A stretch of 64,000 bases of DNA, from the NCBI GenBank assembly GCA_026986775.1, contig JALSNX010000001.1, positions 124,001 through 188,000 on the forward strand, in the 5' to 3' direction. A program made the position numbers and the translations under genes. Shown one piece after another: positions 1 to 64,000 of the stretch (positions within the stretch are counted from its first letter, which is position 1; each line of letters opens with the position of its first letter). Source of the stretch: Caldifarciminota bacterium (GTDB lineage: Bacteria > Hydrothermota > Hydrothermia > UBA1063 > CAJXJZ01). The notes beneath the pieces were generated by a model. That model was not told where the DNA came from, did no database searches, and was given only the letters and a program-made list of their open reading frames with translations.

Positions 1-1
1 C

Positions 2-868
2 CTTTCCATGATGTCACCCATAAAGCACCTGACGCAGATAAATACCTATCTGCAGGAAGGACTTGCAGCAGGTGAAAGGCTGTTTCAGGTTTTTGACGCA
101 CAGGAGGAAAAATGGAAAGGAACAAAAAAGTTCAATGGTCTTAAGAGTGGTATTGAATTAAAAAACGTGAGTTTTTCTTATAAACCTTTTTCAGAGACAC
201 TTAAAAATATCAATCTAATACTGAAAAAAGGTAAAAAGACAGCAATCGTGGGACATACGGGTTCTGGTAAAACGACGCTACTTGACCTTATTGCAGGTTT
301 TCACTACGATTACAGCGGGAAAATCCTTATTGATGGGGTAGAACTCAGGGAATTTGACATAAAGTCCTATCGCAGTAAAATCGCACTTGTCCCTCAGGAT
401 GTTTTCCTTTTTAAGGGCACACTGAAAGACAATATTACCTATGGCGTTGAAAACTACACAGAGGAAGAATTCAAAAAAGCTGGTAAAATAGCACTTGTGG
501 AGGACTTTGTAAAAAGACTGCCAGAGGGTTATGACACACAGGTTGGGGAGAGAGGCAGCACACTTTCAGGTGGCGAAAAGCAGAGAATTGCCATAGCACG
601 GGCTATTTTAAGAAAATCCGACATTATACTCCTTGATGAGGCAACAAGTGCACTTGACAATGAAAGCGAGAGAAGATTTAAAGAGATGTTCAGGGAGATT
701 GAGAAAAACGCGCTTTTGGTGGTTATAGCCCACAGATTGAGCACGGTTTTAGACGCAGACGAGATAGTGGTTATGGATAAAGGCAGAATTGTTGCCCGAG
801 GAAGACACGACGAACTGCTCAAAACCTCTCCACATTATAAAAAACTCTATGAGAGTCAATTTGCATGA
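2..868 (+). CDS. ABC exporter, C-terminal part (5' end outside window)
   Basis: This is the ATPase half and the last transmembrane-domain residues of an MsbA/LmrA-type ABC exporter. The frame is open to the window edge, and the first residues (P-I-K-H-L...AAGERLFQVFD) are typical of the link between membrane domain and ATPase, so the gene starts upstream and the ATG at 8 is internal. Counting from that ATG, Walker A GHTGSGKTT lies at about residues 82-90, the Q-loop glutamine near 130, the LSGGE signature near 186 and Walker B ILLDEATSA near 207, with the AHRLS switch histidine near 240. All ATPase motifs are intact. The stop overlaps the start of the following histidine kinase by four bases (ATGA), suggesting one operon. 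The substrate cannot be read from this portion; lipid or peptide export is only family knowledge. Confidence 0.9.
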   Translation, partial: LSMMSPIKHLTQINTYLQEGLAAGERLFQVFDAQEEKWKGTKKFNGLKSGIELKNVSFSYKPFSETLKNINLILKKGKKTAIVGHTGSGKTTLLDLIAGFHYDYSGKILIDGVELREFDIKSYRSKIALVPQDVFLFKGTLKDNITYGVENYTEEEFKKAGKIALVEDFVKRLPEGYDTQVGERGSTLSGGEKQRIAIARAILRKSDIILLDEATSALDNESERRFKEMFREIEKNALLVVIAHRLSTVLDADEIVVMDKGRIVARGRHDELLKTSPHYKKLYESQFA

Positions 869-2046
869 GATTACGGTTTACTGAAAAACTCATTGTTATT
901 CTGGGAACCTTTGTGGTACTGGGCCTTCTTGTAACACAGCCCGTTATTAAGGGTGCTGAAAGAGAGGTAAAGAGGACAACGACACTCATGGCAAAACTAA
1001 TGTCAGGACTTATAATCTACTCCCTTTATGAGGAAGACGTTCAGAAGGTTGTTCGTGAGGTTATAAAAGACATTGGTTTTCCCATTGTTATAACCGACCA
1101 ATACGGAATACCGAGGGCCTGGGAGGGTATAGGTGTAAATCCGAGACTTTTCACCCAGAGCCAGCTAAACAGACCCCAGAAACTCATGAACGACCCGAAC
1201 TTTCAGAAGATTCTGCGTGCCATACGGCGCCTTAAAAACGTTGCACAACCCATACCCATAAGAAAAGGTAACTACATTGTGGGTTATCTCTACTACGGAT
1301 ACCCGCACGTTTTAAGTTACATGAGGATACTGCCCTTTGCACTGATGCTGCTTGCCCTGATAACTTTTGTCCTGTTTTACACCTTTGCAAGGTCAATACA
1401 TGTATATGAAATAGAAACAGTCTGGGTCAACTTTGCCAAAGGACTGGCACATCAGATGGGAACACCTGTATCAGCGCTATTTGCATGGCTGGAACTTCTA
1501 AAAGAGGAAAATGTTCCCGATTATATCATAGAGAACATGACACATGACCTTGAACGCTTGAGGTCAATCCTTTTAAGATTTTCAAGGGTTGGAGGGAGTG
1601 CGGAATTCAGAGAGCATAACATAAAGGAAGTTATAGAGGATACAATTTCCATGCTAAAAGAACGATTTCTCAAGAACATCAACGTTGAACTTGTACTTGA
1701 AGAATGTAATCTGCGATGTGACAGGGAACTTCTCTCATGGGCAATAGAGAACCTTGTGAAAAACGCCTATGAGGCAAGAAGCAATAATATGCCCACAATA
1801 GAGATACGAAACCTTATAGAGAATGATGAGTGCGTAATAAGGATAACAGACAATGGAAAGGGCATAGACCCACAGTATAAGAAAAAACTCTTCAAAGAGT
1901 CTTTCACAACAAAAAAACGTGGCTGGGGGGTGGGGCTTCTGTTGACGAGGAGGATAATTGAGGATATACACGGAGGAAAAATAAAACTGGTTCGTTCTGA
2001 GCCAGGAGTTGAGACAACCTTTGAAATAAGATTACCACTTACCTGA
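865..2046 (+). CDS. Membrane sensor histidine kinase
   Basis: A 393-aa kinase that would autophosphorylate and pass phosphate to a response regulator. There is a membrane segment at about residues 8-26, an extracytoplasmic sensor of about 125 residues and a second membrane segment at about 154-175. The phosphoacceptor box reads GLAHQMGTP with His196. The HATPase domain has the N box ENLVKNAYEA (about 296-304), G1 ITDNGKGID and G2 GWGVGLLLTRR. It overlaps the upstream ABC gene by four bases, so the two are probably co-transcribed. No receiver-domain protein occurs in the window, so its partner must be encoded elsewhere. The signal sensed is unknown. Confidence 0.88.
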   Translation: MRLRFTEKLIVILGTFVVLGLLVTQPVIKGAEREVKRTTTLMAKLMSGLIIYSLYEEDVQKVVREVIKDIGFPIVITDQYGIPRAWEGIGVNPRLFTQSQLNRPQKLMNDPNFQKILRAIRRLKNVAQPIPIRKGNYIVGYLYYGYPHVLSYMRILPFALMLLALITFVLFYTFARSIHVYEIETVWVNFAKGLAHQMGTPVSALFAWLELLKEENVPDYIIENMTHDLERLRSILLRFSRVGGSAEFREHNIKEVIEDTISMLKERFLKNINVELVLEECNLRCDRELLSWAIENLVKNAYEARSNNMPTIEIRNLIENDECVIRITDNGKGIDPQYKKKLFKESFTTKKRGWGVGLLLTRRIIEDIHGGKIKLVRSEPGVETTFEIRLPLT

Positions 2047-2058
2047 GATATAAAAATT

Positions 2059-2086
2059 TTGTATTTCGGCAATTCTGTGATATACT
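2059..2086 (+). promoter_or_regulatory. Probable promoter of the lipoprotein gene at 2110
   Basis: TTGTAT at 2059-2064 and TATACT at 2081-2086 are 16 bases apart, with a TG one base upstream of the -10 box. It lies in the gap after the histidine kinase, just before an AAGGAG ribosome site (2097-2102) and the TTG start of the next gene. Confidence 0.45.
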
Positions 2087-2109
2087 GAAAAAACACAAGG
2101 AGTATAAAA

Positions 2110-2868
2110 TTGAAAAAAATTATTTTTACGGTTATACTCATATTCACAGGATGTGCTTTCACAATGTCACCACCAGTGGCACACGATTATATACCGCTTT
2201 ATCCGGATACTGTGAGTGTCACCTATGGAATGGTTAATCTCTATATCTGGCCACTTGAAGCAAGAGGAATACGCCCCCACTATGACACAGCCCTGTTTTT
2301 TATTGATTCACATTCAAATGCGATAAATATAGGCTACTATCACCCTCTAATAAAACACTCCCATTTCAAAGTGGGAATAAATCCCTACTTTACTTTTGGT
2401 ATATTGAGAGTCGGTGCATATGATTCAATTAAACCATTATTTAACTACATAGGCTATACAGGTCTGGGAATAAGACTTCTTCCGCATTTCGTTTACAGAA
2501 ACTTTATGTTTGGATATTATTTTAACCCCATTGCCCTGGGCTTCTATCTACCAGTTATAACGAATGACAGCACCGATGATACCAATATTTCAGGTGTTTC
2601 AATACTCCCTGAAATGTTTAATTACGCAGGACTTTATGTATACTATACAACCTCATTTACAGAAAACACAAAGTTCTATATCGGACCCTATGTTCATATG
2701 TATCCTGCTGTTCTCGCAGGAGGGCTAAATACAGGTATTGGTTTTTATAAAGAGGGAAAGGAACGTGTAAGGATCGGGTTTTCAACCGCATACTACGAAG
2801 ACCCCGTTTATGAAAGATACAATCTATTTCCACTTGCTTTCATGTTCAGTGTATGGAAAACCTTTTAG
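2110..2868 (+). CDS. Hypothetical lipoprotein
   Basis: A 252-aa protein of unrecognised family. The start is a TTG codon seven bases after AAGGAG. The N-terminus is a lipoprotein signal (hydrophobic stretch then FTGC, cysteine at about residue 15), so it is probably anchored in an outer or inner membrane. The rest is rich in Tyr, Phe, Gly and short alternating hydrophobic runs, such as the GYTGLGIRLLPHF region, which suggests beta strands. It may be a small outer-membrane barrel or a barrel-like surface protein. Its end meets the convergent minus-strand operon with a four-base overlap. No catalytic motif is visible. Confidence 0.65.
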   Translation: MKKIIFTVILIFTGCAFTMSPPVAHDYIPLYPDTVSVTYGMVNLYIWPLEARGIRPHYDTALFFIDSHSNAINIGYYHPLIKHSHFKVGINPYFTFGILRVGAYDSIKPLFNYIGYTGLGIRLLPHFVYRNFMFGYYFNPIALGFYLPVITNDSTDDTNISGVSILPEMFNYAGLYVYYTTSFTENTKFYIGPYVHMYPAVLAGGLNTGIGFYKEGKERVRIGFSTAYYEDPVYERYNLFPLAFMFSVWKTF

Positions 2869-3566
2869 AAGTTGGTGTATTTTCTAAGTAAAGAGTTGTA
2901 AAAATCTTTTTTCTTTTTTCTCTTCAGCATAAAGGCTGTTTCTATATTACCCGCATAAAACCTCAAAAACAGGGTGTTGAAAGTCACAATGGCCTCTGGA
3001 TACCTTTTATGTTTTAGAAGATAGTATGTAAGATAACCTGTTGTTGTGGTAAAAAACAGAGACAGAAAACCACGTTTTATATCACCAAGAATAAAGAGTC
3101 CGAAACCGGGAATAATATATGAAGGATAACGTATAAGATGGTCAGAGGGTAGTGATGGTACATTTATGTTCAGCAGAGTAAGAGTGCTGTCTGCCTTTCT
3201 GAAGTGTCCTGAAAGCCCCTTTGATACGGCCCACATAATCTGTGATAACGTATCTTCATTGCCCTCAAGAACCAAAGATGCTTCCCTGTATTTTCCAGTC
3301 TTTATAAGATTGTAAGCAAGATGATACTCAACATCTTTTTTTCCACTTAAAAACGCAAGTTCACCAAAGTATTTTGCTGCAAGACTGAATTTTTTTCTTT
3401 TCTCATAGGAAAGCCCTATTCTGTAAAGGGCGTGTTCCTTATTCTCACCGAGATAGATTGCCCTTTTGTATTCAGTGATGGCATTAAAGTAATCACCTTC
3501 ATAAAAGAGGGTATCTGCAAACTCCAGTGTGGTGAGGGTGTAAATTATCAGGGCAATAACCGCCAT
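2865..3566 (-). CDS. TPR-like protein with C-terminal membrane segments (paralog of 3548-4288)
   Basis: A 233-aa protein with a signal-like N-terminus and then helical TPR-like repeats (DTLFYEGDYFNAITEYKRA and ALYRIGLSYEKRKKFSLAAKYF). The C-terminal hydrophobic region has a PGFGLFILGDIKRG motif followed by one or two membrane helices. The upstream neighbour has the same order and shares phrases such as EGDYFxAITEYKRA and FLRFYAGN/FLFFYTGN, so they are tandem duplicates. The P-G-x-G-x-x-x-x-G-x-x-x-x-G motif is like that of DUF5683-type membrane proteins often found beside yidD. It is last in a four-gene operon with overlapping ends. A role in envelope biogenesis is inferred from context only. 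Confidence 0.7.
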   Translation of the reverse strand: MAVIALIIYTLTTLEFADTLFYEGDYFNAITEYKRAIYLGENKEHALYRIGLSYEKRKKFSLAAKYFGELAFLSGKKDVEYHLAYNLIKTGKYREASLVLEGNEDTLSQIMWAVSKGLSGHFRKADSTLTLLNINVPSLPSDHLIRYPSYIIPGFGLFILGDIKRGFLSLFFTTTTGYLTYYLLKHKRYPEAIVTFNTLFLRFYAGNIETAFMLKRKKKKDFYNSLLRKYTNF

Positions 3567-4288
3567 AGACCCAGAGAAATCTCCTTTTCTGTAATTGCAA
3601 ACTTTACATGATAATCATTAAAATCCCGTGCTGATATAAAAGAACCATAAACGTTTCCCGTGTAAAAGAACAGAAAGATACCTGAATAGAGATAAAGTTC
3701 AGGTTTTCTTCTGTTTTTACAGGCATCATAGGCAAGATAAAAGGAGCCTGCATTGAGTATAAATGAATAGATACCATCATAGGTTCTCCCAGCATAAACC
3801 TTACCAAGTCCGGGAACGACAGCGGAAAGCATTGCTGCAACAAAAGATGACCTGTAAGGAATATTGATTTTTCCAAATACCTTTTCTGCTCTTTCAAATC
3901 TTTTCTCTTTCAAATACGTCCAGGCAACAAGGGTGTCTGAAAAACTCCATCTCTTTCTTGCTTCCCTGTAGTCTTTGTTGAGAAAATACCATAGACCATC
4001 CTGTATTTTGTATCTTTTTGTTTTTTTGTCTCTTATTCGGTCAAGAAAGTGCCGTGCAGTTTCAAGATCATCCATCTTCTCTGAAAGTTTAACTATGCTA
4101 TAGGCAACCTCGTCTTTAAGATAAGAATAACTGCCTGTATCAGGAAGTTCATAGTATGCCCTTTTGTATTCGGTTATTGCTCTGAAGTAGTCCCCCTCAT
4201 TTTCAAGGCGTCTGGCAAAATCAATGCTCATATCAGGTGTAAAAACTCCGCTTGCCAGAAGAATAGTTACAAAAATATTCAAAATCAT
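3548..4288 (-). CDS. TPR-like protein with C-terminal membrane segments (paralog of 2865-3566)
   Basis: A 246-aa protein with a hydrophobic signal at residues 1-16, tetratricopeptide-like helices (EGDYFRAITEYKRAYYELP at about 32-50), and a C-terminal membrane part with VVPGLGKVYAGRTYDG. It overlaps the yidD-like gene upstream by four bases and its paralog downstream by 19 bases, so translation is probably coupled. The likely topology is an exported or periplasmic repeat domain held by membrane helices, near the YidD protein. The function is unknown; an envelope assembly role is a contextual guess. Confidence 0.7.
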   Translation of the reverse strand: MILNIFVTILLASGVFTPDMSIDFARRLENEGDYFRAITEYKRAYYELPDTGSYSYLKDEVAYSIVKLSEKMDDLETARHFLDRIRDKKTKRYKIQDGLWYFLNKDYREARKRWSFSDTLVAWTYLKEKRFERAEKVFGKINIPYRSSFVAAMLSAVVPGLGKVYAGRTYDGIYSFILNAGSFYLAYDACKNRRKPELYLYSGIFLFFYTGNVYGSFISARDFNDYHVKFAITEKEISLGLWRLLP

Positions 4289-4674
4289 TTATACTTCCTC
4301 ACAGGATCATACAGTCTTTCGCCCCTTATTGAATCCGAGCCTATAGTATAGTATGTACCCAGATATTTCCATGCTCCCGGATGACATCTCTGCAATCTGT
4401 CAGATGTGAGCAAGAGCCCCTTAATAAAACCGTAGGTTTTCAGTGCCTCGTATCCAAAGTGTGAACAGGATGGAATAAAGTTGCACACATCGCCCTGAAC
4501 AGATGAAAAGGAGTTTTGATATATTTTAATCATTTTCATAATTGCCATGCTGAAAAAATCCCCATAAGATTCCTTCTTCAATACCTTGTTGTGAGCGACC
4601 ATATAATCCGGGAGGTCAATATCCGCTTTGAAAGACCCTGCAGCAAAAAATACGAAAAACAGCAAAAACTTCAC
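4285..4674 (-). CDS. yidD: YidD-family membrane protein insertion factor-like
   Basis: A 129-aa protein whose second half has the YidD pattern: CNFIPSCSHFGYEALKTYG followed by KGLLLTSDRLQRCHPG, with the three conserved cysteines and the R-C-H-P-G end. Typical YidD proteins are 70-90 aa and assist YidC-dependent insertion of inner-membrane proteins. This one is longer, with an N-terminal hydrophobic signal and about 40 extra residues, so it may be exported or anchored differently. It sits in a tightly overlapping operon with a LolA-like protein upstream and two membrane TPR proteins downstream rather than in the usual rnpA-yidD-yidC cluster. The family is clear; the exact role here is not. Confidence 0.8.
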   Translation of the reverse strand: MKFLLFFVFFAAGSFKADIDLPDYMVAHNKVLKKESYGDFFSMAIMKMIKIYQNSFSSVQGDVCNFIPSCSHFGYEALKTYGFIKGLLLTSDRLQRCHPGAWKYLGTYYTIGSDSIRGERLYDPVRKYK

Positions 4675-5318
4675 TTTTCGTCAAAACCTTTAATTGTCAC
4701 GGATACAGATTTAGGGAGAACAGGATTCTTTATAATTTCAGGGAGGCTATCCTGCAGGATAATCCTGACACTGTCAAAAACAAAGAGTTCCGTATCCTGT
4801 GTGGTAATACTTGTAATTTTTTTGGGAAAAAACAGTGAATCTCTCAACATAATATATTCAAAAACCCTTGTTGAATACAATGTTCTGCCCTTAGCATTTT
4901 CAACAGTAACCTCAAACACCCTTCCCTTTTTATCATACACTATCTTGAGGGTCGTTTTCCGTTTCTCATGAGTCCAGTAACTTACAATGGTATCTCCCTT
5001 TTTCTCCTTTCTGAGGAAAATATATCCGGATTTTCTGAGCAGTCCTATGGCCTCTTTCAAATCAGTGGCAATTCTATTCTGATTTATTATATTCTGCAAA
5101 GACTTTATTTTAAAGGCCTTTTTTCTGTCAGGGTAGTACACTATCATGGTATCAGCAGAATACGTAATTACCTGTTTTAGTGGCGTATCTATAACAAAAG
5201 ACATGGCACCATACTGTGGTTTGTAGAATCTACCTGCTACCGTATCACTGCTTATACTTGAAGAGTAAAACCTTGTAAACTGTCCTCCAATCCAGAAAGA
5301 AATAAGGATGTAAAGCAT
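4671..5318 (-). CDS. LolA-like periplasmic lipoprotein carrier homolog
   Basis: A 215-aa exported protein, first of a minus-strand operon. After a short signal peptide comes a beta-rich domain with the LolA/LolB pattern: a strand with F-x-x-P (RFYKPQYGAMSFVIDTP), then the motif SADTMIVYYPDRKKAF, then LRKSGYIFL and an ITSITTQDTELFVFDSV strand pair. LolA carries lipoproteins from inner to outer membrane. The match is by pattern of strands rather than by strong motifs, so confidence is moderate. The four-base overlap with yidD suggests a shared envelope role. Confidence 0.55.
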   Translation of the reverse strand: MLYILISFWIGGQFTRFYSSSISSDTVAGRFYKPQYGAMSFVIDTPLKQVITYSADTMIVYYPDRKKAFKIKSLQNIINQNRIATDLKEAIGLLRKSGYIFLRKEKKGDTIVSYWTHEKRKTTLKIVYDKKGRVFEVTVENAKGRTLYSTRVFEYIMLRDSLFFPKKITSITTQDTELFVFDSVRIILQDSLPEIIKNPVLPKSVSVTIKGFDEK

Positions 5319-5333
5319 TTATTCTCCTTACAA

Positions 5334-5364
5334 TAAAAAAAGGGTTGCACGTTAATGCAACCCT
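5334..5364 (-). terminator. Rho-independent terminator after the 5383-5799 gene
   Basis: A perfect 9-base stem, AGGGTTGCA...TGCAACCCT with a 6-base loop (5341-5364), is followed on the minus strand by a run of seven T residues (5334-5340). It lies just past the stop of the small membrane protein gene and before the LolA-like gene, so it separates the two transcripts or allows partial read-through. Confidence 0.85.
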
Positions 5365-5382
5365 CTGTAAATTAAAAATCTA

Positions 5383-5799
5383 TCAGTACGTGCTTGCTGC
5401 TGCTCCTGCAGCACCTATGTTAAACAAAATACAGCATCCGTAAGTGGCTATGGAAACGAGAGCACCGATAACACATCCTTTTATAGCCGCATTTGTCTGT
5501 ATCTTCTTGCCTGCTTCTTTATAGCAGTCAGTATATGCAGCAACATACTCAGGGCTTTTACCCAGAAGTTTGCTTGCAGGTGGGCTTGGTTCTATTATAT
5601 ACGCCGCAGCAATACCAAAAATGCCGCCAAAGAACCCTATTGCAAGCCAGAGTGTCTTATTTACTTCCATCTGCACGTCCTGCTGTGCCTGAGCACATGC
5701 CTGTGTGGCATTAGAACTCTGAGCCATGAGCATAGCAGGCTCACCAATCAGTACAAGAGCCACCACCCCCGCTGTCAACATTCTCGTAAACTTCTTCAT
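5383..5799 (-). CDS. Small membrane protein, paralog of 5987-6454
   Basis: A 138-aa unrecognised protein. It has a signal peptide ending near AMLMAQ, then a first membrane helix (LWLAIGFFGGIFGIAAAYII), the motif PPASKLLGKSPEYVAAYTDC and a second membrane region with KGCVIGALVSIATYGCC. An AGGAGG site precedes the start. The next gene upstream is a diverged copy with the same layout (GFF-x-IFGI-AA, PP-x-x-x-L-GKSPEYV, KGC-x-IGA). The repeated LGKSPEYV and conserved cysteines suggest a defined small family. The gene ends at a strong terminator. No function can be assigned. Confidence 0.7.
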   Translation of the reverse strand: MKKFTRMLTAGVVALVLIGEPAMLMAQSSNATQACAQAQQDVQMEVNKTLWLAIGFFGGIFGIAAAYIIEPSPPASKLLGKSPEYVAAYTDCYKEAGKKIQTNAAIKGCVIGALVSIATYGCCILFNIGAAGAAASTY

Positions 5800-5986
5800 A
5801 TAACCTCCTCCTGTTTGTCTTTTTAGGTTAAAGTAAATTCAGGGTTGGGTCAAACAAACGAGTTGCCTCATTAAAAATCTACACGAAAAGGAATACAATA
5901 TTCCATGTTCAAAAACATAGTATTATATGCCAGAAAGTACAGAAAAGTCAAAAGGAAGAGTGATCTCCAACAGTTTATTCAAAATT

Positions 5987-6454
5987 TTAAGAAGAATGCA
6001 GTAAGGCAGCAATCAAAAGATAAAAGAAACAGTTGAAAGAATTCTCGTCTGCTGGCATTATCATTGAAATCAATCTCACACTTCCCAGATAAACAAAAGG
6101 AAGTATACAGGCACCTATCATACAACCTTTTAACGCAGCTCTATCCTGGATATCAACAATCGTTTTTCTATAACATTTTATATAATTTGAAACGTATTCA
6201 GGAGACTTACCTACTAACCTGCAAACAGGTGGATTTGACACAACTACATCGGCAGCAACAATCCCAAATATTAAAAAGAAAAAACCAACAGTTCCCCATA
6301 ATTTTACATTTACATCATTCCTGGCATCTCGCTCGGCCTCTTTACACGCCATTTTCGCAATATTCATCTCTTTTGTATGTCCGCTTGCAGGAAACATTAT
6401 TGTTGCAGCGAGTACCAAATGTAAAGCTATTTTCATAAACCTCAACATTTTCAC
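5987..6454 (-). CDS. Small membrane protein, paralog of 5383-5799
   Basis: A 155-aa protein related to the downstream gene: same signal peptide, LWGTVGFFFLIFGIVAADVV helix, PPVCRLVGKSPEYVSNYIKC motif and KGCMIGACI second membrane helix, plus a hydrophobic tail. The start chosen is the GTG at 6454; an internal ATG at 6436 has a closer GAGG site and could be the true start. On the minus strand a TTGGCA-N17-TAATAT promoter-like pair lies just upstream. The product is unknown. Confidence 0.6.
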   Translation of the reverse strand: MKMLRFMKIALHLVLAATIMFPASGHTKEMNIAKMACKEAERDARNDVNVKLWGTVGFFFLIFGIVAADVVVSNPPVCRLVGKSPEYVSNYIKCYRKTIVDIQDRAALKGCMIGACILPFVYLGSVRLISMIMPADENSFNCFFYLLIAALLHSS

Positions 6455-6561
6455 TGGTATATATTAACGCGAACACCATGTTATGCCAAACTGTTGACTA
6501 AAATAAATATCTTTGATGGACTTTACCACAGCGTTAGAATTTTAAAAACAGGAGGAAAATT

Positions 6562-6855
6562 ATGGCAATGATGGAAATAAGCGTTGTGCCAGTCGGCACG
6601 GGGAAACCGGGTGTCAGCGAATACGTGGCAAAAGCACTGAAAAAAGTTAAAGAGAGCGGGCTTGAATACATGCTTACGCCAATGGGTACACTAATTGTCG
6701 GTGAGGTAGAAGAATTACTTGCACTTGCATCCAGAATACACAATAGTGTTTTAAAGGACTGCGAAAGAGTTGTGACATACATAAAATTAGATGACAGAAA
6801 AGACAAACCCCTAACATTTGAAGGTAAAATAAAAAGCGTGGAAGAGAAACTCTAA
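6562..6855 (+). CDS. MTH1187/YkoF-type thiamine-binding protein
   Basis: A 97-aa protein of the MTH1187 family (DUF77). Conserved features are the start EISVVPVGTG, the central YMLTPMGTLIVGEVEEL and the VVTYIKLDDRKD end. Members form ferredoxin-like tetramers, and several bind thiamine or related pyrimidines. The start has a good AGGAGG site eight bases upstream. It stands alone on the plus strand, overlapping the end of the convergent antiporter gene by four bases. The cellular role is probably thiamine binding or salvage; this is family knowledge. Confidence 0.85.
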   Translation: MAMMEISVVPVGTGKPGVSEYVAKALKKVKESGLEYMLTPMGTLIVGEVEELLALASRIHNSVLKDCERVVTYIKLDDRKDKPLTFEGKIKSVEEKL

Positions 6856-8045
6856 GATTTTCTTAAGACACTTATATCCCCTGCCCTTTGAAGGGCCCAC
6901 TTTGTTATAATGGGCCCGAAGATTTCATAGATGACAGTAGTGCCGATAATCGTATCAAAGATTATACCGCCATAAAGGGGAAAGTCATTTTTAGCAATAA
7001 GCGCAACACCTAAAGCCACACCAGCCTGAGGGATAAGACCAAAGCCGATATACCTTCTCACATTTTGCGGAGCTTTTCCAAGTGTTGCACCAATTCTCGC
7101 TCCTATAACCTTTCCTGCTATTCTTGTGAAAAGATAAGCCAGACCAAATATTCCAAGATGTTTTAATGATTCAAGTTCAAGATTTGCACCCGCCAGAACA
7201 AAAAATAGAAGATAGAGCGGGTACTCAAGTCCTTTAAGTGCACGAAAAAATCTTTCATCTCCCTTTAATGTATTTACCACCGTGGCACCAAGCACCATAC
7301 TTGAAAGAAGTATGGAGATGTGAAGATGAATTGCTATGCCAATGGCAATTAGAATAAAGCCAAGTGTATAGATTTCAAGGCCCTGTTCAGTTTTAATATG
7401 TCTTGAGAATACTTTAAACAAAAAGCCAAGAAGTATACCAAGAGCAAAAGCACCACCGATTTCCATAATACCATGCCCGAATGCCTCAAGCAGCAAAAGA
7501 CCACCACTTTCATGCATGGCCAGAACCCTTGCAACAGCAAGAGATAAGGAAAATATAATAAGACACCATGCATCATCAATGGCAACAACACCAAGAAGTA
7601 TATTCGTGAATAGGCCTTTTGCTCTGTATTCCCTTATAACCATCACCGTTGCTGCAGGTGCTGTAGCAGATGCAATTGCACCGAATATTATGGATATATA
7701 AAGGGGCTGTTTTACTATAAAGTGAAAAATCAGAGTGACCAGTATCCATGCTCCAACAGCCTCAAAAATAGATATAAAAATCACAGTTTTACCTATTTTT
7801 CTGAACCTTTCAAGGGAAAAATTCTGACCAATAGCAAAGGCGATAAGACCCAGTACTATTGATGAAACGAAGGAGGAGGAAGACAAAATCCTGTGAGAAA
7901 GAAGATTTAAAAACTCCTCACCGATTATTATACCCAGAATCAGGTCTCCCGTAACAGCAGGGAGCCTCACCTTCTCTATTATTTTAGAAACCACAAAGCC
8001 TGTCAGGAATATTATACCAAGACTCAGTATGGGGTCAAGGTGCAC
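6852..8045 (-). CDS. Cation/proton antiporter (CPA2, KefB/NapA type)
   Basis: A 397-aa protein with about 12 hydrophobic segments, typical of the Na+/H+ exchanger fold. The catalytic acidic pair is visible in VVAIDDAWCLIIF, and TGDLILGIIIGEE near the N-terminus is the usual first core motif. It lacks the cytosolic RCK/TrkA domain found in Kef channels. The start is GTG, sharing one base with the stop of the CBS-domain gene (TAGTG), so the two are translationally coupled. The CBS protein is the likely nucleotide-sensing regulator. The transported ion (Na+ or K+) cannot be decided. Confidence 0.88.
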   Translation of the reverse strand: MHLDPILSLGIIFLTGFVVSKIIEKVRLPAVTGDLILGIIIGEEFLNLLSHRILSSSSFVSSIVLGLIAFAIGQNFSLERFRKIGKTVIFISIFEAVGAWILVTLIFHFIVKQPLYISIIFGAIASATAPAATVMVIREYRAKGLFTNILLGVVAIDDAWCLIIFSLSLAVARVLAMHESGGLLLLEAFGHGIMEIGGAFALGILLGFLFKVFSRHIKTEQGLEIYTLGFILIAIGIAIHLHISILLSSMVLGATVVNTLKGDERFFRALKGLEYPLYLLFFVLAGANLELESLKHLGIFGLAYLFTRIAGKVIGARIGATLGKAPQNVRRYIGFGLIPQAGVALGVALIAKNDFPLYGGIIFDTIIGTTVIYEIFGPIITKWALQRAGDISVLRKS

Positions 8046-8515
8046 TAATAAAGCCCCTTCTCTTTGAACACATATCTTACAATATCAAAGAGACCAATTA
8101 TGCCGCAGAGTTTACCCTCTTCATTAACGACAGGCATCTGGTCTTTTTTATGGGCTTTTAACTGCTCATAAGCCCTTTCTATCTTCTCCTCGCTTTTAAT
8201 AACAACAAAATCTCTGTCCATAATGTCAGACATAACAACAAGAATACCCAGTTCAGGCTCAATTTCCACCTTAAAAATATTCTCATCCCAGAACTCATCT
8301 ATAAACGGAGAAAGTTTGAGAAGTTCCCTGTCATAGGGTAGAAAAACATCAATGAGATTCTGCAATCTCACAATCCCAATGAGTTTCATTTCCTCATCAA
8401 CCACAGGGACAATGGGAAATGTGTGAAAACTGTCAAACTTTGTGAGCAACTCTCTTAGGGTAGTATAGAGACCCACCCAGATTACATCCTTATTCATTAT
8501 ATCTTTTACAAGCAT
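8045..8515 (-). CDS. Tandem CBS-domain regulatory protein
   Basis: A 156-aa protein made of two CBS repeats: the first from VKDIMNKDVIWVG with FPIVPVVDEEMKLIGIV, the second from MDRDFVVIKSEEKI with QMPVVNEEGKLCGIIGLFDIV. CBS pairs bind adenine nucleotides and gate transporters or enzymes. It is directly coupled to the cation/proton antiporter, sharing a base, so it probably gates or senses for it. Its own promoter lies 20-50 bases upstream. Confidence 0.88.
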   Translation of the reverse strand: MLVKDIMNKDVIWVGLYTTLRELLTKFDSFHTFPIVPVVDEEMKLIGIVRLQNLIDVFLPYDRELLKLSPFIDEFWDENIFKVEIEPELGILVVMSDIMDRDFVVIKSEEKIERAYEQLKAHKKDQMPVVNEEGKLCGIIGLFDIVRYVFKEKGLY

Positions 8516-8536
8516 AATTTTCTCCTGCTCTGTTTA

Positions 8537-8565
8537 ATTTTAAAACCCCGAAAGCATTTTGTCAA
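8537..8565 (-). promoter_or_regulatory. Promoter of the CBS-antiporter operon
   Basis: Read on the minus strand: TTGACA (8565-8560), a 17-base spacer, TAAAAT (8542-8537), then AGCAGGAG and the ATG of the CBS gene. The spacing is ideal for a vegetative sigma factor. Confidence 0.75.
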
Positions 8566-8574
8566 TAGAAGATT

Positions 8575-9198
8575 TCACACAAAAGGAATACCTGGAATAT
8601 ACTCCCTTACTTCAGGCTCTGCACCATAAAGACCAAGTGAAAAAGTTGAAAGCTCTGCCAGTTTTTCGTTGGTAAGTTTTCCAAGAGCATAACCCTTTGC
8701 TCCATAGTAAAAGAGGCGTAACACATCCTCATCCTGTATGGCCCAGTTGAAAAAATACAGAGGGTCAGAGTTCAGATAAATGCCTTTTTTCCATCTCTTT
8801 ACCTTTTTTATTCTCACCTCTTTCAAAAAGTACACAGATGACTTTTTATACCATTTTTTTCCATGAGACTCCACAACAACGGCACGGGGCTTAACCTCAA
8901 TTCTTTTTTGAAGCTTTTTTTCAAAAAACTCCAGTATAAAATCCCTGAATGCATCCTTTGCACCATGTGCATAGGCCTGAAACAATGCGGCAAAATCTCT
9001 TAAATCCAGTTTAAAAAAGGTATAGAATGGGTTGAATCTTGGTCTTAAAACCGTGTCATCCTTCAGAATATAAACAGAATATCGCTTTCCGATATTCCTG
9101 TACTTTTCGTCAAAAACAATAAAAGGCGGAGTATTTTCATACTCCGCCTCTTTCATCTCAGCAATCCTCTCAAACTCTTTTTTTAGAATCTCATTCAT
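8575..9198 (-). CDS. Conserved hypothetical protein coupled to DUF1015 gene
   Basis: A 207-aa protein. The open frame reaches further upstream to 9357, but that part lies inside the DUF1015 gene. The ATG at 9198 overlaps the DUF1015 stop by eight bases and begins a protein-like sequence (MNEILKKEFERIAEM), so it is the likely start. The protein is soluble, rich in Lys and aromatic residues, and has no membrane segment or recognised motif (e.g. FNPFYTFFKLDLRDFAALFQAYAHGAKDAFRDF). I do not recognise the family. Coupling to the DUF1015 gene suggests a joint function. Confidence 0.65.
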   Translation of the reverse strand: MNEILKKEFERIAEMKEAEYENTPPFIVFDEKYRNIGKRYSVYILKDDTVLRPRFNPFYTFFKLDLRDFAALFQAYAHGAKDAFRDFILEFFEKKLQKRIEVKPRAVVVESHGKKWYKKSSVYFLKEVRIKKVKRWKKGIYLNSDPLYFFNWAIQDEDVLRLFYYGAKGYALGKLTNEKLAELSTFSLGLYGAEPEVREYIPGIPFV

Positions 9199-10441
9199 CA
9201 AGTTTATGAACAAATAGCCCTGAGCGTAGTTTAGGTTCAAACCATGTTGATTTGGGTGGCATAACAAGCCCTGCATCTGCCACAGCCATAAGTTCCTCAA
9301 TGGATGTGGGATACATGGAGAAGGCAACACCGCCTGTTTTATCCGCTTTCTCTTCAAGAACAGAAAGCCCCCTTATTCCACCGACAAACTCAATTCTTTT
9401 GTCCTTTCTCGGATTTTTGATTCCCAGAATGGGGTCAAGGAGATTGTCCTGCAAAATGGCAACATCAAGCCTTTTAACAGGGTCATTTTCATTTACAATT
9501 TCAGGTTTTGCAGTGAGTTTATACCATTTTCCGTCAAGATACATTCCAAAGGTATGCCTTTTTTCAGGTCTGTATGGATTGCCCCTTTTTGATTTTTCTT
9601 CTATTTCAAATTTCTCTCCCACTTTTTTAATAAAATCTTCCTTTGAAAGACCATTTAAATCTTTAACCACCCTGTTATAATCCATGATAAAAAGTTCATC
9701 ATGAGGAAATGCAACAGCAAGGAAGAAATTATAGGGTTCCTCTCCTGTGTGATTTGGGTTTTCCTCCATCCTCTTTTTCCACACCCGTACTGCTGCTGCG
9801 CTTCTGTGATGTCCATCTGCTATGTAAAGATAGTCTATAGAACCGAATATATCCACAATCTTTTTGATTAATTTATCATCGTCCATGAGGTAAAACGTGT
9901 GTCTTACGCCATCCACCTCAAAATCGTATTCAGGCGTGGTTGAATTTACAAAATCTTTCACAATATCCCTTAAGTTTTTTCTCGCTTTGTAGGTAAGAAA
10001 AACAGGACCATTCTGTGCGTTTGTATATTCTATGTGTTTCGTTCTGTCTATCTCCTTTTCAATTCTTGTATTCTCGTGCTTTTTTATGATACCTCTGTCG
10101 TATTCCTCACAGGAAAACACACCCACTATTCCGTGCTGAACCCTATCTCCCATCTTTTGAACGTAAAGGTAAAGCATGGGCTTTTCATCCTTAAAGAGAA
10201 CACCATCTTTAATGAATCTTTCAAGATTCTCTTTTGCCTTTAAATAAACCCTCTCATCGTAAAGGTCAATCCCCGAAGGAAGGTCTATTTCAGGCCTTGT
10301 TATGTGTAAAAAAGAAAAGGGATTGTCCTTTGCAAGCTCCCTTGCCTCCTCTGTTGATACAACATCATAGGGCGGAGACTGAACTTTCAACACAAGGTCT
10401 TTTCTGGGACGTAATGCCTTAAAAGGTCTTATAATTGCCAT
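9191..10441 (-). CDS. DUF1015 family protein
   Basis: A 416-aa protein that matches DUF1015 along its length: start IIRPFKALRP, then SPPYDVVSTEEARELAKDNP, NPFSFLHITRPEIDLP, and the hallmark YIADGHHRSAAAVRVW at about residue 210. C-terminal conserved parts include LDPILGIKNPRKDKRIEFVGG. The family is widespread in bacteria; the DGHHR motif resembles ParB/SerK-like nucleotide-dependent enzymes, but the reaction is not established here. It is first in a two-gene unit with the 207-aa unknown protein. Confidence 0.85.
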   Translation of the reverse strand: MAIIRPFKALRPRKDLVLKVQSPPYDVVSTEEARELAKDNPFSFLHITRPEIDLPSGIDLYDERVYLKAKENLERFIKDGVLFKDEKPMLYLYVQKMGDRVQHGIVGVFSCEEYDRGIIKKHENTRIEKEIDRTKHIEYTNAQNGPVFLTYKARKNLRDIVKDFVNSTTPEYDFEVDGVRHTFYLMDDDKLIKKIVDIFGSIDYLYIADGHHRSAAAVRVWKKRMEENPNHTGEEPYNFFLAVAFPHDELFIMDYNRVVKDLNGLSKEDFIKKVGEKFEIEEKSKRGNPYRPEKRHTFGMYLDGKWYKLTAKPEIVNENDPVKRLDVAILQDNLLDPILGIKNPRKDKRIEFVGGIRGLSVLEEKADKTGGVAFSMYPTSIEELMAVADAGLVMPPKSTWFEPKLRSGLFVHKLDE

Positions 10442-10510
10442 TTCTCCCTCCTTTTGTATGCGTATATTTTAAAGTATTGATAAAGTAGAGAAAACAACAC
10501 ATTGAGCCAC

Positions 10511-10539
10511 TTGACATTATGAGTTCAGGGTAGTATAAT
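10511..10539 (+). promoter_or_regulatory. Promoter giving a leaderless SH3-like/M48/cyclase mRNA
   Basis: TTGACA at 10511-10516, a 17-base spacer and TATAAT at 10534-10539. The ATG at 10546 begins only six bases after the -10 box, so transcription would start at or within a base of the start codon. No ribosome binding site precedes it. Confidence 0.8.
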
Positions 10540-10545
10540 TTTTAC

Positions 10546-10950
10546 ATGTTTACCTTATTGATCCTTGCATATTTTACAGTCAGAGTTACGGTGGAGAGGA
10601 CATTTCTCAAGACCTCTCCCGATTTCTTCTCAGATAATGTGGCCATAGTGTCGTATGGCACGAGTTTAAAGGCAGACACCATCATTGCAGGATGGTACAG
10701 GGTTATATATAAAGGGAAAAGGGCGTATTTGCACGAATCAGCGGCAAGGAGTTTCAAGGGGATTTCCTTAGCCCGGCTGAGTAAGGTGACAGGCAAAGGA
10801 GAGAATGCAATATCACTTGCAGCGAAAGGGTTTGAGGAAAGTAATGTCACAGGCGTAAAAGGATACAATTTAAAGGATGTAAAGTATCTTGAGAAATTTA
10901 AAGTCAGTTTAGATAACATAAAGCGTTTTAAAGAGCAAGGAGAACTATGA
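10546..10950 (+). CDS. Small exported SH3-like protein
   Basis: A 134-aa protein with a short N-terminal hydrophobic segment (FTLLILAYFTV) and a region resembling a bacterial SH3 fold (FSDNVAIVSYGTSLKADTIIAGWYRVIYKGKRAYLHESAA). The C-terminal half is charged and helical. It is the first gene of a three-gene operon; its stop overlaps the M48 protease start by four bases. Bacterial SH3 domains often bind cell wall or protein partners, so a role in envelope sensing is possible but unproven. The start sits at the predicted transcription start. Confidence 0.65.
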   Translation: MFTLLILAYFTVRVTVERTFLKTSPDFFSDNVAIVSYGTSLKADTIIAGWYRVIYKGKRAYLHESAARSFKGISLARLSKVTGKGENAISLAAKGFEESNVTGVKGYNLKDVKYLEKFKVSLDNIKRFKEQGEL

Positions 10951-11744
10951 AGAGATTTTTATTACTTTTACTTATTTTTACTGTGTCGTGTGCATCTTTA
11001 GGGTCCGGTAAGCAACAAGGTTCCTTCTCCCTTGTATCCGAAAAGGACGAGTACTACATAGGAAGATTGACTGCTGCAAAGATTCTTAAAAAATACCCAT
11101 TGCTACACAACGATAGACTAACGGAATATCTCACAGACATTGCCAGTTATCTTGCAATCTATTCTAAAAGACCCTTTATATACAGAGGTTACCATGCAGG
11201 AGTTCTTAACACTGAAAAACCGATGGCACTATCAACTCCCGGTGGCTTCATACTCATCTCAAAAGGGCTCATAAAAAAACTTGACAACGAGGACCAGCTT
11301 GCAGCAGTAATTGCCCACGAAATAGGTCATATATCAAACAAACACGGCCTTTCCTACATTAAAACAGCCTACCTTGTTGATCTTGGTGCCACACTTAGCA
11401 GAAAAATAGCAAAAAGAAAGATAGAGAAGGAAAGAAGTCAGAAATTACTCAATATAGCGGTGGATGTTGCTGATGTTCTCCTTAAAAGAGGATATTCAAG
11501 AAAACAGGAGGAAGAGGCAGACAAAGAGGCCATCAGGATTTTGAAGAAAAGTGGATACAATCCATACGCCTTAATAGAGGTACTTGAAAAAATGAAAAAA
11601 ATATCCAGAAACGCCCCCATTCAATTTACGCGAACACATCCCATTCCAGAAAGGAGAATTGAGATTTTGAAGAAAGTGGCAACAAGAAAAAAGCCGTCTC
11701 AAAAAAGAACATTCAGATTCCAGAGTTATAAAAATATGCTGTGA
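10947..11744 (+). CDS. M48-family metalloprotease lipoprotein
   Basis: A 265-aa zinc peptidase resembling BepA/LoiP. The signal ends in a lipobox (FTVSC, cysteine 15), so it should be membrane-tethered on the periplasmic side. The zinc and catalytic motif HEIGH is at residues 124-128, and the third ligand lies in the QEEEADKEAIRIL helix. The C-terminal THPIPERRIEIL is also typical of this group. These proteases degrade or assist assembly of outer-membrane proteins. It is coupled to both neighbours by four-base overlaps (ATGA, GTGA). Confidence 0.9.
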   Translation: MKRFLLLLLIFTVSCASLGSGKQQGSFSLVSEKDEYYIGRLTAAKILKKYPLLHNDRLTEYLTDIASYLAIYSKRPFIYRGYHAGVLNTEKPMALSTPGGFILISKGLIKKLDNEDQLAAVIAHEIGHISNKHGLSYIKTAYLVDLGATLSRKIAKRKIEKERSQKLLNIAVDVADVLLKRGYSRKQEEEADKEAIRILKKSGYNPYALIEVLEKMKKISRNAPIQFTRTHPIPERRIEILKKVATRKKPSQKRTFRFQSYKNML

Positions 11745-13789
11745 AGAAGAAGTTACCCTACGCCGTCTTTTTACTAATTACCCTTATACTCTCAGTATTT
11801 TATGAAACAGGCCCTGTTTTCAGACACATTGACAATGTAATATATGACATGTATCAGAGACGGTTCCCTTTAAAAATAGAGAACCCTTCAGTTGTATTCA
11901 TTGAAATCGACCAGAAAAGTCTGGATTTCTTGAAAAAAAATGCCCTTATCTCATGGCCTTGGCCAAGAAGCATGTACGCCCATCTTATAGATGCTATAAA
12001 GGCATCAGGTGCACAGAACATCATCTTTGATCTTTTATTTTCAAGTTCATCTATGTATGGAAAAGCAGATGATTCAATCTTTTCATCTAAAATAAAAAGT
12101 GCAAAAAACGTCTATCTTCCATTCGTTTCAGGAAGTGGAACAAGGATAAAAGAACCCCCTCCAGGTGGCATCAAGTTGCCTTCCAATAGCATGGCAAAAT
12201 GCAAAAAATCAGACAGAGGTCTTTTCCCATTAGTAGATTTTCTGAAAAGAGCGCGGAGAGTGGGGGATGCAAGGGGCTTTCCCGACCGGGATGGCATATT
12301 CAGAAAATACTCACTCTGCACAGAGATAAAAGGCAGTGTATTTCCTTCCCTTGCTTTTAGCATATTTCCTGAGGACTCATTTATCAAAATCCTTGGAAAA
12401 TACAGACACACCACATATCTCTTTCCCCGCTTTCCCCGATACAGGGATTTTAAAAGATACAGTTTCATTGACGTAATAACACTTTACAGGGAGGGTAAAC
12501 TGAAAAACGCTTTCAGGGGTAAAACCGTTATAGTGGGAGCAACAGCACCGGGACTTTTAGATTTAAGGCCTACGAGCGTATCAAAAAACACACCCGGCAT
12601 GTTCCTGCATGGGGCTGTTATCGAAAATACACGATTAAATGCCTTTATAAATCATCCACCTTTAGTAGTAAATCTCTCTGTCGTTTTATTTGTACTTGCA
12701 GGATTTTATTTAATCTACTTTCTGCCCTTTAATTTACTCTGGCGTTCAGCCTTTATTTTAATATTCACGACAGTTCTGATTTTTTCAGACCTGTTCCTCT
12801 ATAGCAATGTGAACACTTTTATATCTCCAGTAATTTTTCTATTTCCCCTTGTTTTTTTATACATATCATTTGTTTCTTATGACTACACAGTGGAGAACAG
12901 GGAAAAACGATTCATCAAAAAACTTTTCATGCATTACGTCTCAAGAGAACTCCTTGAAGAAATCCTGAAATCCCCTCAATTAGTAAAAATAGGAGGTGAA
13001 AGAAAGATTATAACAGTTATGTTCTCTGATATAGCATCCTTTACCAGCATATCAGAAAAACTCAAACCTGAGGAAGTGGTATCAATTTTAAACAGACTCC
13101 TTGAAGACATGTCAAACATCATAATGAATGAACACGGCTACATAGACAAATACGAAGGAGATGCAATAATGGCCTTCTGGAACGCACCCGTAACAGTGGA
13201 AAACCATGCGACCTGCGCAATAAAAGCAGCCATTGAATGCCATGAAAAACTCAAAAGAGAAATAAACCCGTCACTTGAAAAACTCGGCTTTAAACCCCTC
13301 AATATGCGATTTGGCATAAACACAGGTGAGGCGGTGGTGGGCAACATAGGCTCAAGTAAAAGGTTTGACTACACAGCCATAGGAGACAGCGTAAACCTGG
13401 CATCAAGATTGGAGGGCATAAATAAGGTTTACGGAACAAACATAATAATAAGCGAATACACAAAAGAACGTGCGGAAAGAGAATCCCCATCTTTATTCCT
13501 GTTCAGGGAACTTGACTATGTGAGGGTAAAAGGAAAACAGAAGCCCGTAAGAATATATGAGGTTACAGGATTCAAAGAAGCCGTATCAGCGGAAAAAATC
13601 AGGATTATAGAGCAGTATGAAAAAGCGCTTTTTTACTATAGACGGGGAGATTTTAAAAAGGCAAAGAAAATTCTTGAAAAGATTGCAGAGGGGGACAGCC
13701 CCTCAGAGGTGCTTCTGAAAAGATGCCTTTCCCTTCTCAAAAATCCACCTACCACCTGGGATGGCATATTCACAATGACCACAAAATAG
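11741..13789 (+). CDS. CHASE2-domain adenylate/guanylate cyclase
   Basis: A 682-aa class III nucleotide cyclase with an extracytoplasmic CHASE2 sensor. Order: N-terminal membrane helix (about 7-20), CHASE2 domain (about 30-290, with PSVVFIEIDQKSLDFL and GKTVIVGATAPGLLDLR), three membrane helices (about 305-380), then the cyclase domain from about 420 to 605. Metal-binding aspartates are seen in VMFSDIASFTSISE and YEGDAIMAFWNAP, and transition-state residues in GDSVNLASRLE. A short TPR-like tail follows (KALFYYRRGDFKKAKKI). The start is GTG, overlapping the M48 stop. It makes a cyclic nucleotide in response to a periplasmic cue; cAMP is more likely than cGMP but this is not settled. Confidence 0.9.
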   Translation: MKKKLPYAVFLLITLILSVFYETGPVFRHIDNVIYDMYQRRFPLKIENPSVVFIEIDQKSLDFLKKNALISWPWPRSMYAHLIDAIKASGAQNIIFDLLFSSSSMYGKADDSIFSSKIKSAKNVYLPFVSGSGTRIKEPPPGGIKLPSNSMAKCKKSDRGLFPLVDFLKRARRVGDARGFPDRDGIFRKYSLCTEIKGSVFPSLAFSIFPEDSFIKILGKYRHTTYLFPRFPRYRDFKRYSFIDVITLYREGKLKNAFRGKTVIVGATAPGLLDLRPTSVSKNTPGMFLHGAVIENTRLNAFINHPPLVVNLSVVLFVLAGFYLIYFLPFNLLWRSAFILIFTTVLIFSDLFLYSNVNTFISPVIFLFPLVFLYISFVSYDYTVENREKRFIKKLFMHYVSRELLEEILKSPQLVKIGGERKIITVMFSDIASFTSISEKLKPEEVVSILNRLLEDMSNIIMNEHGYIDKYEGDAIMAFWNAPVTVENHATCAIKAAIECHEKLKREINPSLEKLGFKPLNMRFGINTGEAVVGNIGSSKRFDYTAIGDSVNLASRLEGINKVYGTNIIISEYTKERAERESPSLFLFRELDYVRVKGKQKPVRIYEVTGFKEAVSAEKIRIIEQYEKALFYYRRGDFKKAKKILEKIAEGDSPSEVLLKRCLSLLKNPPTTWDGIFTMTTK

Positions 13790-14587
13790 TCAATACCACT
13801 TAAAAACAACCTCAGTAAAACCCTCATCATAAACAAAGTCAAATTCAAAGGATTTCCCCATCACAGGAGTAAATACAAAAGGCCAGTTGGGACACAGAAT
13901 AGGGTCACAGAGTTTATTTTCATCGTGCCACACCTCAACAGCAAAAACAAGAACATCACCCTTTAAAGGGTCTATTTCAACATTGTAATGCCTGAGTTTT
14001 CCATTATACCATTCAAGAACCACACCCTCAGGTTTATAATCCTCAAAATACCAGAAAATATCAGAAACAAGAACACCCCCAAATTTTTCCCAGATACGCT
14101 TATTCACAGTGGGTTCATCAAGACTTTCAAGAGGAATCACCTGATACTTCAAAAAACCCCTGTTGGGAAAAATTGCACCTGGTTTAAACTTCAATCTGTT
14201 TAAAGCCTCAAGACTCTCATCATAAAGCAGGGGCCCATAAAATTCCTGCACAAGAAGGTCAATCTCCTCCTGAGGTTCCCAATCCTCAATAAAAGAGCAG
14301 ACAACCTCAACATTTGAATATTCAGAGAACCTTTCCATAAGAACATCACAGGCAATAGCATTTTCCTCAATAAGATAGAGTTTACGAGGCCTTATTACGT
14401 CAAGAATAACAGATGAAAGTTCACCCAGTCCAGCACCAGCCTCAACAACCACACCGCCACGAGAAAGACCGGAAAGCCCCTTCTTAAAAGCCGCAAGCCT
14501 CTTTTCATCCTCATGAACACCCAGAAAAGCAAGAAAATCATCAACCTCAACGTATCTATGTTCAGGCAGTTTATTGAGAATCTCCAT
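13790..14587 (-). CDS. PRMT-like SAM-dependent methyltransferase
   Basis: A 265-aa protein with a Rossmann methyltransferase fold. Motif I is VVVEAGAGLGELSS, followed by KLYLIEENAIA. Then comes a loop resembling the double-E loop of protein arginine methyltransferases (LVQEFYGPLLYDESLEAL), and FKPGAIFPNRG matches the PRMT post-loop K-P-G-G-x-x-x-P. The C-terminal half is beta-rich like the PRMT barrel. Its substrate is unknown; small-molecule or protein methylation is possible. The gene ends back-to-back with the cyclase gene and lies two bases downstream of the BtpA-family gene. Confidence 0.65.
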   Translation of the reverse strand: MEILNKLPEHRYVEVDDFLAFLGVHEDEKRLAAFKKGLSGLSRGGVVVEAGAGLGELSSVILDVIRPRKLYLIEENAIACDVLMERFSEYSNVEVVCSFIEDWEPQEEIDLLVQEFYGPLLYDESLEALNRLKFKPGAIFPNRGFLKYQVIPLESLDEPTVNKRIWEKFGGVLVSDIFWYFEDYKPEGVVLEWYNGKLRHYNVEIDPLKGDVLVFAVEVWHDENKLCDPILCPNWPFVFTPVMGKSFEFDFVYDEGFTEVVFKWY

Positions 14588-14589
14588 GC

Positions 14590-15372
14590 TTAAAGAAAAC
14601 TCTTAACAGTTTCAACAAAACTCTTTACCCTTTCCACCTTAACAGGCGCACCCGAACGCCCACCCTCTTCAAAATACGTTCCCACAATAGCACCATCCGA
14701 AACACCGATAAAATCCCTCACATTATCAATATTAACACCGCTTCCAACAAACACAGGAACATTCACAACGCTTTTCACCCTCTTTACAGTATCGCAGGAA
14801 GTCACATCCCCCGTTCTTTTACCAGAAACAATAATAACATCCGCAAGCCCCCTTTTTTCAGTTTCAATTGCCCAGTCTTCAATAGAATAATCATCAAATT
14901 GCCATGCATGTTTCACCATAACATCCTCATAGAAAGCAATATGCTCCGCATTGAGCAATTTCCTCTTTCTTGCCACTTCAGCAATTTTCCCCTCAATAAT
15001 CCCCGAAGGCGTAATCACAGCGCCCACAGGCACATTTATCCTTATAAAATCAGCAGAAACAGCATAAGCAATTAAAAGAGCAGATAAAGCATCGTTCCTC
15101 AAAACATTAACACCCAAAAGCATATTATCAGGAAGATTCTCTCTAATCCGCACCATCACAGAGACAAACGCAGCAAGAGTTTCTGAAGGAATACTGTCAT
15201 TAAAAAACGGGACATCGTTGAAGTTCTCCACAATCACACCATCAACCCCGCCGTTTACAAGAGCATCAAGGTCAGAAAGAGCCCTGTCAAGAACCTCCTT
15301 CATATCTCCATTATATTTCGGACTTCCCGCAAGAGGCAAAAGATGAATAACCCCGATAACAGTAAACTTCAT
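14590..15372 (-). CDS. BtpA/SgcQ family TIM-barrel protein
   Basis: A 260-aa protein of the BtpA family. The start at 15372 (MKFTVIGVIHLLPLAGSPKY) matches the conserved family N-terminus; an upstream ATG at 15420 would add 16 unconserved residues. Family motifs include GVDGVIVENFNDVPF, GVNVLRNDALSALLIAYA and the C-terminal VPVFVGSGVNIDNV phosphate-binding loop. BtpA is named for a role in photosystem I biogenesis in cyanobacteria, and SgcQ for a sugar cluster, but the general activity is unknown. It lies directly upstream of the PRMT-like gene. Confidence 0.85.
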   Translation of the reverse strand: MKFTVIGVIHLLPLAGSPKYNGDMKEVLDRALSDLDALVNGGVDGVIVENFNDVPFFNDSIPSETLAAFVSVMVRIRENLPDNMLLGVNVLRNDALSALLIAYAVSADFIRINVPVGAVITPSGIIEGKIAEVARKRKLLNAEHIAFYEDVMVKHAWQFDDYSIEDWAIETEKRGLADVIIVSGKRTGDVTSCDTVKRVKSVVNVPVFVGSGVNIDNVRDFIGVSDGAIVGTYFEEGGRSGAPVKVERVKSFVETVKSFL

Positions 15373-15459
15373 ACCTAAAATAATAACCCGCACAGAGCGT
15401 TCAGCAAAAGCCCATCTCATTGTGTCAGCACATCATGTCAGGATATATGTAAAATAAAC

Positions 15460-15503
15460 TTGACATTACGTAAAGTTTTCTTTATAATTTGTTATGTAAA
15501 CTT
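15460..15503 (+). promoter_or_regulatory. Promoter with paired operator-like repeats for 15519 and the Xre gene
   Basis: TTGACA at 15460-15465, a 17-base spacer and TATAAT at 15483-15488. Two similar 12-mers, TTACGTAAAGTT (15466-15477) and TTATGTAAACTT (15492-15503), flank the -10 box with a 26-base period. They are likely sites for the Xre regulator encoded second in the operon. Confidence 0.75.
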
Positions 15504-15518
15504 AACAGGAGGTAAACA

Positions 15519-15935
15519 ATGAGCTATCATGAAAAGGTGTGGAGGGTGAATGTGTACACAATACTGCTGGCATCATTCATAATACTGATATTCCGCATAC
15601 TCAATTTTCCAGAGAGGGTAATTCTGGCTTCTTTCGGATTTATGGGCTTTATAGCAGTCCCGGGTGCCATTTACAGAAATCAGTTAAAAAAGGAACAGGA
15701 CGAAATGATAAAGGAAATCTCAAGAAGAGCAATGGCCGTATCATTCAAACTGGTCTGGTTTATCATTTTTGCTGCAATCTTTATTCTCTACTTTACGCAT
15801 CTTAACGATGAGAGCATAACAATCCCAACACTCAACCTTCAACTGGCACTCTGGGGCTCATTCGCCATGGTAATTCTCACACAGAGCCTGGCAGGACTTT
15901 ATTATCTAAAAAAAGGAGTCAGCATTGAAGATTAA
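15519..15935 (+). CDS. Four-helix membrane protein upstream of Xre regulator
   Basis: A 138-aa protein with four predicted membrane helices (about residues 14-28, 35-50, 74-93 and 108-128). The layout, an Xre-type regulator directly downstream, and the KKEQDEMIKEISRRA cytosolic loop resemble DUF2178-type membrane proteins, which commonly pair with such regulators. A good GGAGG site precedes the start. The role is unknown; a stress-controlled membrane protein is a guess. Confidence 0.7.
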   Translation: MSYHEKVWRVNVYTILLASFIILIFRILNFPERVILASFGFMGFIAVPGAIYRNQLKKEQDEMIKEISRRAMAVSFKLVWFIIFAAIFILYFTHLNDESITIPTLNLQLALWGSFAMVILTQSLAGLYYLKKGVSIED

Positions 15936-16146
15936 AAACAGACTCAAAGAATGGCGTGTAAAAAAAGGTGATATTACACAGGAAGAACTTGCGCAGGCAG
16001 TGGGCGTATCCAGACAGACCATAAACGCCATAGAGAAAGGCAAATACCTTCCCTCCCTCGCACTTGCGTTCAAACTGAGCCTGTACTTTGAGACAACCAT
16101 AGAGGAACTCTTTTACGTGGATGAAAATTCAACTAAAGAAACATAA
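15925..16146 (+). CDS. Xre-family helix-turn-helix regulator
   Basis: A 73-aa DNA-binding protein with the compact YozG/YgzD-like form. The helix-turn-helix is TQEELAQAVGVSRQTINAIEKGKYLPSLALAF, ending in TTIEELFYVDE. The start is TTG with AAAGGAG upstream, and the gene overlaps the membrane-protein gene by 11 bases. It probably represses its own operon through the paired repeats around the -10 box at 15483. It borders the CRISPR island, but nothing links it functionally to CRISPR. Confidence 0.88.
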   Translation: MKIKNRLKEWRVKKGDITQEELAQAVGVSRQTINAIEKGKYLPSLALAFKLSLYFETTIEELFYVDENSTKET

Positions 16147-16167
16147 CCCGTAAAACAATAAATCATG

Positions 16168-16335
16168 GTGTCACAAACCTCACATACGACCAAAACCCCG
16201 GGGGTTTGTGACACCGTGAAAAATAATATCTTACGCATTATACTTGACAATTCAGATTTCATGGGGTATAATTTTCAGCGTTTCGTGAAATATGACTGTT
16301 TGGTCTAAAATATTGATTTTGAATAACATAAATGG
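16168..16335 (+). promoter_or_regulatory. CRISPR leader 1 with inverted repeat and promoter
   Basis: This is the leader of array 1, nearly identical to leader 2 at 19721-19890 (a handful of differences). It contains a perfect 12-base inverted repeat (GTGTCACAAACC at 16168-16179 and GGTTTGTGACAC at 16203-16214). It also has a consensus promoter, TTGACA at 16244-16249 and TATAAT at 16267-16272 with 17-base spacing, pointing into the array. It ends with AATAACATAAAT just before the first repeat, a motif also present before array 3. Confidence 0.85.
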
Positions 16336-17146
16336 GTTGCAGCGTAACTACGAGGAATGGAAACTATTACTACTCCAGAGAACTGGATTTGGTGATACCT
16401 CGTTGCAGCGTAACTACGAGGAATGGAAACTGATATACCTGATACTTGCTCTTTCTTATATAATAGGTTGCAGCGTAACTACGAGGAATGGAAACTTACG
16501 AGTCAGCACTTTCACATCACCATGCAAGCATGTTGCAGCGTAACTACGAGGAATGGAAACGTTTCCGTCCTCATCTGGGAATACCAGCACTGCGACTCCG
16601 TTGCAGCGTAACTACGAGGAATGGAAACTATACAAATTTTCATCATATCGTAGTTCTCTGTCTATGTTGCAGCGTAACTACGAGGAATGGAAACTACGAA
16701 TTGTGATAACCCTAATATTCTCCATTACCACGTTGCAGCGTAACTACGAGGAATGGAAACGCGGAAGTAAACAGCATACATACAAAAGTGCCGATAGGTT
16801 GCAGCGTAACTACGAGGAATGGAAACAGTTCATTATGCGCGAGAATCGTTTTTACTTTTATTGTTGCAGCGTAACTACGAGGAATGGAAACGGATTATCT
16901 GATTGTAGAAATATCATTCCAGTATAGTTGCAGCGTAACTACGAGGAATGGAAACACCGCCACTATTCTACCATCCTCGTCCCGTATGACACGTTGCAGC
17001 GTAACTACGAGGAATGGAAACATATAAATGGGGAAATAAACTTTCTTACTTGTATACCGTTGCAGCGTAACTACGAGGAATGGAAACGTTAATGCTTCTA
17101 TAATGGAATCTATGTCAGAATAGGTTGCAGCGTAACTACGAGGAAT
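16336..17146 (+). CRISPR. CRISPR array 1: 13 repeats, 12 spacers
   Basis: Twelve 29-base repeats (GTTGCAGCGTAAC...GGAATGGAAAC) and a truncated thirteenth at 17124-17146. Spacers are 35-39 bases. Repeats start at 16336, 16402, 16467, 16532, 16600, 16666, 16732, 16798, 16863, 16927, 16993, 17059 and 17124. The last copy diverges after GGAAT, which marks the trailer end, so transcription and new-spacer addition are at the left. The final eight repeat bases, ATGGAAAC, are the expected crRNA 5' handle. Confidence 0.98.
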
Positions 17147-17166
17147 CCCCGCCCCCCACAAAATAC

Positions 17167-17195
17167 TTGTTTTACCGCATAATGGGCGTTATAAT
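17167..17195 (+). promoter_or_regulatory. Promoter of the first cas6 operon (leaderless)
   Basis: TTGTTT at 17167-17172, 17-base spacer, TATAAT at 17190-17195, then exactly seven bases before the cas6 ATG at 17203. The same geometry occurs at the second cas6 (22710-22746). Confidence 0.6.
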
Positions 17196-17202
17196 CAGGA
17201 AA

Positions 17203-17958
17203 ATGCGGATTAAGGTTAGACTTAATGCCGAAAAACCCATAATATTACCCGTACACTACAATTACATCATTCAGGGTTTTATATATCATCATCTTGACCC
17301 TGTAATAAGGAATATTCTCCATGAAAGGGGTGTTCCTTACAGAAAGAGACAGTATAAACTCTTCACCTTCTCCCAGATTTTCCCTGCAAAAATCACAGGA
17401 GAAGAAAATAACTGGATAATGCAGCCCCCTCTGGACTTTTACATATCAGCCTATGATGAGAAAATCCTTGAAAATTTTGCACTTCACCTTGTTCGCAAAA
17501 AGGTTGTTCAGATGGGGACGAACACTCTTACAGTTGAATCCATATCCGCCATTATCCCACCTGATTACAGGGAGAATCTTTTTATCAAAACCCTATCACC
17601 CATAACCATTCATTCAACAGAGATAAAGAATGGTAAAAGACATACCCGGTACTATTCGCCCCATGAATTGGAGTTCCCCGAAAAACTGAGGGAGAATCTG
17701 AGGAGAAAATTTGTTGCCATACACGGCGTTTATCCTGAAGAGAAAGAGGATTTTCTTAAAATAGAGCCGGTGGAGGTTCCCCAAAGGCCAGCGGTGATTC
17801 GCTACAAGGGTTTTGTAATAGTGGGCTGGAAAGGGTTATATAAACTCACCACCTCCCCTGCATATTTTAAACTTTCCTATACCACAGGCCTTGGTTCCCG
17901 CAATAGTATAGGGTTTGGCATGTGGAAGCCTGTTACAAAGTATCCTGCTTCAGGATGA
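17203..17958 (+). CDS. cas6: Cas6 crRNA endoribonuclease (first copy)
   Basis: A 251-aa RAMP nuclease that cuts the repeat RNA and leaves the 8-base handle. The start at MRIKVRLNAEKP matches the second Cas6 (MRLKITFESESP); longer starts at 17125 or 17182 fall in the array remnant. Shared features with the second copy are the PVHYNYIIQGFIYHHLD region, LHERGVPYRKRQYKLFTFS, and the C-terminal glycine-rich loop YTTGLGSRNSIGFGM, the typical RAMP signature. It heads a cas6-cas4-cas1-cas2 operon between arrays 1 and 2. The stop overlaps cas4 by four bases. Confidence 0.92.
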   Translation: MRIKVRLNAEKPIILPVHYNYIIQGFIYHHLDPVIRNILHERGVPYRKRQYKLFTFSQIFPAKITGEENNWIMQPPLDFYISAYDEKILENFALHLVRKKVVQMGTNTLTVESISAIIPPDYRENLFIKTLSPITIHSTEIKNGKRHTRYYSPHELEFPEKLRENLRRKFVAIHGVYPEEKEDFLKIEPVEVPQRPAVIRYKGFVIVGWKGLYKLTTSPAYFKLSYTTGLGSRNSIGFGMWKPVTKYPASG

Positions 17959-18488
17959 TAAGGATTTCATACCTCACTCCATCAATCTTCGCTTCATATT
18001 TTATCTGCCACAGACAGGCATGGCTCTTATATAACGGTATTTCGCCATACCAGAATCATCCCCTGCTTGAAGAAGGTAAATCAATTCACATGGTCCACCA
18101 TCTTGCCAGGAAAAGCGGACACATCTCTATTGAGAACATGATAATTGATGCAATGAGAAGAGACATCATCATTGAAATCAAAAAATCTTCACGCCGGATT
18201 TTTCCGGCAAAAATGCAGCTTTTATTTGAACTTTTCTACTTAAAGCATGAAAAGGGGATAATAAAAGAAGGGCTTTTACTTATACCAGAGGAGAAAAAGA
18301 GCCTCAAAATCCAGTTAACAGAGGAAAATGAGGCATATATCAGGAGAAAAATAAACGAAGTTATAAATCTTGTAAACAGAACCTCACCCCCTCGCATAAG
18401 AAGGAAACATGTGTGCAAATCCTGTTCCTTTTATACCTTCTGTTTCGGGGAGGATATTCATGAGGAGGACAATTTACATACTTTCTGA
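17955..18488 (+). CDS. cas4: Cas4 exonuclease (first copy)
   Basis: A 177-aa RecB-family Fe-S nuclease that trims prespacers for Cas1-Cas2. The ATG at 17955 overlaps the cas6 stop (ATGA), preferred over 17922. The first cluster cysteine is in FICHRQAWLLYNG, the last three in CKSCSFYTFC near the C-terminus. The nuclease core reads MIIDAMRRDIIIEIKKSSR (Asp and E-x-K). It overlaps cas1 by 29 bases. The second Cas4 (45581-46078) has the same layout. Confidence 0.92.
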   Translation: MIRISYLTPSIFASYFICHRQAWLLYNGISPYQNHPLLEEGKSIHMVHHLARKSGHISIENMIIDAMRRDIIIEIKKSSRRIFPAKMQLLFELFYLKHEKGIIKEGLLLIPEEKKSLKIQLTEENEAYIRRKINEVINLVNRTSPPRIRRKHVCKSCSFYTFCFGEDIHEEDNLHTF

Positions 18489-19455
18489 CGGTAAACTCAG
18501 AAAAAGAAACAACACCATGATGTTTGTGGACACAGAAGGAAAAAAGCACTATTCTCCGGTGGAAAACATAGACTCCATAATGGTATTTGGAAGAATATCA
18601 ATCAGCAATAAACTACTTGAACTTTTCACACAGAAGGGCACACTCGTTCATTTTTTCAATTTCTACGAATATTATGTAGGAACTTATTACCCCCGTGAAA
18701 AATATGCTTCAGGACTTGTTCTTCTGAAACAGGTGGAGCATTATCTTGACTGCACAAAAAGACTCCATCTTGCAAGGAAATTCGTTGAAGGCGCCCTTAA
18801 AAACATAATCCAGAACTTAAAATACTACGGAGAAAGGGGTGCGGATTTAGGAGAAACAGAGAGAAGTATTAAAGGACTTCTTCAGAGAATAACTCCTGTA
18901 AACAGCATAGAACAACTCATGGCAATAGAGGGCAATGCAAGAGATATATACTACAGAAGTTTTGATAAAATTATAAAAAACGATGATTTTGCCTTTGAAA
19001 CCCGCACAAGGAGGCCTCCTGAAAACCGATTAAATGCACTGATAAGCCTTGGAAACAGTTTACTTTATGTCACCGTACTCAATGAGATTTACAAAACACA
19101 TCTTGACCCGAGGATAGGGTATCTGCATACAACCAACAGAAGACATTTCACACTGAGTCTTGATATAGCAGAGATATTCAAGCCCATACTCGTTGATAGA
19201 TTGATTTTTACAGTAATACACAGAAAACAGATAAAAAAATCCGACTTCAGAGAAGGAAGTGGTGGCATCATTCTAAAAAAAGAGGCTCTGAAACTCTTCA
19301 CAAAAGAATGGGAGAACAGACTTAAAACAACAGTATATCACAGAAATCTCAAAAGGAAGGTCTCTTACAGACAACTCATAAGAATAGAAAACTACAAAAT
19401 AATAAGACACCTTATTGGAGACCGTGAGTATTTTCCCTACGTAACCCGAAGGTAA
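18460..19455 (+). CDS. cas1: Cas1 integrase (first copy)
   Basis: A 331-aa Cas1, exactly as long as the second copy. The ATG at 18460 has a GGGGAGG site; the frame extends to 18409 only within cas4. Catalytic residues are visible in AIEGNARDIYY (Glu), GYLHTTNRRHF (His) and LSLDIAEIFKP (Asp). The RTRRPPENRLNALISLGNSLLY region is typical of type I-B Cas1. With Cas2 it inserts spacers at the leader end, presumably into arrays 1 and 2 next door. Confidence 0.95.
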   Translation: MRRTIYILSDGKLRKRNNTMMFVDTEGKKHYSPVENIDSIMVFGRISISNKLLELFTQKGTLVHFFNFYEYYVGTYYPREKYASGLVLLKQVEHYLDCTKRLHLARKFVEGALKNIIQNLKYYGERGADLGETERSIKGLLQRITPVNSIEQLMAIEGNARDIYYRSFDKIIKNDDFAFETRTRRPPENRLNALISLGNSLLYVTVLNEIYKTHLDPRIGYLHTTNRRHFTLSLDIAEIFKPILVDRLIFTVIHRKQIKKSDFREGSGGIILKKEALKLFTKEWENRLKTTVYHRNLKRKVSYRQLIRIENYKIIRHLIGDREYFPYVTRR

Positions 19456-19457
19456 CA

Positions 19458-19721
19458 ATGTATGTGATTCTGGTGTACGATGTGAAAATTGAGAGAATAA
19501 ACAAAGTCAGGAACCTTGCAAGACAGTATCTTAACTGGATACAGAACTCAGTATTTGAGGGAGAGTTAACAAAAGGGCAATTAAGGATACTTAAACACGA
19601 GATAAAAAAGATAATCAACGAGGAAGAGGACTCGGTTATCATTTATGCACTGACGTGCGAAAAGGAGCCTGAGAGGATTATTATAGGAAAAGAAAAAGGA
19701 ACTCTGGATGACTACCTTTAG
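19458..19721 (+). CDS. cas2: Cas2 (first copy)
   Basis: An 87-aa ferredoxin-like Cas2 starting MYVILVYDVKIERINKVR, with the conserved Asp after the first strand and YLNWIQNSVFEGELT. It is followed directly by leader 2; the stop codon shares its last base with the inverted repeat of the leader. The Cas2 dimer bridges two Cas1 dimers during spacer integration. Confidence 0.95.
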   Translation: MYVILVYDVKIERINKVRNLARQYLNWIQNSVFEGELTKGQLRILKHEIKKIINEEEDSVIIYALTCEKEPERIIIGKEKGTLDDYL

Positions 19722-19890
19722 TGTCACAAACCTCACATACGACCAAAACCCCGGGGGGTTTGTGACACGGTGAAAAATAATATCTTACGCATTATACTTG
19801 ACAATTCGGATTTCATGGGGTATAATTTTCAACGATTCGTGAAATATGACTGTTTGGTCTAAAATATTGATTTTGAATAACATAAATGGG
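19721..19890 (+). promoter_or_regulatory. CRISPR leader 2, duplicate of leader 1
   Basis: A near-identical copy of leader 1. The inverted repeat arms are at 19721-19732 and 19757-19768, and the promoter is TTGACA at 19798-19803 with TATAAT at 19821-19826. Differences from leader 1 are about one G insertion and a few substitutions. Because it abuts cas2, the hairpin could also end the cas operon transcript, though no T-run follows. Confidence 0.85.
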
Positions 19891-20305
19891 GTTGCAGCGT
19901 AACTACGAGGAATGGAAACTTAAGCGATAATCTGCATATCTTCTAAAGTCAGTTGGGTTGCAGCGTAACTACGAGGAATGGAAACGCTCTAACATACTTG
20001 TCTATCGTGGTTGGGTCGGAGAGGTTGCAGCGTAACTACGAGGAATGGAAACTTAGTTAAAGTAATATCATTTACATTCGAAGTTGTGGTTGCAGCGTAA
20101 CTACGAGGAATGGAAACCTTTTATACGGAGAGATTGTTTTTCCTTGACATCTGGTTGCAGCGTAACTACGAGGAATGGAAACATTCTTGAACAACCGACT
20201 TAAAAATGACATATTTTGACCGTTGCAGCGTAACTACGAGGAATGGAAACATCTCTATCTTAACGCCATAGAGAGTGAAGTCTCTGTTGCAGCGTAACTA
20301 CAAGG
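19891..20305 (+). CRISPR. CRISPR array 2: 7 repeats, 6 spacers
   Basis: Six full 29-base repeats identical to array 1 and a decayed seventh from 20286, which diverges after GTTGCAGCGTAACTAC. Repeats start at 19891, 19957, 20024, 20089, 20154, 20222 and 20286; spacers are 35-39 bases. Leader at left, degenerate trailer at right. None of its six spacers equals a spacer of array 1 by eye. Confidence 0.98.
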
Positions 20306-20332
20306 CTTTATCTTTTAAACGGAGGTTGAATT

Positions 20333-21082
20333 ATGGAGGCATTTCTGTATGTTTCCCTTTTTCTTTCATTATTGGCCTTTGTCCTTTCTATCATCACCCT
20401 TTTAAAACTGATTAAAAACCAGAAGAATCCCTATTTTAAAACCCTGAATACCGAAAGAATTAACATAATGGAACCTGATGGAAGAAAGAGGCTTATTATA
20501 GCGAATAGCAATCTTCTGCCGGGTCCTGTAATAGAAGGACAGGAATTTCCTTCATCTCTGAGAGCGGGTAAAGATAAGGCAGCGGGGTTTATCTTCATAA
20601 ACGATGATGGTAATGAAATGGGAGGCCTTGTATGGGGTGGAAAAAAGATAAATGACAAATACGTCCAGCAGTTTTACTTCTCCATTGACCCATATCTTCA
20701 AAATGAAATCGTGAGTTTCTCTGCATCTGACTATAACGGTGAGAGGGACGTTATCCTTCGTTTCATTGAGAGACCCCATGACCCCGAAGGGTTTAAAAAA
20801 CTCATTATGAACTACGGAAAATACGTAGAACTTAAAGATAAAGATGAGGAATCTGCTCTGAACATAAAAAAGAAAATAGATGAATACGTCAAAAGGTATG
20901 TGGATAACAAAACATGGGAATCTCAGAGAATGGTTATAAGCAAAAAATCAGATGGATATAGCGGTATAAAACTCTACGATAAAAAAGGTAACTTAAAACT
21001 TGAAATGGCTGTCAGTGAAAATGGAACGCCCAATGTCCGATTTTACGATGAAAAGGGCGAGATTGTGAGGGAAATAAAATAA
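20333..21082 (+). CDS. Membrane-anchored hypothetical protein
   Basis: A 249-aa protein with one N-terminal membrane helix (about residues 4-27) and a soluble, beta-rich remainder. Two similar stretches, TERINIMEPDGRKRLIIAN and the C-terminal IKLYDKKGNLKLEMAVSENG...VRFYDEKGEIVREI, look like strand-turn-strand units that recur in a widespread unnamed family. GGLVWGGKK is another family-like motif. A GGAGG site precedes the start, just past the array 2 trailer. Its position among cas genes may be accidental. The function is unknown. Confidence 0.7.
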   Translation: MEAFLYVSLFLSLLAFVLSIITLLKLIKNQKNPYFKTLNTERINIMEPDGRKRLIIANSNLLPGPVIEGQEFPSSLRAGKDKAAGFIFINDDGNEMGGLVWGGKKINDKYVQQFYFSIDPYLQNEIVSFSASDYNGERDVILRFIERPHDPEGFKKLIMNYGKYVELKDKDEESALNIKKKIDEYVKRYVDNKTWESQRMVISKKSDGYSGIKLYDKKGNLKLEMAVSENGTPNVRFYDEKGEIVREIK

Positions 21083-21106
21083 AAGAGCGGGGCATTGCCC
21101 CGCTCT
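21074..21106 (-). terminator. Strong hairpin terminator between convergent genes
   Basis: A 10-base GC-rich stem, AGAGCGGGGC...GCCCCGCTCT with a 3-base loop (21084-21106). On the minus strand it is followed by a T-rich tail (TTTTATTTTA), so it ends the DUF2089 operon; it may also stop the plus-strand gene. Confidence 0.85.
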
Positions 21107-21116
21107 ATAATCATCC

Positions 21117-21458
21117 TCACTCCACCCAGATTTTCACCAGCTCCTCATCAGACTCAACACTGATAAGTTCCTCTCCTTCCTCTATCTGTTTTAAAAGTTC
21201 GTCTATATCAACGTTTTTGCTACCAACCTGAACGTCTTTCATGAAGTGTTTTGCCAGTTTGATCATGGAAATAGGTATCTTTATATTCACTCTTTCATTA
21301 TCATCCCTTGATTCCACATAAATACGCAACCATTTCTTCTTACGAGCGACGGGCTTTTTTTCAGCGTTCTGTTCAAGTGCCTTTAAAAGTTCTGCTGCCT
21401 TGTCAGCACTTATTTTTCCTTCCTCCACCATTTTTAATATCCTGAGCCTTTCATTCAT
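21117..21458 (-). CDS. SHOCT-like small protein, last gene of the DUF2089 operon
   Basis: A 113-aa protein. The start at 21458 (MNERLRILKMVEEGKIS) has a GAGGAGG site and is preferred over 21497. Its N-terminal 30 residues are a SHOCT-like helical pair also present at the start of the next protein upstream (ERMKILKMLEDGKITAEEAEKLL). The rest has a basic stretch (KKPVARKKKWLRIYVES) and an acidic helix. It belongs to a DUF2089-DUF4097 type operon, known for envelope stress response in other bacteria. Confidence 0.7.
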   Translation of the reverse strand: MNERLRILKMVEEGKISADKAAELLKALEQNAEKKPVARKKKWLRIYVESRDDNERVNIKIPISMIKLAKHFMKDVQVGSKNVDIDELLKQIEEGEELISVESDEELVKIWVE

Positions 21459-22230
21459 GGCTTTCCTCCTCTTTCTCCATAAAATGGATTTCAACATCCC
21501 CCGCTGTCATATATACTTTAACCTCAGATGAGGGATTATTTCCCCATGTGACAGGAAATTTTGTGCCCTTAAGTTCATTCGGAAGCCTCAGACTCCCCAT
21601 AGAAACATTGCAATCAAGGGTAAACTCCTCTTCTTTCGGCAGGTATATATCAACGTCCCCTGCCATGCCATTTATATAAAGGTCTTTTACCCTATCGTAG
21701 TAAATCTCAACATCTCCCGCCTGTAAATCTATTCTTGTGGGGAAAGAAACCTTCTCCATGGTAATATCTCCAGCACTTGCTCTTATATAGAGAAAAACAT
21801 TTTCGGGTATCTCTACTTTGAGGTCTCCAAAAGGAACCCTGACCTCTATAACATCGTCCACCTTTTTAATATCAACCTGTCCATCCCCTTCTATCCTTAT
21901 CATTGAATCCTCTGAGGTTGTTATCTCCACATCAGCCGCAGAAAGATCCAGATTGACCTCCTTAATACCCTCAGAGGAAAAGGTTTCTTCAATTTCAGAA
22001 GAGCCACCCTTTATTGCGGAAAATACGACACCAGGCACCATTCCCAGCACAGAAGAAAGAAGTTTACCCACAAAACTTACAATGTTAACACCCTCTGGAA
22101 TATCGTCTCCAATAGATGCCCTCCTGATGCTCCTGTTTTCATCCAGTGCCGAAAGAAGTTTTTCTGCTTCTTCGGCAGTTATTTTACCATCTTCCAGCAT
22201 TTTCAGGATTTTCATCCTCTCCTCAGTCAT
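21451..22230 (-). CDS. DUF4097 (YvlB/LiaX-like) protein with N-terminal SHOCT-like helices
   Basis: A 259-aa protein: residues 1-30 form the SHOCT-like pair (ERMKILKMLEDGKITAEEAEKL), about 40-75 are a linker with a hydrophobic patch, and about 80-250 form the DUF4097 beta-solenoid, with repeats such as AGDITMEKV, AGDVEIYYDRV, AGDVDIYLPKE and AGDVEIHF. ATG 22230 has GGGGG seven bases upstream; ATG 22236 would be too close. It overlaps the DUF2089 regulator by eight bases. Relatives such as YvlB and LiaX take part in cell-envelope stress sensing. Confidence 0.8.
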   Translation of the reverse strand: MTEERMKILKMLEDGKITAEEAEKLLSALDENRSIRRASIGDDIPEGVNIVSFVGKLLSSVLGMVPGVVFSAIKGGSSEIEETFSSEGIKEVNLDLSAADVEITTSEDSMIRIEGDGQVDIKKVDDVIEVRVPFGDLKVEIPENVFLYIRASAGDITMEKVSFPTRIDLQAGDVEIYYDRVKDLYINGMAGDVDIYLPKEEEFTLDCNVSMGSLRLPNELKGTKFPVTWGNNPSSEVKVYMTAGDVEIHFMEKEEESHE

Positions 22231-22603
22231 TTCCATACCCCCTTAATTTTTCAAGAACCTCATCAACACTCAATTCACCCCTTTCAAGTTTATCAATAAG
22301 TTCAGAAACATCAATTTCTTCTGTTTCTCCATCGCTGACCTCATACCCCAGAGATTCAAGAATTTCCCTGTATCTCTGTCTTACAGTGGGATATGAGATA
22401 CCCAGTTTACGTGCCACCTCGGAAAAATTACCCCATGTCTGCAAAAACACCCTGAGAAACTCCATCTGTTCTGATGTCAACTGACACAGTTCACATATAT
22501 CAAAATTACCCGAAATCTCTGTGCCGCAGGACTGACACCTGTATTTTACAATTTTCAGTTGTCCACCACACACAGGACACACAGATAAACTCTGCTTTTT
22601 CAT
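22223..22603 (-). CDS. DUF2089 zinc-ribbon transcription factor
   Basis: A 126-aa protein. A zinc ribbon is formed by CPVCGG (residues 9-14) and CQSCG, followed by the helix-turn-helix WGNFSEVARKLGISYPTVRQRYREILESLGYEV. This matches DUF2089 regulators that control DUF4097/YvlB operons. The C-terminal acidic part (ELIDKLERGELSVDEVLEKL) is again SHOCT-like. It is first in its operon, has its own strong promoter, and probably regulates itself. Confidence 0.85.
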   Translation of the reverse strand: MKKQSLSVCPVCGGQLKIVKYRCQSCGTEISGNFDICELCQLTSEQMEFLRVFLQTWGNFSEVARKLGISYPTVRQRYREILESLGYEVSDGETEEIDVSELIDKLERGELSVDEVLEKLRGYGND

Positions 22604-22625
22604 ATTAACCTCCTGCTTCTACTAA

Positions 22626-22654
22626 ATTATAAAACCAACTTTATAAATTGTCAA
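22626..22654 (-). promoter_or_regulatory. Promoter of the DUF2089 operon
   Basis: On the minus strand: TTGACA (22654-22649), 17-base spacer, TATAAT (22631-22626), then a GGAGG site and the ATG at 22603. A full consensus match. Confidence 0.85.
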
Positions 22655-22709
22655 GTATATTTTTATAATTTCTGGGATAAGCTCCATATCGTTCATACAA
22701 TTACACAAT

Positions 22710-22738
22710 TTGACTTTTGAGATTATATGGTTTATAAT
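22710..22738 (+). promoter_or_regulatory. Promoter of the second cas6 (leaderless), probably for the Cmr/Csm operon
   Basis: TTGACT at 22710-22715, 17-base spacer, TATAAT at 22733-22738; the cas6 ATG at 22746 is seven bases after the -10 box. No other good promoter was seen before csx15, so this may drive about 16 kb of effector genes. Confidence 0.75.
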
Positions 22739-22745
22739 TTTCACG

Positions 22746-23513
22746 ATGAGGCTCAAAATCACATTTGAATCGGAGAGCCCGATAAAAATCCCCATCCATT
22801 ACAATTATTATGTCCAGTCCTTCATCTACAGAAACCTTGACCGGGTGCTGGCACAGAATCTTCACGATGAGGGAATACCTCTTGGAAAAAGAAGATACAG
22901 GTTTTTCACCTTTTCCCGTTTATTCTCACAGAAAAGGAAGAAAAACGGCACATCATGGATATTTTCGCCGCCACTTGAATTATACCTTTCAGCAAGAGAC
23001 ATAAATCTACTTGAGAGTTTTGCAACGCATCTTATAAAACAACACAATGTAAAACTTGCAAAGGCAACGCTTTTCATAAACTCCATAGAGGTAATAAAAC
23101 CACCTGAATACGCAAAAGAACTTATAGTAAGGGCACTTTCACCAATTACCGTTTATTCAACCCTTCTCACACCAGAAGGCAGAAAGAAAACCTATTACTA
23201 CAACCCATTTGAAAAAGAGTTTGAAGAGCTTTTAAGGGATAATTTGAGAAGAAAATTCAAGGCCATATACAGCATACCACCTGACGAAGAAGATGACATT
23301 TTTAAAATAGAGCCATTGAGAGTCTCAGCAAGAAATGAGGCGATAATAAAATACAAAGGGACGGTAATAAAAGGATGGACAGGGATTTACAAACTCAAAA
23401 TTTCAGAAAAATACTTTGACATAGCCTACAACACAGGCCTCGGCTCCAAAAACAGCCAGGGGTTTGGTATGGTGGAGGTGGTGAGGGAGAGGAAAGATGG
23501 AGAGGGTAGATAA
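22746..23513 (+). CDS. cas6: Cas6 crRNA endoribonuclease (second copy)
   Basis: A 255-aa Cas6 paralogous to the one at 17203. The start MRLKITFESESPIKIPIHYNYY lies at the predicted transcription start; longer starts fall in the promoter. It has the same LHDEGIPLGKRRYRFFTFS segment and the RAMP glycine loop YNTGLGSKNSQGFGM. It precedes the III-B and III-A genes and is the only Cas6 in the effector run; none lies in the I-B set. It may therefore serve array 3 for all effectors. Confidence 0.92.
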   Translation: MRLKITFESESPIKIPIHYNYYVQSFIYRNLDRVLAQNLHDEGIPLGKRRYRFFTFSRLFSQKRKKNGTSWIFSPPLELYLSARDINLLESFATHLIKQHNVKLAKATLFINSIEVIKPPEYAKELIVRALSPITVYSTLLTPEGRKKTYYYNPFEKEFEELLRDNLRRKFKAIYSIPPDEEDDIFKIEPLRVSARNEAIIKYKGTVIKGWTGIYKLKISEKYFDIAYNTGLGSKNSQGFGMVEVVRERKDGEGR

Positions 23514-23559
23514 TTTTTAACATTTCTTTTTCGCAAAAGTTGGAAAGGAGGTAAGATAC

Positions 23560-23622
23560 ATGAGAGGTTTTAAAGGTTTTTTGCAACGGAAGGAGGTATT
23601 TAATGCCAACTACCACTTTTAA
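23560..23622 (+). CDS. Possible 20-aa leader peptide before cmr1
   Basis: A short reading frame (starts MRGFKGFLQRKEVF) preceded by AAAGGAGG and overlapping the cmr1 start at 23603 in another frame. Its strong ribosome site is the only support. It could couple translation into cmr1 or be chance. Confidence 0.25.
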   Translation: MRGFKGFLQRKEVFNANYHF

Positions 23623-24481
23623 ACTAAAGGTTTTAACCCCCATGTTTATGGGTGGGGCTGACCCGCAAGGGGAGCCGGAACTCCGTGCAGCCTCCATAAG
23701 GGGTGCCATGAGGTTCTGGTTCAGAGCCATGGCCGCTACAGTAACCGACGACCCCCGGGAAATCTACCGCCTCGAATCTGAAATATTCGGGAATACGGAG
23801 AGGAAAAGTAGGGTTGTGGTGAGGGTGAAAACCAAATTAACACGCAGAGATTGGGGAAAATATAAATTACTTCCTCATAAAAATTTCACATCTTTGGCAA
23901 TTTCACCCCATCGGATTATAGATATTGAACTTGCTGTATCTTATGGTAATGAAGAATTTGTTAAACTTGTTTTGTATTCCTTCTGGTTAAGCACTGCACT
24001 TGGAGGTTGGGGAAGAAGGTCTCGTCGAGGAGCTGGAACTGTTGTAATAGAAAATGTCGATGGAGATTTCGACTTTGAAAAATTCAAAATGTTTTTGAAG
24101 AATCCAATCAAATCCCAATTAAACACAGTCAAAAACGCATTTAATAGGGTTTTCCCTGATTTTAAATCTCCTGAAAACCTCTGGCCATACATTTTAAAAG
24201 TGGTGGAATGGAAAAAGATTTTCTCTAAATCTTGGGGCGATAATTCACCCATTTATTTCATGTTCAAAAAAACTTCAAAATTTATAAGGGAAAACGGAGA
24301 TTGTTTAGGTCAAATAAACCCTGAACGATATGCATCTCCTATTGTGGCAAGAGTTATCTCTAAAGATAACAGATACACCCTAAGATTTACTGTATTACAA
24401 TCAAGTGATCACAATTGTGAGAAAAAGATCAACGAATTTTTTGAAAAAATTGGAAATACCGAGGAGGTCTGGCATGCCTAA
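23603..24481 (+). CDS. cmr1: Cmr1 (type III-B RAMP subunit)
   Basis: A 292-aa Cas7-group subunit of the Cmr complex. The N-terminal strand FKLKVLTPMFMGGADPQG and RAASIRGAMRFWFRAMAA are diagnostic for Cmr1, and STALGGWGRRSRRGAGTV is the glycine-rich loop. In Cmr complexes it sits at the crRNA 3' end of the filament. A GGAGG site is present. It overlaps cmr2 by eight bases. Confidence 0.93.
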   Translation: MPTTTFKLKVLTPMFMGGADPQGEPELRAASIRGAMRFWFRAMAATVTDDPREIYRLESEIFGNTERKSRVVVRVKTKLTRRDWGKYKLLPHKNFTSLAISPHRIIDIELAVSYGNEEFVKLVLYSFWLSTALGGWGRRSRRGAGTVVIENVDGDFDFEKFKMFLKNPIKSQLNTVKNAFNRVFPDFKSPENLWPYILKVVEWKKIFSKSWGDNSPIYFMFKKTSKFIRENGDCLGQINPERYASPIVARVISKDNRYTLRFTVLQSSDHNCEKKINEFFEKIGNTEEVWHA

Positions 24482-27449
24482 CAATAACCTATGGCTTCGT
24501 AAAATAGCAGCTTTTTTGCACGATCCGCCTTACAAGGTGTGGCTTTTTGGAAAAGATTACCACGGACAAAGATGGAAACGCGATAAGGATGTGATTGAAA
24601 TTTACGAAAATAACATCGCTTCTGTTTATCCATTCAAAGACCCAAACAACTCTAACAAAATCAAATTCAGAAAATTCCATCATGTAGCCGCATCTGCGGG
24701 TAAAAATCATTATTTCGGAATAAAAGGGCCAAATATAATTTTTAACTCAGGAGGATATAGATTTATTCACCCCCTTTCTGGAGAAACACTTGTCCTTAGT
24801 AGATTCTGGGACCATGTTCCTGATTCTTCGTTTGACCCTAAAGCTGAAGTAGAAGCTTTTTTAAATCAACTCACAGGAGATGAAAGACAAAAATTTCTAA
24901 AATTATGGAGGGTATTACCGTCAAAAATAGCCGTTTGGATAAATTTGCTTCCGATTGATACAGTGTTAGCTGATAACACCACAAGAGATCTTGATGTTAT
25001 TCAAAGTGCTTTGGTTACAACCTGGGAGGAGTCAATTTCTCTTGACAGACCAGAGTCTCTCAAACCCTCCTTCCTCATCTTAGAATTTGGGCCTGTACAG
25101 GGTTTTATTGAAAATGCAAGAAAGACAAGGGATTTGTGGTTCGGGTCGTGGCTTATCTCCTATCTTTCATGGCAGGCGATGAAACCCATTGCCGAAAAGC
25201 TCGGTCCTGACAATATCGTCTATCCTGACCTTTATAAACAACCCTTAGTTGATCAGTGGCTTGAGAAAGAGAAAGTAATTTCAAGTAATGATTGGGATAA
25301 AGACAAACTCAGGCTTCCGACCCTGCCCAATACTTTCCTTGCCATTGTAAAAGAAGGGGAAGAGAAAAATTATAACCAAGATGTTATCCAGGGACTGGAA
25401 AACGCATGGAAAAATCTCGTCAAGGATGTTCGCGAGTTTCTCCTGCAAGATGACTTGATTGAACAAGATTCGCCATTAGATGAAAAATTCAACGAGCAAA
25501 CCAGAAAGTTTCCCTTTGACATCTACTGGCTTGGTGTGAAATGGGGCGATGACCCTGAAAAGGCCGTAAAAGATTACAAAAGCCTCTTTAAGCCCGATAC
25601 ATGCTGGGAATTCGGCAGACTATGGGACAAAGTGAAGGAGCTGAAAGTCAAACCAAATATTGGCGACACCTACTCACTTTTGGTGGAAATGACGCAAACA
25701 GGTTTAAAGAGCCTCAAATATCGTGGAAGGCCTCAGGCAGTGGAGGAAGCGTGGGAAAAGTGCACCCTATGTGGCGAAAGAAGCGCCCTTGTGGATATTG
25801 ACCTTGAGAAATTGGAGCAGGAGCAGAGTTATGTTGATGAGCTGATTGAAAAATTTAAATACGATAACTTAAAAGGGATAGGCGATCTCAGAAAGAAAAG
25901 AAACAAACTTTACCGAAGACGTCTCAAAGAATTCTGGAAAAAGATGTCCGATGCCTTCCCTGGCCACATCAAAGAGAACGAGCACCTCTGTGCAGTTTGT
26001 CTGGTTAAACGACTTGCACCCAAGGTAATCTGGAATACTCCAGAAAAGTTTTTCCAAAATATTAAGGTTAATTCTCCTGACTACAAATTTAATTACCACT
26101 TCCCATCCACAGGCTCCATCGCACTGGCCCCGTTTATTAAGAGATTGATCGAAAAACAGGTTGATTTCTCACCTATTGAAAAAGCCATTGAAGATTTACT
26201 CAAAGATAAGTCAGAGAAAGAAAAAAGAAAAACAAAAAATTTCCTTGACGCTCACTTTACTGAAGGACGGACTGTACCGAGGATTAAAAACCGTCTTATT
26301 CCTGAACACATTGCAGGCGAAAAATTTGAAGGTGATTTTGAGACTGAGTGGTTTTACGACGAGTCGTTTCCGAGATTTTATGAAGAACTCAAATCACAGG
26401 GCGATGATGACAAAATAGACCTCGCAAAAGGAATTGAAGAGGCCGTCACCAGGATCAAAAATGAGGCAAAAGACAAACTCCAAGACAAATATCATCTTCC
26501 CAAATACTACGCTGCTGTCAATCTTGATGGTGATGACCTTGGAAAGTGGCTGAGAGGCGATAAGGCTCCAAAAATTCAGGATGTTTTCCATCCGGATTTT
26601 GTAAAGGCTATTTATGAAAGAAACAAAACTCCCAAAGATTTAAAAAATATTGAACATTTTGAAAGTATCAAAGATTTAAAACGCCCTGTTACACCTGCCA
26701 TACACAGAGCCATTTCTGGTGCCCTCAGGGATTTTGCCCTTGAAGTTGTGCCTTATGTGGTGGAACACAATTTAGGCGTTGTGGTCTATTCCGGCGGCGA
26801 TGACACCCTGTTTCTTATACCGCTTGAGAATCTGCTTAAAACTTTGACCGCACTCCGAAAACTATATGCAGGAGAACAATTCGTTGGTGAATTTGGCGAC
26901 CGCAAATTTGTAAGCGAAAAAGGTTTTATAGAAATTTATGAAAAATCAGGGGAAAACTGGAATCTTAAAGAAATAATCAGAGCCATGGGCACAAAGGCAA
27001 CCCTCTCGGCAGGAATTGCAATTGCCCACTACCTCGACCCACTGGACATAACCTTGAAGAATGCGCGGGGAATGCTTAAAGAGGCAAAAACTTACGAAGG
27101 AAAGGACAGGGCAGGGTTCAAGGTGATTATGCACTCCGGAAGCGAACGAAAAGCCATTGTCCCATGGAAATTTGTTGGGGTAATGGAAAGGTTTAAGCAA
27201 AAGGTCTCAAGCGGTATGTCAACAAGATTCCTCAGGACTCTTTACGAGAAAATTGATGTTTATGACGAAATTCCTGAGGCTTTTGATGCGGAGTTTATAA
27301 AATTTGGACTTCGTGGCTCAGGTAATGCCTCTAAAGACATTCTATGCGAACTCAAAGATGCAAGAAGTGAAGCTAAACTTACACCCAGTGAATTCCTTAA
27401 CGCCCTTTTAATTGGCGACTTTCTGGCCAGAGAGGAGGGTAGAAAATGA
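24474..27449 (+). CDS. cas10: Cmr2/Cas10 (type III-B large subunit)
   Basis: A 991-aa Cas10. The ATG at 24474 follows GAGGAGG; the frame extends to 24405 inside cmr1. Order: HD nuclease region (FLHDPPYKVWLFGKDYHG near the start, HHVAASAG), first palm domain (ILEFGPVQGFIENARKTRDLW), zinc-binding CTLCGERS and CAVCLVKR, second palm with the cyclase motif GGDD at residues 774-777 (VVVYSGGDDTLFL). Both HD and GGDD are intact, so DNA cleavage and cyclic oligoadenylate synthesis are expected on target RNA binding. The Csx1 and Csx15 genes downstream fit that signalling. Confidence 0.95.
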   Translation: MPNNNLWLRKIAAFLHDPPYKVWLFGKDYHGQRWKRDKDVIEIYENNIASVYPFKDPNNSNKIKFRKFHHVAASAGKNHYFGIKGPNIIFNSGGYRFIHPLSGETLVLSRFWDHVPDSSFDPKAEVEAFLNQLTGDERQKFLKLWRVLPSKIAVWINLLPIDTVLADNTTRDLDVIQSALVTTWEESISLDRPESLKPSFLILEFGPVQGFIENARKTRDLWFGSWLISYLSWQAMKPIAEKLGPDNIVYPDLYKQPLVDQWLEKEKVISSNDWDKDKLRLPTLPNTFLAIVKEGEEKNYNQDVIQGLENAWKNLVKDVREFLLQDDLIEQDSPLDEKFNEQTRKFPFDIYWLGVKWGDDPEKAVKDYKSLFKPDTCWEFGRLWDKVKELKVKPNIGDTYSLLVEMTQTGLKSLKYRGRPQAVEEAWEKCTLCGERSALVDIDLEKLEQEQSYVDELIEKFKYDNLKGIGDLRKKRNKLYRRRLKEFWKKMSDAFPGHIKENEHLCAVCLVKRLAPKVIWNTPEKFFQNIKVNSPDYKFNYHFPSTGSIALAPFIKRLIEKQVDFSPIEKAIEDLLKDKSEKEKRKTKNFLDAHFTEGRTVPRIKNRLIPEHIAGEKFEGDFETEWFYDESFPRFYEELKSQGDDDKIDLAKGIEEAVTRIKNEAKDKLQDKYHLPKYYAAVNLDGDDLGKWLRGDKAPKIQDVFHPDFVKAIYERNKTPKDLKNIEHFESIKDLKRPVTPAIHRAISGALRDFALEVVPYVVEHNLGVVVYSGGDDTLFLIPLENLLKTLTALRKLYAGEQFVGEFGDRKFVSEKGFIEIYEKSGENWNLKEIIRAMGTKATLSAGIAIAHYLDPLDITLKNARGMLKEAKTYEGKDRAGFKVIMHSGSERKAIVPWKFVGVMERFKQKVSSGMSTRFLRTLYEKIDVYDEIPEAFDAEFIKFGLRGSGNASKDILCELKDARSEAKLTPSEFLNALLIGDFLAREEGRK

Positions 27450-28507
27450 GAGTTTTTTATAAAGTGATGCCCCATTCAGTTCTATTTTTCAGGGACCCAA
27501 GGCCCTTTACGGCTGGTGAGCAGTCCCTTGCAAGACTCCAGTTTCCTCCACGATTGACGCCTTTTATGGGAGCTTTGAGGACAAAGTTTCTTGATATAGA
27601 ATCCAGGAGAAATGGCAAATCTATTTCAGATTTGTTTAAAGATGGGATTGAAGACAAACTTAAGACAATCTCCATCTTCTGGTTCTCCCTTATGAAGGAC
27701 GGTGAGCCTCTCATCCCCGTGCCTTTTGATGCCTTCAGTAGATGGGAAAAACTGAATAACGACCGCTTTGTTTTTGATGACAATCACCCCCTCCGGGTTC
27801 CACTGAGGCAGATTATGGAAAAAGAGAAAAAGACACCTGCATACCTCAGCATCAAAGGATTTATCCAGTATCTCAATGGCCAGGTTCCAAGGGAAGATGA
27901 GGTTCTGTCATTTGACGAGATCTACAAGATTGAAAACCGGGTGGGTCTGACCCTCACAAAGGACAACAAGACCAGTGAGAGAAGCAAATTTTACCGCATG
28001 AGCGTGGCAAGGCTTAAAAAGGGAATAGAATTTCTGGTAGGGGTTGAAATGGATGATGGTATGCTACCTAAAAAATTCACTACGAGGCTCGGAGGCGAAG
28101 GTCACATTACTGTCTGGGAGAAAACCAATAAGTTCAAAGAACCCACCGAAGAATCAGGACATTTCAGGGAACTTGTGGCATTGACCCACATTCCCATCAA
28201 AAATGATGGCACTCCCGATTACGAAATCAACAACTGGTGCATCAACAAATTGGACATCACAAGCGGCTGGGACTACCGTGAGTATCGGCCCAAACCCCTA
28301 AGAAAAGTCTTAAAACCCGGCTCAGTCCTCTTTGTCAGACGCCTCAATGGAGCAAAACCGGTAGTTTACAAAGTTTCCTTCAAAGAGGGTGTGGACTTTA
28401 TGATACTGAGAGACTTTGCAGTTAAAAAAGATGAGTATGGGTATTTTTTGACTGTTTTTAATAACGGATTAGCCGAACCCAATACATTATTTGTTGTTAA
28501 AAAATGA
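27446..28507 (+). CDS. cmr3: Cmr3 (type III-B Cas5-like subunit)
   Basis: A 353-aa RAMP protein. The start KVMPHSVLFFRDPRPFTAGEQS and FPPRLTPFMGALRTKFL are diagnostic for Cmr3, which binds the crRNA 5' handle beside Cas10. It overlaps cmr2 by four bases. The C-terminus (LRDFAVKKDEYGYFLTVFNNGLAEPNTLF) is complete. Length is normal for the family. Confidence 0.92.
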   Translation: MRVFYKVMPHSVLFFRDPRPFTAGEQSLARLQFPPRLTPFMGALRTKFLDIESRRNGKSISDLFKDGIEDKLKTISIFWFSLMKDGEPLIPVPFDAFSRWEKLNNDRFVFDDNHPLRVPLRQIMEKEKKTPAYLSIKGFIQYLNGQVPREDEVLSFDEIYKIENRVGLTLTKDNKTSERSKFYRMSVARLKKGIEFLVGVEMDDGMLPKKFTTRLGGEGHITVWEKTNKFKEPTEESGHFRELVALTHIPIKNDGTPDYEINNWCINKLDITSGWDYREYRPKPLRKVLKPGSVLFVRRLNGAKPVVYKVSFKEGVDFMILRDFAVKKDEYGYFLTVFNNGLAEPNTLFVVKK

Positions 28508-28517
28508 GGAGGTAAAA

Positions 28518-29420
28518 ATGGCAAAAGGGCTTTTGATAATAAGGACATTGACGCCCACACATCCGGGGGCAGGTGCGTCTGTTGGTGCAATTGACCTCAT
28601 GCTCCAGCGGGAGGTAACCACTGACTTTCCATTTATCCAGGGCTCAAGCCTCAAAGGGGCGGTGAGGAGTTATCTAAAGAACGAACCAAATAGTGTTTTG
28701 GATAATGTTTTTGGGCCTCGCAATGTTGAAAGTTCGGACTTCAGGAAGGGTTCACTCATCATATCCGATGCCAGCCTCTTATTCTATCCAGTCCGCACCC
28801 TGAAAGGTCTTTACGCCCTTGTTACCTGCCCTGAGATTTTGAGAAGGCTTAACATGCCGCATGTTAAGTTGTTACCTGAAAACTCTAAAAAATTGCTCGA
28901 ATGGAATGACAAAGAAAAAGTCCTTCCACTTGGAGAAAATGTTGAGAATTTTAAAATCGGTGATCGTGTATATTTTGAAGACCTTAATTTTGGCATCGAT
29001 TCCAATTCTATAGATACTTCTTGGATAAACGAGCTCCCTATTGAGAATGAAGACAAATCCCGCATTTTCCTTGTTCATGACGATGTCTTCCAATACTTTG
29101 TCAAATTTGCCACGCAGGTGATGTCAAGGAACAGAATAAGTTATAATACCGGCGTCGTTGAAACCGGTGCCCTCTGGACAGAGGAACACCTTCCACCTGA
29201 AACATATCTGTTTTCCTACCTTAAGGATGACGAGAAAAAAGTTGGAAAGATTGAAGTAAAAAACGGAGAAGATGAAACTGAAAAAGAAGTTACTGCTTTT
29301 AAGTGGCTTAAATCAAAAATCGACTCGCAGGTCATCCATCTCGGCGGCGACGAAACAGTGGGTAAGGGATTTGTGGAGTTGAAAGTTAAAGAACTTAGCG
29401 GAGGTAACCAAAATGTCTGA
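28518..29420 (+). CDS. cmr4: Cmr4 (type III-B Cas7 backbone and target-RNA nuclease)
   Basis: A 300-aa backbone subunit. The ATG at 28518 follows GAGGAGG; the start at 28491 is inside cmr3. The catalytic aspartate is Asp26 in GAIDLMLQRE, followed by FPFIQGSSLKGAVRSYL, the standard Cmr4 arrangement. It cuts bound target RNA at six-base steps. It overlaps cmr5 by eight bases. Confidence 0.94.
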   Translation: MAKGLLIIRTLTPTHPGAGASVGAIDLMLQREVTTDFPFIQGSSLKGAVRSYLKNEPNSVLDNVFGPRNVESSDFRKGSLIISDASLLFYPVRTLKGLYALVTCPEILRRLNMPHVKLLPENSKKLLEWNDKEKVLPLGENVENFKIGDRVYFEDLNFGIDSNSIDTSWINELPIENEDKSRIFLVHDDVFQYFVKFATQVMSRNRISYNTGVVETGALWTEEHLPPETYLFSYLKDDEKKVGKIEVKNGEDETEKEVTAFKWLKSKIDSQVIHLGGDETVGKGFVELKVKELSGGNQNV

Positions 29421-29778
29421 TTTCAAATCACTCGAGCGATTGAGAGCAAAACTGGCGTGGGAGTTTATCAATTCTATTGAAAATCAACTTGACAAACTTA
29501 CAACACATATCAGAGAACTGCCAGCAGTTATTCTGACATCGGGTTTTGGTCAGGCCGTTGCCTTTTATCTTTCAAAGAACGACTACAAAAAAATTATTGA
29601 CAATGTGGCCGAAGCACTTTCAGAAATTACAAAGATAGAAGGGATAACCTGCGGAAAGGATTTGCTTGAAAAAATCAGAACATCAAATCATGAAACTTAC
29701 ATCCTTCTTTCCAACGAAGCCCTGAAATATGCCATATGGCTTAAGAGACTGGCTGAAGCAATGGAGGTGGAAAAATGA
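29413..29778 (+). CDS. cmr5: Cmr5 (type III-B small subunit)
   Basis: A 121-aa all-helical small subunit that lines the target RNA groove. LRAKLAWEFINSIENQ and the central IRELPAVILTSGFGQAVAFYL match Cmr5. It overlaps cmr4 and cmr6. Confidence 0.9.
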   Translation: MSDFKSLERLRAKLAWEFINSIENQLDKLTTHIRELPAVILTSGFGQAVAFYLSKNDYKKIIDNVAEALSEITKIEGITCGKDLLEKIRTSNHETYILLSNEALKYAIWLKRLAEAMEVEK

Positions 29779-30905
29779 GTAATACACAAAATAAAGTGTT
29801 TGTTGAAGAATCTATTATACCTATACCAAGATGCCCTTATTTTATAAAAAGAGTTTGGAGCATAAAGGAAAAAGAAACAAAGGGAAAAGAAAGTAAAAAA
29901 ACAAATAAAGTGATTATAGAAAAAAGGGGTCTTATAAATTATGAAATTGTGTTTATAAATAAGAAGGGAGACAAAGATAATAGAAGTAGTTTTAACTTCT
30001 CTCTGGCTTTTTACAGATATGCCCCTGACATATCAGAAAATCTTTCCGAATCTAAAAGAGCGTGGCTGAATACACTCGCTGATAAATACAATTTAAGCCC
30101 TGAGACCATTCCAGAAGGGCATATTTATCATTTGATTTCTGATGGAGGCAACGAAGACGAAATTAAGAACAGGATTAAAAACTCCGTTTTTTCAAATGGA
30201 AGCGAGGTAGAAGTTATTACCATGCAGACCGCCCAGCCCCTCATCATTGGGCTTGGTGAGGCATCTCCATACGAGACCGGCATCACCCTTGATTTCCTGA
30301 CAGGCCTGCCAATAATCCCGGGAAGTACATTGAAGGGCATTACAAGACGAGCAGCGATTATGATTTACGGAGCAGAATATTGGGATAAATTCACATCAGA
30401 TTTTGAGAAAAAATTTAGTTATCAGCCGGAGATTAAGCAATTCAATGGTTTAAAATACCTTGATTTATTGCCATACGGAGAAGAATTTGCTTTTGTGGCT
30501 GACCAGATAGAAAACCACTTTGTTCCTGCCTCATTTACCGAAATCTTTGGCACACAGGACAAAAAAGGCAAAGTTATTTTCATGGATGCCTATCCAGTTA
30601 ATTGGGATAACGATCCTGATAAAAAACTATTCCGCCTTGATGTTATGAACCCCCATTACGGACCTTATTATTCCAACGAGGGTTGGGATAAAAAAGAGAA
30701 AAGGCCTGTTCCACCAGGAGATTGGTATAATCCCATTCCGATTTTTTATTTAACTGTGAATGTTGGCGTTAAATACCGCTTCATCCTTGCGGGGAAAGAC
30801 AACGGTTTACTAAAAATAGCTGAAAATTGGCTCAAATTCGCCCTCACCGAAATCGGCATCGGCGCCAAAGGGAATCAGGGGTATGGGGTGTTTGGGGAGG
30901 TTTGA
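29775..30905 (+). CDS. cmr6: Cmr6 (type III-B RAMP subunit)
   Basis: A 376-aa Cas7-group protein. The core is PLIIGLGEASPYETGITLDF with LPIIPGSTLKGITRRAA, and the end GIGAKGNQGYGVFGEV is the glycine loop. The first 140 residues are a charged, lysine-rich extension with lower GC than the surroundings. It would sit near Cmr1 at the 3' end of the filament. The start overlaps cmr5 (ATGA). Confidence 0.9.
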   Translation: MSNTQNKVFVEESIIPIPRCPYFIKRVWSIKEKETKGKESKKTNKVIIEKRGLINYEIVFINKKGDKDNRSSFNFSLAFYRYAPDISENLSESKRAWLNTLADKYNLSPETIPEGHIYHLISDGGNEDEIKNRIKNSVFSNGSEVEVITMQTAQPLIIGLGEASPYETGITLDFLTGLPIIPGSTLKGITRRAAIMIYGAEYWDKFTSDFEKKFSYQPEIKQFNGLKYLDLLPYGEEFAFVADQIENHFVPASFTEIFGTQDKKGKVIFMDAYPVNWDNDPDKKLFRLDVMNPHYGPYYSNEGWDKKEKRPVPPGDWYNPIPIFYLTVNVGVKYRFILAGKDNGLLKIAENWLKFALTEIGIGAKGNQGYGVFGEV

Positions 30906-30908
30906 TTT

Positions 30909-33305
30909 ATGGACGAAAGGGAAAGGATTGTGCTTGGGGCACTTTTTCACGACATCGGCAAGGTTGTCCAGAGGGCAAGCGATAACCCCCGACAGATGAC
31001 CCATCAGGAATTCGGGGCAGAGTGGATAAAGAGTAAATTCAAAAATACTCCATACGAGGAACTTTCAGATTTTGCCCTCTATCACCACTTCACAAAAGAT
31101 ACACATCCGGAACTTGACGCACGCTCAACTTACCGTAACGACATCCTGCTCGCAGCTTATGCAGATACCCTTTCAGCCGAGGAAAGGGAGGAACACGAAG
31201 GTAAATTTGATCCGTCAAGGCCTCTCAAAAGCATTTTCTCGTCAGTCCAGAACGCAAAAGCGCCCGTTTTCTATAGACCTGAGCCTCTGTCAAGTGGAAT
31301 TTTCTATCCCCAAAGGCATGTGAATCTCACAAAAGAAGATTATCAAAAACTTTTGGAGGGGCTTGAAAATGCCATTGAAGGAAAACTAATTGCACCTGAC
31401 ACCCTTTTAGGGGTATTTGAGGAGTTTTTCACGCTCATACCATCCCATACGGCAGAGGTTGATGGATTCAGCACCGATGTATCCCTCTTTGACTACCTGA
31501 AGACGACTGCGGCCATCGCACTGGCAAATTACAACTTTCTGGTTGAAAAGCATCGGGGCGTTAAATTTTCTCAAATCCAGTCGGATGAGATTCTAAATTC
31601 CAGAGAAAACCGCTATATGTTTGTCGGCGTGGACATTTCAGGTATTCAGGACTTCATTTACACGATTTCCTCAAAGGGTGCCCTGAAACTCCTTCGTGCA
31701 CGCTCGTTTTACATTGAAATGCTCCTTGAGTTCGTGGCGATGAAACTCCTTAAAGAGCTTTCACTTTTCAGAACAAACCTCATCTTTCTTGGCGGGGGCA
31801 ACTTCGTCATTCTTGCGCAAAACACCGAAGACGCCCGCAAACTCGTGGATTTAATTATCCACGATTTCAACGAGAGGCTTTTTGACGAGCACAAAGGGAG
31901 GCTCTGGCTGACCCATGCCGTGATGGAATTCAATGGCGAGGCCTTTGGAGACATAAGCCGAATACTGGATGAGCTTGGAGAGGGGCTTCAGGAGGCCAAA
32001 AGCAATAAATTTGCCACATTTGAGGACCTGAACAAAATCTTTGAGCCTGAAGAAACTGAAGGCCTTTACGAATGCGAGGTCTGCGGCGCCGAAATAAAGA
32101 AAGTTGATTGGGAAAAGGATAGAAAGTGCCCTGTTTGCCGAAATCTCCACGATGTTGGAGGCGTAATCCACAGGGCGAAATACATCGTTTACAGACCAAA
32201 AGACATAAGCGATCCACAAGGCATCTTAAAAGTTTACAGGGGCGAGGACCTTTATCTCTTTGATGAAGCCCGTGACGGCGAAATCGTGTGGGTGATAAAT
32301 CCTTCACAGGATGAGTTCATTGAGTATGGCGTAAATCTCTATCTTGGGAATTACCCGAAAATGGGCAGAAACTTTGACCCGGAAGAAGATACCGATGAAG
32401 CACCATCGTTCAGATATTTCGGCACGAAGCTCATCGGCACGCTCCGCATGGATGTGGACAATCTGGGATGGATATTTTCAAAAGGGCTTTCAGGCAAAAA
32501 CCGCTCCATATCGCGTCTTGCCACCCTTTCACGGTTTTTCAACCTGTTTTTCAAAAGATACATCAATGACATTGCAGCCGGAAATCCGGGTGGACTTGAG
32601 CAGTTTTCCGTTGTCCATCCGGGAGAATCGTATCCACGCGAGGTTGTGGTTGTCTATGCAGGCGGCGATGACCTTTTCATTGTGGGGGCGTGGCACGATG
32701 TGGCAGAGCTTGCTTTTGACATAAGACAGGCGTTCAGAAAGTTTGTTGGCGGTGACCACATAACGCTTTCAGGCGGGCTTGCTCTGAACCATCTGAAGCA
32801 TCCCATTCATCTATTTGCACGAGACGCAGGCAGGGCAGAGGAGGCCTCTAAAAACAGAAAAGTAGAAGTAAACGGAGCTGAAGAAGTCGTTAAAGACGCT
32901 TTTACAGCTTTTGGAAGAACTCTTGGCTGGGAAAGGTGGAAGGAAATTATAGAGAAGCGTGAAAGAAAGGGGCTCCTATACATCCGGGAAAACTTCTTTG
33001 GTTCTGCTAATGCCCAACTTGACAGGCATCGAAACACAAAATTTGATCCTCCGTATTTAAACGCCTTGAAAGGTGAAAATGGATTGCCAAGGACTTTTAT
33101 TTACAGAATGATGAAAATATCTGACGAACTTTTAGAGAATGGCTTCAGGCTGAAGCCTTTTGTGATGCTCACTTATTTCCTTGCTAAAAATCCCAAGCTG
33201 AGGAGTTATTTTGGTGAGTGGCTAAAAATAAACAGGGATTCACTTGAATTTTTAAAAGATCTGAAGCCGGTCTTTGTATGGCTTGATATTTTAAAAAGAG
33301 GATAA
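30909..33305 (+). CDS. csm1: Csm1/Cas10 (type III-A large subunit)
   Basis: A 798-aa Cas10 of the Csm type. The HD motif is ALFHDIGKVVQRA at about residues 11-23, with ALYHHFTKDTHPEL. The first palm has GVDISGIQDFIYTISSKGALK; a zinc ribbon is formed by CEVCGAEIKK and CPVCRNLH; the cyclase GGDD is at residues 585-588 (VVVVYAGGDDLFIVG). Both enzymatic sites are intact. It starts only three bases after cmr6, placing a full III-A set directly behind a full III-B set. Confidence 0.95.
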   Translation: MDERERIVLGALFHDIGKVVQRASDNPRQMTHQEFGAEWIKSKFKNTPYEELSDFALYHHFTKDTHPELDARSTYRNDILLAAYADTLSAEEREEHEGKFDPSRPLKSIFSSVQNAKAPVFYRPEPLSSGIFYPQRHVNLTKEDYQKLLEGLENAIEGKLIAPDTLLGVFEEFFTLIPSHTAEVDGFSTDVSLFDYLKTTAAIALANYNFLVEKHRGVKFSQIQSDEILNSRENRYMFVGVDISGIQDFIYTISSKGALKLLRARSFYIEMLLEFVAMKLLKELSLFRTNLIFLGGGNFVILAQNTEDARKLVDLIIHDFNERLFDEHKGRLWLTHAVMEFNGEAFGDISRILDELGEGLQEAKSNKFATFEDLNKIFEPEETEGLYECEVCGAEIKKVDWEKDRKCPVCRNLHDVGGVIHRAKYIVYRPKDISDPQGILKVYRGEDLYLFDEARDGEIVWVINPSQDEFIEYGVNLYLGNYPKMGRNFDPEEDTDEAPSFRYFGTKLIGTLRMDVDNLGWIFSKGLSGKNRSISRLATLSRFFNLFFKRYINDIAAGNPGGLEQFSVVHPGESYPREVVVVYAGGDDLFIVGAWHDVAELAFDIRQAFRKFVGGDHITLSGGLALNHLKHPIHLFARDAGRAEEASKNRKVEVNGAEEVVKDAFTAFGRTLGWERWKEIIEKRERKGLLYIRENFFGSANAQLDRHRNTKFDPPYLNALKGENGLPRTFIYRMMKISDELLENGFRLKPFVMLTYFLAKNPKLRSYFGEWLKINRDSLEFLKDLKPVFVWLDILKRG

Positions 33306-33319
33306 AAGGAGGAATAAAC

Positions 33320-33523
33320 ATGAGAAATAACAGACCACCAGCACAGGTGTCAGAATTATTGGAATTTATGAAAAGTAAAAGCAGGATGAAAGAGCTTTAT
33401 GACAGTAAAAATGTGGAACAACTGATGGGATCACTCGACCATTTTGGATACCACCTTGCCAAAAGTGTGGGCTTGAAAACCAGTCAGATAAGAAAATTTT
33501 TCGATACTGTCAAGAGAACTTGA
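33320..33523 (+). CDS. csm2: Csm2, N-terminal half (gene split by a +1 frameshift)
   Basis: A 67-aa piece of the small subunit of the Csm complex. YHLAKSVGLKTSQIRKFFDTVKR is the typical first half of Csm2, which is normally 120-150 aa. It runs into a TGA at 33521. A GGAGG site precedes the ATG. Shifting by one base near 33517 (AAG AGA, skip A, CTT GAA TTG AAA) joins it to the following frame and gives a protein of about 140 aa. The split could be a real mutation, a sequencing or assembly error, or recoding. Confidence 0.75.
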   Translation: MRNNRPPAQVSELLEFMKSKSRMKELYDSKNVEQLMGSLDHFGYHLAKSVGLKTSQIRKFFDTVKRT

Positions 33524-33524
33524 A

Positions 33525-33743
33525 TTGAAAACCCATGGGGAAATAGCAATAAGACAGAGGGTTATCAGGTTAAAACCTGCTCTTGCATACGCCACAGCCA
33601 GGCAAAGAAAACAACTTCAGGATTTCTCAAACGTGGTCATAAAAGCAATTGATATGATCAGAGACAACGAGGATTTTAACTACTTTGTTGAATTTATTGA
33701 AGGTATCGTCGCCTATCACAGGTTTCATGGCGGCAAAGACTGA
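33525..33743 (+). CDS. csm2: Csm2, C-terminal half (gene split by a +1 frameshift)
   Basis: The second half of csm2 in the +1 frame: IRQRVIRLKPALAYATARQRK followed by FNYFVEFIEGIVAYHRFHGGKD, the usual Csm2 ending. The apparent TTG start at 33525 has no good ribosome site, so independent translation is unlikely. The frame is open upstream through 33504, long enough to overlap the first half. Together they cover a complete Csm2. Confidence 0.7.
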   Translation: MKTHGEIAIRQRVIRLKPALAYATARQRKQLQDFSNVVIKAIDMIRDNEDFNYFVEFIEGIVAYHRFHGGKD

Positions 33744-33757
33744 ACATGGAGGTTACT

Positions 33758-34537
33758 ATGGATAGAAAACTTTACGGCAAGGTTATTTTGAAAGGCATCA
33801 TCAGGGCTGAGACAGGCCTTCACATCGGTGCATCAAAGGAATCCCTTGAAATCGGTGGACTTGATGCACCTGTTATCAAACACCCGGTATCAGGTGAACC
33901 ATACATCCCGGGAAGTTCTCTAAAGGGCAAACTCCGCTCACTTTTTGAAATGAAATTGCATACGGATGAAGGGCTTGAGTTCAATCACAAGATTAGCGTT
34001 GGAGGAAACATCATCAGAATGCATGTATGCGATTCATACGAGAAGGCTCAGAACTGCAAAGTTTGTAGAATATTCGGCTCCTCAGGCGATACGAACTTTC
34101 CAGCCCGCATAAAGGTTCGAGATGCCGAGCTCACTGACGCATCAAGAAAATTTATTGAAGACGGGCTTGACATCAAATTTGAGAACTCACTTGATAGAAT
34201 CACTGCGGCGTCTAATCCACGCCAGATAGAGAGGGTCCCTGCAGGAACGGAATTTGATTTTGAAATCATTTACAATGTTGATGACCCTGACCAGCTTGAA
34301 GAAGACCTTATAAACCTTCTTTCTGCAATGGAGCTTCTTGAGGACGATGCACTCGGAGGACACGGCTCACGCGGCTACGGACGGGTCAAATTCCAGTTCT
34401 CTGAAGTCGTCGCCAAGCCTATGGATGTGTATTTTGAGGATGCCGAGCCTCAAAAACTCATTGAAAAATCTGGTGAAATTAAGGCTGTCAAAGAAGCTGT
34501 TAAAGGCAAAATAGGCCAGATATTTAGGGCATCTTAA
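33758..34537 (+). CDS. csm3: Csm3 (type III-A Cas7 backbone and target-RNA nuclease)
   Basis: A 259-aa backbone subunit. The ATG at 33758 has GGAGG six bases before; an ATG at 33746 is less suitable. The catalytic aspartate is Asp36 in LEIGGLDAPVIKHP, and PYIPGSSLKGKLRSLFE and ALGGHGSRGYGRV are standard. A CxxC-like CKVCRIFGS is present. It cleaves target RNA at six-base steps. Confidence 0.95.
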   Translation: MDRKLYGKVILKGIIRAETGLHIGASKESLEIGGLDAPVIKHPVSGEPYIPGSSLKGKLRSLFEMKLHTDEGLEFNHKISVGGNIIRMHVCDSYEKAQNCKVCRIFGSSGDTNFPARIKVRDAELTDASRKFIEDGLDIKFENSLDRITAASNPRQIERVPAGTEFDFEIIYNVDDPDQLEEDLINLLSAMELLEDDALGGHGSRGYGRVKFQFSEVVAKPMDVYFEDAEPQKLIEKSGEIKAVKEAVKGKIGQIFRAS

Positions 34538-34554
34538 GCCTCTGGAGGTATCAT

Positions 34555-35529
34555 GTGAAAAGAACTTTTGATGTTTTTAAACTCCACTTTCGCTCGCCCC
34601 TGCATGTCGGAATAGAAGGCCCCTGGAACGAAGATGCCCTGAACTTTATCCACAGTGATACGATTATGGGCGCGCTCTTTGCGCTCGCGGTAAAAGTGAA
34701 GCCCTCGCTTTGTGAGCCATTAAAAGAAGGCAGGATAAAGGTTTCGTCGGCTTTTCCATTCTCCGAAAGTTCTTATTTTCTGCCCACACTGCTTTTGAGA
34801 CCGGACAGCCTTTTTGAAGTCAGTGAAAGTGATTATCAGCTCTGGAAAAAGCTTAAAAAATTGCAGTTTTTGCCATTAGAGTGGCTCAAAAGGATTCTCA
34901 AGGGCGAAAAAATAGCCGTTTTTGAGAGGGATATTGAAAGCGTATCCGGGACGTTAAATGGGATATTCAAATTCCGTGTTGCTCCCAAAGTTGCACTTGG
35001 AAGAATCACGCAGAATTCAAACATTTATCATTACGGAGAGATTCACTTTGATAAAGGCGGACTTTTCATCATGGCAGAATTTGAAGATGAGGGTCTGAGA
35101 ATAGATTTTTCAGGGCTTTTGAAACTGCTTGGCGATGAGGGAATCGGCGGCAGGCGAACCGCAGGTTACGGCCTTTTTGATGTTGAAAAGGATAAAATTG
35201 AAATTGAAGTCCCTGAAGACGCAAATTTTCATCTTCTGCTTTCACTTTACTGGCCACCTGACGACGAGAGGTCAAACGGGCTTCTTAAAAACTCGGCTTA
35301 CAAACTTATAAGGCGAACGGGGTGGTTTCTGCTTGATGATGGGCGGTCGCTCCGCAAAAGGCCCGTGTGGATGTTTCAGGAGGGCTCGGTTTTGAGCGCA
35401 AGGCCGAAGGGCGGCGCAGTGGATGTTACACCGTTATCCATATCAGACAAAAGGGTTTTAAGATTTGGGTTTGCATTCACCATTCCCATGAGGAGGAGCG
35501 ATGCCGATTTACAAATTCAAAAAGATTGA
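34555..35529 (+). CDS. csm4: Csm4 (type III-A Cas5-like subunit)
   Basis: A 324-aa RAMP protein that holds the crRNA handle beside Csm1. FKLHFRSPLHVGIEGPWN with FIHSDTIMGALFALAVK and LGDEGIGGRRTAGYGLF are typical. The start is GTG after TGGAGG. The end (RVLRFGFAFTIPM...) overlaps the next small gene by 29 bases. Confidence 0.92.
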   Translation: MKRTFDVFKLHFRSPLHVGIEGPWNEDALNFIHSDTIMGALFALAVKVKPSLCEPLKEGRIKVSSAFPFSESSYFLPTLLLRPDSLFEVSESDYQLWKKLKKLQFLPLEWLKRILKGEKIAVFERDIESVSGTLNGIFKFRVAPKVALGRITQNSNIYHYGEIHFDKGGLFIMAEFEDEGLRIDFSGLLKLLGDEGIGGRRTAGYGLFDVEKDKIEIEVPEDANFHLLLSLYWPPDDERSNGLLKNSAYKLIRRTGWFLLDDGRSLRKRPVWMFQEGSVLSARPKGGAVDVTPLSISDKRVLRFGFAFTIPMRRSDADLQIQKD

Positions 35530-35755
35530 GGACCTCCAGAAGGTGGTTTTGAAAGGCAAGGTGCCCGGTGAATTCAACTTTTTCCCGGATAAAGATTACT
35601 ACCACAGGGTGTTTTTTGAGCTTGACCTTCTCGTTCATGTTGACCTGCCGCGGGGCGTCTTCAAGTTTAAGACCTTAAAGGAGGCAGACGAATGGCTCAT
35701 GAGGCGTCTGGCGGAGCAGGCATTGAAAAAATTAGAGGAGAAAAATCATGGGTGA
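35501..35755 (+). CDS. Unknown 84-aa protein inserted between csm4 and csm5
   Basis: A small protein with a strong GAGGAGG site, overlapping csm4 by 29 bases and csm5 by eight. It starts MPIYKFKKIEDLQKVV and has PRGVFKFKTLKEADEWLMRR, a motif I associate with small uncharacterised proteins of thermophiles of the form PRGVF-x-F-x-(T/S)-x-x-E-A. It is soluble, basic and half helical. It is not a standard Csm subunit. Translational coupling on both sides argues for production together with the complex, perhaps as an accessory or a leftover antitoxin-like protein. Confidence 0.65.
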   Translation: MPIYKFKKIEDLQKVVLKGKVPGEFNFFPDKDYYHRVFFELDLLVHVDLPRGVFKFKTLKEADEWLMRRLAEQALKKLEEKNHG

Positions 35756-36899
35756 GTTTCTGTTGAAAAAGCATTACAGACTAAAACTCCTTTCGCCGCT
35801 CCACATAGGTGGAAGCGAAAGGATTCCCTTTTACATGATATTCTGTAACGGCAAAAGGTGTTATATCTTTGACGAGATACGCTTCGGTGAGGCGCTTTAT
35901 AATAGAAGTCCACAGTTTGCTGACAGATTCATCCAGCTCGCAGGCAGGGAAAGGGCAAATCTTGCCGATTTCCTGCATGAAATCTTCAGGGGAAACAACA
36001 AGGGCCTGATTGATTTTGTTGAAGGCGCAAAGGCATACAGCGCAGAGGCAAAGGCACGGCCAAAAAGGGAACTGCATCCTTTTATCAGAGATTCGCTTTA
36101 CCGCCCTTATGTGCCCGGAACTTCCATAAAGGGTGCTCTGCGCACAGCGGTTATGTATGTGATGCTAAAAAGGATGGACGAAGTAGAAAGGCAGAGACTC
36201 CTTGTTGATTTCGTTGAAAGAAAACTGGGTGAAATAAAAAGAGATGCAAGGAGTGGACAGCGTCGGTTTCTGAGAAGGCAGGAAATCTGGTTTGGCCAGG
36301 AACTTGAGACTTCTTTGATGTGGAAATACTTCTTTGACGAGGCTGTCGGAAAGTTTGACCCTCATTCTGACATCATGAGGGCAGTTAAGGTCTCGGATAC
36401 TCAGCCGCTTGAGCCTGATTCGCCCGTGATTGAAGAAGTTGATGTTTATAATCGTGGATATGCCACAGGGATAAAGATTTATGTGGAGACACTGCCTGCA
36501 GGCACTGAGCTTGAGTTCACCATAACCTATGACATGAAACTACTTGAGCGGTTCAGAACCCACACAAAAGAGAGGTTCGGGATACCGATGTCTGAGATTG
36601 TCGGTTTCCTTACCGAGCCTATAAAGACACTTAAAGAGTTCACAAAGGACCTTCTGGATTATGAAAGGAAGCGGATAAAAGACGGGTTCACCTATCAGTT
36701 TACCGGTGAGCCCAACATAAATCTTGGCTGGGGCGGTGGACTTCTTTCCAAAACAGTTGACTTACTTCTTCCAGAGCCCGAGAGGGCAGAGATTTTAAAA
36801 CTGTTCAAGCGCCGCCGCCCGTATTACCATGCACCCTCCAGCCGAAGACTAACAAAAGACCGAAGACCCCTGGGCTGGGGAAAGGTTGAGGAGGTGTGA
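35748..36899 (+). CDS. csm5: Csm5 (type III-A RAMP subunit)
   Basis: A 383-aa Cas7-group subunit capping the crRNA 3' end. The start KKHYRLKLLSPLHIGGSERIPF, YVPGTSIKGALRTAVMYVML and the C-terminal NLGWGGGLLSKTVDLLL with RRLTKDRRPLGWGKVEEV are typical of Csm5. No truncation is visible. Confidence 0.93.
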   Translation: MGEFLLKKHYRLKLLSPLHIGGSERIPFYMIFCNGKRCYIFDEIRFGEALYNRSPQFADRFIQLAGRERANLADFLHEIFRGNNKGLIDFVEGAKAYSAEAKARPKRELHPFIRDSLYRPYVPGTSIKGALRTAVMYVMLKRMDEVERQRLLVDFVERKLGEIKRDARSGQRRFLRRQEIWFGQELETSLMWKYFFDEAVGKFDPHSDIMRAVKVSDTQPLEPDSPVIEEVDVYNRGYATGIKIYVETLPAGTELEFTITYDMKLLERFRTHTKERFGIPMSEIVGFLTEPIKTLKEFTKDLLDYERKRIKDGFTYQFTGEPNINLGWGGGLLSKTVDLLLPEPERAEILKLFKRRRPYYHAPSSRRLTKDRRPLGWGKVEEV

Positions 36900-37029
36900 T
36901 AAGGCGTGGAATTATTGAAGTTAGGGAATGGGATCCATAACACGGTTACCTTATGTTTAAATTGTTAATGGGAACAAAGTCAATTAAAATTAAAGGTGCT
37001 GGGTTTAATTTTTGAACATGATAGGAGAT

Positions 37030-37171
37030 ATGGATAGAGAAAAAATTTATGAAAAGCTTGTGGACATCCTGAAAAAGTATGGAGTTAAGAAAATTGCGGT
37101 TTTTGGCTCCTTTGCAGGGGGGAGACATTGTCAGCGAGATTAAGAAAGATTTGAAGGTTATATACAAATGA
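37030..37171 (+). pseudogene. Remnant of an MNT-type nucleotidyltransferase (antitoxin)
   Basis: An AGGAG site and ATG at 37030 begin MDREKIYEKLVDILKKYGV followed by KKIAVFGSFAGG, the start of a minimal nucleotidyltransferase. The frame then ends at 37141. In another frame the tail DIVSEIKKDLKVIYK follows at once, matching the usual MNT C-terminus. The middle, with the catalytic D-x-D, is deleted. The gene is dead. Confidence 0.7.
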
Positions 37172-37230
37172 CCAAAAGGGACATTATATGTCTCAAGCAC
37201 ATTCAGGAGATTTTAAAGGAGGAGGGTTAA
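37168..37230 (+). pseudogene. Remnant of a HEPN (DUF86-like) toxin
   Basis: A 20-codon frame (MTKRDIICLKHIQEILKEEG) overlapping the MNT remnant by ATGA. TKRD-x-x-x-x-L-x-x-I-x-E-I is the typical start of DUF86 HEPN toxins, which are 110-140 aa. Nothing further of it survives before csx1. Confidence 0.6.
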
Positions 37231-37234
37231 AAAT

Positions 37235-38593
37235 ATGAGAATACTTGTCGCTCCATGGGGCTGGCCAAAAAATTATGGAAAATCTAAATATCGTATTGGT
37301 GAGAAATTGATACCATCCAAGACATCAACTGGAGCCTTGAAAAAATATTTTAAGCCAGACCATACATTTGTCATTGTGCAGGATAGCCTTGCAGTATATT
37401 ATCCTGAAACTTTTGAAGCTGAAAACTACCTCAAATTATCCCAATCCCTGCGCAATTTTTTGATAAACGACTATTTTTCAAATGAGGAATTCCTGCCCGA
37501 CTTTAGTCCTAAGGTTGACAAGATTTTGATAGCCCCCAATGTTGGAAGTTTTACAAACAGAGACAAAAATAAACCAGCAAAATTAACCATTAAAGGCAAA
37601 ATGAGTGACTATTACTACTGGGCGTTATACAACCTTTCTCGTTTAATTATTGACAAAAGCATTCAGACGGATGAACTTACACTTATTCTTGACACCACTC
37701 ACGGACAAAATTTTATGCTTTACCTCACATTTTCGGCTCTATACAACATTGCTGCGATACTTTCCTTGAAATTTACGAACAAAATCAAACTTGAAATTTA
37801 CAATGCAGACCCTTATCTGGAAGAGGCCACTTACCTTGAGATAAACCTTGTCAGGGAACTTTACCCAAAATTTCAGATGACTTTGAAGTTCAGTCCACAT
37901 GGATTTTTGCCGCTAAAAGTCAATAAAAGCACGGTCAGTCAGGAGGAGCTGAAAAAACTCTCAAAAGAAATTCAGAGTTCTTTTCGAACAAACGAGAAAC
38001 TATATAAAGAAACTTTTCTCCCGTTTCTTGGTGCCTTCACTCAGGGAATTGTTCATGGAGTAATGCATTTCTTTCCGCCTGATACAGATGATCTGGAGGA
38101 TACAATTTGTGAATTTTACAACAAGAAAATCCAGCTTATTCCTCAGGGCGAGAATCATTCGATGGTAGTCTCAAGAAGACTGTATTTTACGGAGTTTTTT
38201 GAAGCTTTGATATATGTCCGCAACCTGAGAACGGTTATGGAATCCATTGGTATTCGTAAGAAAGAAGAGGTGAGCCTGGCAGAGATTCGCCAGTGGGCAG
38301 AAGAGCTTTATGAGGAGTTTCCGGTAGTTCATGCAAGAACCCTGTATGAATTGGATGACCTTAAAAGGAAGATAATTCCCCAAAAAGTTATTTCTGAATT
38401 TAATGAGTGGAAATCCTATGGTAAGTGCGTGGCAGGGATAAACATTCATAAGCGTAACTTTTTTGCTCATGCCGGATTTTCGGAAAATTCAATTGAAGTT
38501 AAAAAATTGGACAACGATTTTCAAATCAGGTTTTGTAAGCATGCTATGAGCATCATTTTGAATTACTTAAAAGAAACCGTGAGTAAATCTTAG
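37235..38593 (+). CDS. csx1: Csx1-type CARF-HEPN ribonuclease
   Basis: A 452-aa type III accessory effector. The CARF part starts ILVAPWGWPKNYGKSKYRIG and has LDTTHGQNFM at residues 152-161, the ligand-binding signature of this branch. The HEPN active site is R-N-F-F-A-H (Arg407, His412). On binding cyclic oligoadenylate made by Cas10, such proteins cut RNA non-specifically. A GGAGG site precedes the ATG. It probably serves both Cas10 proteins of the locus. Confidence 0.92.
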   Translation: MRILVAPWGWPKNYGKSKYRIGEKLIPSKTSTGALKKYFKPDHTFVIVQDSLAVYYPETFEAENYLKLSQSLRNFLINDYFSNEEFLPDFSPKVDKILIAPNVGSFTNRDKNKPAKLTIKGKMSDYYYWALYNLSRLIIDKSIQTDELTLILDTTHGQNFMLYLTFSALYNIAAILSLKFTNKIKLEIYNADPYLEEATYLEINLVRELYPKFQMTLKFSPHGFLPLKVNKSTVSQEELKKLSKEIQSSFRTNEKLYKETFLPFLGAFTQGIVHGVMHFFPPDTDDLEDTICEFYNKKIQLIPQGENHSMVVSRRLYFTEFFEALIYVRNLRTVMESIGIRKKEEVSLAEIRQWAEELYEEFPVVHARTLYELDDLKRKIIPQKVISEFNEWKSYGKCVAGINIHKRNFFAHAGFSENSIEVKKLDNDFQIRFCKHAMSIILNYLKETVSKS

Positions 38594-38603
38594 GAGGTAA
38601 ACT

Positions 38604-38984
38604 ATGCTTATACTCAACTTTTCGCATCCCCTGACTGATGAACAAATTGGTCAAATTCAGGAGATAACGGGTCAGAAAATTGATGAAGTCAGGCAGATAC
38701 AGACACATTTTGACAACGAAAAGCCATTTGATGAGCAGGTGGAAGAGGTTATAAAGGCGTGTAATCTCACATCTCTGGAGTGGCAAACCCTTCCCACTCT
38801 TATCGTGCCGCCGGCGTTTAACTTTATCGCCGTAACTCTCCTTGCCGCACTTCACGGTCTTATAGGCTACTTTCCGCCTGTTATTCGCCTTAAACCCGTC
38901 AAAGACACGGTTCCCCCACGGTTTGAAGTCGCCGAGATAATAAATCTCCAGCAGGTAAGAGAAAAATTTCGGCAAAAAAGATAG
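38604..38984 (+). CDS. csx15: Csx15-like type III accessory protein
   Basis: A 126-aa protein whose start MLILNFSHPLTDEQIGQI, central EWQTLPTLIVPPAFNF, LLAALHGLIGYFPPVIRL and PPRFEVAEIINLQ match what I know as Csx15. Csx15 is a small type III accessory predicted to bind or remove the cyclic oligoadenylate signal. Its position right after csx1 fits a role in damping that effector. A GGAGG site is present; the operon ends here. Confidence 0.75.
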   Translation: MLILNFSHPLTDEQIGQIQEITGQKIDEVRQIQTHFDNEKPFDEQVEEVIKACNLTSLEWQTLPTLIVPPAFNFIAVTLLAALHGLIGYFPPVIRLKPVKDTVPPRFEVAEIINLQQVREKFRQKR

Positions 38985-38994
38985 CGTATTTTAT

Positions 38995-39023
38995 TTGACA
39001 GTAATTGATAACTGCTTTATAAT
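38995..39023 (+). promoter_or_regulatory. Promoter of the type I-B operon
   Basis: TTGACA at 38995-39000, 17-base spacer, TATAAT at 39018-39023. It separates the I-B genes from the type III block and allows independent control. The predicted transcript has about 118 bases before cas8b, which contain a 32-codon reading frame. Confidence 0.85.
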
Positions 39024-39046
39024 TAACTAATACAGGAGTTTAGGGG

Positions 39047-39145
39047 GTGAAGACAAACGCTATAGATTCAGATAAACTCCAATTCACAGGCAACTGGTTT
39101 ATAAACTTGGGAATATTGGTTTTTGTGAATTTAATGGAGGATTGA
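39047..39145 (+). CDS. 32-aa ORF resembling the N-terminus of a Cst1/Cas8b1-type protein
   Basis: A GTG start eight bases after AGGAG (39034-39038). The product contains QFTGNWFINLGILVFVNLME, close to the beginning of CXXC-CXXC type Cas8b1/Cst1 proteins (…DWF-x-NAGI-x-GF…). It ends three bases before the cas8b ATG, inside the cas8b ribosome site. It looks like the surviving head of a replaced cas8 gene, or a tiny coupled peptide. The similarity is by memory of the family pattern. Confidence 0.5.
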   Translation: MKTNAIDSDKLQFTGNWFINLGILVFVNLMED

Positions 39146-39147
39146 GC

Positions 39148-40890
39148 ATGATAGCAACACTTATTCAAATCGGTAAAGCCATGAGAGACGCCTATCCCAT
39201 GCCATTTGTTGAAGTTCCTTACAAAGGAGTTAGAGAGAGCATGGATGAGCCTAAAGTAATTGTAGTAGAATTAGATAATCGTGAAGGGAGTCTAAGCCTT
39301 AAAAAGATTTATCTGGCTGACTACAGTGTCGAAGATGCCAAAAACAAATATTTTTTCAGGTCCGGGAAATCTAAAGGGGCCGCACCGACTTTGAGCTTTA
39401 AATTACCTCCGAAATCTTCTACACTTAGAGAGCGACTTAAGGTTTTAAATAATCTTGGTTATAGATCAAATGAGGAAGAGTTGTCAATTCGAATAGAGGA
39501 ATTTGCTGACAGATTAAGGAAAGAAAAAGCTATTGGGAAGAATGTACTGGTGGTTTTGAAAATTGATGGGAAATGGCCTTCTGAAAACGAGAGGCTGGTA
39601 ACGGGTTTTATAGAAGAAACTTTGAGAAATCTTGGTGACAATAAATTCCGCAAATTCTGGAAAGTTGAGTCTATCTGTCATGGCTGTGGTCAAAAAAAGA
39701 TAGTTTATGGTGGAGTGGGGGATCTGTTGAAGTTTTATACTGTAGATAAGTATGGATACGCACCTTCATTAAATCCCAAGTATGCATGGAAACAGTATGG
39801 TTTGTGTAAAGAGTGTATACTTGACCTTGAAAGAGGAAAAAGGACAGTAGATGAGTTTCTGAAGTGGAATTTCTATGGAAAAGAGTTCTGGCTGTTACCT
39901 GTATCAACAGGGAATCTAAGAACGACACTTGAAGAATTCAAAAATTTTTATTCTGAAATAAAAGGGAGAGCTCACAAAGAAGGGTATGAGTCTATCGAGG
40001 ACAGATTGATTTACGAAGCCTCGGTCAGGGAAGAGGTAACTTTTTACCATTTTGTGTTTGTGAAAGCTGAAAATCAAGCATTTAGAATTCTCTTACATAT
40101 AGAAGAAGTTCTTCCCTCAGTGCTTGCGCAGTATGTTTACACAAAGAGAGAAGTTGAAGATGATTTCAATAGCTTTCTCCACGAATTTATTAACGATAAG
40201 GAAGGCTTCAGGTTTAATTTCTTTACATCATCAGATTTAAAGGCTACGAAGCAAAAAACCGGTTTCACAGATGAGGACTTTTTTATGCTTGTTGATAAAG
40301 TTTTCAGGCGCTCGCCTGTGGATGAGAGATATTTGATTTCAAAGGCTATATCCCGAATAAGCAAGGACATGGCTGAGGCAGGCGAACATGCCAGGATTCC
40401 ACGGTGGTCAGTTCTTGAAACCCTGCTATCGCTTGAGTTTTTGCTTAAATGGGGCATACTTAAAAGAAAAACTGGAGGTGTTGAGATGAGCAGTTTACCA
40501 TATGCAGAATTTTTTGAGAGGCATGGTGACTTCTTTAATCATCCGGCAAAAAGGGCGCTTGTCTTGCTCGGCGTGATCGTACAAAAGTTTTTGAACTATC
40601 AATACAAAGAGCGCAATTCAACGCCATTTATGAAGGTCCTGAAAAATCTCCGTCTTGACCAGAAGGATGTGCACTCAATCTTTACCGCCCTACAGAACAA
40701 GATGAACGAATACGGGATTGGACACTGGTGGCCTGAACTCCGTGAAGGGATAAGTTTATATTTTATTGAGGGTGGCGATAAATGGCCTCTATCCCCTGAC
40801 GAAATCGGATTCTACATCGCAGTGGGAATGTCTCTCCATTCGCATCCAATCTTTGGAAGAAGCGAAGAAGGAAAATCTGATAATGAATGA
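39148..40890 (+). CDS. cas8b: Cas8b, TM1802 type (type I-B large subunit)
   Basis: A 580-aa protein. The ATG at 39148 follows GGAGG. The start IATLIQIGKAMRDAYPMPF and the general layout match the TM1802 branch of Cas8b. A zinc-finger is suggested by CHGCGQKK and CKECILDLERGK near residues 177-225. Cas8b recognises the PAM and the crRNA handle in Cascade. It is followed not by cas7 but by an MNT/HEPN pair; the stop overlaps the MNT start by eight bases. Confidence 0.85.
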   Translation: MIATLIQIGKAMRDAYPMPFVEVPYKGVRESMDEPKVIVVELDNREGSLSLKKIYLADYSVEDAKNKYFFRSGKSKGAAPTLSFKLPPKSSTLRERLKVLNNLGYRSNEEELSIRIEEFADRLRKEKAIGKNVLVVLKIDGKWPSENERLVTGFIEETLRNLGDNKFRKFWKVESICHGCGQKKIVYGGVGDLLKFYTVDKYGYAPSLNPKYAWKQYGLCKECILDLERGKRTVDEFLKWNFYGKEFWLLPVSTGNLRTTLEEFKNFYSEIKGRAHKEGYESIEDRLIYEASVREEVTFYHFVFVKAENQAFRILLHIEEVLPSVLAQYVYTKREVEDDFNSFLHEFINDKEGFRFNFFTSSDLKATKQKTGFTDEDFFMLVDKVFRRSPVDERYLISKAISRISKDMAEAGEHARIPRWSVLETLLSLEFLLKWGILKRKTGGVEMSSLPYAEFFERHGDFFNHPAKRALVLLGVIVQKFLNYQYKERNSTPFMKVLKNLRLDQKDVHSIFTALQNKMNEYGIGHWWPELREGISLYFIEGGDKWPLSPDEIGFYIAVGMSLHSHPIFGRSEEGKSDNE

Positions 40891-41212
40891 AAGAGAAGTT
40901 AGAAAACTCATAAAATCTATAGTTCGAAGCGAACAGGAGGCAGAGGGTTTCAAAGTTGAAAGAATTATCCTTTTTGGAAGTCGTGCACGAGGCAATTATG
41001 ACGAATTAAGTGATTGGGACATATTTGTAATAGTGAATAAAAACCTGGATTTCCCGCGCAAAAGAAAGTTAGCTTCTAAGATTCGCAGGAAACTTGCTTT
41101 GTTTGACATCGCTATCGGCATAATCATCAAATCCAGAACAGATGTAGAGATGCAGAAGGACAAAGTTGGATACATAGCTTACTATGCACTACGAGAAGGG
41201 ATCGAAATATGA
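40883..41212 (+). CDS. MNT-type nucleotidyltransferase (antitoxin) inside the I-B operon
   Basis: A 109-aa minimal nucleotidyltransferase. The motif VERIILFGSRARGNYDELSDWDIFVIV contains the G-S-x(10)-D-x-D core, complete with both aspartates. The start at 40883 overlaps cas8b; the frame is open to 40766. MntA proteins neutralise HEPN partners by AMPylation. The partner gene follows with a four-base overlap. The active site looks functional, although the HEPN partner is short. Confidence 0.85.
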   Translation: MNEREVRKLIKSIVRSEQEAEGFKVERIILFGSRARGNYDELSDWDIFVIVNKNLDFPRKRKLASKIRRKLALFDIAIGIIIKSRTDVEMQKDKVGYIAYYALREGIEI

Positions 41213-41463
41213 ACGAAGACGATGTAAAAAAATGGATTTTCAAGGCAGAAAACGATTTTGTCATTGACGAACTAACCGATTACGCCATCAATGTCAGATA
41301 CGGCGATGAATTTTACTTTCCTTCTGTTGAGGAGGCCAAAGAAGCTTTGAGGCTTGCGGAGATTACCAGAAATTTTGTCCTGAATGCATTTAAAAAACTG
41401 GGGGTCAGTTTTGATCCCGAAAAGATTTTGAAGGAGGTGCGTGATGAGCTATCTCAAAAATAG
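41209..41463 (+). CDS. Shortened HEPN-domain protein (toxin partner of MNT)
   Basis: An 84-aa protein. The N-terminus VKKWIFKAENDF and the C-terminal LTDYAINVRYGDEFYFPSVEEAKEAL are those of a PF05168 HEPN protein, usually about 130 aa. The roughly 50 residues normally between them (the QAAEKYLKALL-type helices) are absent without a frame break. The toxin fold should be damaged. It overlaps cas7 by 20 bases. Confidence 0.75.
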   Translation: MNEDDVKKWIFKAENDFVIDELTDYAINVRYGDEFYFPSVEEAKEALRLAEITRNFVLNAFKKLGVSFDPEKILKEVRDELSQK

Positions 41464-42460
41464 GTCAGAGTTTTTGTTTCTCTACGATGTCAGGGACGCC
41501 AACCCCAACGGCGATCCGATTGACGAAAACAAACCAAGAATAGATGAAGAAACTGGCCAGGTGCTAGTTACCGATGTGAGACTGAAGAGAACGATAAGGG
41601 ATTACCTTTTGAAGTTAATAAGCAACAATGATGTTCGCCTCAAAGGACAGGATATATTCGTTAAAGAAGTTAGAGACGAAGAAGGCTATCTTTACGATGC
41701 TAAAACTCGTGCAAAAGAATTCGTTGGAGATAAAGAAGGTAAATTCCATGAACTTAAAGAAACTGTCAGAAAAGAAGTAACAAATCAGTGTATAGATGTG
41801 AGATTATTCGGTGCTGTAATTCCTATTGAATTTAAGGTAAAAGGAAAAGAAAAACCTGAGACAGGTTCAGTAATAATGACTGGTCCGGTTCAATTTCGAT
41901 TTGGGCGTTCTTTGCATAGAATTGAGCTGAATTTCATTAAAGGCACTGGAGCTTTTGCTGACAAGTATGACGAAAAAAACAAAAAAGCCCAATTCACTTT
42001 CCGCGAAGAATGGATTGTGCCTTATGCCCTAATCGCATTTCACGGTGTAGCCAACGAGTATGCCGCCCAGACCACACATCTCACGGAAGACGACCTCAAT
42101 CTCATGGTTGAAGCTATGTGGAATGGGACAAAGGACCTGATTACCCGCAGCAAATTTGGCCAGATGCCAAGACTACTCCTCAGAATCGTTTACAAAGAAG
42201 GGGCGGACTTTTACATTGGCGAACTCGACAAACTGGTCAAATGGGTGCCGGAGAACGGCCTTCGCGAAGAGCAGGTAAGAGACATCACACAGGGAACCCT
42301 TGAGGTTGAAGAGCTTTTGAAAGCCTTAGAAAAGCACAGGGACAGGATTGATCGTGTGGAGATCGCAATTCACGAACGCCTCAAGACAAATCCTGAACTC
42401 GTGGAAGCCCTAAAAGCCAAACTCGGTGAAGAAAAAATCAAACTGCTTCCACTATCATGA
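41444..42460 (+). CDS. cas7: Cas7 (type I-B backbone, Csh2/TM1801 type)
   Basis: A 338-aa Cascade backbone subunit. The start SYLKNRSEFLFLYDVRDANPNGDP with PRIDEETGQVLVTDVRLKRTIRDYL is the hallmark of Csh2. RLFGAVIP and QFRFGRSLHRIEL follow. ATG 41444 has GGAGG upstream. It overlaps cas5 by four bases. Confidence 0.94.
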   Translation: MSYLKNRSEFLFLYDVRDANPNGDPIDENKPRIDEETGQVLVTDVRLKRTIRDYLLKLISNNDVRLKGQDIFVKEVRDEEGYLYDAKTRAKEFVGDKEGKFHELKETVRKEVTNQCIDVRLFGAVIPIEFKVKGKEKPETGSVIMTGPVQFRFGRSLHRIELNFIKGTGAFADKYDEKNKKAQFTFREEWIVPYALIAFHGVANEYAAQTTHLTEDDLNLMVEAMWNGTKDLITRSKFGQMPRLLLRIVYKEGADFYIGELDKLVKWVPENGLREEQVRDITQGTLEVEELLKALEKHRDRIDRVEIAIHERLKTNPELVEALKAKLGEEKIKLLPLS

Positions 42461-43209
42461 GAGTAATTTCCTTTAAAATCTGGGGCGATTATGCCCACTT
42501 CAGGCGGCACTACACGACAAGTTCGCCGCTTACCCATTCCATTCCGCCTCCGAGCGCACTGCGCGGGCTTGTGGGGGCTATTATGGGTTTTTCACGGGAG
42601 GAATATCCACAAAAACTCGCTCCAGATATAGCATTTTTTGGAGTCAGACTACTTCGTCCTGTTAAAAAAATCAGGCTGGGTATGAATTACATGGACACCA
42701 AAGACGGGAGCTGGACGCAGCTTGACTTGAAGAAATTCCGTCCCATAGTGAAGAAAGATGGTCACGGCAATCCGAGACTACATACGCAGATTCGCATGGA
42801 GTTACTGAAGGACCCGGCATTTGAGATATTCTTTCATCACGAGGATGACAGTCTGATGGATGAGCTTTCAGAGAGGCTGAAAAGACATCAAACAGTTTAC
42901 ACGCTCTATCTTGGCATCACGGAATGTATTACAAACTTCAAATTTTTGTGGGATGAAAATGTCAATCGGTTTCACGGGGTTTCAAATGTCCTTAGTGCCT
43001 TCAAACTGAGCGCTCTTAAAGGATTCAAGCTTAAAATGGGCATGGGTGTGGTCAAGGAAGCCCTGCCCCTGTTCATCGATTCACAGCGAATTCGGCAGAA
43101 CGGAGAAGAAGTTGTTTTCAACCCGTTTGCACAGCCCTTGAGAGCCGAGATTGAGGGTGCGTTCGTATATCCGGGAAGAACTGATGAAACCTTTGCGTTT
43201 GTGGGATGA
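42457..43209 (+). CDS. cas5: Cas5 (type I-B)
   Basis: A 250-aa RAMP protein binding the crRNA handle in Cascade. VISFKIWGDYAHFRRHYTTSSPLTHSIPPPSALRGLVGAIMG is a typical Cas5 N-terminus (only key parts cited: KIWGDYAHFRR and PPSALRGLVGAI). It overlaps cas7 and cas3 by four bases each. Confidence 0.92.
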   Translation: MRVISFKIWGDYAHFRRHYTTSSPLTHSIPPPSALRGLVGAIMGFSREEYPQKLAPDIAFFGVRLLRPVKKIRLGMNYMDTKDGSWTQLDLKKFRPIVKKDGHGNPRLHTQIRMELLKDPAFEIFFHHEDDSLMDELSERLKRHQTVYTLYLGITECITNFKFLWDENVNRFHGVSNVLSAFKLSALKGFKLKMGMGVVKEALPLFIDSQRIRQNGEEVVFNPFAQPLRAEIEGAFVYPGRTDETFAFVG

Positions 43210-45584
43210 TAGGGGTATTGGAATCACATCCCGGTATCCAACTTAAAACCCATCTCCTGGAAGTTGAAAGGCGAATAAAGGCATTCTGTGAGGATTTACA
43301 GGTTGACGAGGTATTTCAGGAAACAGCCCGTTTAACCGCACTTACCCACGACCTCGGCAAGACCACAGGTTACTTCCAGGACCATCTCAAAGGCAGGCAT
43401 GTCAACCCATCCCTTTCATCTCATGCACTGCTTTCGGCCGTTCTTGCAGTGTGGCATTTTTCAGAAAGCGTTCCGATCTGCATGAAGCTACCTCTTTTCC
43501 TATCCGTCAGAACACACCACTCCAACCTCTCCCAGCTTTCTGCCATGACATACCCAAAACACGAGTGGAAATATCTTGAAAAACAGGTTCAATCCATCGA
43601 TATTGAAGCATTTTTTAACCTTCTGGCAGATCTTGGACTTTCCAATCCTGAAAGCGGTGAACTTCTCCCTGCCTTTCAGGATTTTGCGATCAATTTCTCA
43701 TGGCAAATAGACCAGTGCAGGGGCATTGATATTTACTTCACAACCAACCTCCTTTTAGGTATGCTTGTTGATGCTGATATTCGGGCGGTTATCGGGATGG
43801 ATGCAAATGAAGAACGAGTTGAAATTCCAGACAACATCGTTGACAGTTATATTACAACACTTCCGCAAAAATCAGAGATGGCCACATTAAGACAGGAGTT
43901 CTATAAAACCGTTATAAATAACATTCTGAGGCTGGGTCCTGATAATAAATTTTTGTCTATCACCGCTCCCACAGGTATAGGTAAAACACTCACCGGATTT
44001 TCAGCTGCTGTTCATCTGCGTAACTTGATTCAAAATGTGACTGGAAAAATTCCAAGAATTATATATGTCCTGCCTTTTACAAGCATAATTGATCAGAATT
44101 TTGACGTCATTGAAAAGGTAATTGAGAATTACGGCCTTTCAAAGGAAATAATCCTAAAACATCATTTCCGCTCAAGCCCTGTAAAGAACTATTCTGACTT
44201 TAAAGTGGAGGACATCTGGGAATACCTTGAAGAAAAACATATTTTTAAGAATCCTGATGCTGGAAAATTATTAAAAAAATATGAACAGGCTCATAATCGT
44301 ATAGAAACATGGGACGGCGAGATTATTGTAACTACATTCGTTCGATTTTATGAAACGCTTTTTACAAACAAACGTTCCGAAATGAGAAGATTACACAGAC
44401 TCGCTGGCAGTATTGTCATTCTGGATGAGGTTCAAAATATCCCGGCAGAATACTGGGAAGGGACAGAAAAAGCGCTTAAATTTCTCGCTGATAAATGGGA
44501 TACTCGGTTTATTCTTATGACAGCAACTCGTCCCGCCCTCCTCCAGGATGCGGTGGAACTCACTCAACCCAAAAAGGAGATATTTTTCAGTAAACTTTCA
44601 AGAACATCTCTTAAGATTTATACAGAACCTGTGTCATATACAGAGGTTGACTCATGGCTTTTACCCAATGTGGAATCAGCGAAGAACTTTATGGTTGTTA
44701 TGAACACTGTTCGTTCAGCCCAGGATGTTTACAACCATGTTAAAAAGGCTTTAAGCAGCGAATTTGAACTTTATTTTCTATCCGCCTCACTCATTCCAAA
44801 ACATAGAGAAAAGCGAATTAAAGAAATAAGCGAGAAATTAAGGAATGGCAAGCATTTGGGCCTGATAGCCACTCAGGTAGTGGAAGCAGGTGTTGACCTT
44901 GATTTTGATGTTGTTATCAGAGATTTTGCCCCGCTTGATTCAGTTGTTCAGGCTGCCGGAAGATGTAACAGAAATGCGGCTTCTGAAACAGGTGGCAGGG
45001 TTTTTCTTGTTAAACTTGTCAACCCGATACCCGGGGAAAGACAACTTGCTTCATACATCTATGATGGAGTTCTTCTAAATACCACCGAAGAGATAATTAA
45101 ACATTTAAATGAACTCTCCGAAAAAGACTATTTCAAACTCGTTGAGCGATACTTTCACGAGATTCGTAATGAGGGGAGAAAAGCACAGGATAGGAATCTG
45201 CTTGAGAGTGTAGAATTTTTAAAATACGATGAACTTGGAATGTTTAGTTTAATCAAAAAAGGATTTGAACAGGTTCCCGTTTTTGTGGAGTTTGATTGTG
45301 ATGCTACATATCTAATTTGTAAGTTAAAAGAAATTGAGCGCCTTCCTGTAAAGTCTTACAGTGACCGTATGAATCGAAGATCTATATTCAGGACTATTTC
45401 TTCTGAGATCTGGGGTTATGTAGTTAATGTCCCACTACAGGTTGCCCTTGCAGCTGGCCTGGATACACTTCCCTATGCTTCAAGCTTTTTATGGCTGCGA
45501 AAAGAATTACCGAATTTTAAAAATATTTATCGGGAAGATACAGGTTTCGTGCGGAAAATAGAGCATGAAGCATTTTTCTTATGA
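43206..45584 (+). CDS. cas3: Cas3 nuclease-helicase (HD plus DExH fused)
   Basis: A 792-aa effector nuclease. The HD domain has THDLGK at residues 47-52 and SSHALLSAVLAVWHF. The helicase has Walker A APTGIGKT (257-264), motif II DEVQ (407-410, where DEAH or DEVH is more usual), TATRPALL, and motif VI VQAAGRCNRN. All catalytic motifs needed for DNA unwinding and cutting are present. It overlaps cas5 and cas4 by four bases. Confidence 0.94.
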   Translation: MIGVLESHPGIQLKTHLLEVERRIKAFCEDLQVDEVFQETARLTALTHDLGKTTGYFQDHLKGRHVNPSLSSHALLSAVLAVWHFSESVPICMKLPLFLSVRTHHSNLSQLSAMTYPKHEWKYLEKQVQSIDIEAFFNLLADLGLSNPESGELLPAFQDFAINFSWQIDQCRGIDIYFTTNLLLGMLVDADIRAVIGMDANEERVEIPDNIVDSYITTLPQKSEMATLRQEFYKTVINNILRLGPDNKFLSITAPTGIGKTLTGFSAAVHLRNLIQNVTGKIPRIIYVLPFTSIIDQNFDVIEKVIENYGLSKEIILKHHFRSSPVKNYSDFKVEDIWEYLEEKHIFKNPDAGKLLKKYEQAHNRIETWDGEIIVTTFVRFYETLFTNKRSEMRRLHRLAGSIVILDEVQNIPAEYWEGTEKALKFLADKWDTRFILMTATRPALLQDAVELTQPKKEIFFSKLSRTSLKIYTEPVSYTEVDSWLLPNVESAKNFMVVMNTVRSAQDVYNHVKKALSSEFELYFLSASLIPKHREKRIKEISEKLRNGKHLGLIATQVVEAGVDLDFDVVIRDFAPLDSVVQAAGRCNRNAASETGGRVFLVKLVNPIPGERQLASYIYDGVLLNTTEEIIKHLNELSEKDYFKLVERYFHEIRNEGRKAQDRNLLESVEFLKYDELGMFSLIKKGFEQVPVFVEFDCDATYLICKLKEIERLPVKSYSDRMNRRSIFRTISSEIWGYVVNVPLQVALAAGLDTLPYASSFLWLRKELPNFKNIYREDTGFVRKIEHEAFFL

Positions 45585-46078
45585 AATTCATTAACGCTTA
45601 CATCTTCCAATCATACCTGACATGTCCCCGTGAGGCGTGGCTTGAATACCATTCTATAAATGCAGAGCAGAATCATGAATTTCTTATGCTTGGCAGGCTT
45701 ATTCACGAAACTACCTACAAAAGGGACAGAAAAGAGATATTTATTGACCAGCTTCTTAAGATAGACCTTGTTCACGGAGAACTCGTTGCTGAAGTTAAAA
45801 AATCATCAAGGCATAAAGAGGCCGCCAGAATGCAGCTTCTTTACTACCTTTACTATCTAAAACACGAAAAAGGGCTTGAATTTCAGGGAATGCTTCTTTT
45901 TCCAAAAGAGCGAAGAAGGGAAGAGGTAAAACTTACTAAGGAGGCAGAGGAAAAAATTGAGCAGATTTTACAAAAAATTCAGAGTTTGGTTGAGAGTCCT
46001 GCACCACCACCTGTAAAGAAGATAAAATACTGCAAAACATGTGCATTTTATGATTACTGCTTTGCTGAGGAGGAGTAA
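45581..46078 (+). CDS. cas4: Cas4 exonuclease (second copy)
   Basis: A 165-aa RecB-type Fe-S nuclease. Cysteine 1 is in YLTCPREAWLEYH and the last three in CKTCAFYDYC. The core VHGELVAEVKKSSRHKEAARMQL is intact. It is part of the I-B adaptation set and clearly paralogous to the copy at 17955. Confidence 0.94.
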   Translation: MKFINAYIFQSYLTCPREAWLEYHSINAEQNHEFLMLGRLIHETTYKRDRKEIFIDQLLKIDLVHGELVAEVKKSSRHKEAARMQLLYYLYYLKHEKGLEFQGMLLFPKERRREEVKLTKEAEEKIEQILQKIQSLVESPAPPPVKKIKYCKTCAFYDYCFAEEE

Positions 46079-47074
46079 ATGAAAAAGGCAATTTATGTAT
46101 TTTCCAGTGGAACAATTAAAAGAAAGCAAAACACCATATTCTTTCAATCAGAGGACGGAGCGAAAAAATATATTCCTGTAGAGAATACTCGTGAGTTTTA
46201 CATTTTCGGAGAGGTCACAATCAACAAGAAACTCCTTGAATTCTTCTCACAGAAGGAAATACTCTTACATTTTTTCAATTATCACGGCTACTATGTGGGC
46301 ACATACTATCCAAGAGAACATTACAATTCGGGACTTGTCACATTAAAACAGGCAGAACACTATTTAGACGAAGAAAAAAGGATGTATCTTGCCCGAATGT
46401 TCGTAAAAGGAGCAGCGGACAATATCATCAAGGTGCTAAAATACTATGACACAAGAGGGATAGACTTAAAAGACCCCATAGAGAGAATAGAGCATTTAAA
46501 ATCAACAATCCAGAACCAGAATACCCCTGAGGAACTTATGGCAATAGAGGGGAATATAAGAGACCTGTATTACGGCACATTTGATACGATAATACAAAAC
46601 CCCGACTTCAGTTTTCAGCAAAGGACAAGAAGGCCACCTCAAAACAGGTTAAATGCACTCATAAGCTTTGGCAATCAACTTTTGTATGTGGCAGTTTTGG
46701 GTGAAATTTACAGAACCCACCTTGACCCACGCATAGGGTATCTGCACTCCACAAATCAACGAAGGTTTACTTTAAACCTTGATGTGGCGGAAATATTCAA
46801 ACCCGTTATAGTTGACAGGCTCATTTTAAGTTTACTCAATAAGAAAATCATCAGAAAAGAGCATTTTGATGCAAGGCTTGGGGGCATTATTCTAAAAGAA
46901 AACGGCAGGAAACTGTTTTTAAAAGAATGGGATACCAGAATGCAAACCACAATAAAGCACAAAGGGCTTGGAAGGTCTGTATCTTATCAGAGGCTTATAA
47001 GGCTTGAACTCTATAAACTTGAAAAACATTTCATAGAAGGAAGACCCTACAAACCATATCTGATGAAGTATTAA
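46079..47074 (+). CDS. cas1: Cas1 integrase (second copy)
   Basis: A 331-aa Cas1, same length as the first copy and similar along its length. Catalytic residues are in AIEGNIRDLYY (Glu), GYLHSTNQRRF (His) and LNLDVAEIFKP (Asp). RTRRPPQNRLNALISFGNQLLY is conserved between copies. It starts directly at the cas4 stop. Confidence 0.96.
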   Translation: MKKAIYVFSSGTIKRKQNTIFFQSEDGAKKYIPVENTREFYIFGEVTINKKLLEFFSQKEILLHFFNYHGYYVGTYYPREHYNSGLVTLKQAEHYLDEEKRMYLARMFVKGAADNIIKVLKYYDTRGIDLKDPIERIEHLKSTIQNQNTPEELMAIEGNIRDLYYGTFDTIIQNPDFSFQQRTRRPPQNRLNALISFGNQLLYVAVLGEIYRTHLDPRIGYLHSTNQRRFTLNLDVAEIFKPVIVDRLILSLLNKKIIRKEHFDARLGGIILKENGRKLFLKEWDTRMQTTIKHKGLGRSVSYQRLIRLELYKLEKHFIEGRPYKPYLMKY

Positions 47075-47076
47075 AA

Positions 47077-47340
47077 ATGTATGTGATAATGGTTTATGAC
47101 ATCAAAGAAGAGCGGGTCAACAGGGTTTTAAAAACTGCCCGCAAATATCTAACATGGGTGCAGAATTCTGTGCTTGAAGGGGAAATTACAGGTGCACGGC
47201 TTGAAAGTTTAAAGGCAGAACTTAAGGAAATAATAAAAGAGGATGAAGACTCCGTAATATTTTACAAATTAAGGACGACAAAATATTTCCAGAAGGAGAT
47301 AATAGGGCAGGAGAAGGGTGGAGAGGAAGTGTTTTTGTAG
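47077..47340 (+). CDS. cas2: Cas2 (second copy)
   Basis: An 87-aa Cas2 with MYVIMVYDIKEERVNRVLK and YLTWVQNSVLEGEIT. It is homologous to the first copy and two bases after cas1. The leader of array 3 follows. Confidence 0.95.
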   Translation: MYVIMVYDIKEERVNRVLKTARKYLTWVQNSVLEGEITGARLESLKAELKEIIKEDEDSVIFYKLRTTKYFQKEIIGQEKGGEEVFL

Positions 47341-47630
47341 AATTTTAAGAAAGAACTGTGAAAGTTGTAGAGAATAGAGCATCTGCAGGGGAAATGTTTG
47401 TATTAAGGTAGATGCTAAATTCAAAAAACTTTTGCCATAGGTTCATGAAGGAAATTTTCTTTTTACTTCAACCATCGGTAGAGTAAAAATCACGGGGGTA
47501 CGAAGTAAACATAAAATTTCACAGAAACCTTGACAGTTCACGGAACCTGCCTCAAACTATTAAAAGTAGCATGGTGATAATTGTTCTTTGATAAAAAGTG
47601 CAAATAATTGGGGAACAATAACATAAATTG
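47341..47630 (+). promoter_or_regulatory. Leader of array 3
   Basis: A 290-base AT-rich stretch with no gene, between cas2 and the first repeat. It ends with AATAACATAAATTG before the repeat, sharing the AATAACATAAAT motif with leaders 1 and 2; the rest does not look alike. A TTGACA occurs at about 47533 but no clear -10 box at the right distance; TGATAAT near 47577 is another candidate. Confidence 0.75.
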
Positions 47631-50600
47631 GTTCTGAGCCTACCTAAAAGGGATGGAAACGCGAATGCAGGCACTCCAAACGCTGACATGGTCATTGGTT
47701 CTGAGCCTACCTAAAAGGGATGGAAACACTTTTACTCCGTTGATGAGGTCAACGAGTGCATCCGCGTTCTGAGCCTACCTAAAAGGGATGGAAACGTTTT
47801 TGCGCCTCAAGCGTCCTGCCAGTGGAAACAAGTTCTGAGCCTACCTAAAAGGGATGGAAACCATATAGTTAATCTCTATTCTACCTTTTCTCCGGCGTTC
47901 TGAGCCTACCTAAAAGGGATGGAAACTCAATATGTTTCTTGGTGCGTTTTATCATTTGCAGGTTCTGAGCCTACCTAAAAGGGATGGAAACCTGGTCCCG
48001 CTGCTTCCATACATAGTTACGACCTTTTGTTCTGAGCCTACCTAAAAGGGATGGAAACGGTCTTCCTGCCCTCCAGTAATAGAACCAACAGCATCGTTCT
48101 GAGCCTACCTAAAAGGGATGGAAACGTCTTCAAGGTTGGAGTAAAATAAAAACTGTAAACATGTTCTGAGCCTACCTAAAAGGGATGGAAACCACTTTTG
48201 ATGAATAATTCTTTTAATTCTGCGTATTCAGTTCTGAGCCTACCTAAAAGGGATGGAAACTCTTCTAAAGTATTCAAAAAGTAAGTCAATCAGAACAGCG
48301 TTCTGAGCCTACCTAAAAGGGATGGAAACCTCGGTGGTTCACTTCCTGCTTTTCTGGTAAAGGGGTTCTGAGCCTACCTAAAAGGGATGGAAACACCCTT
48401 CTGCCACATAAGAGTCTGTGGCCCTCACAGGTTCTGAGCCTACCTAAAAGGGATGGAAACTAGTCAAAGACTGGAATGGAGAGCAGAACGAGAAGTGGTT
48501 CTGAGCCTACCTAAAAGGGATGGAAACCTGTAAAAGTGTGCGATAAACTCACCTTTGCGGTCAGTTCTGAGCCTACCTAAAAGGGATGGAAACTGATACA
48601 CAAAGTGTAAAAACTTATAATGATGGAGTGTTCTGAGCCTACCTAAAAGGGATGGAAACCAGACAGGCGGCCGCAGTACTCTACCTATGGGCCGCGTTCT
48701 GAGCCTACCTAAAAGGGATGGAAACTTTTTTGAACCTTTTGGTCTGCCCCTTTTTCTTTTTTGTTCTGAGCCTACCTAAAAGGGATGGAAACTTTAAAAT
48801 GGGGGTATAAAATGGGAAAAAATAAAGAACAGGTTCTGAGCCTACCTAAAAGGGATGGAAACAACTGTAAATAAACAAGGAGGGAAAGATGAACAAGGAG
48901 TTCTGAGCCTACCTAAAAGGGATGGAAACTAGGCTCTGCATTAAGATACTCCTGCATTTTTAGAGGTTCTGAGCCTACCTAAAAGGGATGGAAACTTTTG
49001 ACAAAATATCTACTGCCCGCAAAATGTCTGAAGTTCTGAGCCTACCTAAAAGGGATGGAAACAATGCCTTGACTTTCGCTATTGCTACAATTCCAGAGTG
49101 TTCTGAGCCTACCTAAAAGGGATGGAAACTATCCAGGGAAGGCTGAGTGTTTTTTCCCGGCAACAGGTTCTGAGCCTACCTAAAAGGGATGGAAACCTTG
49201 AAGAAGGCGCCCGTATGGTTCTTGAAAAATATGAGGTTCTGAGCCTACCTAAAAGGGATGGAAACCCAGAAACCGTCTATACAGCCCCGAACGACACAGA
49301 CACGTTCTGAGCCTACCTAAAAGGGATGGAAACTCTGGCAAACCCAGTGCTGCAAGTGCATCTTTTTTGCGTTCTGAGCCTACCTAAAAGGGATGGAAAC
49401 CACAATCTTATTGGTGATTGGAAAGAGCAAATAGGGTTCTGAGCCTACCTAAAAGGGATGGAAACCCTTGTGGCATGGACTACGCCTTACAACGCAGCAG
49501 GTTGTTCTGAGCCTACCTAAAAGGGATGGAAACCAAGATACCCCACGCCCATTTTAGAATAGAACTCCGTTCTGAGCCTACCTAAAAGGGATGGAAACCA
49601 GGATAGGACTTGGAATTTTAGGTTTAAAAAAGAAGTTCTGAGCCTACCTAAAAGGGATGGAAACAATGAATATTATCAGGGTCATAAATGTTTACATTTT
49701 CGTTCTGAGCCTACCTAAAAGGGATGGAAACCGATAAATAGAAATGGGGAACTTTTAAATATTGCTGTTCTGAGCCTACCTAAAAGGGATGGAAACCTTT
49801 CCCCTCTTCAAACATAATTTGTATATATCTACGTTCTGAGCCTACCTAAAAGGGATGGAAACAGAAGTCATTTTGTGTTACATCAAAATAGGATTGACGT
49901 TCTGAGCCTACCTAAAAGGGATGGAAACCTCGATTGATTGGTCGGGTCGCTGGTGGGGGTATCGTGTTCTGAGCCTACCTAAAAGGGATGGAAACTTCTT
50001 TTCCATATTTTTAAACCCCCTTTAAATAAATGTTCTGAGCCTACCTAAAAGGGATGGAAACAAAAAGATAAAAAATACTATTTAAAAATTAAATCTTAGT
50101 TCTGAGCCTACCTAAAAGGGATGGAAACTTGAAAAATATAGATATGGGTTTTACAAGGTATTCGCCGTTCTGAGCCTACCTAAAAGGGATGGAAACTCAG
50201 AAACAGGACGAGCGATAAGTTCATGGTATCGGGTTCTGAGCCTACCTAAAAGGGATGGAAACTAACTTGCCGGTGCACTGTTTGAAAAACGAAGTACCAG
50301 TTCTGAGCCTACCTAAAAGGGATGGAAACCGAAAAAAACACAGGACAACACAAAGAGCGGAGACGGGTTCTGAGCCTACCTAAAAGGGATGGAAACTACT
50401 TTTGATGAAATAAAATCATATGTTAAAGTGGTGTTCTGAGCCTACCTAAAAGGGATGGAAACTCAATTTTTAATAGATGACCTTGAAAGCATTAAAGAAA
50501 GTTCTGAGCCTACCTAAAAGGGATGGAAACAAGTTTTCCGAAAAGATAAATCCTGCTTACTTTCGTGGTTCTGAGCCTACCTAAAAGGGATGGAAACTCA

Positions 50601-50996
50601 GGTTTTTCATATGTGTACCTGAATCCCTTTGTGGTTCTGAGCCTACCTAAAAGGGATGGAAACTTCTCTTTATTCTTCTGCGGGTTTTCAAGGTCTGCTG
50701 TTCTGAGCCTACCTAAAAGGGATGGAAACTAATATAGGTATGGCAATAATAACAGAGGTAAAGGCGTTCTGAGCCTACCTAAAAGGGATGGAAACCAGGA
50801 TAAATTTTATATTGTGGTAAAGATTTACTATTGTTCTGAGCCTACCTAAAAGGGATGGAAACCAGGATAAATTTTATATTGTGGTAAAGATTTACTATTG
50901 TTCTGAGCCTACCTAAAAGGGATGGAAACCAAAAGCAGGGCTTGAAGATGCAGAGAGGCAATATTTGTTCTGAGCCTACCTAAAAGGGATGGAAAT
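47631..50996 (+). CRISPR. CRISPR array 3: 51 repeats, 50 spacers
   Basis: Fifty-one 30-base repeats (GTTCTGAGCCTAC...AAGGGATGGAAAC), the last at 50967-50996 with its final C changed to T. I counted 50 spacers of about 34-41 bases. Two adjacent spacers near the trailer (50796-50832 and 50863-50899) are identical. The handle ATGGAAAC is the same as in arrays 1 and 2. The leader is at left, next to cas2. The repeat sequence is otherwise unchanged through the array. Confidence 0.98.
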
Positions 50997-51561
50997 GCGA
51001 GTTTTTCACATATATATCAAAATAGGCCCGTGGTTCGGAGCCTACTTAAGGGACAAAAGCAGTATCAATAAGCGGAAGGTGTATCTTTCACAGGACCTTC
51101 TGGGTGGGTTCCTGGAAGCCATGAGGAAATTAAGGGACAATGTGCACTATCTTTGGATGAGGAGCGGGCTATTAAGAATCTATGGCATGAGATCATACAC
51201 GGGCAGACGCCTGTGTATGGGACTCTCAGTATCCAGGAAAAAAATTATTGAAACTTTTGTGGAAATGCTCGCAAGAACCACATATGGTAACTTTATTGAG
51301 TATCTTGGCTACCCGACCACAAGGCTAAAACACGCAAATACACTCCTTTTTGATTCTTACGGTGGTAGAGAAGCAGGAGAATTGATAAGAATTCTCAAGT
51401 CTAATTATGCGGGTGATTTTGACTTGATTATAAGGGCACTCGGGGAAACAATACGGGGTTATCCTGAGTATAAGTGGTTCGATGTGTTTACAAATAAAAT
51501 GGGTGTTATTATTGGTGAAAATAGTGCAAGAGAGGTGTTAAATGAGGCACTTATGCTCTAA
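50989..51561 (+). CDS. ORF starting inside the last repeat; remnant of an unknown gene
   Basis: A 190-aa open frame whose ATG lies in the last CRISPR repeat and whose first 24 residues or so are array sequence, including a decayed repeat. The body looks protein-like: EMLARTTYGNFIEYLGYPTTR, NTLLFDSYGGREAGELIRIL and WFDVFTNKMGVIIGEN. That end vaguely resembles C-terminal domains of polymorphic toxins or DUF6973 proteins, but I cannot name it. It is probably a 5'-truncated gene abutting the array; a true start could be the ATG near 51121. Confidence 0.4.
   Translation: MEMRVFHIYIKIGPWFGAYLRDKSSINKRKVYLSQDLLGGFLEAMRKLRDNVHYLWMRSGLLRIYGMRSYTGRRLCMGLSVSRKKIIETFVEMLARTTYGNFIEYLGYPTTRLKHANTLLFDSYGGREAGELIRILKSNYAGDFDLIIRALGETIRGYPEYKWFDVFTNKMGVIIGENSAREVLNEALML
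51033..51060 (+). repeat. Decayed 52nd repeat of array 3
   Basis: GTTCGGAGCCTACTTAAGGG and following bases match the array 3 repeat with several changes and a two-base deletion. It lies 36 bases, one spacer length, after the last good repeat, marking the true ancestral array end. Confidence 0.8.
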
Positions 51562-51805
51562 TTTTCTCTGCTTTTTCAAAAGGGTAATAGAGGTAGTGCT
51601 CAAATATGGATTGGTCACTATCAGTAAGTTTGGGGAAATATTCACGAGCTTTTTCTCTCTTACCAAGTTTGCAATAAAGGAGCATAATCAAAAGATAATG
51701 ATTTTCCTGTGGAAGTTTATCAAATTTATCTATCCATTCGGGAGCATGTTTTCGCATAAACTCATCAGCAGTCTTTTTATCCACATGGTCATAAATTGTT
51801 TCCAT
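51551..51805 (-). CDS. Hypothetical 84-aa protein
   Basis: A small acidic/basic, helical protein (ends ... DSDQSIFEHYLYYPFEKAEKI) with KLGKREKAREYFPKL, a TPR-like helix. No clear ribosome site. The minus strand has better protein-like composition than the overlapping plus-strand frame. Convergent with the ORF at 50989. The family is unrecognised. Confidence 0.45.
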   Translation of the reverse strand: METIYDHVDKKTADEFMRKHAPEWIDKFDKLPQENHYLLIMLLYCKLGKREKAREYFPKLTDSDQSIFEHYLYYPFEKAEKIRA

Positions 51806-51871
51806 GGTTTTATTATGTTATGTGCTGGATGAACTGTCAGGCAGGTTATTTGTATTTGCCTCAATTTTTCT

Positions 51872-51900
51872 TTGACAGTTCCCATGATGCGGATTATAAT
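51872..51900 (+). promoter_or_regulatory. Promoter of the purine/XdhC operon
   Basis: TTGACA at 51872-51877, 17-base spacer, TATAAT at 51895-51900, then AGGAGG (51911-51916) and the ATG at 51922. A full consensus match. Confidence 0.88.
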
Positions 51901-51921
51901 TTTTTAAAATAGGAGGATGTG

Positions 51922-52560
51922 ATGGTGAAAAGGAACACAGTTGTTAGTATCATGGTAATAGGATCTTTATGGGGTATGGCAGAGGCTACCCTGGGTTATC
52001 TGGCACACGTAATTTCATTATTCACATTCTACGGTGTATCTGGAATGCTCATGAGTGCTGTTGCCCTTTATTTTATGCGTATGGCTGTTAAAACTACCCA
52101 AAAGACATCATCTATTTTCTATGTTTCTATAATAGCCGCTTCAATAAAACTCTTTGACCTCTTTTTGCCGTTCTTACCTGTTACTAAAACTATTAATCCT
52201 GCGATTGCTATTCTTGCGGAAGGTCTTGCAGTAACCGTAGCATATAATGTATTTTTCTCCAGTAAAAAGTTTTTTTCAGCCGCTCTTTTCACAGGTATTG
52301 GATGGAGAGTCCTTTATACTGCCAAAATTGCGTTGCTCGGTATAATATTTACGGGCTCTTATAGTCTACCAGTCCCAGCACTCAATTATGTGCTTTCTTT
52401 TATTATAGCTCAGGGAATTCTTAATGGGCTTATCCTCTATCCTGTGTTTAAAACTGAAAAAATCTATGAACTTAAAGGAGAACTGGCATACCGTCCGGAG
52501 TTTGCTATTATTTCTGTTGCCCTCGCTGTATCCTTTGAGCTTTTGTCCCGAATAGTCTGA
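51922..52560 (+). CDS. Integral membrane protein, six helices
   Basis: A 212-aa protein with about six hydrophobic segments. The first contains SLWGMAEATLGYLAHVI, reminiscent of substrate-binding S components of ECF transporters, though no firm motif confirms this. It leads an operon of purine/molybdoenzyme-related genes, so it could be a purine or cofactor uptake component. This is only contextual. ATG 51922 is preferred over GTG 51919 because of AGGAGG spacing. Confidence 0.65.
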   Translation: MVKRNTVVSIMVIGSLWGMAEATLGYLAHVISLFTFYGVSGMLMSAVALYFMRMAVKTTQKTSSIFYVSIIAASIKLFDLFLPFLPVTKTINPAIAILAEGLAVTVAYNVFFSSKKFFSAALFTGIGWRVLYTAKIALLGIIFTGSYSLPVPALNYVLSFIIAQGILNGLILYPVFKTEKIYELKGELAYRPEFAIISVALAVSFELLSRIV

Positions 52561-52570
52561 TAAAGAAAAT

Positions 52571-53284
52571 ATGCACCTTCTTTCCCTTCTGGTGGGTGAG
52601 GTAAAACCTCGCCCCGTTTTTTTTGTAGGCATAGGATATTTTGATACCCTTGTTATATCTGAAAAAGGCGCCGGTCTTTCAAGTACAATGCGTCCTGAAA
52701 CAAAAAGGCATCAACCTGTTCGGGATGCTGGAGTTCTTACGGAAAAATCTTTAAGAGAACTTGCTGAATACGTATTTTCTGATAATCCTCTTGAAGTATC
52801 CATTGGAATGGCCGCAATAAATGCATCAATCTCCATACCCGCTGAATTTGTTGAGAAAAATGCGAGGGATATTATTATTGAGAAGGGTAAGGGAAAAACT
52901 GTTGGCATTATAGGCCACTTCCCATTTGTTAATGAGGTTAAAAACAGAGTGGGCAAATTGTATGTGTTTGAAAAATCGCCGAAAGAAGGGGATATTACAG
53001 AAAACAAGATACCTGAACTTCTCTCTCAATGTGACGTTGTTGCCATTACAGGGATGAGCATTATGAACGGGAGTTTTGAGTTTGTTCTTGAACATACAAG
53101 GAATGATGCTTTCAAAATCGTACTGGGACCATCAACCCCTCTTACTCCCCGTTTGTTTGAAATGGGGATAGATGCTGTTTCGGGCACTATTGTTGAAAAC
53201 CCGCAAATAGTGAAAAAATACGTTCTTGAAGGTGCACCTTTCAAGCATATAAAAGGCATAAAACTGATTACAATCTTTAGATAA
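52571..53284 (+). CDS. DUF364/DUF4213 Rossmann-like protein
   Basis: A 237-aa protein. The N-terminal part (VFFVGIGYFDTLVISEKGAGLS) is DUF4213-like, and the rest is the DUF364 domain with GKTVGIIGHFPFVNEV, CDVVAITGMSIMNGS and VLGPSTPLTPRLFEMGIDAVSG. Members are linked with metal chelation or molybdenum-type cofactor enzymes, but the reaction is unknown. It sits ahead of xdhC, consistent with molybdoenzyme maturation. Confidence 0.8.
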   Translation: MHLLSLLVGEVKPRPVFFVGIGYFDTLVISEKGAGLSSTMRPETKRHQPVRDAGVLTEKSLRELAEYVFSDNPLEVSIGMAAINASISIPAEFVEKNARDIIIEKGKGKTVGIIGHFPFVNEVKNRVGKLYVFEKSPKEGDITENKIPELLSQCDVVAITGMSIMNGSFEFVLEHTRNDAFKIVLGPSTPLTPRLFEMGIDAVSGTIVENPQIVKKYVLEGAPFKHIKGIKLITIFR

Positions 53285-53285
53285 C

Positions 53286-54101
53286 ATGCACGAAGAGATT
53301 TACGAGGCCATTTTAAATGCAAAAAGAGAAGGAAAAGGATGTGTACTTGTAACTGTTGTTGATAAGAAGGGCTCAGGCCCTGCAAGGCAGGGTGGTAAAA
53401 TGCTGATTACTGAAGATGGCCGACATATTGGAACCATAGGAGGTGGAAGTCTTGAGCAGATTGCCATTAAAAGGGCTTTATCTGTCATGAAAACACGGAA
53501 GCCTCTTCTTGAAAAATATAACCTTAATGAAAAAGGGAATGGTATAGTTTTAAGTGATATGGTCTGTGGAGGGAATGTTATGGTGTTCTATGAGTACGTG
53601 GGAGCAGGTTATCCTGTTTATGTTTTTGGTGCTGGACATGTGGGAAAACACGTTATTGAACTCATAAATAATATGGATTTCTATGTGCATGCCATAGACC
53701 CCAGAAAGGAATTTGTGGCGGACTTACCAGAAGGCGTTAAAATACACAATACTGGATATACTGATTTTTTTAAAAGCTCCCCACGCCTTCAGGATTCATT
53801 TGTTTTCGTTGCAACCCCAAATCATCATTCTGACCTTGAGGTGCTGAAAGGCATCTACTCCCAAAAGGAAGTTCCCTTATATGTGGGGCTTTTAGCATCA
53901 AAGAAAAAGGCGAAAACCATTATTGAGGAGTTGAAAGCAGAATTCGGGGATATTTCTCTTTCAAATCTCTATACTCCATGTGGACTGGATATTGGTGGAG
54001 ACACGCCGTTTGAGATTGCGCTTTCTGTGGTTTCCGAAATTCTGGGGATAAAAAATAAAAAGGACAATCTTCCACATAAAAGAATGACATGGTATATCTG
54101 A
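53286..54101 (+). CDS. XdhC/CoxI family maturation protein
   Basis: A 271-aa protein. The N-terminal XdhC_CoxI domain has VDKKGSGPARQGGKMLI and GTIGGGSLEQ, and MVCGGNVMVFYEYV. The C-terminal Rossmann domain has VYVFGAGHVGKHVIEL and ends IGGDTPFEIALSVVSEIL. XdhC binds the molybdenum cofactor and inserts its sulfurated form into xanthine dehydrogenase-type enzymes. No such dehydrogenase is in the window, so the target must be elsewhere. It overlaps the next gene by 13 bases. Confidence 0.9.
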   Translation: MHEEIYEAILNAKREGKGCVLVTVVDKKGSGPARQGGKMLITEDGRHIGTIGGGSLEQIAIKRALSVMKTRKPLLEKYNLNEKGNGIVLSDMVCGGNVMVFYEYVGAGYPVYVFGAGHVGKHVIELINNMDFYVHAIDPRKEFVADLPEGVKIHNTGYTDFFKSSPRLQDSFVFVATPNHHSDLEVLKGIYSQKEVPLYVGLLASKKKAKTIIEELKAEFGDISLSNLYTPCGLDIGGDTPFEIALSVVSEILGIKNKKDNLPHKRMTWYI

Positions 54102-54562
54102 TAACAGGCCCGCGCAACTCCGGTAAGACCACAAAACTTCTTGCTCTGTTTAAACGATACAAAGGTGGCGGTATAGCGAGTGTAAAGGGGAAAATGGATG
54201 CTTATGAATTTTATAGAATGGTATTTCTGGGAAGTGCACAATCTCCTGTGCTTTTAGCCACTGAGAATCCTCTCTATGCTGATAAAAAAGGATTCTTCCC
54301 CTTTAAAAGGTTCTATTTCAGTGAATCCACCTTTAAAAAAGGTCATCTTTACATTACTCAACTTATTGCCCTTTCTGTTTCACCTATTTTCCTGGATGAA
54401 GTCGGGCAACTTGAGTTAAAGGGTATGGGTTTTCATGACATTTGCTTTAAACTTATGGGGCTACAGAGTGATGTTTACATAACTGTAAGGGATACAAATC
54501 TTTACGAATTTTTAAAGGTGTTTAGACCGAAAAACTATGAAATTTTAGAAAAAGGGGAGTAA
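54089..54562 (+). CDS. THEP1-like P-loop NTPase
   Basis: A 157-aa P-loop protein. Walker A is GPRNSGKTTKLL at about residues 7-18, and the Walker B and family motif is FLDEVGQLELKGMGF at about 100. This resembles THEP1/NTPase_1 and DUF2478-type proteins associated with molybdenum cofactor genes. Its small size and place between xdhC and a PLP enzyme suggest a role in cofactor or purine metabolism. Confidence 0.7.
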   Translation: MVYLITGPRNSGKTTKLLALFKRYKGGGIASVKGKMDAYEFYRMVFLGSAQSPVLLATENPLYADKKGFFPFKRFYFSESTFKKGHLYITQLIALSVSPIFLDEVGQLELKGMGFHDICFKLMGLQSDVYITVRDTNLYEFLKVFRPKNYEILEKGE

Positions 54563-54565
54563 GCT

Positions 54566-56047
54566 ATGGGAAAATACAATCAGATAGACCTTACAATTAA
54601 TCCAGAGCAACTTGAGAGAACTGTTAAAAGGGCAAGGGAAAGAAACATTATTATTCCAACATTTGCAGAGATGAAAGACCCTGTTAAACTTGTGCCAGAG
54701 CAGATTAAGGAAGAACTCAAAGAGATTGGGCTCTGGGACGTTCATCCCCGTAATCTATTCAGAATAACATGGAAAAACGATCCCGTTCCGAAAGGTGGAC
54801 TTTTTGATGGTGTAAACTATATGGAACTTCCATCATCTCTTACCGGTGTCAGAGCAAGAATTATTGCCCTTGTGGGAAAATGGTTCCCCACCGGTGCTCA
54901 CAAGGTTGGGGCAACATTTGGATGCCTTGTTCCGAGACTCATTACAGGGCAGTTTGACCCTACAAGACAGAAAGCCGTATGGCCGTCAACTGGAAACTAC
55001 TGTCGTGGAGGTGCCTATGTGGCAGCACTTCTTGCCTGTGAATCCATAGCAATACTGCCTGAAGGCATGTCAAAGGAGCGTTTTGAATGGCTTTCAAAAA
55101 TAGCGGGAGAGGTCATTGCTACTCCGGGCTCAGAAAGTAATGTTAAGGAAATTTTTGATAAATGCTGGGAACTGAGAAGAACAAGGGACGACGTTGTTAT
55201 ATTCAACCAGTTTGATGAGTTTGGTAATCACCTCTGGCATTATGAAGTCACCGGTCATGCTATGGAAGAGGTCCTTAAAAAGGAACTTGGAGATAATGGG
55301 AAATATGCTGGAATAGTCCTTTCATCAGGGTCGTCCGGAACGCTTGGAACGGCTGACTATCTTAAAGAGATTTATCCTGCCTCAAAAATAGCAGTCGGCG
55401 AGGCACTTCAGTGTCCAACCCTGCTTTATAACGGCTACGGCGCTCACAGAATTGAAGGTATTGGAGACAAACACGTGCCATGGATTCACAATGTGAAGAA
55501 TACTGATATGGTTATAGGACTTGATGATGAGCACACCATAAGGCTCATAAGGCTCTTTAATGAACCTGAAGGTAGAGATTATCTTGTTTCTCAGGGGGTA
55601 CCCGCAAAGCTGGTGGAAAACCTTGACCTTCTTGGCATATCATCCATAGGAAACGTTTTAGGTGCCATCAAGTTTGCAAAGTATTACGAACTTACTGAAA
55701 GGGATGTGGTTTTAACTGTGTTTACAGATTCCATGGAACTTTACGGTTCAAGGCTGAGAGAACTTGAAGAGGAAAGAGGGAAATACACAAAAGAGCAGGC
55801 CGCAAGGGACTTTGAAATGCTCATGGAGATAACAATAGACCATGTTCAGGAACTGGATTATTACGATAGAAAGCGGATTCATAACTTAAAATACTATACA
55901 TGGATTGAGCAGCAGGGAAAAGACCTGGATGAACTCAATGCCCAGTGGTATGACTATGAGGAATACTGGGGTGAGGTTCACAGTATGGCTCCTAAAATTG
56001 ACGAACTTATTAAAGAGTTCAACGAAAAGGTGGGACTTTTAAAATGA
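54566..56047 (+). CDS. PLP-dependent fold-type II enzyme
   Basis: A 493-aa enzyme of the cysteine synthase/threonine synthase fold. The cofactor lysine is in WFPTGAHKVGATFG, the substrate loop is WPSTGNYCRGGAYVA, and the phosphate-binding glycine loop is SSGSSGTLGTADYL. There is an extended C-terminus with an acidic tail. The family occurs in archaea and thermophiles with undefined activity. In purine clusters, PLP lyases such as diaminopropionate ammonia-lyase occur, so an amino acid ammonia-lyase is plausible. It overlaps the next gene (ATGA). Confidence 0.75.
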   Translation: MGKYNQIDLTINPEQLERTVKRARERNIIIPTFAEMKDPVKLVPEQIKEELKEIGLWDVHPRNLFRITWKNDPVPKGGLFDGVNYMELPSSLTGVRARIIALVGKWFPTGAHKVGATFGCLVPRLITGQFDPTRQKAVWPSTGNYCRGGAYVAALLACESIAILPEGMSKERFEWLSKIAGEVIATPGSESNVKEIFDKCWELRRTRDDVVIFNQFDEFGNHLWHYEVTGHAMEEVLKKELGDNGKYAGIVLSSGSSGTLGTADYLKEIYPASKIAVGEALQCPTLLYNGYGAHRIEGIGDKHVPWIHNVKNTDMVIGLDDEHTIRLIRLFNEPEGRDYLVSQGVPAKLVENLDLLGISSIGNVLGAIKFAKYYELTERDVVLTVFTDSMELYGSRLRELEEERGKYTKEQAARDFEMLMEITIDHVQELDYYDRKRIHNLKYYTWIEQQGKDLDELNAQWYDYEEYWGEVHSMAPKIDELIKEFNEKVGLLK

Positions 56048-57402
56048 TTCTTATAAAAAATGCAAAATACATTCTGACTTTTGATGAAAAAGAGAGAGAA
56101 CTTGAAGGCTATGACATTTTAATTGAGGGCAATGTCATAAAACGAATTGATAAAAATATTCAGGTTTCTGAAGAAACATATGTTATTGACGCATCAAAAC
56201 ATGTGGTTATTCCCGGACTTGTTAACACCCACCATCATTTTTATCAAACGCTGACGCGGGCTTTGAAGGGTGCACAGAATGCAAAACTCTTTGACTGGCT
56301 TGTTTATCTTTATCCTGTATGGGCAAAACTTGACGAGGAGGCAGTATATTACTCTACTCTGCTTGCCTCTTTAGAACTTTTGAAAACAGGAACCACTCTT
56401 ACACAGGACCACATGTATCTTTATCCTTCATCCTTTGTAGGTGACATTCCATCCATACAGTTTGAGGCAACAGAGAAAATAGGTATAAGGGCTGCGTTAT
56501 CAAGGGGTTCCATGACACGGGGGAAAAGCAAGGGTGGATTACCACCTGATAATGTGGTTCAGGAAATAGATGAGGTTTTAAAGCACTCTGTACAAACCAT
56601 AGAAAAGTTTCATGATCCATCACCTTTTTCCACAAAAAGGGTTATACTCGCTCCATGCAGTCCATTCTCAGTTGAAAAAAGTGTGATGATAGAAAGCGCA
56701 AAAATAGCGAGGGAACACGGTGTTCTTCTTCACACCCATCTTGCAGAAACAGAGGATGAAAACACATACTGTATGGAGGTTTATGGAAAAAGACCGCTTG
56801 CGCTCATGGAAGAACTTGGATGGCTGGGAAAAGACGTTTATTTTGCCCATGGAATATGGTTTAATGACGATGAATTGAAAACTCTGAAGAATACAGAAAC
56901 GGGTGTATCTCACTGTCCATCCTCCAATATGCGACTTGGCTCAGGTATTGCCCGAATAAGGGAAATGATTGACATGGGTATAAGGGTTTCTCTTGCTGTT
57001 GATGGGTCTGCTTCCAACGATACATCTGACATGCTGGGAGAGGTGAGACAGGCAATGCTTCTTCAGAGAATAAAATATGGCTCAGCAGGTCTTACAGCAA
57101 GGGAGGCTCTCAGGATAGCCACAAGAGGTGGTGCGGATATTCTTGGCTTTGAGAAAGCAGGAAGAATACAGGAGGGTTATGCTGCTGACATTGCACTCTT
57201 CAATCTTGACAGCATACAGTATGCAGGTTGTATAGAAGACCCTGTTGCCTGTCTTGTTTTCACAGGATACAATCACGAGGCAGACTACACCATCGTAAAT
57301 GGCAAAGTGGTAATAGAGCATGGAAAATCTACAACAATTGATGAGGAAGAGATAAAACAGAAAGCAAACGAGGCGGCAAATAGGCTCATTTCAAGAGTGT
57401 AA
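56044..57402 (+). CDS. Amidohydrolase, 8-oxoguanine deaminase-like (SsnA/AtzA group)
   Basis: A 452-aa metal-dependent deaminase. Metal ligands are in GLVNTHHHFYQTLTRALKG, LLHTHLAETEDE, YFAHGIWF and AVDGSASNDTSDML. DHMYLYP is a feature I associate with 8-oxoguanine deaminases, which convert 8-oxoguanine to urate. The neighbourhood (XdhC) fits purine breakdown. Related guanine or s-triazine deaminases are the alternatives. Confidence 0.8.
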   Translation: MILIKNAKYILTFDEKERELEGYDILIEGNVIKRIDKNIQVSEETYVIDASKHVVIPGLVNTHHHFYQTLTRALKGAQNAKLFDWLVYLYPVWAKLDEEAVYYSTLLASLELLKTGTTLTQDHMYLYPSSFVGDIPSIQFEATEKIGIRAALSRGSMTRGKSKGGLPPDNVVQEIDEVLKHSVQTIEKFHDPSPFSTKRVILAPCSPFSVEKSVMIESAKIAREHGVLLHTHLAETEDENTYCMEVYGKRPLALMEELGWLGKDVYFAHGIWFNDDELKTLKNTETGVSHCPSSNMRLGSGIARIREMIDMGIRVSLAVDGSASNDTSDMLGEVRQAMLLQRIKYGSAGLTAREALRIATRGGADILGFEKAGRIQEGYAADIALFNLDSIQYAGCIEDPVACLVFTGYNHEADYTIVNGKVVIEHGKSTTIDEEEIKQKANEAANRLISRV

Positions 57403-57404
57403 TC

Positions 57405-57464
57405 TCATTCAAACACGCCCTTCTTAAAAACACTTCTTACGAGAAGGGGGCAGGTGAGAAACTT
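57405..57464 (-). pseudogene. Relic of a permease C-terminus (match to 61976 gene end)
   Basis: Minus-strand translation gives LTCPLLVRSVFKKGVFE followed by a stop, almost the same as the end of the permease gene at 61976 (LPTTLLVRSVFKKGIIEQ). The DNA is also similar (AAAAACACTTCT shared). No longer frame is attached, so this is a leftover fragment of a second copy on the far side of the C25-like gene. Confidence 0.65.
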
Positions 57465-57469
57465 TTATA

Positions 57470-60400
57470 TCATTTGACTATAATGAACTTCTTTGCAATA
57501 GATGTGTCTTTAACCTGCAGAATTGAAAAGTAAACTCCGTTCTGAAGTCTTGATTGTTTAATATCAAAATTCCATGTATAGTGACCCGGTGGAAGGTCTC
57601 TGTTTAACAGGGTCAGAACCTTTCTTCCAATCAAATCGTAAAGGTCCAAGGATACTTTTCCTCTGTATGGCAGATTGAATTTGAATTTAATAAGATCACT
57701 GGCAATGTTTGGATAGGGGCCCACAAAAGTCAACCTGTCTGGTATCTCTATTTTGCTCTTAAAAGGTGCGTCTGTAGTAAACTTAATAGCATATGAACTT
57801 TCAATCTTATATGCACCGTCTGCATAGTTTCCATTCCTGTAATATGTGAGTCCTATACTTCCGCTTTCATTCTCTATTCCAATAGCAAAATCCTCATCAA
57901 CAGGATATCTGTAATACTGAATCAGTATAATACCATCACCGGTTAAAGTGGGATAATAGTCAGGGTCATACAGAATGATTTCAAATCTATTTGGAGCGCC
58001 TATATAGTGGCATACATCGTCCCACTCAAAAATAACTCTATGGTTCTCACAATCTTCAAAATAATAGACTTTGCCACTACCAAATAAATTGGGGTTCATA
58101 TAGTACCACAGACCTGCAATAATATTATTGGGAGCACATGTATCCGGTAACACCGTATTGTCTGAATAATTACTGGAGTATTCCCCAAAACCCAACCACC
58201 CATTTGGTGATACAATGACTTTCCGATACTCCTTTCCATAAAATCTAAAATTGAAAGGGAGATTAACAGTATCAAGCGCCTTATTGTTTAACAATTCTTG
58301 CGAATACCTGAAACCATTCCCTATCTCTATCCATTTAAATCCAGGTGCATGGGAATAGGGTGAATATATACTATAACCATAATAGCCATATTCATCTGGT
58401 CCAACATACCCACCTATAACCATACTGAAGTCAAGTGAATCACTGTATCCTTCTCCTGAAAGGTATAATCTGAAATCAATTTTTTTACCATCTTCCACAA
58501 TCTTTCCTGACTTTATCTTAAAGTAATCATCACCTTCTGTATTTACGGTCATAACATCTCCATAATGTACCAGTGAATCCTGCACAATTGCATTGCCACT
58601 CAAACACTTCAATATACCTTCTAAATTGTAAATGTTGCCCAATCCTGTTTTTCTCAATAGAATTTTAAAGGATACTTCCTCGTTTTCATCCAGTACGTTA
58701 TTATTAAATGCCTCATCCTGTAAACAAACGCTGTCCACAGTAAGTGCGGGTATAAATATTCCCGGACCAAATGTAATGTCATCTATAAACCATCCCTCAT
58801 CGTGAACTGTTTTATCGGAAAACAACCTGAATCTCACGTAGATGGTATCTCCAACGACACCGTATTTTATTGGGATATTTAGATGGTGCCATACGTGAGC
58901 GGGTATAACTGCCACCCAGATTTCAGTCCACTTCTTTCCGTCTTTTGATACTTCAATCAGCGCTGAATCTTTGTAATTCTCAATGGAATATCTGGTATTA
59001 AAAGCAAGTAACAGATTTTCCGTTGTTTTAACAATTGGTGGGAGATAAAGTATTGAATTCCTGTTATCAGAATATCCACCTGTTCTTTCATTTCCACACC
59101 ACAAGGAAGAAGGAGCAGAGTAATAGTCAAGATAAGTTATATGCCACTCACCTTCTTTTACCGGAATGTCTCCAAGTGTATCTTCAATTGTGGTGTGATA
59201 AATACCCTGGTTAGCAAATATGGGGATACTATCCCAAAATGTGTCCTTATTCATAATCTGCACTGACACATACGAGCAAACAGGCTGACTTACCATTGAA
59301 TCAAGCCCCACAATCGTTCCCGCCTCAATACGTCCGAGCGGAGGTATTGAATCTATCACCTTAATAGTATCCAGTATGGATAGGAAAGAATCACTGGAGA
59401 TAAATTTAATCTTTAAATCTCTATCATTCCCGTATCCGTAATTATCAATATACAGAGACAACGTTGCCAATTCTCCTGGATCAAGTAAACCATTATTATT
59501 ATCACCTGGAAATGAATCCAACAGGTTATAGCCAACAATTTTTGGGCATGTTCTTATGACCCTCATGTTTATATTATTTTTAAAAGTTTTTTCACTGGCA
59601 ATTATTTCAATACCCAAATTGGCGAAATAATTGTCAGGAACTTCATCCGCAATCCTTATTAAAAAGGCTGAATCTACATAAATAGAATCCCCAACAGAAA
59701 ACATTGAAGAAATAAATGAAGAGTCAGAATAAATTCTGATAAAACTATCAGAAGAGGTAATTTTTGCATAGATATTTTGAAGAGAGGTTACACCATTATT
59801 TATTACAACAAACCTCAAATACACACTATCACCAGGATTTATCTCATGGGTATAATTCTCATCTATAAACTCTGCATCTGCTATAAAAAGAGAATTAAAA
59901 GAATCACGTGACTGCACCATAATAGACCCAATATAAGGAAGAGAATTATGAGATAGAACTACTATGTTCAAACTGTCGCCCTCATGCAGAGTATCAGGTA
60001 GATTAAGACTGCCAACGCCGCTTATTGTAGTTTTATATAGAGTTTGATTATCTTGACTCAAAACTGCCACAGCCTCAGATGTATTGCAGCGAATAGGAAT
60101 AACCCTGCTTGTTACATCCACATAGAGTGGATGATAGACGTTAATCTCCAGAGGTTGAATTGTCCACATAGTGAGAGATGGGTCCCCAAAAAGCGTAGAT
60201 TCATAAATGCAGTATCTATAATAGTTGTCTTTGTGTGCTAACGGCACCCAATCCAGAAGCGAACCAATATGCGCTAAACCAATAATTTCAAAGCTGTCCA
60301 CAAAAACATGCTTATAAAAAGATTGCATAATATGTTCAGATGGGCCCTCCCTTATATATGCCCCCCAGCCCAATCGGGTATTCATAATATTGGCAATACT

Positions 60401-61918
60401 ACCCCCATTTTCTTTGTTCAAAAGTTTTTCAGCGTAGCAATCTCCATCAGGGACAAAATCCATGGCTCCCAAAAAACTGCTTATGGCCGTATGAATACCA
60501 TATTTTTGATTGGGCATTAAATCGTCAATATCATTCACATCAAAATAACTCGTACCATATTCGTTGCCATGCAAACTATAAGCAAAAAAACTTCCTCCAG
60601 CATTAATCCCATGCATAACACTATGCCTATCAAGTGTGCCCAATGATGTGTATAATTTTATATCATAAGCGGGAGGTGTTTGTATAAAGCCAGAAATTGA
60701 ATCGCATACAGTATCCCCCCAGTATCCAAAATCAGGATATAGATACTCTGCAAGGAGATATACATTATTAAGATAATCCCTCTCAGGATCTATTTCATAT
60801 TTCAAAATCTTTTTTACCACATTAATTGCCTCCCGTCCATTCTGTACAGGTAGTCTGCCAACAATAACGTCGGGATACATATCAACACTATCCCCAATTT
60901 CACCATATACACGATTTTTATTGAAATCCCAAGAACCATCCAGGTCAGAATAGTAAAGGTCACTTGGTATGGTATCAAATATGGCAAAAAATCCCAGTGG
61001 GGCAAAATATGTCTTTCTTATAGGAATAATTTCATCTCCATTTTGATGCTGGGCTTTTCCACCTAATAAAACATAAATAAGCCCCCGGTTACTATGATAA
61101 TCCTTTAAAAAAGTCCTTATTTTTGCCTGTTTATCCACTCCAAGATAATTTTCGTAAATACTCTCTACTGATACAATTTCACATCTGATTCCACGCTTTT
61201 GTTTCCACGCCATAAGTGGCTCAAAATAGGAACGAAGACTATCCGCTGTAATGATAACCATATCTGTTTCAATGCCATCTATTTTTTTAAGTGGGGGCGC
61301 AAACTTATCTAAGTCTGAAGGATTATATATTATGTTTTTCAATAATCTATTGAACAGAGTACGCTGTTTTTCAGTTATGGCAACGGTTTTAATCGAATCA
61401 AATACATATTCCAGTGAAAAACGTATTTTTGTTATAAACGCTATGGCTGAATCCTTTGGATAATATATGACTGGACTGAGTAGCAGAGAGGCTAAAGAGT
61501 ATCCGGACATATTACCTGAACTCACAAGATTTAAAATTCCTGGAGTATACTCGCTCTTACTGTAATACTCATCATCAATAAGTTTAAATTTGCTGCTTCC
61601 CTTAAAACCAACAGGTATATATCCCTGCGAGGGTATTATCATTGCATTAATATTCATTGACACTGTATCTATGGAGATAATATGGACACTCACCGCTTTA
61701 CTCCCCGATGGAATAACAAAATGTAGAGGTATTTGAGGTAAATCTGGTGCACCTTCAGGTAAAGGATAGGCTACGCCAGGATACCACAATCTAACAAAAC
61801 TGTCCGTTACTCTTATAACTTTAAGATTGGAAGGGGATAGTTCAACTGTGAAAGTTAATGTATTATTAGTTCCATCATTCACCATAAATACACAAAAAAA
61901 CAAAAGGAAAACACTCAT
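57470..61918 (-). CDS. Large exported gingipain-like (C25) protein with T9SS-type C-terminal domain
   Basis: A 1482-aa protein. N-terminal signal peptide (about 1-18), a propeptide-like beta domain, then a C25 peptidase-like domain at about residues 215-590 (DMVIITADSLRSYFEPLMAWKQ..., GLIYVLLGGKAQH). The catalytic histidine is in AYSLHGNEYG. At the usual cysteine position (N-C-C-x-x-x-x-F in gingipain R) the sequence reads AISSFLGAMDF, with Ser-Ser, so the nucleophile appears lost. After that come CARDB-like Ig repeats, a lectin-like module around GGYSDNRNSILYLP and WFIDDITFG, and a C-terminal sorting domain (FVGPYPNIASD..., LYDLIGRKV..., LQNGVYFSIL). It is probably surface-exposed. Confidence 0.85.
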   Translation of the reverse strand: MSVFLLFFCVFMVNDGTNNTLTFTVELSPSNLKVIRVTDSFVRLWYPGVAYPLPEGAPDLPQIPLHFVIPSGSKAVSVHIISIDTVSMNINAMIIPSQGYIPVGFKGSSKFKLIDDEYYSKSEYTPGILNLVSSGNMSGYSLASLLLSPVIYYPKDSAIAFITKIRFSLEYVFDSIKTVAITEKQRTLFNRLLKNIIYNPSDLDKFAPPLKKIDGIETDMVIITADSLRSYFEPLMAWKQKRGIRCEIVSVESIYENYLGVDKQAKIRTFLKDYHSNRGLIYVLLGGKAQHQNGDEIIPIRKTYFAPLGFFAIFDTIPSDLYYSDLDGSWDFNKNRVYGEIGDSVDMYPDVIVGRLPVQNGREAINVVKKILKYEIDPERDYLNNVYLLAEYLYPDFGYWGDTVCDSISGFIQTPPAYDIKLYTSLGTLDRHSVMHGINAGGSFFAYSLHGNEYGTSYFDVNDIDDLMPNQKYGIHTAISSFLGAMDFVPDGDCYAEKLLNKENGGSIANIMNTRLGWGAYIREGPSEHIMQSFYKHVFVDSFEIIGLAHIGSLLDWVPLAHKDNYYRYCIYESTLFGDPSLTMWTIQPLEINVYHPLYVDVTSRVIPIRCNTSEAVAVLSQDNQTLYKTTISGVGSLNLPDTLHEGDSLNIVVLSHNSLPYIGSIMVQSRDSFNSLFIADAEFIDENYTHEINPGDSVYLRFVVINNGVTSLQNIYAKITSSDSFIRIYSDSSFISSMFSVGDSIYVDSAFLIRIADEVPDNYFANLGIEIIASEKTFKNNINMRVIRTCPKIVGYNLLDSFPGDNNNGLLDPGELATLSLYIDNYGYGNDRDLKIKFISSDSFLSILDTIKVIDSIPPLGRIEAGTIVGLDSMVSQPVCSYVSVQIMNKDTFWDSIPIFANQGIYHTTIEDTLGDIPVKEGEWHITYLDYYSAPSSLWCGNERTGGYSDNRNSILYLPPIVKTTENLLLAFNTRYSIENYKDSALIEVSKDGKKWTEIWVAVIPAHVWHHLNIPIKYGVVGDTIYVRFRLFSDKTVHDEGWFIDDITFGPGIFIPALTVDSVCLQDEAFNNNVLDENEEVSFKILLRKTGLGNIYNLEGILKCLSGNAIVQDSLVHYGDVMTVNTEGDDYFKIKSGKIVEDGKKIDFRLYLSGEGYSDSLDFSMVIGGYVGPDEYGYYGYSIYSPYSHAPGFKWIEIGNGFRYSQELLNNKALDTVNLPFNFRFYGKEYRKVIVSPNGWLGFGEYSSNYSDNTVLPDTCAPNNIIAGLWYYMNPNLFGSGKVYYFEDCENHRVIFEWDDVCHYIGAPNRFEIILYDPDYYPTLTGDGIILIQYYRYPVDEDFAIGIENESGSIGLTYYRNGNYADGAYKIESSYAIKFTTDAPFKSKIEIPDRLTFVGPYPNIASDLIKFKFNLPYRGKVSLDLYDLIGRKVLTLLNRDLPPGHYTWNFDIKQSRLQNGVYFSILQVKDTSIAKKFIIVK

Positions 61919-61941
61919 GATGTCCTCCCTTTCTTCCTTAT

Positions 61942-61970
61942 ATTATACAATGCAAGAAAGAAAATTACAA
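61942..61970 (-). promoter_or_regulatory. Promoter of the C25-like gene
   Basis: Minus strand: TTGTAA (61970-61965), 17-base spacer, TATAAT (61947-61942), then GGGAGGA and the ATG at 61918. Confidence 0.75.
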
Positions 61971-61975
61971 GTGAG

Positions 61976-64000
61976 TTATTGTTCAATTATTCCTTTTTTA
62001 AAAACACTTCTAACAAGAAGGGTCGTCGGCAGTGTTGATATAGCATTGTTTATCCTTTCTGCAACAGATTGTTCCTGTCCTTGATCAGGTATGGGTAGTC
62101 CAAGTATGACAAGTGAGGCAAACTGTGACTCTTTATTTATTAACTCTGTAACCGCGATGTCTCTGTTTTCATTCACAATTACTTTTACTTCTCCCTCAAG
62201 CCTTGCGTTCTCAAGTTTCTGTCGTATGTTATTTTCAGCGATTTCCTGTCTTTGTTGAGTTTTAACAATTTTCAATACTCTGACCCTTGCATTCCGCCAG
62301 TCATCATTTAATTTGAGAATGTATGACACCAGCAACATAAGTTCAATGTTTCCCCCTTTTCCTCCCCACCATACATCTATTTGAGAAAAATCGCCAAAGC
62401 CCCTGTCTTTCTTGTAATCCAGAATAAGTATATCCTTTTCAAGATTTACCAGTTTTCTTATGTGCTTGAGCAATATATTTTCCCTGTCCTTTCTGTGCCC
62501 CCATCCAAAGAGCGCCACATTTGAATAAAGATTGCCAATACCATGTGCCTGAACAACACACTCTATGGCCTTTACTGGATTTTCAACCAGTTCTACTTCA
62601 TAAAAGGCCGTCAGCTTATTTCTGTCAACAAATTCCCTGAGCATCCTTCTGGCCTGTTCTTTTCTAATGATATCTTGAGGATTATCTGCGTCACCTTTAA
62701 GAATATTTATATATGTTACAATTCCGTTACCTCTTGCAAGGTAATTTGCAAGTTGGGCAAGATGTGGCCTTGTTTCAGGATTTCCCGTGAACACCATGAT
62801 GTTTGGCCTGTAATTCTTGGGATTAAGTTCAAACTCCTGAAGCTTTAAAAGAGAATAACGTGCGAGAGATATTAAAACTCCCGCCTTAACATCACCCCAG
62901 TCCTGTTTTAATGAGCGATTCTTCTGTATAACGTATATAAGACCTACAACAAAAAGGGCAATTATAGTGCTTAGGGCGCTAATCAAAAACATTACACCGA
63001 GTGTGCCCAGAAAACCAAGAAGCGGTACATAGAAGGGCACTCTGAACCGTGGCCTGAAACTCGGATTCCCTGCCACGATTTCCATAAGACACGCAAGATT
63101 AATCATACCGTAGGTAATAAGAAAAAACATTGATATAACTGTGGCAACCATATTCAAAGAGCCCATCAGAACAAAGATTTCTGAGATAAAGAATGTTATA
63201 ATAACACCCATTCTGGGTTCATTTTTGGGTGAACCAAGTGTAAGACCTGTAAATGCGGGAGTTATTCTGTCATCCGAAAGTGCCTTGAGGGTTCTTGGTG
63301 CGGTTATTATGAAGGTTAATCCTGAAGAGAGGGTAGCGGCCCATATGCCGATAAGAACAAATGGTGGAAATAGAGCATGCTTTATGAATATTTCTGTATT
63401 TTCTATGAGATCACTATGTGGGGTTATTGCAGCAGCCTTACTCATAAAATAAGCATAGGTTAAGATTGCGACAAGGAGTGCAGATATGCTACCTCTGGGA
63501 ATACTCTTTGCCGGGTCTTTCAGTTCTCCAGAAAGTCCAATTCCAGCAGTGATACCTGTAACAGCAGGGAAAAACACTGCAAAGACCCTGAAAAAATCAT
63601 ATCCATTTTTATAATGAGAGACCAGATTCTCCTTAAGAGGTATAAACCCGGGAGCAAGTCCCACGGATAAGATACCCAGCATCAAGGCCCCAAAGATAAC
63701 AAACTGAAACTTAATGGCAAAATCAGCGCCAAAATAGGCTAAAACAGCGAAAAATATGAGCATTACACTACCGTAAAGGGGCATGTTTAGATGAGGTACT
63801 ATTACTTTCAGAGACTCAAGAAATCCTATAATATAAAAGGCTACTGATATGGCCTGAGAAAAAAACAGTGGAATGCCTATAGCCCCACCTGCATCAAGCC
63901 CGAGACTCCTTGAAATAAGATAATAAACCCCACCCGTGCCAACTTCAATATTGGTGGAAATAGAGGAAATGGATAACGCTGTAAAAAATGAAATAGAGCC
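61976..64000 (-). CDS. Cation-chloride-cotransporter-like APC permease (5' end outside window)
   Basis: The C-terminal about 674 residues of an amino-acid/cation-chloride (SLC12-type) permease. The frame is open to the window edge on the minus strand, with GTGGVYYLISRSLGLDAGGA and other membrane helices, so the ATG at 63784 is internal. FPAVTGITAGIGLSGELKDP is diagnostic for the SLC12-type family, as is the cytosolic tail with NYRPNIMVFTGNPETRPHL. About 11 helices are seen; the tail of about 280 residues has a UspA-like feel (SQFASLVILGLPIP). Transport of K+, Na+ and Cl- is family knowledge; the actual substrate is unknown. Confidence 0.85.
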   Translation of the reverse strand, partial: GSISFFTALSISSISTNIEVGTGGVYYLISRSLGLDAGGAIGIPLFFSQAISVAFYIIGFLESLKVIVPHLNMPLYGSVMLIFFAVLAYFGADFAIKFQFVIFGALMLGILSVGLAPGFIPLKENLVSHYKNGYDFFRVFAVFFPAVTGITAGIGLSGELKDPAKSIPRGSISALLVAILTYAYFMSKAAAITPHSDLIENTEIFIKHALFPPFVLIGIWAATLSSGLTFIITAPRTLKALSDDRITPAFTGLTLGSPKNEPRMGVIITFFISEIFVLMGSLNMVATVISMFFLITYGMINLACLMEIVAGNPSFRPRFRVPFYVPLLGFLGTLGVMFLISALSTIIALFVVGLIYVIQKNRSLKQDWGDVKAGVLISLARYSLLKLQEFELNPKNYRPNIMVFTGNPETRPHLAQLANYLARGNGIVTYINILKGDADNPQDIIRKEQARRMLREFVDRNKLTAFYEVELVENPVKAIECVVQAHGIGNLYSNVALFGWGHRKDRENILLKHIRKLVNLEKDILILDYKKDRGFGDFSQIDVWWGGKGGNIELMLLVSYILKLNDDWRNARVRVLKIVKTQQRQEIAENNIRQKLENARLEGEVKVIVNENRDIAVTELINKESQFASLVILGLPIPDQGQEQSVAERINNAISTLPTTLLVRSVFKKGIIEQ

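What the first reader, a model, noticed from the sequence alone, without database searches (positions are those of the whole stretch)
16168..51060. Three CRISPR effectors and two adaptation modules in one 35-kb island
Complete III-B (cmr1-6), III-A (csm1-5) and I-B (cas8b-7-5-3) gene sets lie in one direction, with two cas6, two cas4, two cas1, two cas2 and 68 spacers. The III-B and III-A sets are separated by three bases and probably share a transcript. All catalytic sites I checked (two GGDD, two HD, Cmr4 Asp26, Csm3 Asp36, Cas3) are intact. Such packing suggests a layered DNA- and RNA-targeting defence with shared crRNAs. Individual modules are known; the single-block arrangement is unusual.
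Basis: partly seen in the sequence, partly recalled or inferred. Interest (0 to 1): 0.75.

Follow-up and report, generated by a model that had tools for sequence, protein, structure and literature searches.

The report
Mosaic three-effector CRISPR island, WOR-3 bacterium
A bacterium of candidate division WOR-3 carries three well-known kinds of CRISPR immune machine side by side; relatives show that the block was put together by swapping ready-made gene cassettes, and one machine has a broken small-subunit gene, so the gene set is familiar but its assembly history is unusually readable.

Summary
The island is real. Cmr1-6, csm1-5, cas8b-7-5-3, two cas6, two cas4-cas1-cas2 sets and 68 spacers lie on the + strand, and the checked catalytic residues are present. 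Corrections: csm2 is frameshifted (33320-33523 / 33525-33743), so III-A is not intact as assembled. Non-cas genes at 20333-22603, three on the minus strand, separate two blocks. 'Unusual single block' is only partly right: Thermotoga maritima scores over the cut-off for all three modules, and the T. maritima locus tags in the family names (TM1791-TM1811) imply one block there. Congeners G003 and G001 carry a III-B/I-B unit without csm, so csm1-5-csx1-csx15 was most likely inserted between cmr6 and cas8b. G033 has a second cmr6-then-csm1 order; G017 has a different type I set after cmr6; G027 shows sharp recombination breakpoints. Predicted promoters give one cas6-cmr-csm-csx transcript and a separate I-B transcript. 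Best reading: a recombination-built island of known modules with cA4 signalling (Csx1, Csx15). crRNA sharing is plausible but untested.

The parts
16168..17152 (+). leader 1 (perfect promoter 16244-16272) and array 1, 12 spacers, repeat GTTGCAGCGTAACTACGAGGAATGGAAAC, last repeat degenerate
17182..17958 (+). cas6a
   Evidence: TIGR01877 3e-38; 49% identical to cas6b
17955..18488 (+). cas4a
   Evidence: TIGR00372
18460..19455 (+). cas1a, I-B type
   Evidence: TIGR03641; 57% to cas1b
19458..19721 (+). cas2a
   Evidence: TIGR01573
19721..20314 (+). leader 2 (96% identical to leader 1 over 145 nt; perfect promoter 19798-19826) and array 2, 6 spacers
22710..22738 (+). predicted promoter of the cas6b-cmr-csm-csx operon (TTGACT-17-TATAAT, 11 of 12), conserved before cas6 in congener G003
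22746..23513 (+). cas6b
   Evidence: TIGR01877
23603..30905 (+). III-B set cmr1 (23603-24481), cmr2 (24474-27449, HD and GGDD), cmr3 (27446-28507), cmr4 (28518-29420), cmr5 (29413-29778), cmr6 (29775-30905)
30909..33305 (+). csm1/cas10, HD and GGDD
   Evidence: TIGR02578 5e-171
33320..33743 (+). csm2, frameshifted: frames 33320-33523 and 33525-33743
33746..36899 (+). csm3 (33746-34537), csm4 (34555-35529), csm5 (35748-36899)
35501..35755 (+). conserved 84-aa ORF between csm4 and csm5, unknown family; 60% identical homolog in the same slot of G029
37012..37143 (+). short ORF resembling the start of a nucleotidyltransferase (VFGSFAGG), judged by eye; apparent remnant
37235..38593 (+). csx1, CARF-HEPN ribonuclease, HEPN motif RNFFAH intact
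   Evidence: TIGR01897 3e-52, PF22230, PF09455
38604..38984 (+). csx15, cA4 sponge or ring nuclease, conserved His8, His84, Arg119/123/126
   Evidence: NF040560 2e-49; match to csx15 structure 9teu; PMC13148439
38995..39023 (+). perfect consensus promoter ahead of the I-B operon; no such promoter at the cmr6-cas8b joint of G003
39045..39140 (+). short ORF FTGNWFINLGILVFVNLMED, possibly the remnant N-terminus of another cas8-like gene (by eye); shared with G027
39142..40890 (+). cas8b
   Evidence: TIGR02556, TIGR02591
40883..41463 (+). MNT (40883-41212) and HEPN (41209-41463) pair between cas8b and cas7; HEPN lacks an internal stretch of about 66 aa present in the G027 homolog
41444..45584 (+). 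cas7 (41444-42460), cas5 (42457-43209), cas3 (43206-45584)
45581..47340 (+). cas4b, cas1b, cas2b
47341..50996 (+). leader 3 and array 3, 50 spacers, repeat GTTCTGAGCCTACCTAAAAGGGATGGAAAC

Best explanation
This is a multi-effector CRISPR-Cas island assembled by recombination from known cassettes. The older unit of this genus is cas6-cmr1-6-cas8b-7-5-3-4-1-2-array (III-B fused to I-B). In this genome a III-A cassette (csm1-5 with the 84-aa ORF, csx1, csx15) was inserted between cmr6 and cas8b, and a promoter absent from that joint in a congener now precedes the I-B operon. Cas6 would make crRNAs carrying the tag AUGGAAAC from all three arrays (inferred). Cmr and, if csm2 can still be made, Csm would sense foreign RNA, cut it, cut DNA with HD and make cA4 with GGDD; Csx1 would degrade RNA and Csx15 would damp the signal (inferred from families). 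Cas8b-7-5 plus Cas3 would destroy foreign DNA. Shown: gene content, order, intact residues, the broken csm2, and the cassette arrangements in relatives. Inferred: direction of the insertion, transcripts, crRNA sharing, activity.
For: Profile hits for all modules. Congener G003 has cas6-cmr1-6-cas8b-7-5-3-4-1-2 with about 27 bp between cmr6 and cas8b and no csm, csx1 or csx15; G001 has cmr6-cas8b too. G033 carries cmr4-5-6, one ORF, an MNT-HEPN-like pair, then csm1. G017 carries cas6-cmr1-6 followed by another type I set (cas7 = Cst2) and cas4-1-2-array. G029 carries csm4-84aa-csm5-csx1-csx15 in order. G027 (another family) holds pieces 88-98% identical to csm1, csm3, csm5, csx15, cas8b and HEPN with breakpoints near 32900 in csm1 and 41600 in cas7. 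Promoters.
Against: All genomes used for comparison are fragmented or binned assemblies; G027 pieces sit on short contigs and could be misbinned. csm2 is frameshifted, so a working III-A complex is doubtful unless it is a sequencing error. No RNA, protein or crRNA data exist here. Spacers found no target. Insertion rather than loss of csm in congeners is parsimony from few genomes.
Confidence: 0.72

Rival explanations
1. The III-A module is decaying: the frameshifted csm2 inactivates Csm, the cassette is a passenger in the cmr transcript, and only III-B and I-B work.
For: csm2 in two frames while homologs in L030, L036, L040 and L041 are single frames; other decay nearby: nucleotidyltransferase remnant, deleted HEPN, short cas8-like ORF.
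Against: csm1, csm3, csm4 and csm5 are full length with intact sites; a one-base error in the assembly, or frameshifting, cannot be excluded.
Confidence: 0.35
2. The three effectors are functionally integrated: one cas6-cmr-csm transcript and identical 8-nt crRNA tags let all arrays feed all complexes, giving a layered RNA/DNA defence with one cA4 response.
For: 3-bp joint, SD inside cmr6, no internal promoter; both repeats end ATGGAAAC; III-A and III-B share arrays in Thermus thermophilus HB27 (PMC10989782); P. furiosus runs three effectors (PMC7192623).
Against: I-B has its own consensus promoter; two cas6 genes (49% identical) may be repeat-specific; csm2 is broken; nothing on expression.
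Confidence: 0.45
3. The block is an assembly chimera of separate loci.
For: The genome is a 30-contig assembly and no reads were examined; binned relatives split these modules among contigs.
Against: Congeners show the same cas6-cmr and cas8b-cas2 order, G033 shows cmr6 upstream of csm1, and both joints are gene-exact with ribosome sites.
Confidence: 0.04

Closest known systems
Thermotoga maritima CRISPR block (family names carry tags TM1791, TM1794, TM1795, TM1802, TM1807, TM1809, TM1810, TM1811)
   Same: Carries cmr, csm and cas8b (TM1802 family) modules; the control rings for Cmr2, Csm1 and Cas8b profiles there, and the consecutive locus tags imply a single block.
   Different: The T. maritima locus itself was not fetched; from memory I-B lies between cmr and csm there. 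Here cmr and csm are directly joined and I-B follows.
WOR-3 congener G003 (III-B/I-B fused unit)
   Same: cas6-cmr1-6-cas8b-7-5-3-4-1-2-array in the same order, 46-78% protein identity.
   Different: No csm, csx1, csx15, MNT or HEPN; no consensus promoter before cas8b.
Thermus thermophilus HB27 I-B, I-C, III-A, III-B (PMC10989782)
   Same: Coexisting I-B, III-A and III-B; III-A and III-B use the same arrays.
   Different: I-B has its own repeat there and a I-C system is present; whether the modules form one block was not checked.
Chlorobaculum limnaeum III-A locus with Csx15 (PMC13148439)
   Same: Type III-A locus carrying the cA4-binding Csx15.
   Different: No fused III-B or I-B is described in the passages read.

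Membership tests
type III-B (Cmr) | cmr1-6 with Cas10/Cmr2 | tested here: met
   TIGR01894, 02577, 01888, 02580, 01881, 01898 all over cut-off
type III-B (Cmr) | catalytic HD and GGDD in Cmr2, Asp26 in Cmr4 | tested here: met
   motifs present; Cmr4 Asp26 aligned with Cmr4 structures 4wnz and 4rdp
type III-A (Csm) | csm1-csm5 gene set | tested here: inconclusive
   csm1, 3, 4, 5 over cut-off; csm2 frameshifted, second half matches TIGR01870
type III-A (Csm) | HD and GGDD in Csm1, catalytic Asp in Csm3 | tested here: met
type I-B | cas8b, cas7, cas5, cas3 with cas6 | tested here: met
   TIGR02556, 02591, 02590, 02592; Cas3 helicase and HD models
cOA-signalling type III | CARF effector with intact HEPN motif and a cOA-removing partner gene | tested here: met
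   Csx1 RNFFAH motif; Csx15 family match and conserved His and Arg
cOA-signalling type III | cA4 is made and activates Csx1 | not testable with these tools
   needs enzyme assays
HEPN-MNT toxin-antitoxin | MNT nucleotidyltransferase next to a full HEPN toxin | tested here: not met
   MNT intact (PF18765) but HEPN lacks about 66 internal residues present in the G027 homolog
shared crRNA pool | same crRNAs bound by the three complexes | not testable with these tools
   only the shared tag ATGGAAAC is shown

The most novel reading that the evidence does not exclude
The 3' end of cmr6 is a standing docking joint for module exchange in WOR-3, and the fused cas6-cmr-csm operon makes a mixed type III machine in which Cmr5 stands in for the broken small subunit Csm2, so that two Cas10 enzymes share parts and crRNAs.
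Probability: 0.06. Interest if true: 0.75.

Novelty: new member of a known kind. Interest (0 to 1): 0.35.

Why it matters
The modules and the co-location of III-B, III-A and I-B are known, so this is not a new kind of immunity. What it adds is a readable record of module exchange in one bacterial class: a III-B/I-B unit, a III-A cassette apparently added at one joint, type I sets and ancillary effectors swapped in the same slots, with breakpoints locatable to tens of bases. It offers a test of whether stacked type III systems share transcripts and crRNAs.

Tried and rejected
Spacer targets: 32 spacers against 50,697 phage records gave no match; exact scans of three leader-proximal spacers and one repeat in viral contigs gave none; no self-targets inside the window outside the arrays. 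Rfam and tRNA scans were empty. The 84-aa ORF matched no Pfam, NCBIfam or PADLOC family and its model is too poor to use (pLDDT 54). The short ORF before cas8b matched no family; its cas8-like reading is by eye. Programmed +1 frameshifting at csm2 (ACT TGA) was considered and not favoured: homologs have one frame and the slip would pair poorly. Searches for a paper on the T. maritima locus failed, so that precedent rests on family names and control hits. The genome-contig scan returned only three csm3 relatives, so frequency outside WOR-3 was not measured.
Full report
What is there. The window is G000:C1:124001-188000 of a 2.18-Mb, 30-contig genome. Its closest annotated relatives are candidate division WOR-3 bins. 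All claimed cas genes are present and on the + strand. Block A (16168-20314) is leader 1, array 1 (12 spacers), cas6a-cas4a-cas1a-cas2a, leader 2 and array 2 (6 spacers); the two leaders are 96% identical over 145 nt. Between blocks A and B lie non-cas genes, three on the minus strand (20333-22603). Block B (22710-50996) is cas6b, cmr1-6, csm1-5, csx1, csx15, cas8b, MNT, HEPN, cas7-5-3, cas4b-1b-2b and array 3 (50 spacers). Spacer total is 68, two identical.

csm2 is frameshifted: 33320-33523 then 33525-33743, with only the second half matching TIGR01870. Homologs are single frames. csx1 (CARF-HEPN, motif RNFFAH) and csx15 (cA4 sponge or slow ring nuclease, PMC13148439) make this a cA4-signalling island by gene content. 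MNT-HEPN sits between cas8b and cas7; the HEPN lacks about 66 internal residues relative to G027. An 84-aa ORF between csm4 and csm5 is 60% conserved in the same slot of G029. Outside the window the genome has a second III-B set with a third cas1-cas2 and a 24-repeat array on C19, and a 77-repeat array with the array-3 repeat and a similar leader on C20, sharing no spacer with array 3.

Active sites. HD and GGDD are present in both Cas10s; Cas3 has HD, Walker A and DExx. Cmr4 Asp26 aligns with the Cmr4 structures. Csm3 Asp36 (Asp40 from the upstream start) aligns with the Csm3 structures and is invariant among the three WOR-3 sequences aligned.

Transcription. Perfect TTGACA-N17-TATAAT matches number seven in 64 kb against 0.01 expected. 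In the island they lie in leaders 1 and 2 and between csx15 and cas8b (38995). An 11-of-12 promoter precedes cas6b and is conserved in G003. None of that strength lies between cmr6 and csm1, and the csm1 Shine-Dalgarno lies inside the end of cmr6. The simplest inference is a 16-kb cas6b-cmr-csm-csx transcript and a separate I-B transcript.

History. Congener G003 has the same unit without csm, csx1, csx15, MNT or HEPN, with cas8b about 27 bp after cmr6; G001 also joins cmr6 to cas8b. G017 has cas6-cmr1-6 followed by another type I set (cas7 of Cst2 family) and cas4-1-2-array. G033 has cmr4-5-6, an ORF, an MNT-HEPN-like pair, then csm1. G029 has csm4-84aa-csm5-csx1-csx15. G027, of another family, holds pieces 88-98% identical to the window in csm1, csm3, csm5, csx15, cas8b and HEPN, in a different arrangement: a different gene in the csx1 slot and a 600-aa gene between csm1 and csm2. 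Identity drops from about 95% to 55% near 32900 in csm1 and from 92-98% to 36% near 41600 in cas7, as recombination would leave. Short G027 contigs leave misbinning possible.

How unusual. Among 147 phylum genomes, no other contig joins all three modules, though many are fragmented. T. maritima rings as a control for Cmr2, Csm1 and Cas8b, and the family names carry tags TM1791 to TM1811, implying one block there; the locus itself was not fetched. Coexisting III-A, III-B and I-B with III-A/III-B array sharing is known in T. thermophilus HB27 (PMC10989782). Modular exchange is established for archaea (PMC4390879).

Mechanism. Family knowledge predicts RNA cutting by Cmr4 and Csm3, DNA cutting and cOA synthesis by Cas10, RNA decay by Csx1, damping by Csx15, and DNA destruction by the I-B complex with Cas3. 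Both repeats end in ATGGAAAC, so tags would be identical; sharing is not shown.

Verdict. An island of familiar parts: a new member of a known kind, with an instructive assembly history and one broken gene.

Noticed in passing
33320-33743: csm2 is frameshifted near 33510; homologs have one frame. Sequencing error, mutation or frameshifting undecided.
   Followed up: partly
40883-41463; L069, L035, L066: An MNT gene, in most cases with a HEPN partner, recurs between cas8b and cas7 in several WOR-3 genomes, is absent in others, and is internally deleted (HEPN) here.
   Followed up: partly
35501-35755; L104:642-872: Conserved 84-aa protein of no known family between csm4 and csm5.
   Followed up: partly
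L101 (G027:C84) 1889-3127: A protein resembling CARF-nuclease effectors (by eye) occupies the slot where csx1 lies in the window, between csm5 and csx15.
   Followed up: no
L040 (G027:C78) 829-2664: A 611-aa gene of no NCBIfam family is inserted between csm1 and csm2.
   Followed up: partly
G000:C19 (L024, L025) and G000:C20 (L107): Second III-B set with cas1-cas2 and a 24-repeat array of a different repeat; separate 77-repeat array with the array-3 repeat.
   Followed up: partly
window, 7 sites: Perfect TTGACA-17-TATAAT promoters are strongly enriched (7 found, 0.01 expected) and all have 17-bp spacing; some sit so close to a start codon that leaderless transcripts are likely.
   Followed up: no

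Follow-up and report, generated by a model that had tools for sequence, protein, structure and literature searches.

A short reading frame ahead of a type I-B cas8b gene is very probably the leftover 5' end of a displaced cas8b

The window, that is, the whole 64,000-nucleotide stretch of Caldifarciminota DNA analysed here, holds a small open reading frame (ORF) between csx15 and the type I-B effector genes; a CRISPR array of 50 exact repeats lies downstream. The features that matter for its interpretation are:

38604..38984, + strand: csx15, last gene of the upstream III-A/Csx1 block (NF040560 CAS_Csx15, E 1.8e-49)
38995..39023, + strand: sigma-70 type promoter TTGACA-17-TATAAT (12/12 matches, consensus scan)
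39034..39038, + strand: AGGAG 8 nt ahead of the GTG, likely the ribosome site for the small ORF (sequence)
39047..39145, + strand: 32-codon ORF, very probably the orphaned 5' head of a Cst1-related (PDLC01542) cas8b (translation, PADLOC match, intact-family comparison)
39068..39142, + strand: ORF segment with homology to PDLC01542 positions 3-27 (hmmscan)
39134..39140, + strand: ATGGAGG, last head-like bases and Shine-Dalgarno sequence of the incoming cas8b, putative exchange junction (intact-head comparison)
39148..40890, + strand: cas8b of TM1802/Csh1 type, the presumed incoming gene (PF09484, TIGR02556, TIGR02591)
41444..42460, + strand: cas7 (Csh2 type) of the same effector module (PDLC00963, E 2.8e-90)
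42457..43209, + strand: cas5b (PDLC02096, E 7.1e-53)
43206..45584, + strand: cas3 (PDLC01759, E 9.2e-186)

The small ORF runs from a GTG start at 39047 to a TGA stop at 39143-39145, encodes the 32-aa product VKTNAIDSDKLQFTGNWFINLGILVFVNLMED and occurs once in the genome. Its promoter (TTGACA at 38995, a 17-nt spacer and TATAAT ending at 39023) and the AGGAG ahead of the GTG bear out a preliminary description of this DNA, which had credited the ORF with a proper promoter and ribosome site. A GGAGG at 39136-39140 lies within its last codons, 7 nt before the ATG of cas8b (39148), and this ATG begins 2 nt past the TGA of the small ORF.

The same description had likened the ORF to the head of another cas8 family. 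A profile search of the 32 residues against Cas8 families gave a significant match in agreement with this: using hmmscan, residues 8-32 aligned with positions 3-27 of 574 of the Cas8b family PDLC01542 (E 4.1e-8), the single PADLOC family matched. No match was obtained with Pfam and NCBIfam profiles, nor with the Cst1 profile TIGR01908. What the ORF has in common with PDLC01542 Cas8b (type I-B) is the first 25 residues. A full-length large subunit has about 490-630 aa and the frame stops after 32 codons; that is, the ORF is a fragment of PDLC01542 and not a member protein.

We then compared the head with intact genes, scanning the degenerate pattern TGNWF[IV][DN]xG[ILMV] over one genome per species (84,980 species). 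The scan yielded 28 loci; 26 of these carry the head, most extending into long proteins, and intact head genes occur in Thermococcus, Archaeoglobaceae, DHVE2, Thermotogaceae, Aquificota, Omnitrophota and others. The intact genes start almost invariantly with FTGNWFIDxGILGFVNLMEEVYG. Each of the three intact proteins that were scanned matches PDLC01542 (L036, E 4.6e-294; L033, E 7.7e-192; L044, E 2.4e-93), and every one of the 14 heads detected in 94 Thermococcaceae is the start of a long frame (254-644 aa). An AlphaFold model of intact L036 (mean pLDDT 78) has its first alpha helix at residues 12-29, and this helix with its N-cap corresponds to the head. Foldseek comparison of the intact-relative model with the PDB found nothing, sequence searches of the PDB found no Cas8, and no head was found in the plasmid collection. 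L028, L045 and two IMG/VR matches turned out to be unrelated proteins.

In the PDLC01542 loci examined, such as L032, the gene is the first effector gene and directly follows cas6. The cas7 after it in L032 is of the Cst2/DevR type (TIGR02585, E 2.8e-62), whereas the window has the head only, no body, and a Csh-type module next. The label CXXC-CXXC/Cst1-type, proposed earlier for the ORF, held with respect to the kinship to Cst1 and failed with respect to the motif: L044 passes the Cst1 model TIGR01908 (31.4 bits, cut-off 19.4), L036 and L033 gave no match to this model, and CXXC is absent from all 25 head-bearing PDLC01542 members checked. The family appears to be related to Cst1 but not to be of the CXXC-CXXC kind. 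An intact Cst1-like gene, for which relatives were compared, was found in other lineages and not in the window's phylum, where no intact PDLC01542 gene turned up in 147 genomes; the displaced gene itself is thus unseen, which counts against a replacement. Two loci of the phylum (L005 and L006) have distant intact starts of the NWLYNAG kind; further weak short-query matches in the phylum (L003, L004, L007, L009, L010, L015, L016, L018-L020) appear to be due to chance on inspection. As a separate observation, the Asn codon of VNLM is AAT in 25/25 intact PDLC01542 genes (for example L111, from 501), compared to 59% AAT in gene bodies; a nucleotide-level constraint before the internal GGAGG is possible. 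Moreover, the PDLC01542 cas8b of an Aquificota-related genome (L083 in G154, ~1500-1960) has an apparent frameshift about 130 codons in.

The gene that follows the head in the window is of a different type. It matches PF09484 over profile positions 1-602 of 602 (E 9.5e-98) as well as TIGR02556 and TIGR02591/Csh1, and neither BLASTP nor hhalign detected any similarity when the window Cas8b was compared with an intact PDLC01542 protein. Since the ORF matches PDLC01542 and the two proteins lack such similarity, the head is foreign to the gene behind it. Nor is the ORF a part of the TM1802 protein: the TM1802 profile is complete without it and homologues do without it, including the closer TM1802 relatives (two of the same genus among them), which have no head in the loci read.

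Orphan heads of this kind were found eight times, in both bacteria and archaea:

Orphan 1, the window: head, then TM1802 cas8b
Orphan 2, G027/L030 (WOR-3 MAG): head, then TM1802 cas8b
Orphan 3, L025 (Acidobacteria MAG): head after cas6, then PDLC01589 Cas8b (E 1.4e-11; 79-aa fragment at contig end)
Orphan 4, G428 (1.44-Mb contig): 40-codon head after cas6, then PDLC01589 Cas8b (E 2.8e-211)
Orphan 5, L041/G165 (DHVE2): head after a cas6-like gene, then PDLC01582 Cas8b (E 3e-146)
Orphan 6, G595 (gene order as in L041): head, then PDLC01594 Cas8b (E 1e-174)
Orphan 7, G684 (putatively Archaeoglobus fulgidus DSM 4304, 2,178,400 bases): 56-codon head, overlapping with the cas6 end on one side and with the cas3 start on the other
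Orphan 8, G619: 32-codon head with no adjoining cas8

The eight seem to represent about six exchanges. The PDLC01542 profile also matches the orphans of G027, L025, L041, G595, G428 and G684. In G595, the leader residues KKEFSEVVPTGAGAARLEF match L026 and L046, where the head continues in frame; in G684, cas3 is followed by a 357-aa ORF without family match and then by a Csa2-type I-A cas7. G027 is the only other genome with the head-TM1802 pair, and the frame is open there; that is, the disruption in relatives that would speak against the proposed reading is not seen. As to the earlier suggestion that the promoter was left in place along with the first codons, a promoter directly before the head is borne out in the window, but G027 has different DNA ahead of its head. 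Between its cas6 and orphan head, L025 has one more short ORF (~4830-4930), which contains TLTGNPFVDGG; it gave no profile match and is possibly an even older Cas8 head.

With an intact Cst1-related family that has the same start, an unrelated Cas8b as the next gene and the same start orphaned at other loci, the proposed replacement of one cas8 by another gains good support: the small ORF is very probably the scar of a cas8b replacement by effector-module exchange. A Cst1-related cas8b (PDLC01542) would once have begun at this site, and its body would have been replaced by the Csh-type module (TM1802 cas8b, csh2, cas5, cas3) while its first codons stayed, with the junction presumably at or just past ATGGAGG. 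As the LMEE codons happen to form a good Shine-Dalgarno sequence, the incoming cas8b would have gained a ribosome site and taken over the translated leader of its predecessor. What is left of the head is most likely translated, and its ribosomes would be passed to cas8b by termination-reinitiation.

Concerning the junction, the head extends to ATGGAGG in both the window and G027, with the next ATG 7 nt on, and ATGGAGG is also kept in L025 and G684. One headless TM1802 relative natively carries ATGGAGGGAATC before its ATG, and a 7-8-nt microhomology at the ribosome site is therefore plausible as the junction.

Seven orphans have an effector gene downstream, and in each of them the head stops close to the start of that gene, from 2 nt short of it to 11 nt inside it: TGA, 2 nt and ATG in the window, ATGA in G027 and G428, TTGA in G595, CTGA in L041, TAA directly followed by ATG in L025 and an 11-nt overlap in G684 (the TTG and CTG starts of G595 and L041 were placed in this analysis). 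The joint probability of this geometry is about 5e-4 under a simple and crude null of random junction sequence, with the window and G027 counted once. Since it is improbable under this null, coupling is favoured, and there is a roughly even chance that the head acts as a translation-coupled leader of the downstream gene; such coupling would account for the TTG and CTG starts as well. Like known translation-coupled leader ORFs (overlapping ATGA genes), the head is a short ORF with a Shine-Dalgarno sequence inside and a stop that overlaps or abuts the next start. Unlike other coupled leaders, it derives from a displaced gene for the very function it now precedes, if the putative coupling holds here.

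Compatible with this scar is the idea that the head DNA serves as a homology arm, reused to swap cas8b bodies, with the orphan as an arm that remained after such swaps; this is possible though on balance doubtful. Even in intact genes the head behaves as a fixed anchor with exchanged bodies, as judged from identities, DNA breakpoints and contig ends. Mean identity within the intact family is 96% over codons 1-22, 69% over codons 23-46, 27% in the middle and 45% in the C-terminal part, and some Thermococcus pairs have head and C-terminus in common and not the middle (L112/L023: middle 17%, C-terminus 75%). At the DNA level, three pairs are alike upstream and in the head and then lose all similarity: L026/L046 are 95% identical up to nt 65 with no similarity beyond, L033/L037 96% up to nt 146, and L023/L040 86% up to nt 148, with none up to nt 1062 and then 97%. 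Furthermore, 8 of the 26 contigs stop no more than 350 nt past the head, where 0.97 would be expected; assembly forks would produce such a pattern, although CRISPR loci fragment generally. The strong conservation of the head may, however, reflect protein constraint alone. The incoming unrelated genes have at most a GGAGG-like stretch in common with the head, and ordinary homologous recombination therefore cannot place them.

Alternatively, the head might be a functional micro-protein, a 32-aa helix that is still made and works in trans, perhaps as a small component of the effector complex. All eight orphans keep an open frame with a start, and over 20 codons the heads of the window and G027, the sole pair with head and cas8b, differ by 7 synonymous and 2 non-synonymous changes (dN/dS 0.03, P 2e-4 versus neutrality), compared to a dN/dS of 0.45 for codons 1-57 of cas8b and about 0.1 for its remainder. 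If both heads share one truncated ancestor, the peptide would have been kept under selection for a while, and so low a ratio would not fit a relic in free decay, which weighs against the scar reading; the ratio could instead mean separate origins. Against a micro-protein, the window head has changed D to N and G to V at positions invariant in intact genes, and core changes also occur in the heads of G428, G595 and G619. Counted by hand, core residues changed in 7 of 94 cases in orphans versus 1 of 276 in intact genes found without pattern bias (P 4e-4), which we read as relaxed rather than absent constraint. In addition, the orphan ends are unlike each other in sequence and length, the incoming Cas8b proteins of L041 and G595 bring similar N-terminal segments of their own (FWVDNGIIALYELL and VWMDNAIENFYRIL), and TM1802 relatives manage without a head. 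We thus consider a micro-protein unlikely.

Far less probable still is a programmed -1 frameshift fusing the head to the TM1802 Cas8b. In both the window and G027, cas8b does occupy the -1 frame relative to the head, and G027 has G GGT TTT in the head frame, but an ATGA overlap puts the next gene in the -1 frame regardless. We rejected such a fusion, given the non-standard heptamer of the window (G GTT TTT) and a cas8b with its own Shine-Dalgarno sequence, its own ATG and a complete PF09484 match from residue 1. Finally, a chance ORF or a chimeric assembly can practically be dismissed: short ORFs are common and several matches lie in MAGs, but the profile match (E 4e-8), the presence of the head-TM1802 pair in a second, independent assembly whose upstream DNA differs and one orphan in a complete isolate genome (G684) stand against it.

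In situ exchange of CRISPR effector modules is established (PMC4390879; PMC12669027), and there, as in the window, the effector module is replaced while neighbouring genes stay. In those studies, exchange is inferred from discordant trees or Cas1 co-occurrence; the window instead has a physical 5' scar inside the displaced gene, repeated elsewhere at nearly the same codons. Module exchange is accepted but mostly known from tree conflicts, and in the open-access literature we found no report of an orphaned 5' end as an exchange scar. A recurrent scar would directly mark the prior gene, the break site and the translation of the new gene. More tentatively, and with somewhat less than even confidence, the 5' end of PDLC01542 cas8b may be a hotspot at which effector bodies or whole modules are swapped in bacteria and archaea, the head being a translated landing site with a built-in Shine-Dalgarno sequence and the new gene starting at the head stop. 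If so, orphan heads would be countable footprints of effector exchange. A fixed head with an exchanged middle would be expected if viral inhibitors press on the large subunit. As one scar lies in a cultured organism, Archaeoglobus fulgidus (by putative assignment of G684), the idea is testable.

Some further features of the window concern the surrounding genes. A Cmr6-like gene (29775-30905) precedes a Csm1/Cas10-type III-A gene set, an unusual-looking mix, and the spacer CAGGATAAATTTTATATTGTGGTAAAGATTTACTATT is duplicated in tandem in the CRISPR array (50766-50930). The HEPN-like gene of the nucleotidyltransferase/HEPN pair between cas8b and cas7 (41209-41463) encodes 84 aa versus 150 aa in G027 (L030, 3156-3608), corresponding to an internal in-frame deletion of ~66 aa. 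Between the same two genomes, residues 1-57 of cas8b (39148-39318) are 58% identical and the remainder ~96%, which points to a second recombination breakpoint just inside the window cas8b.
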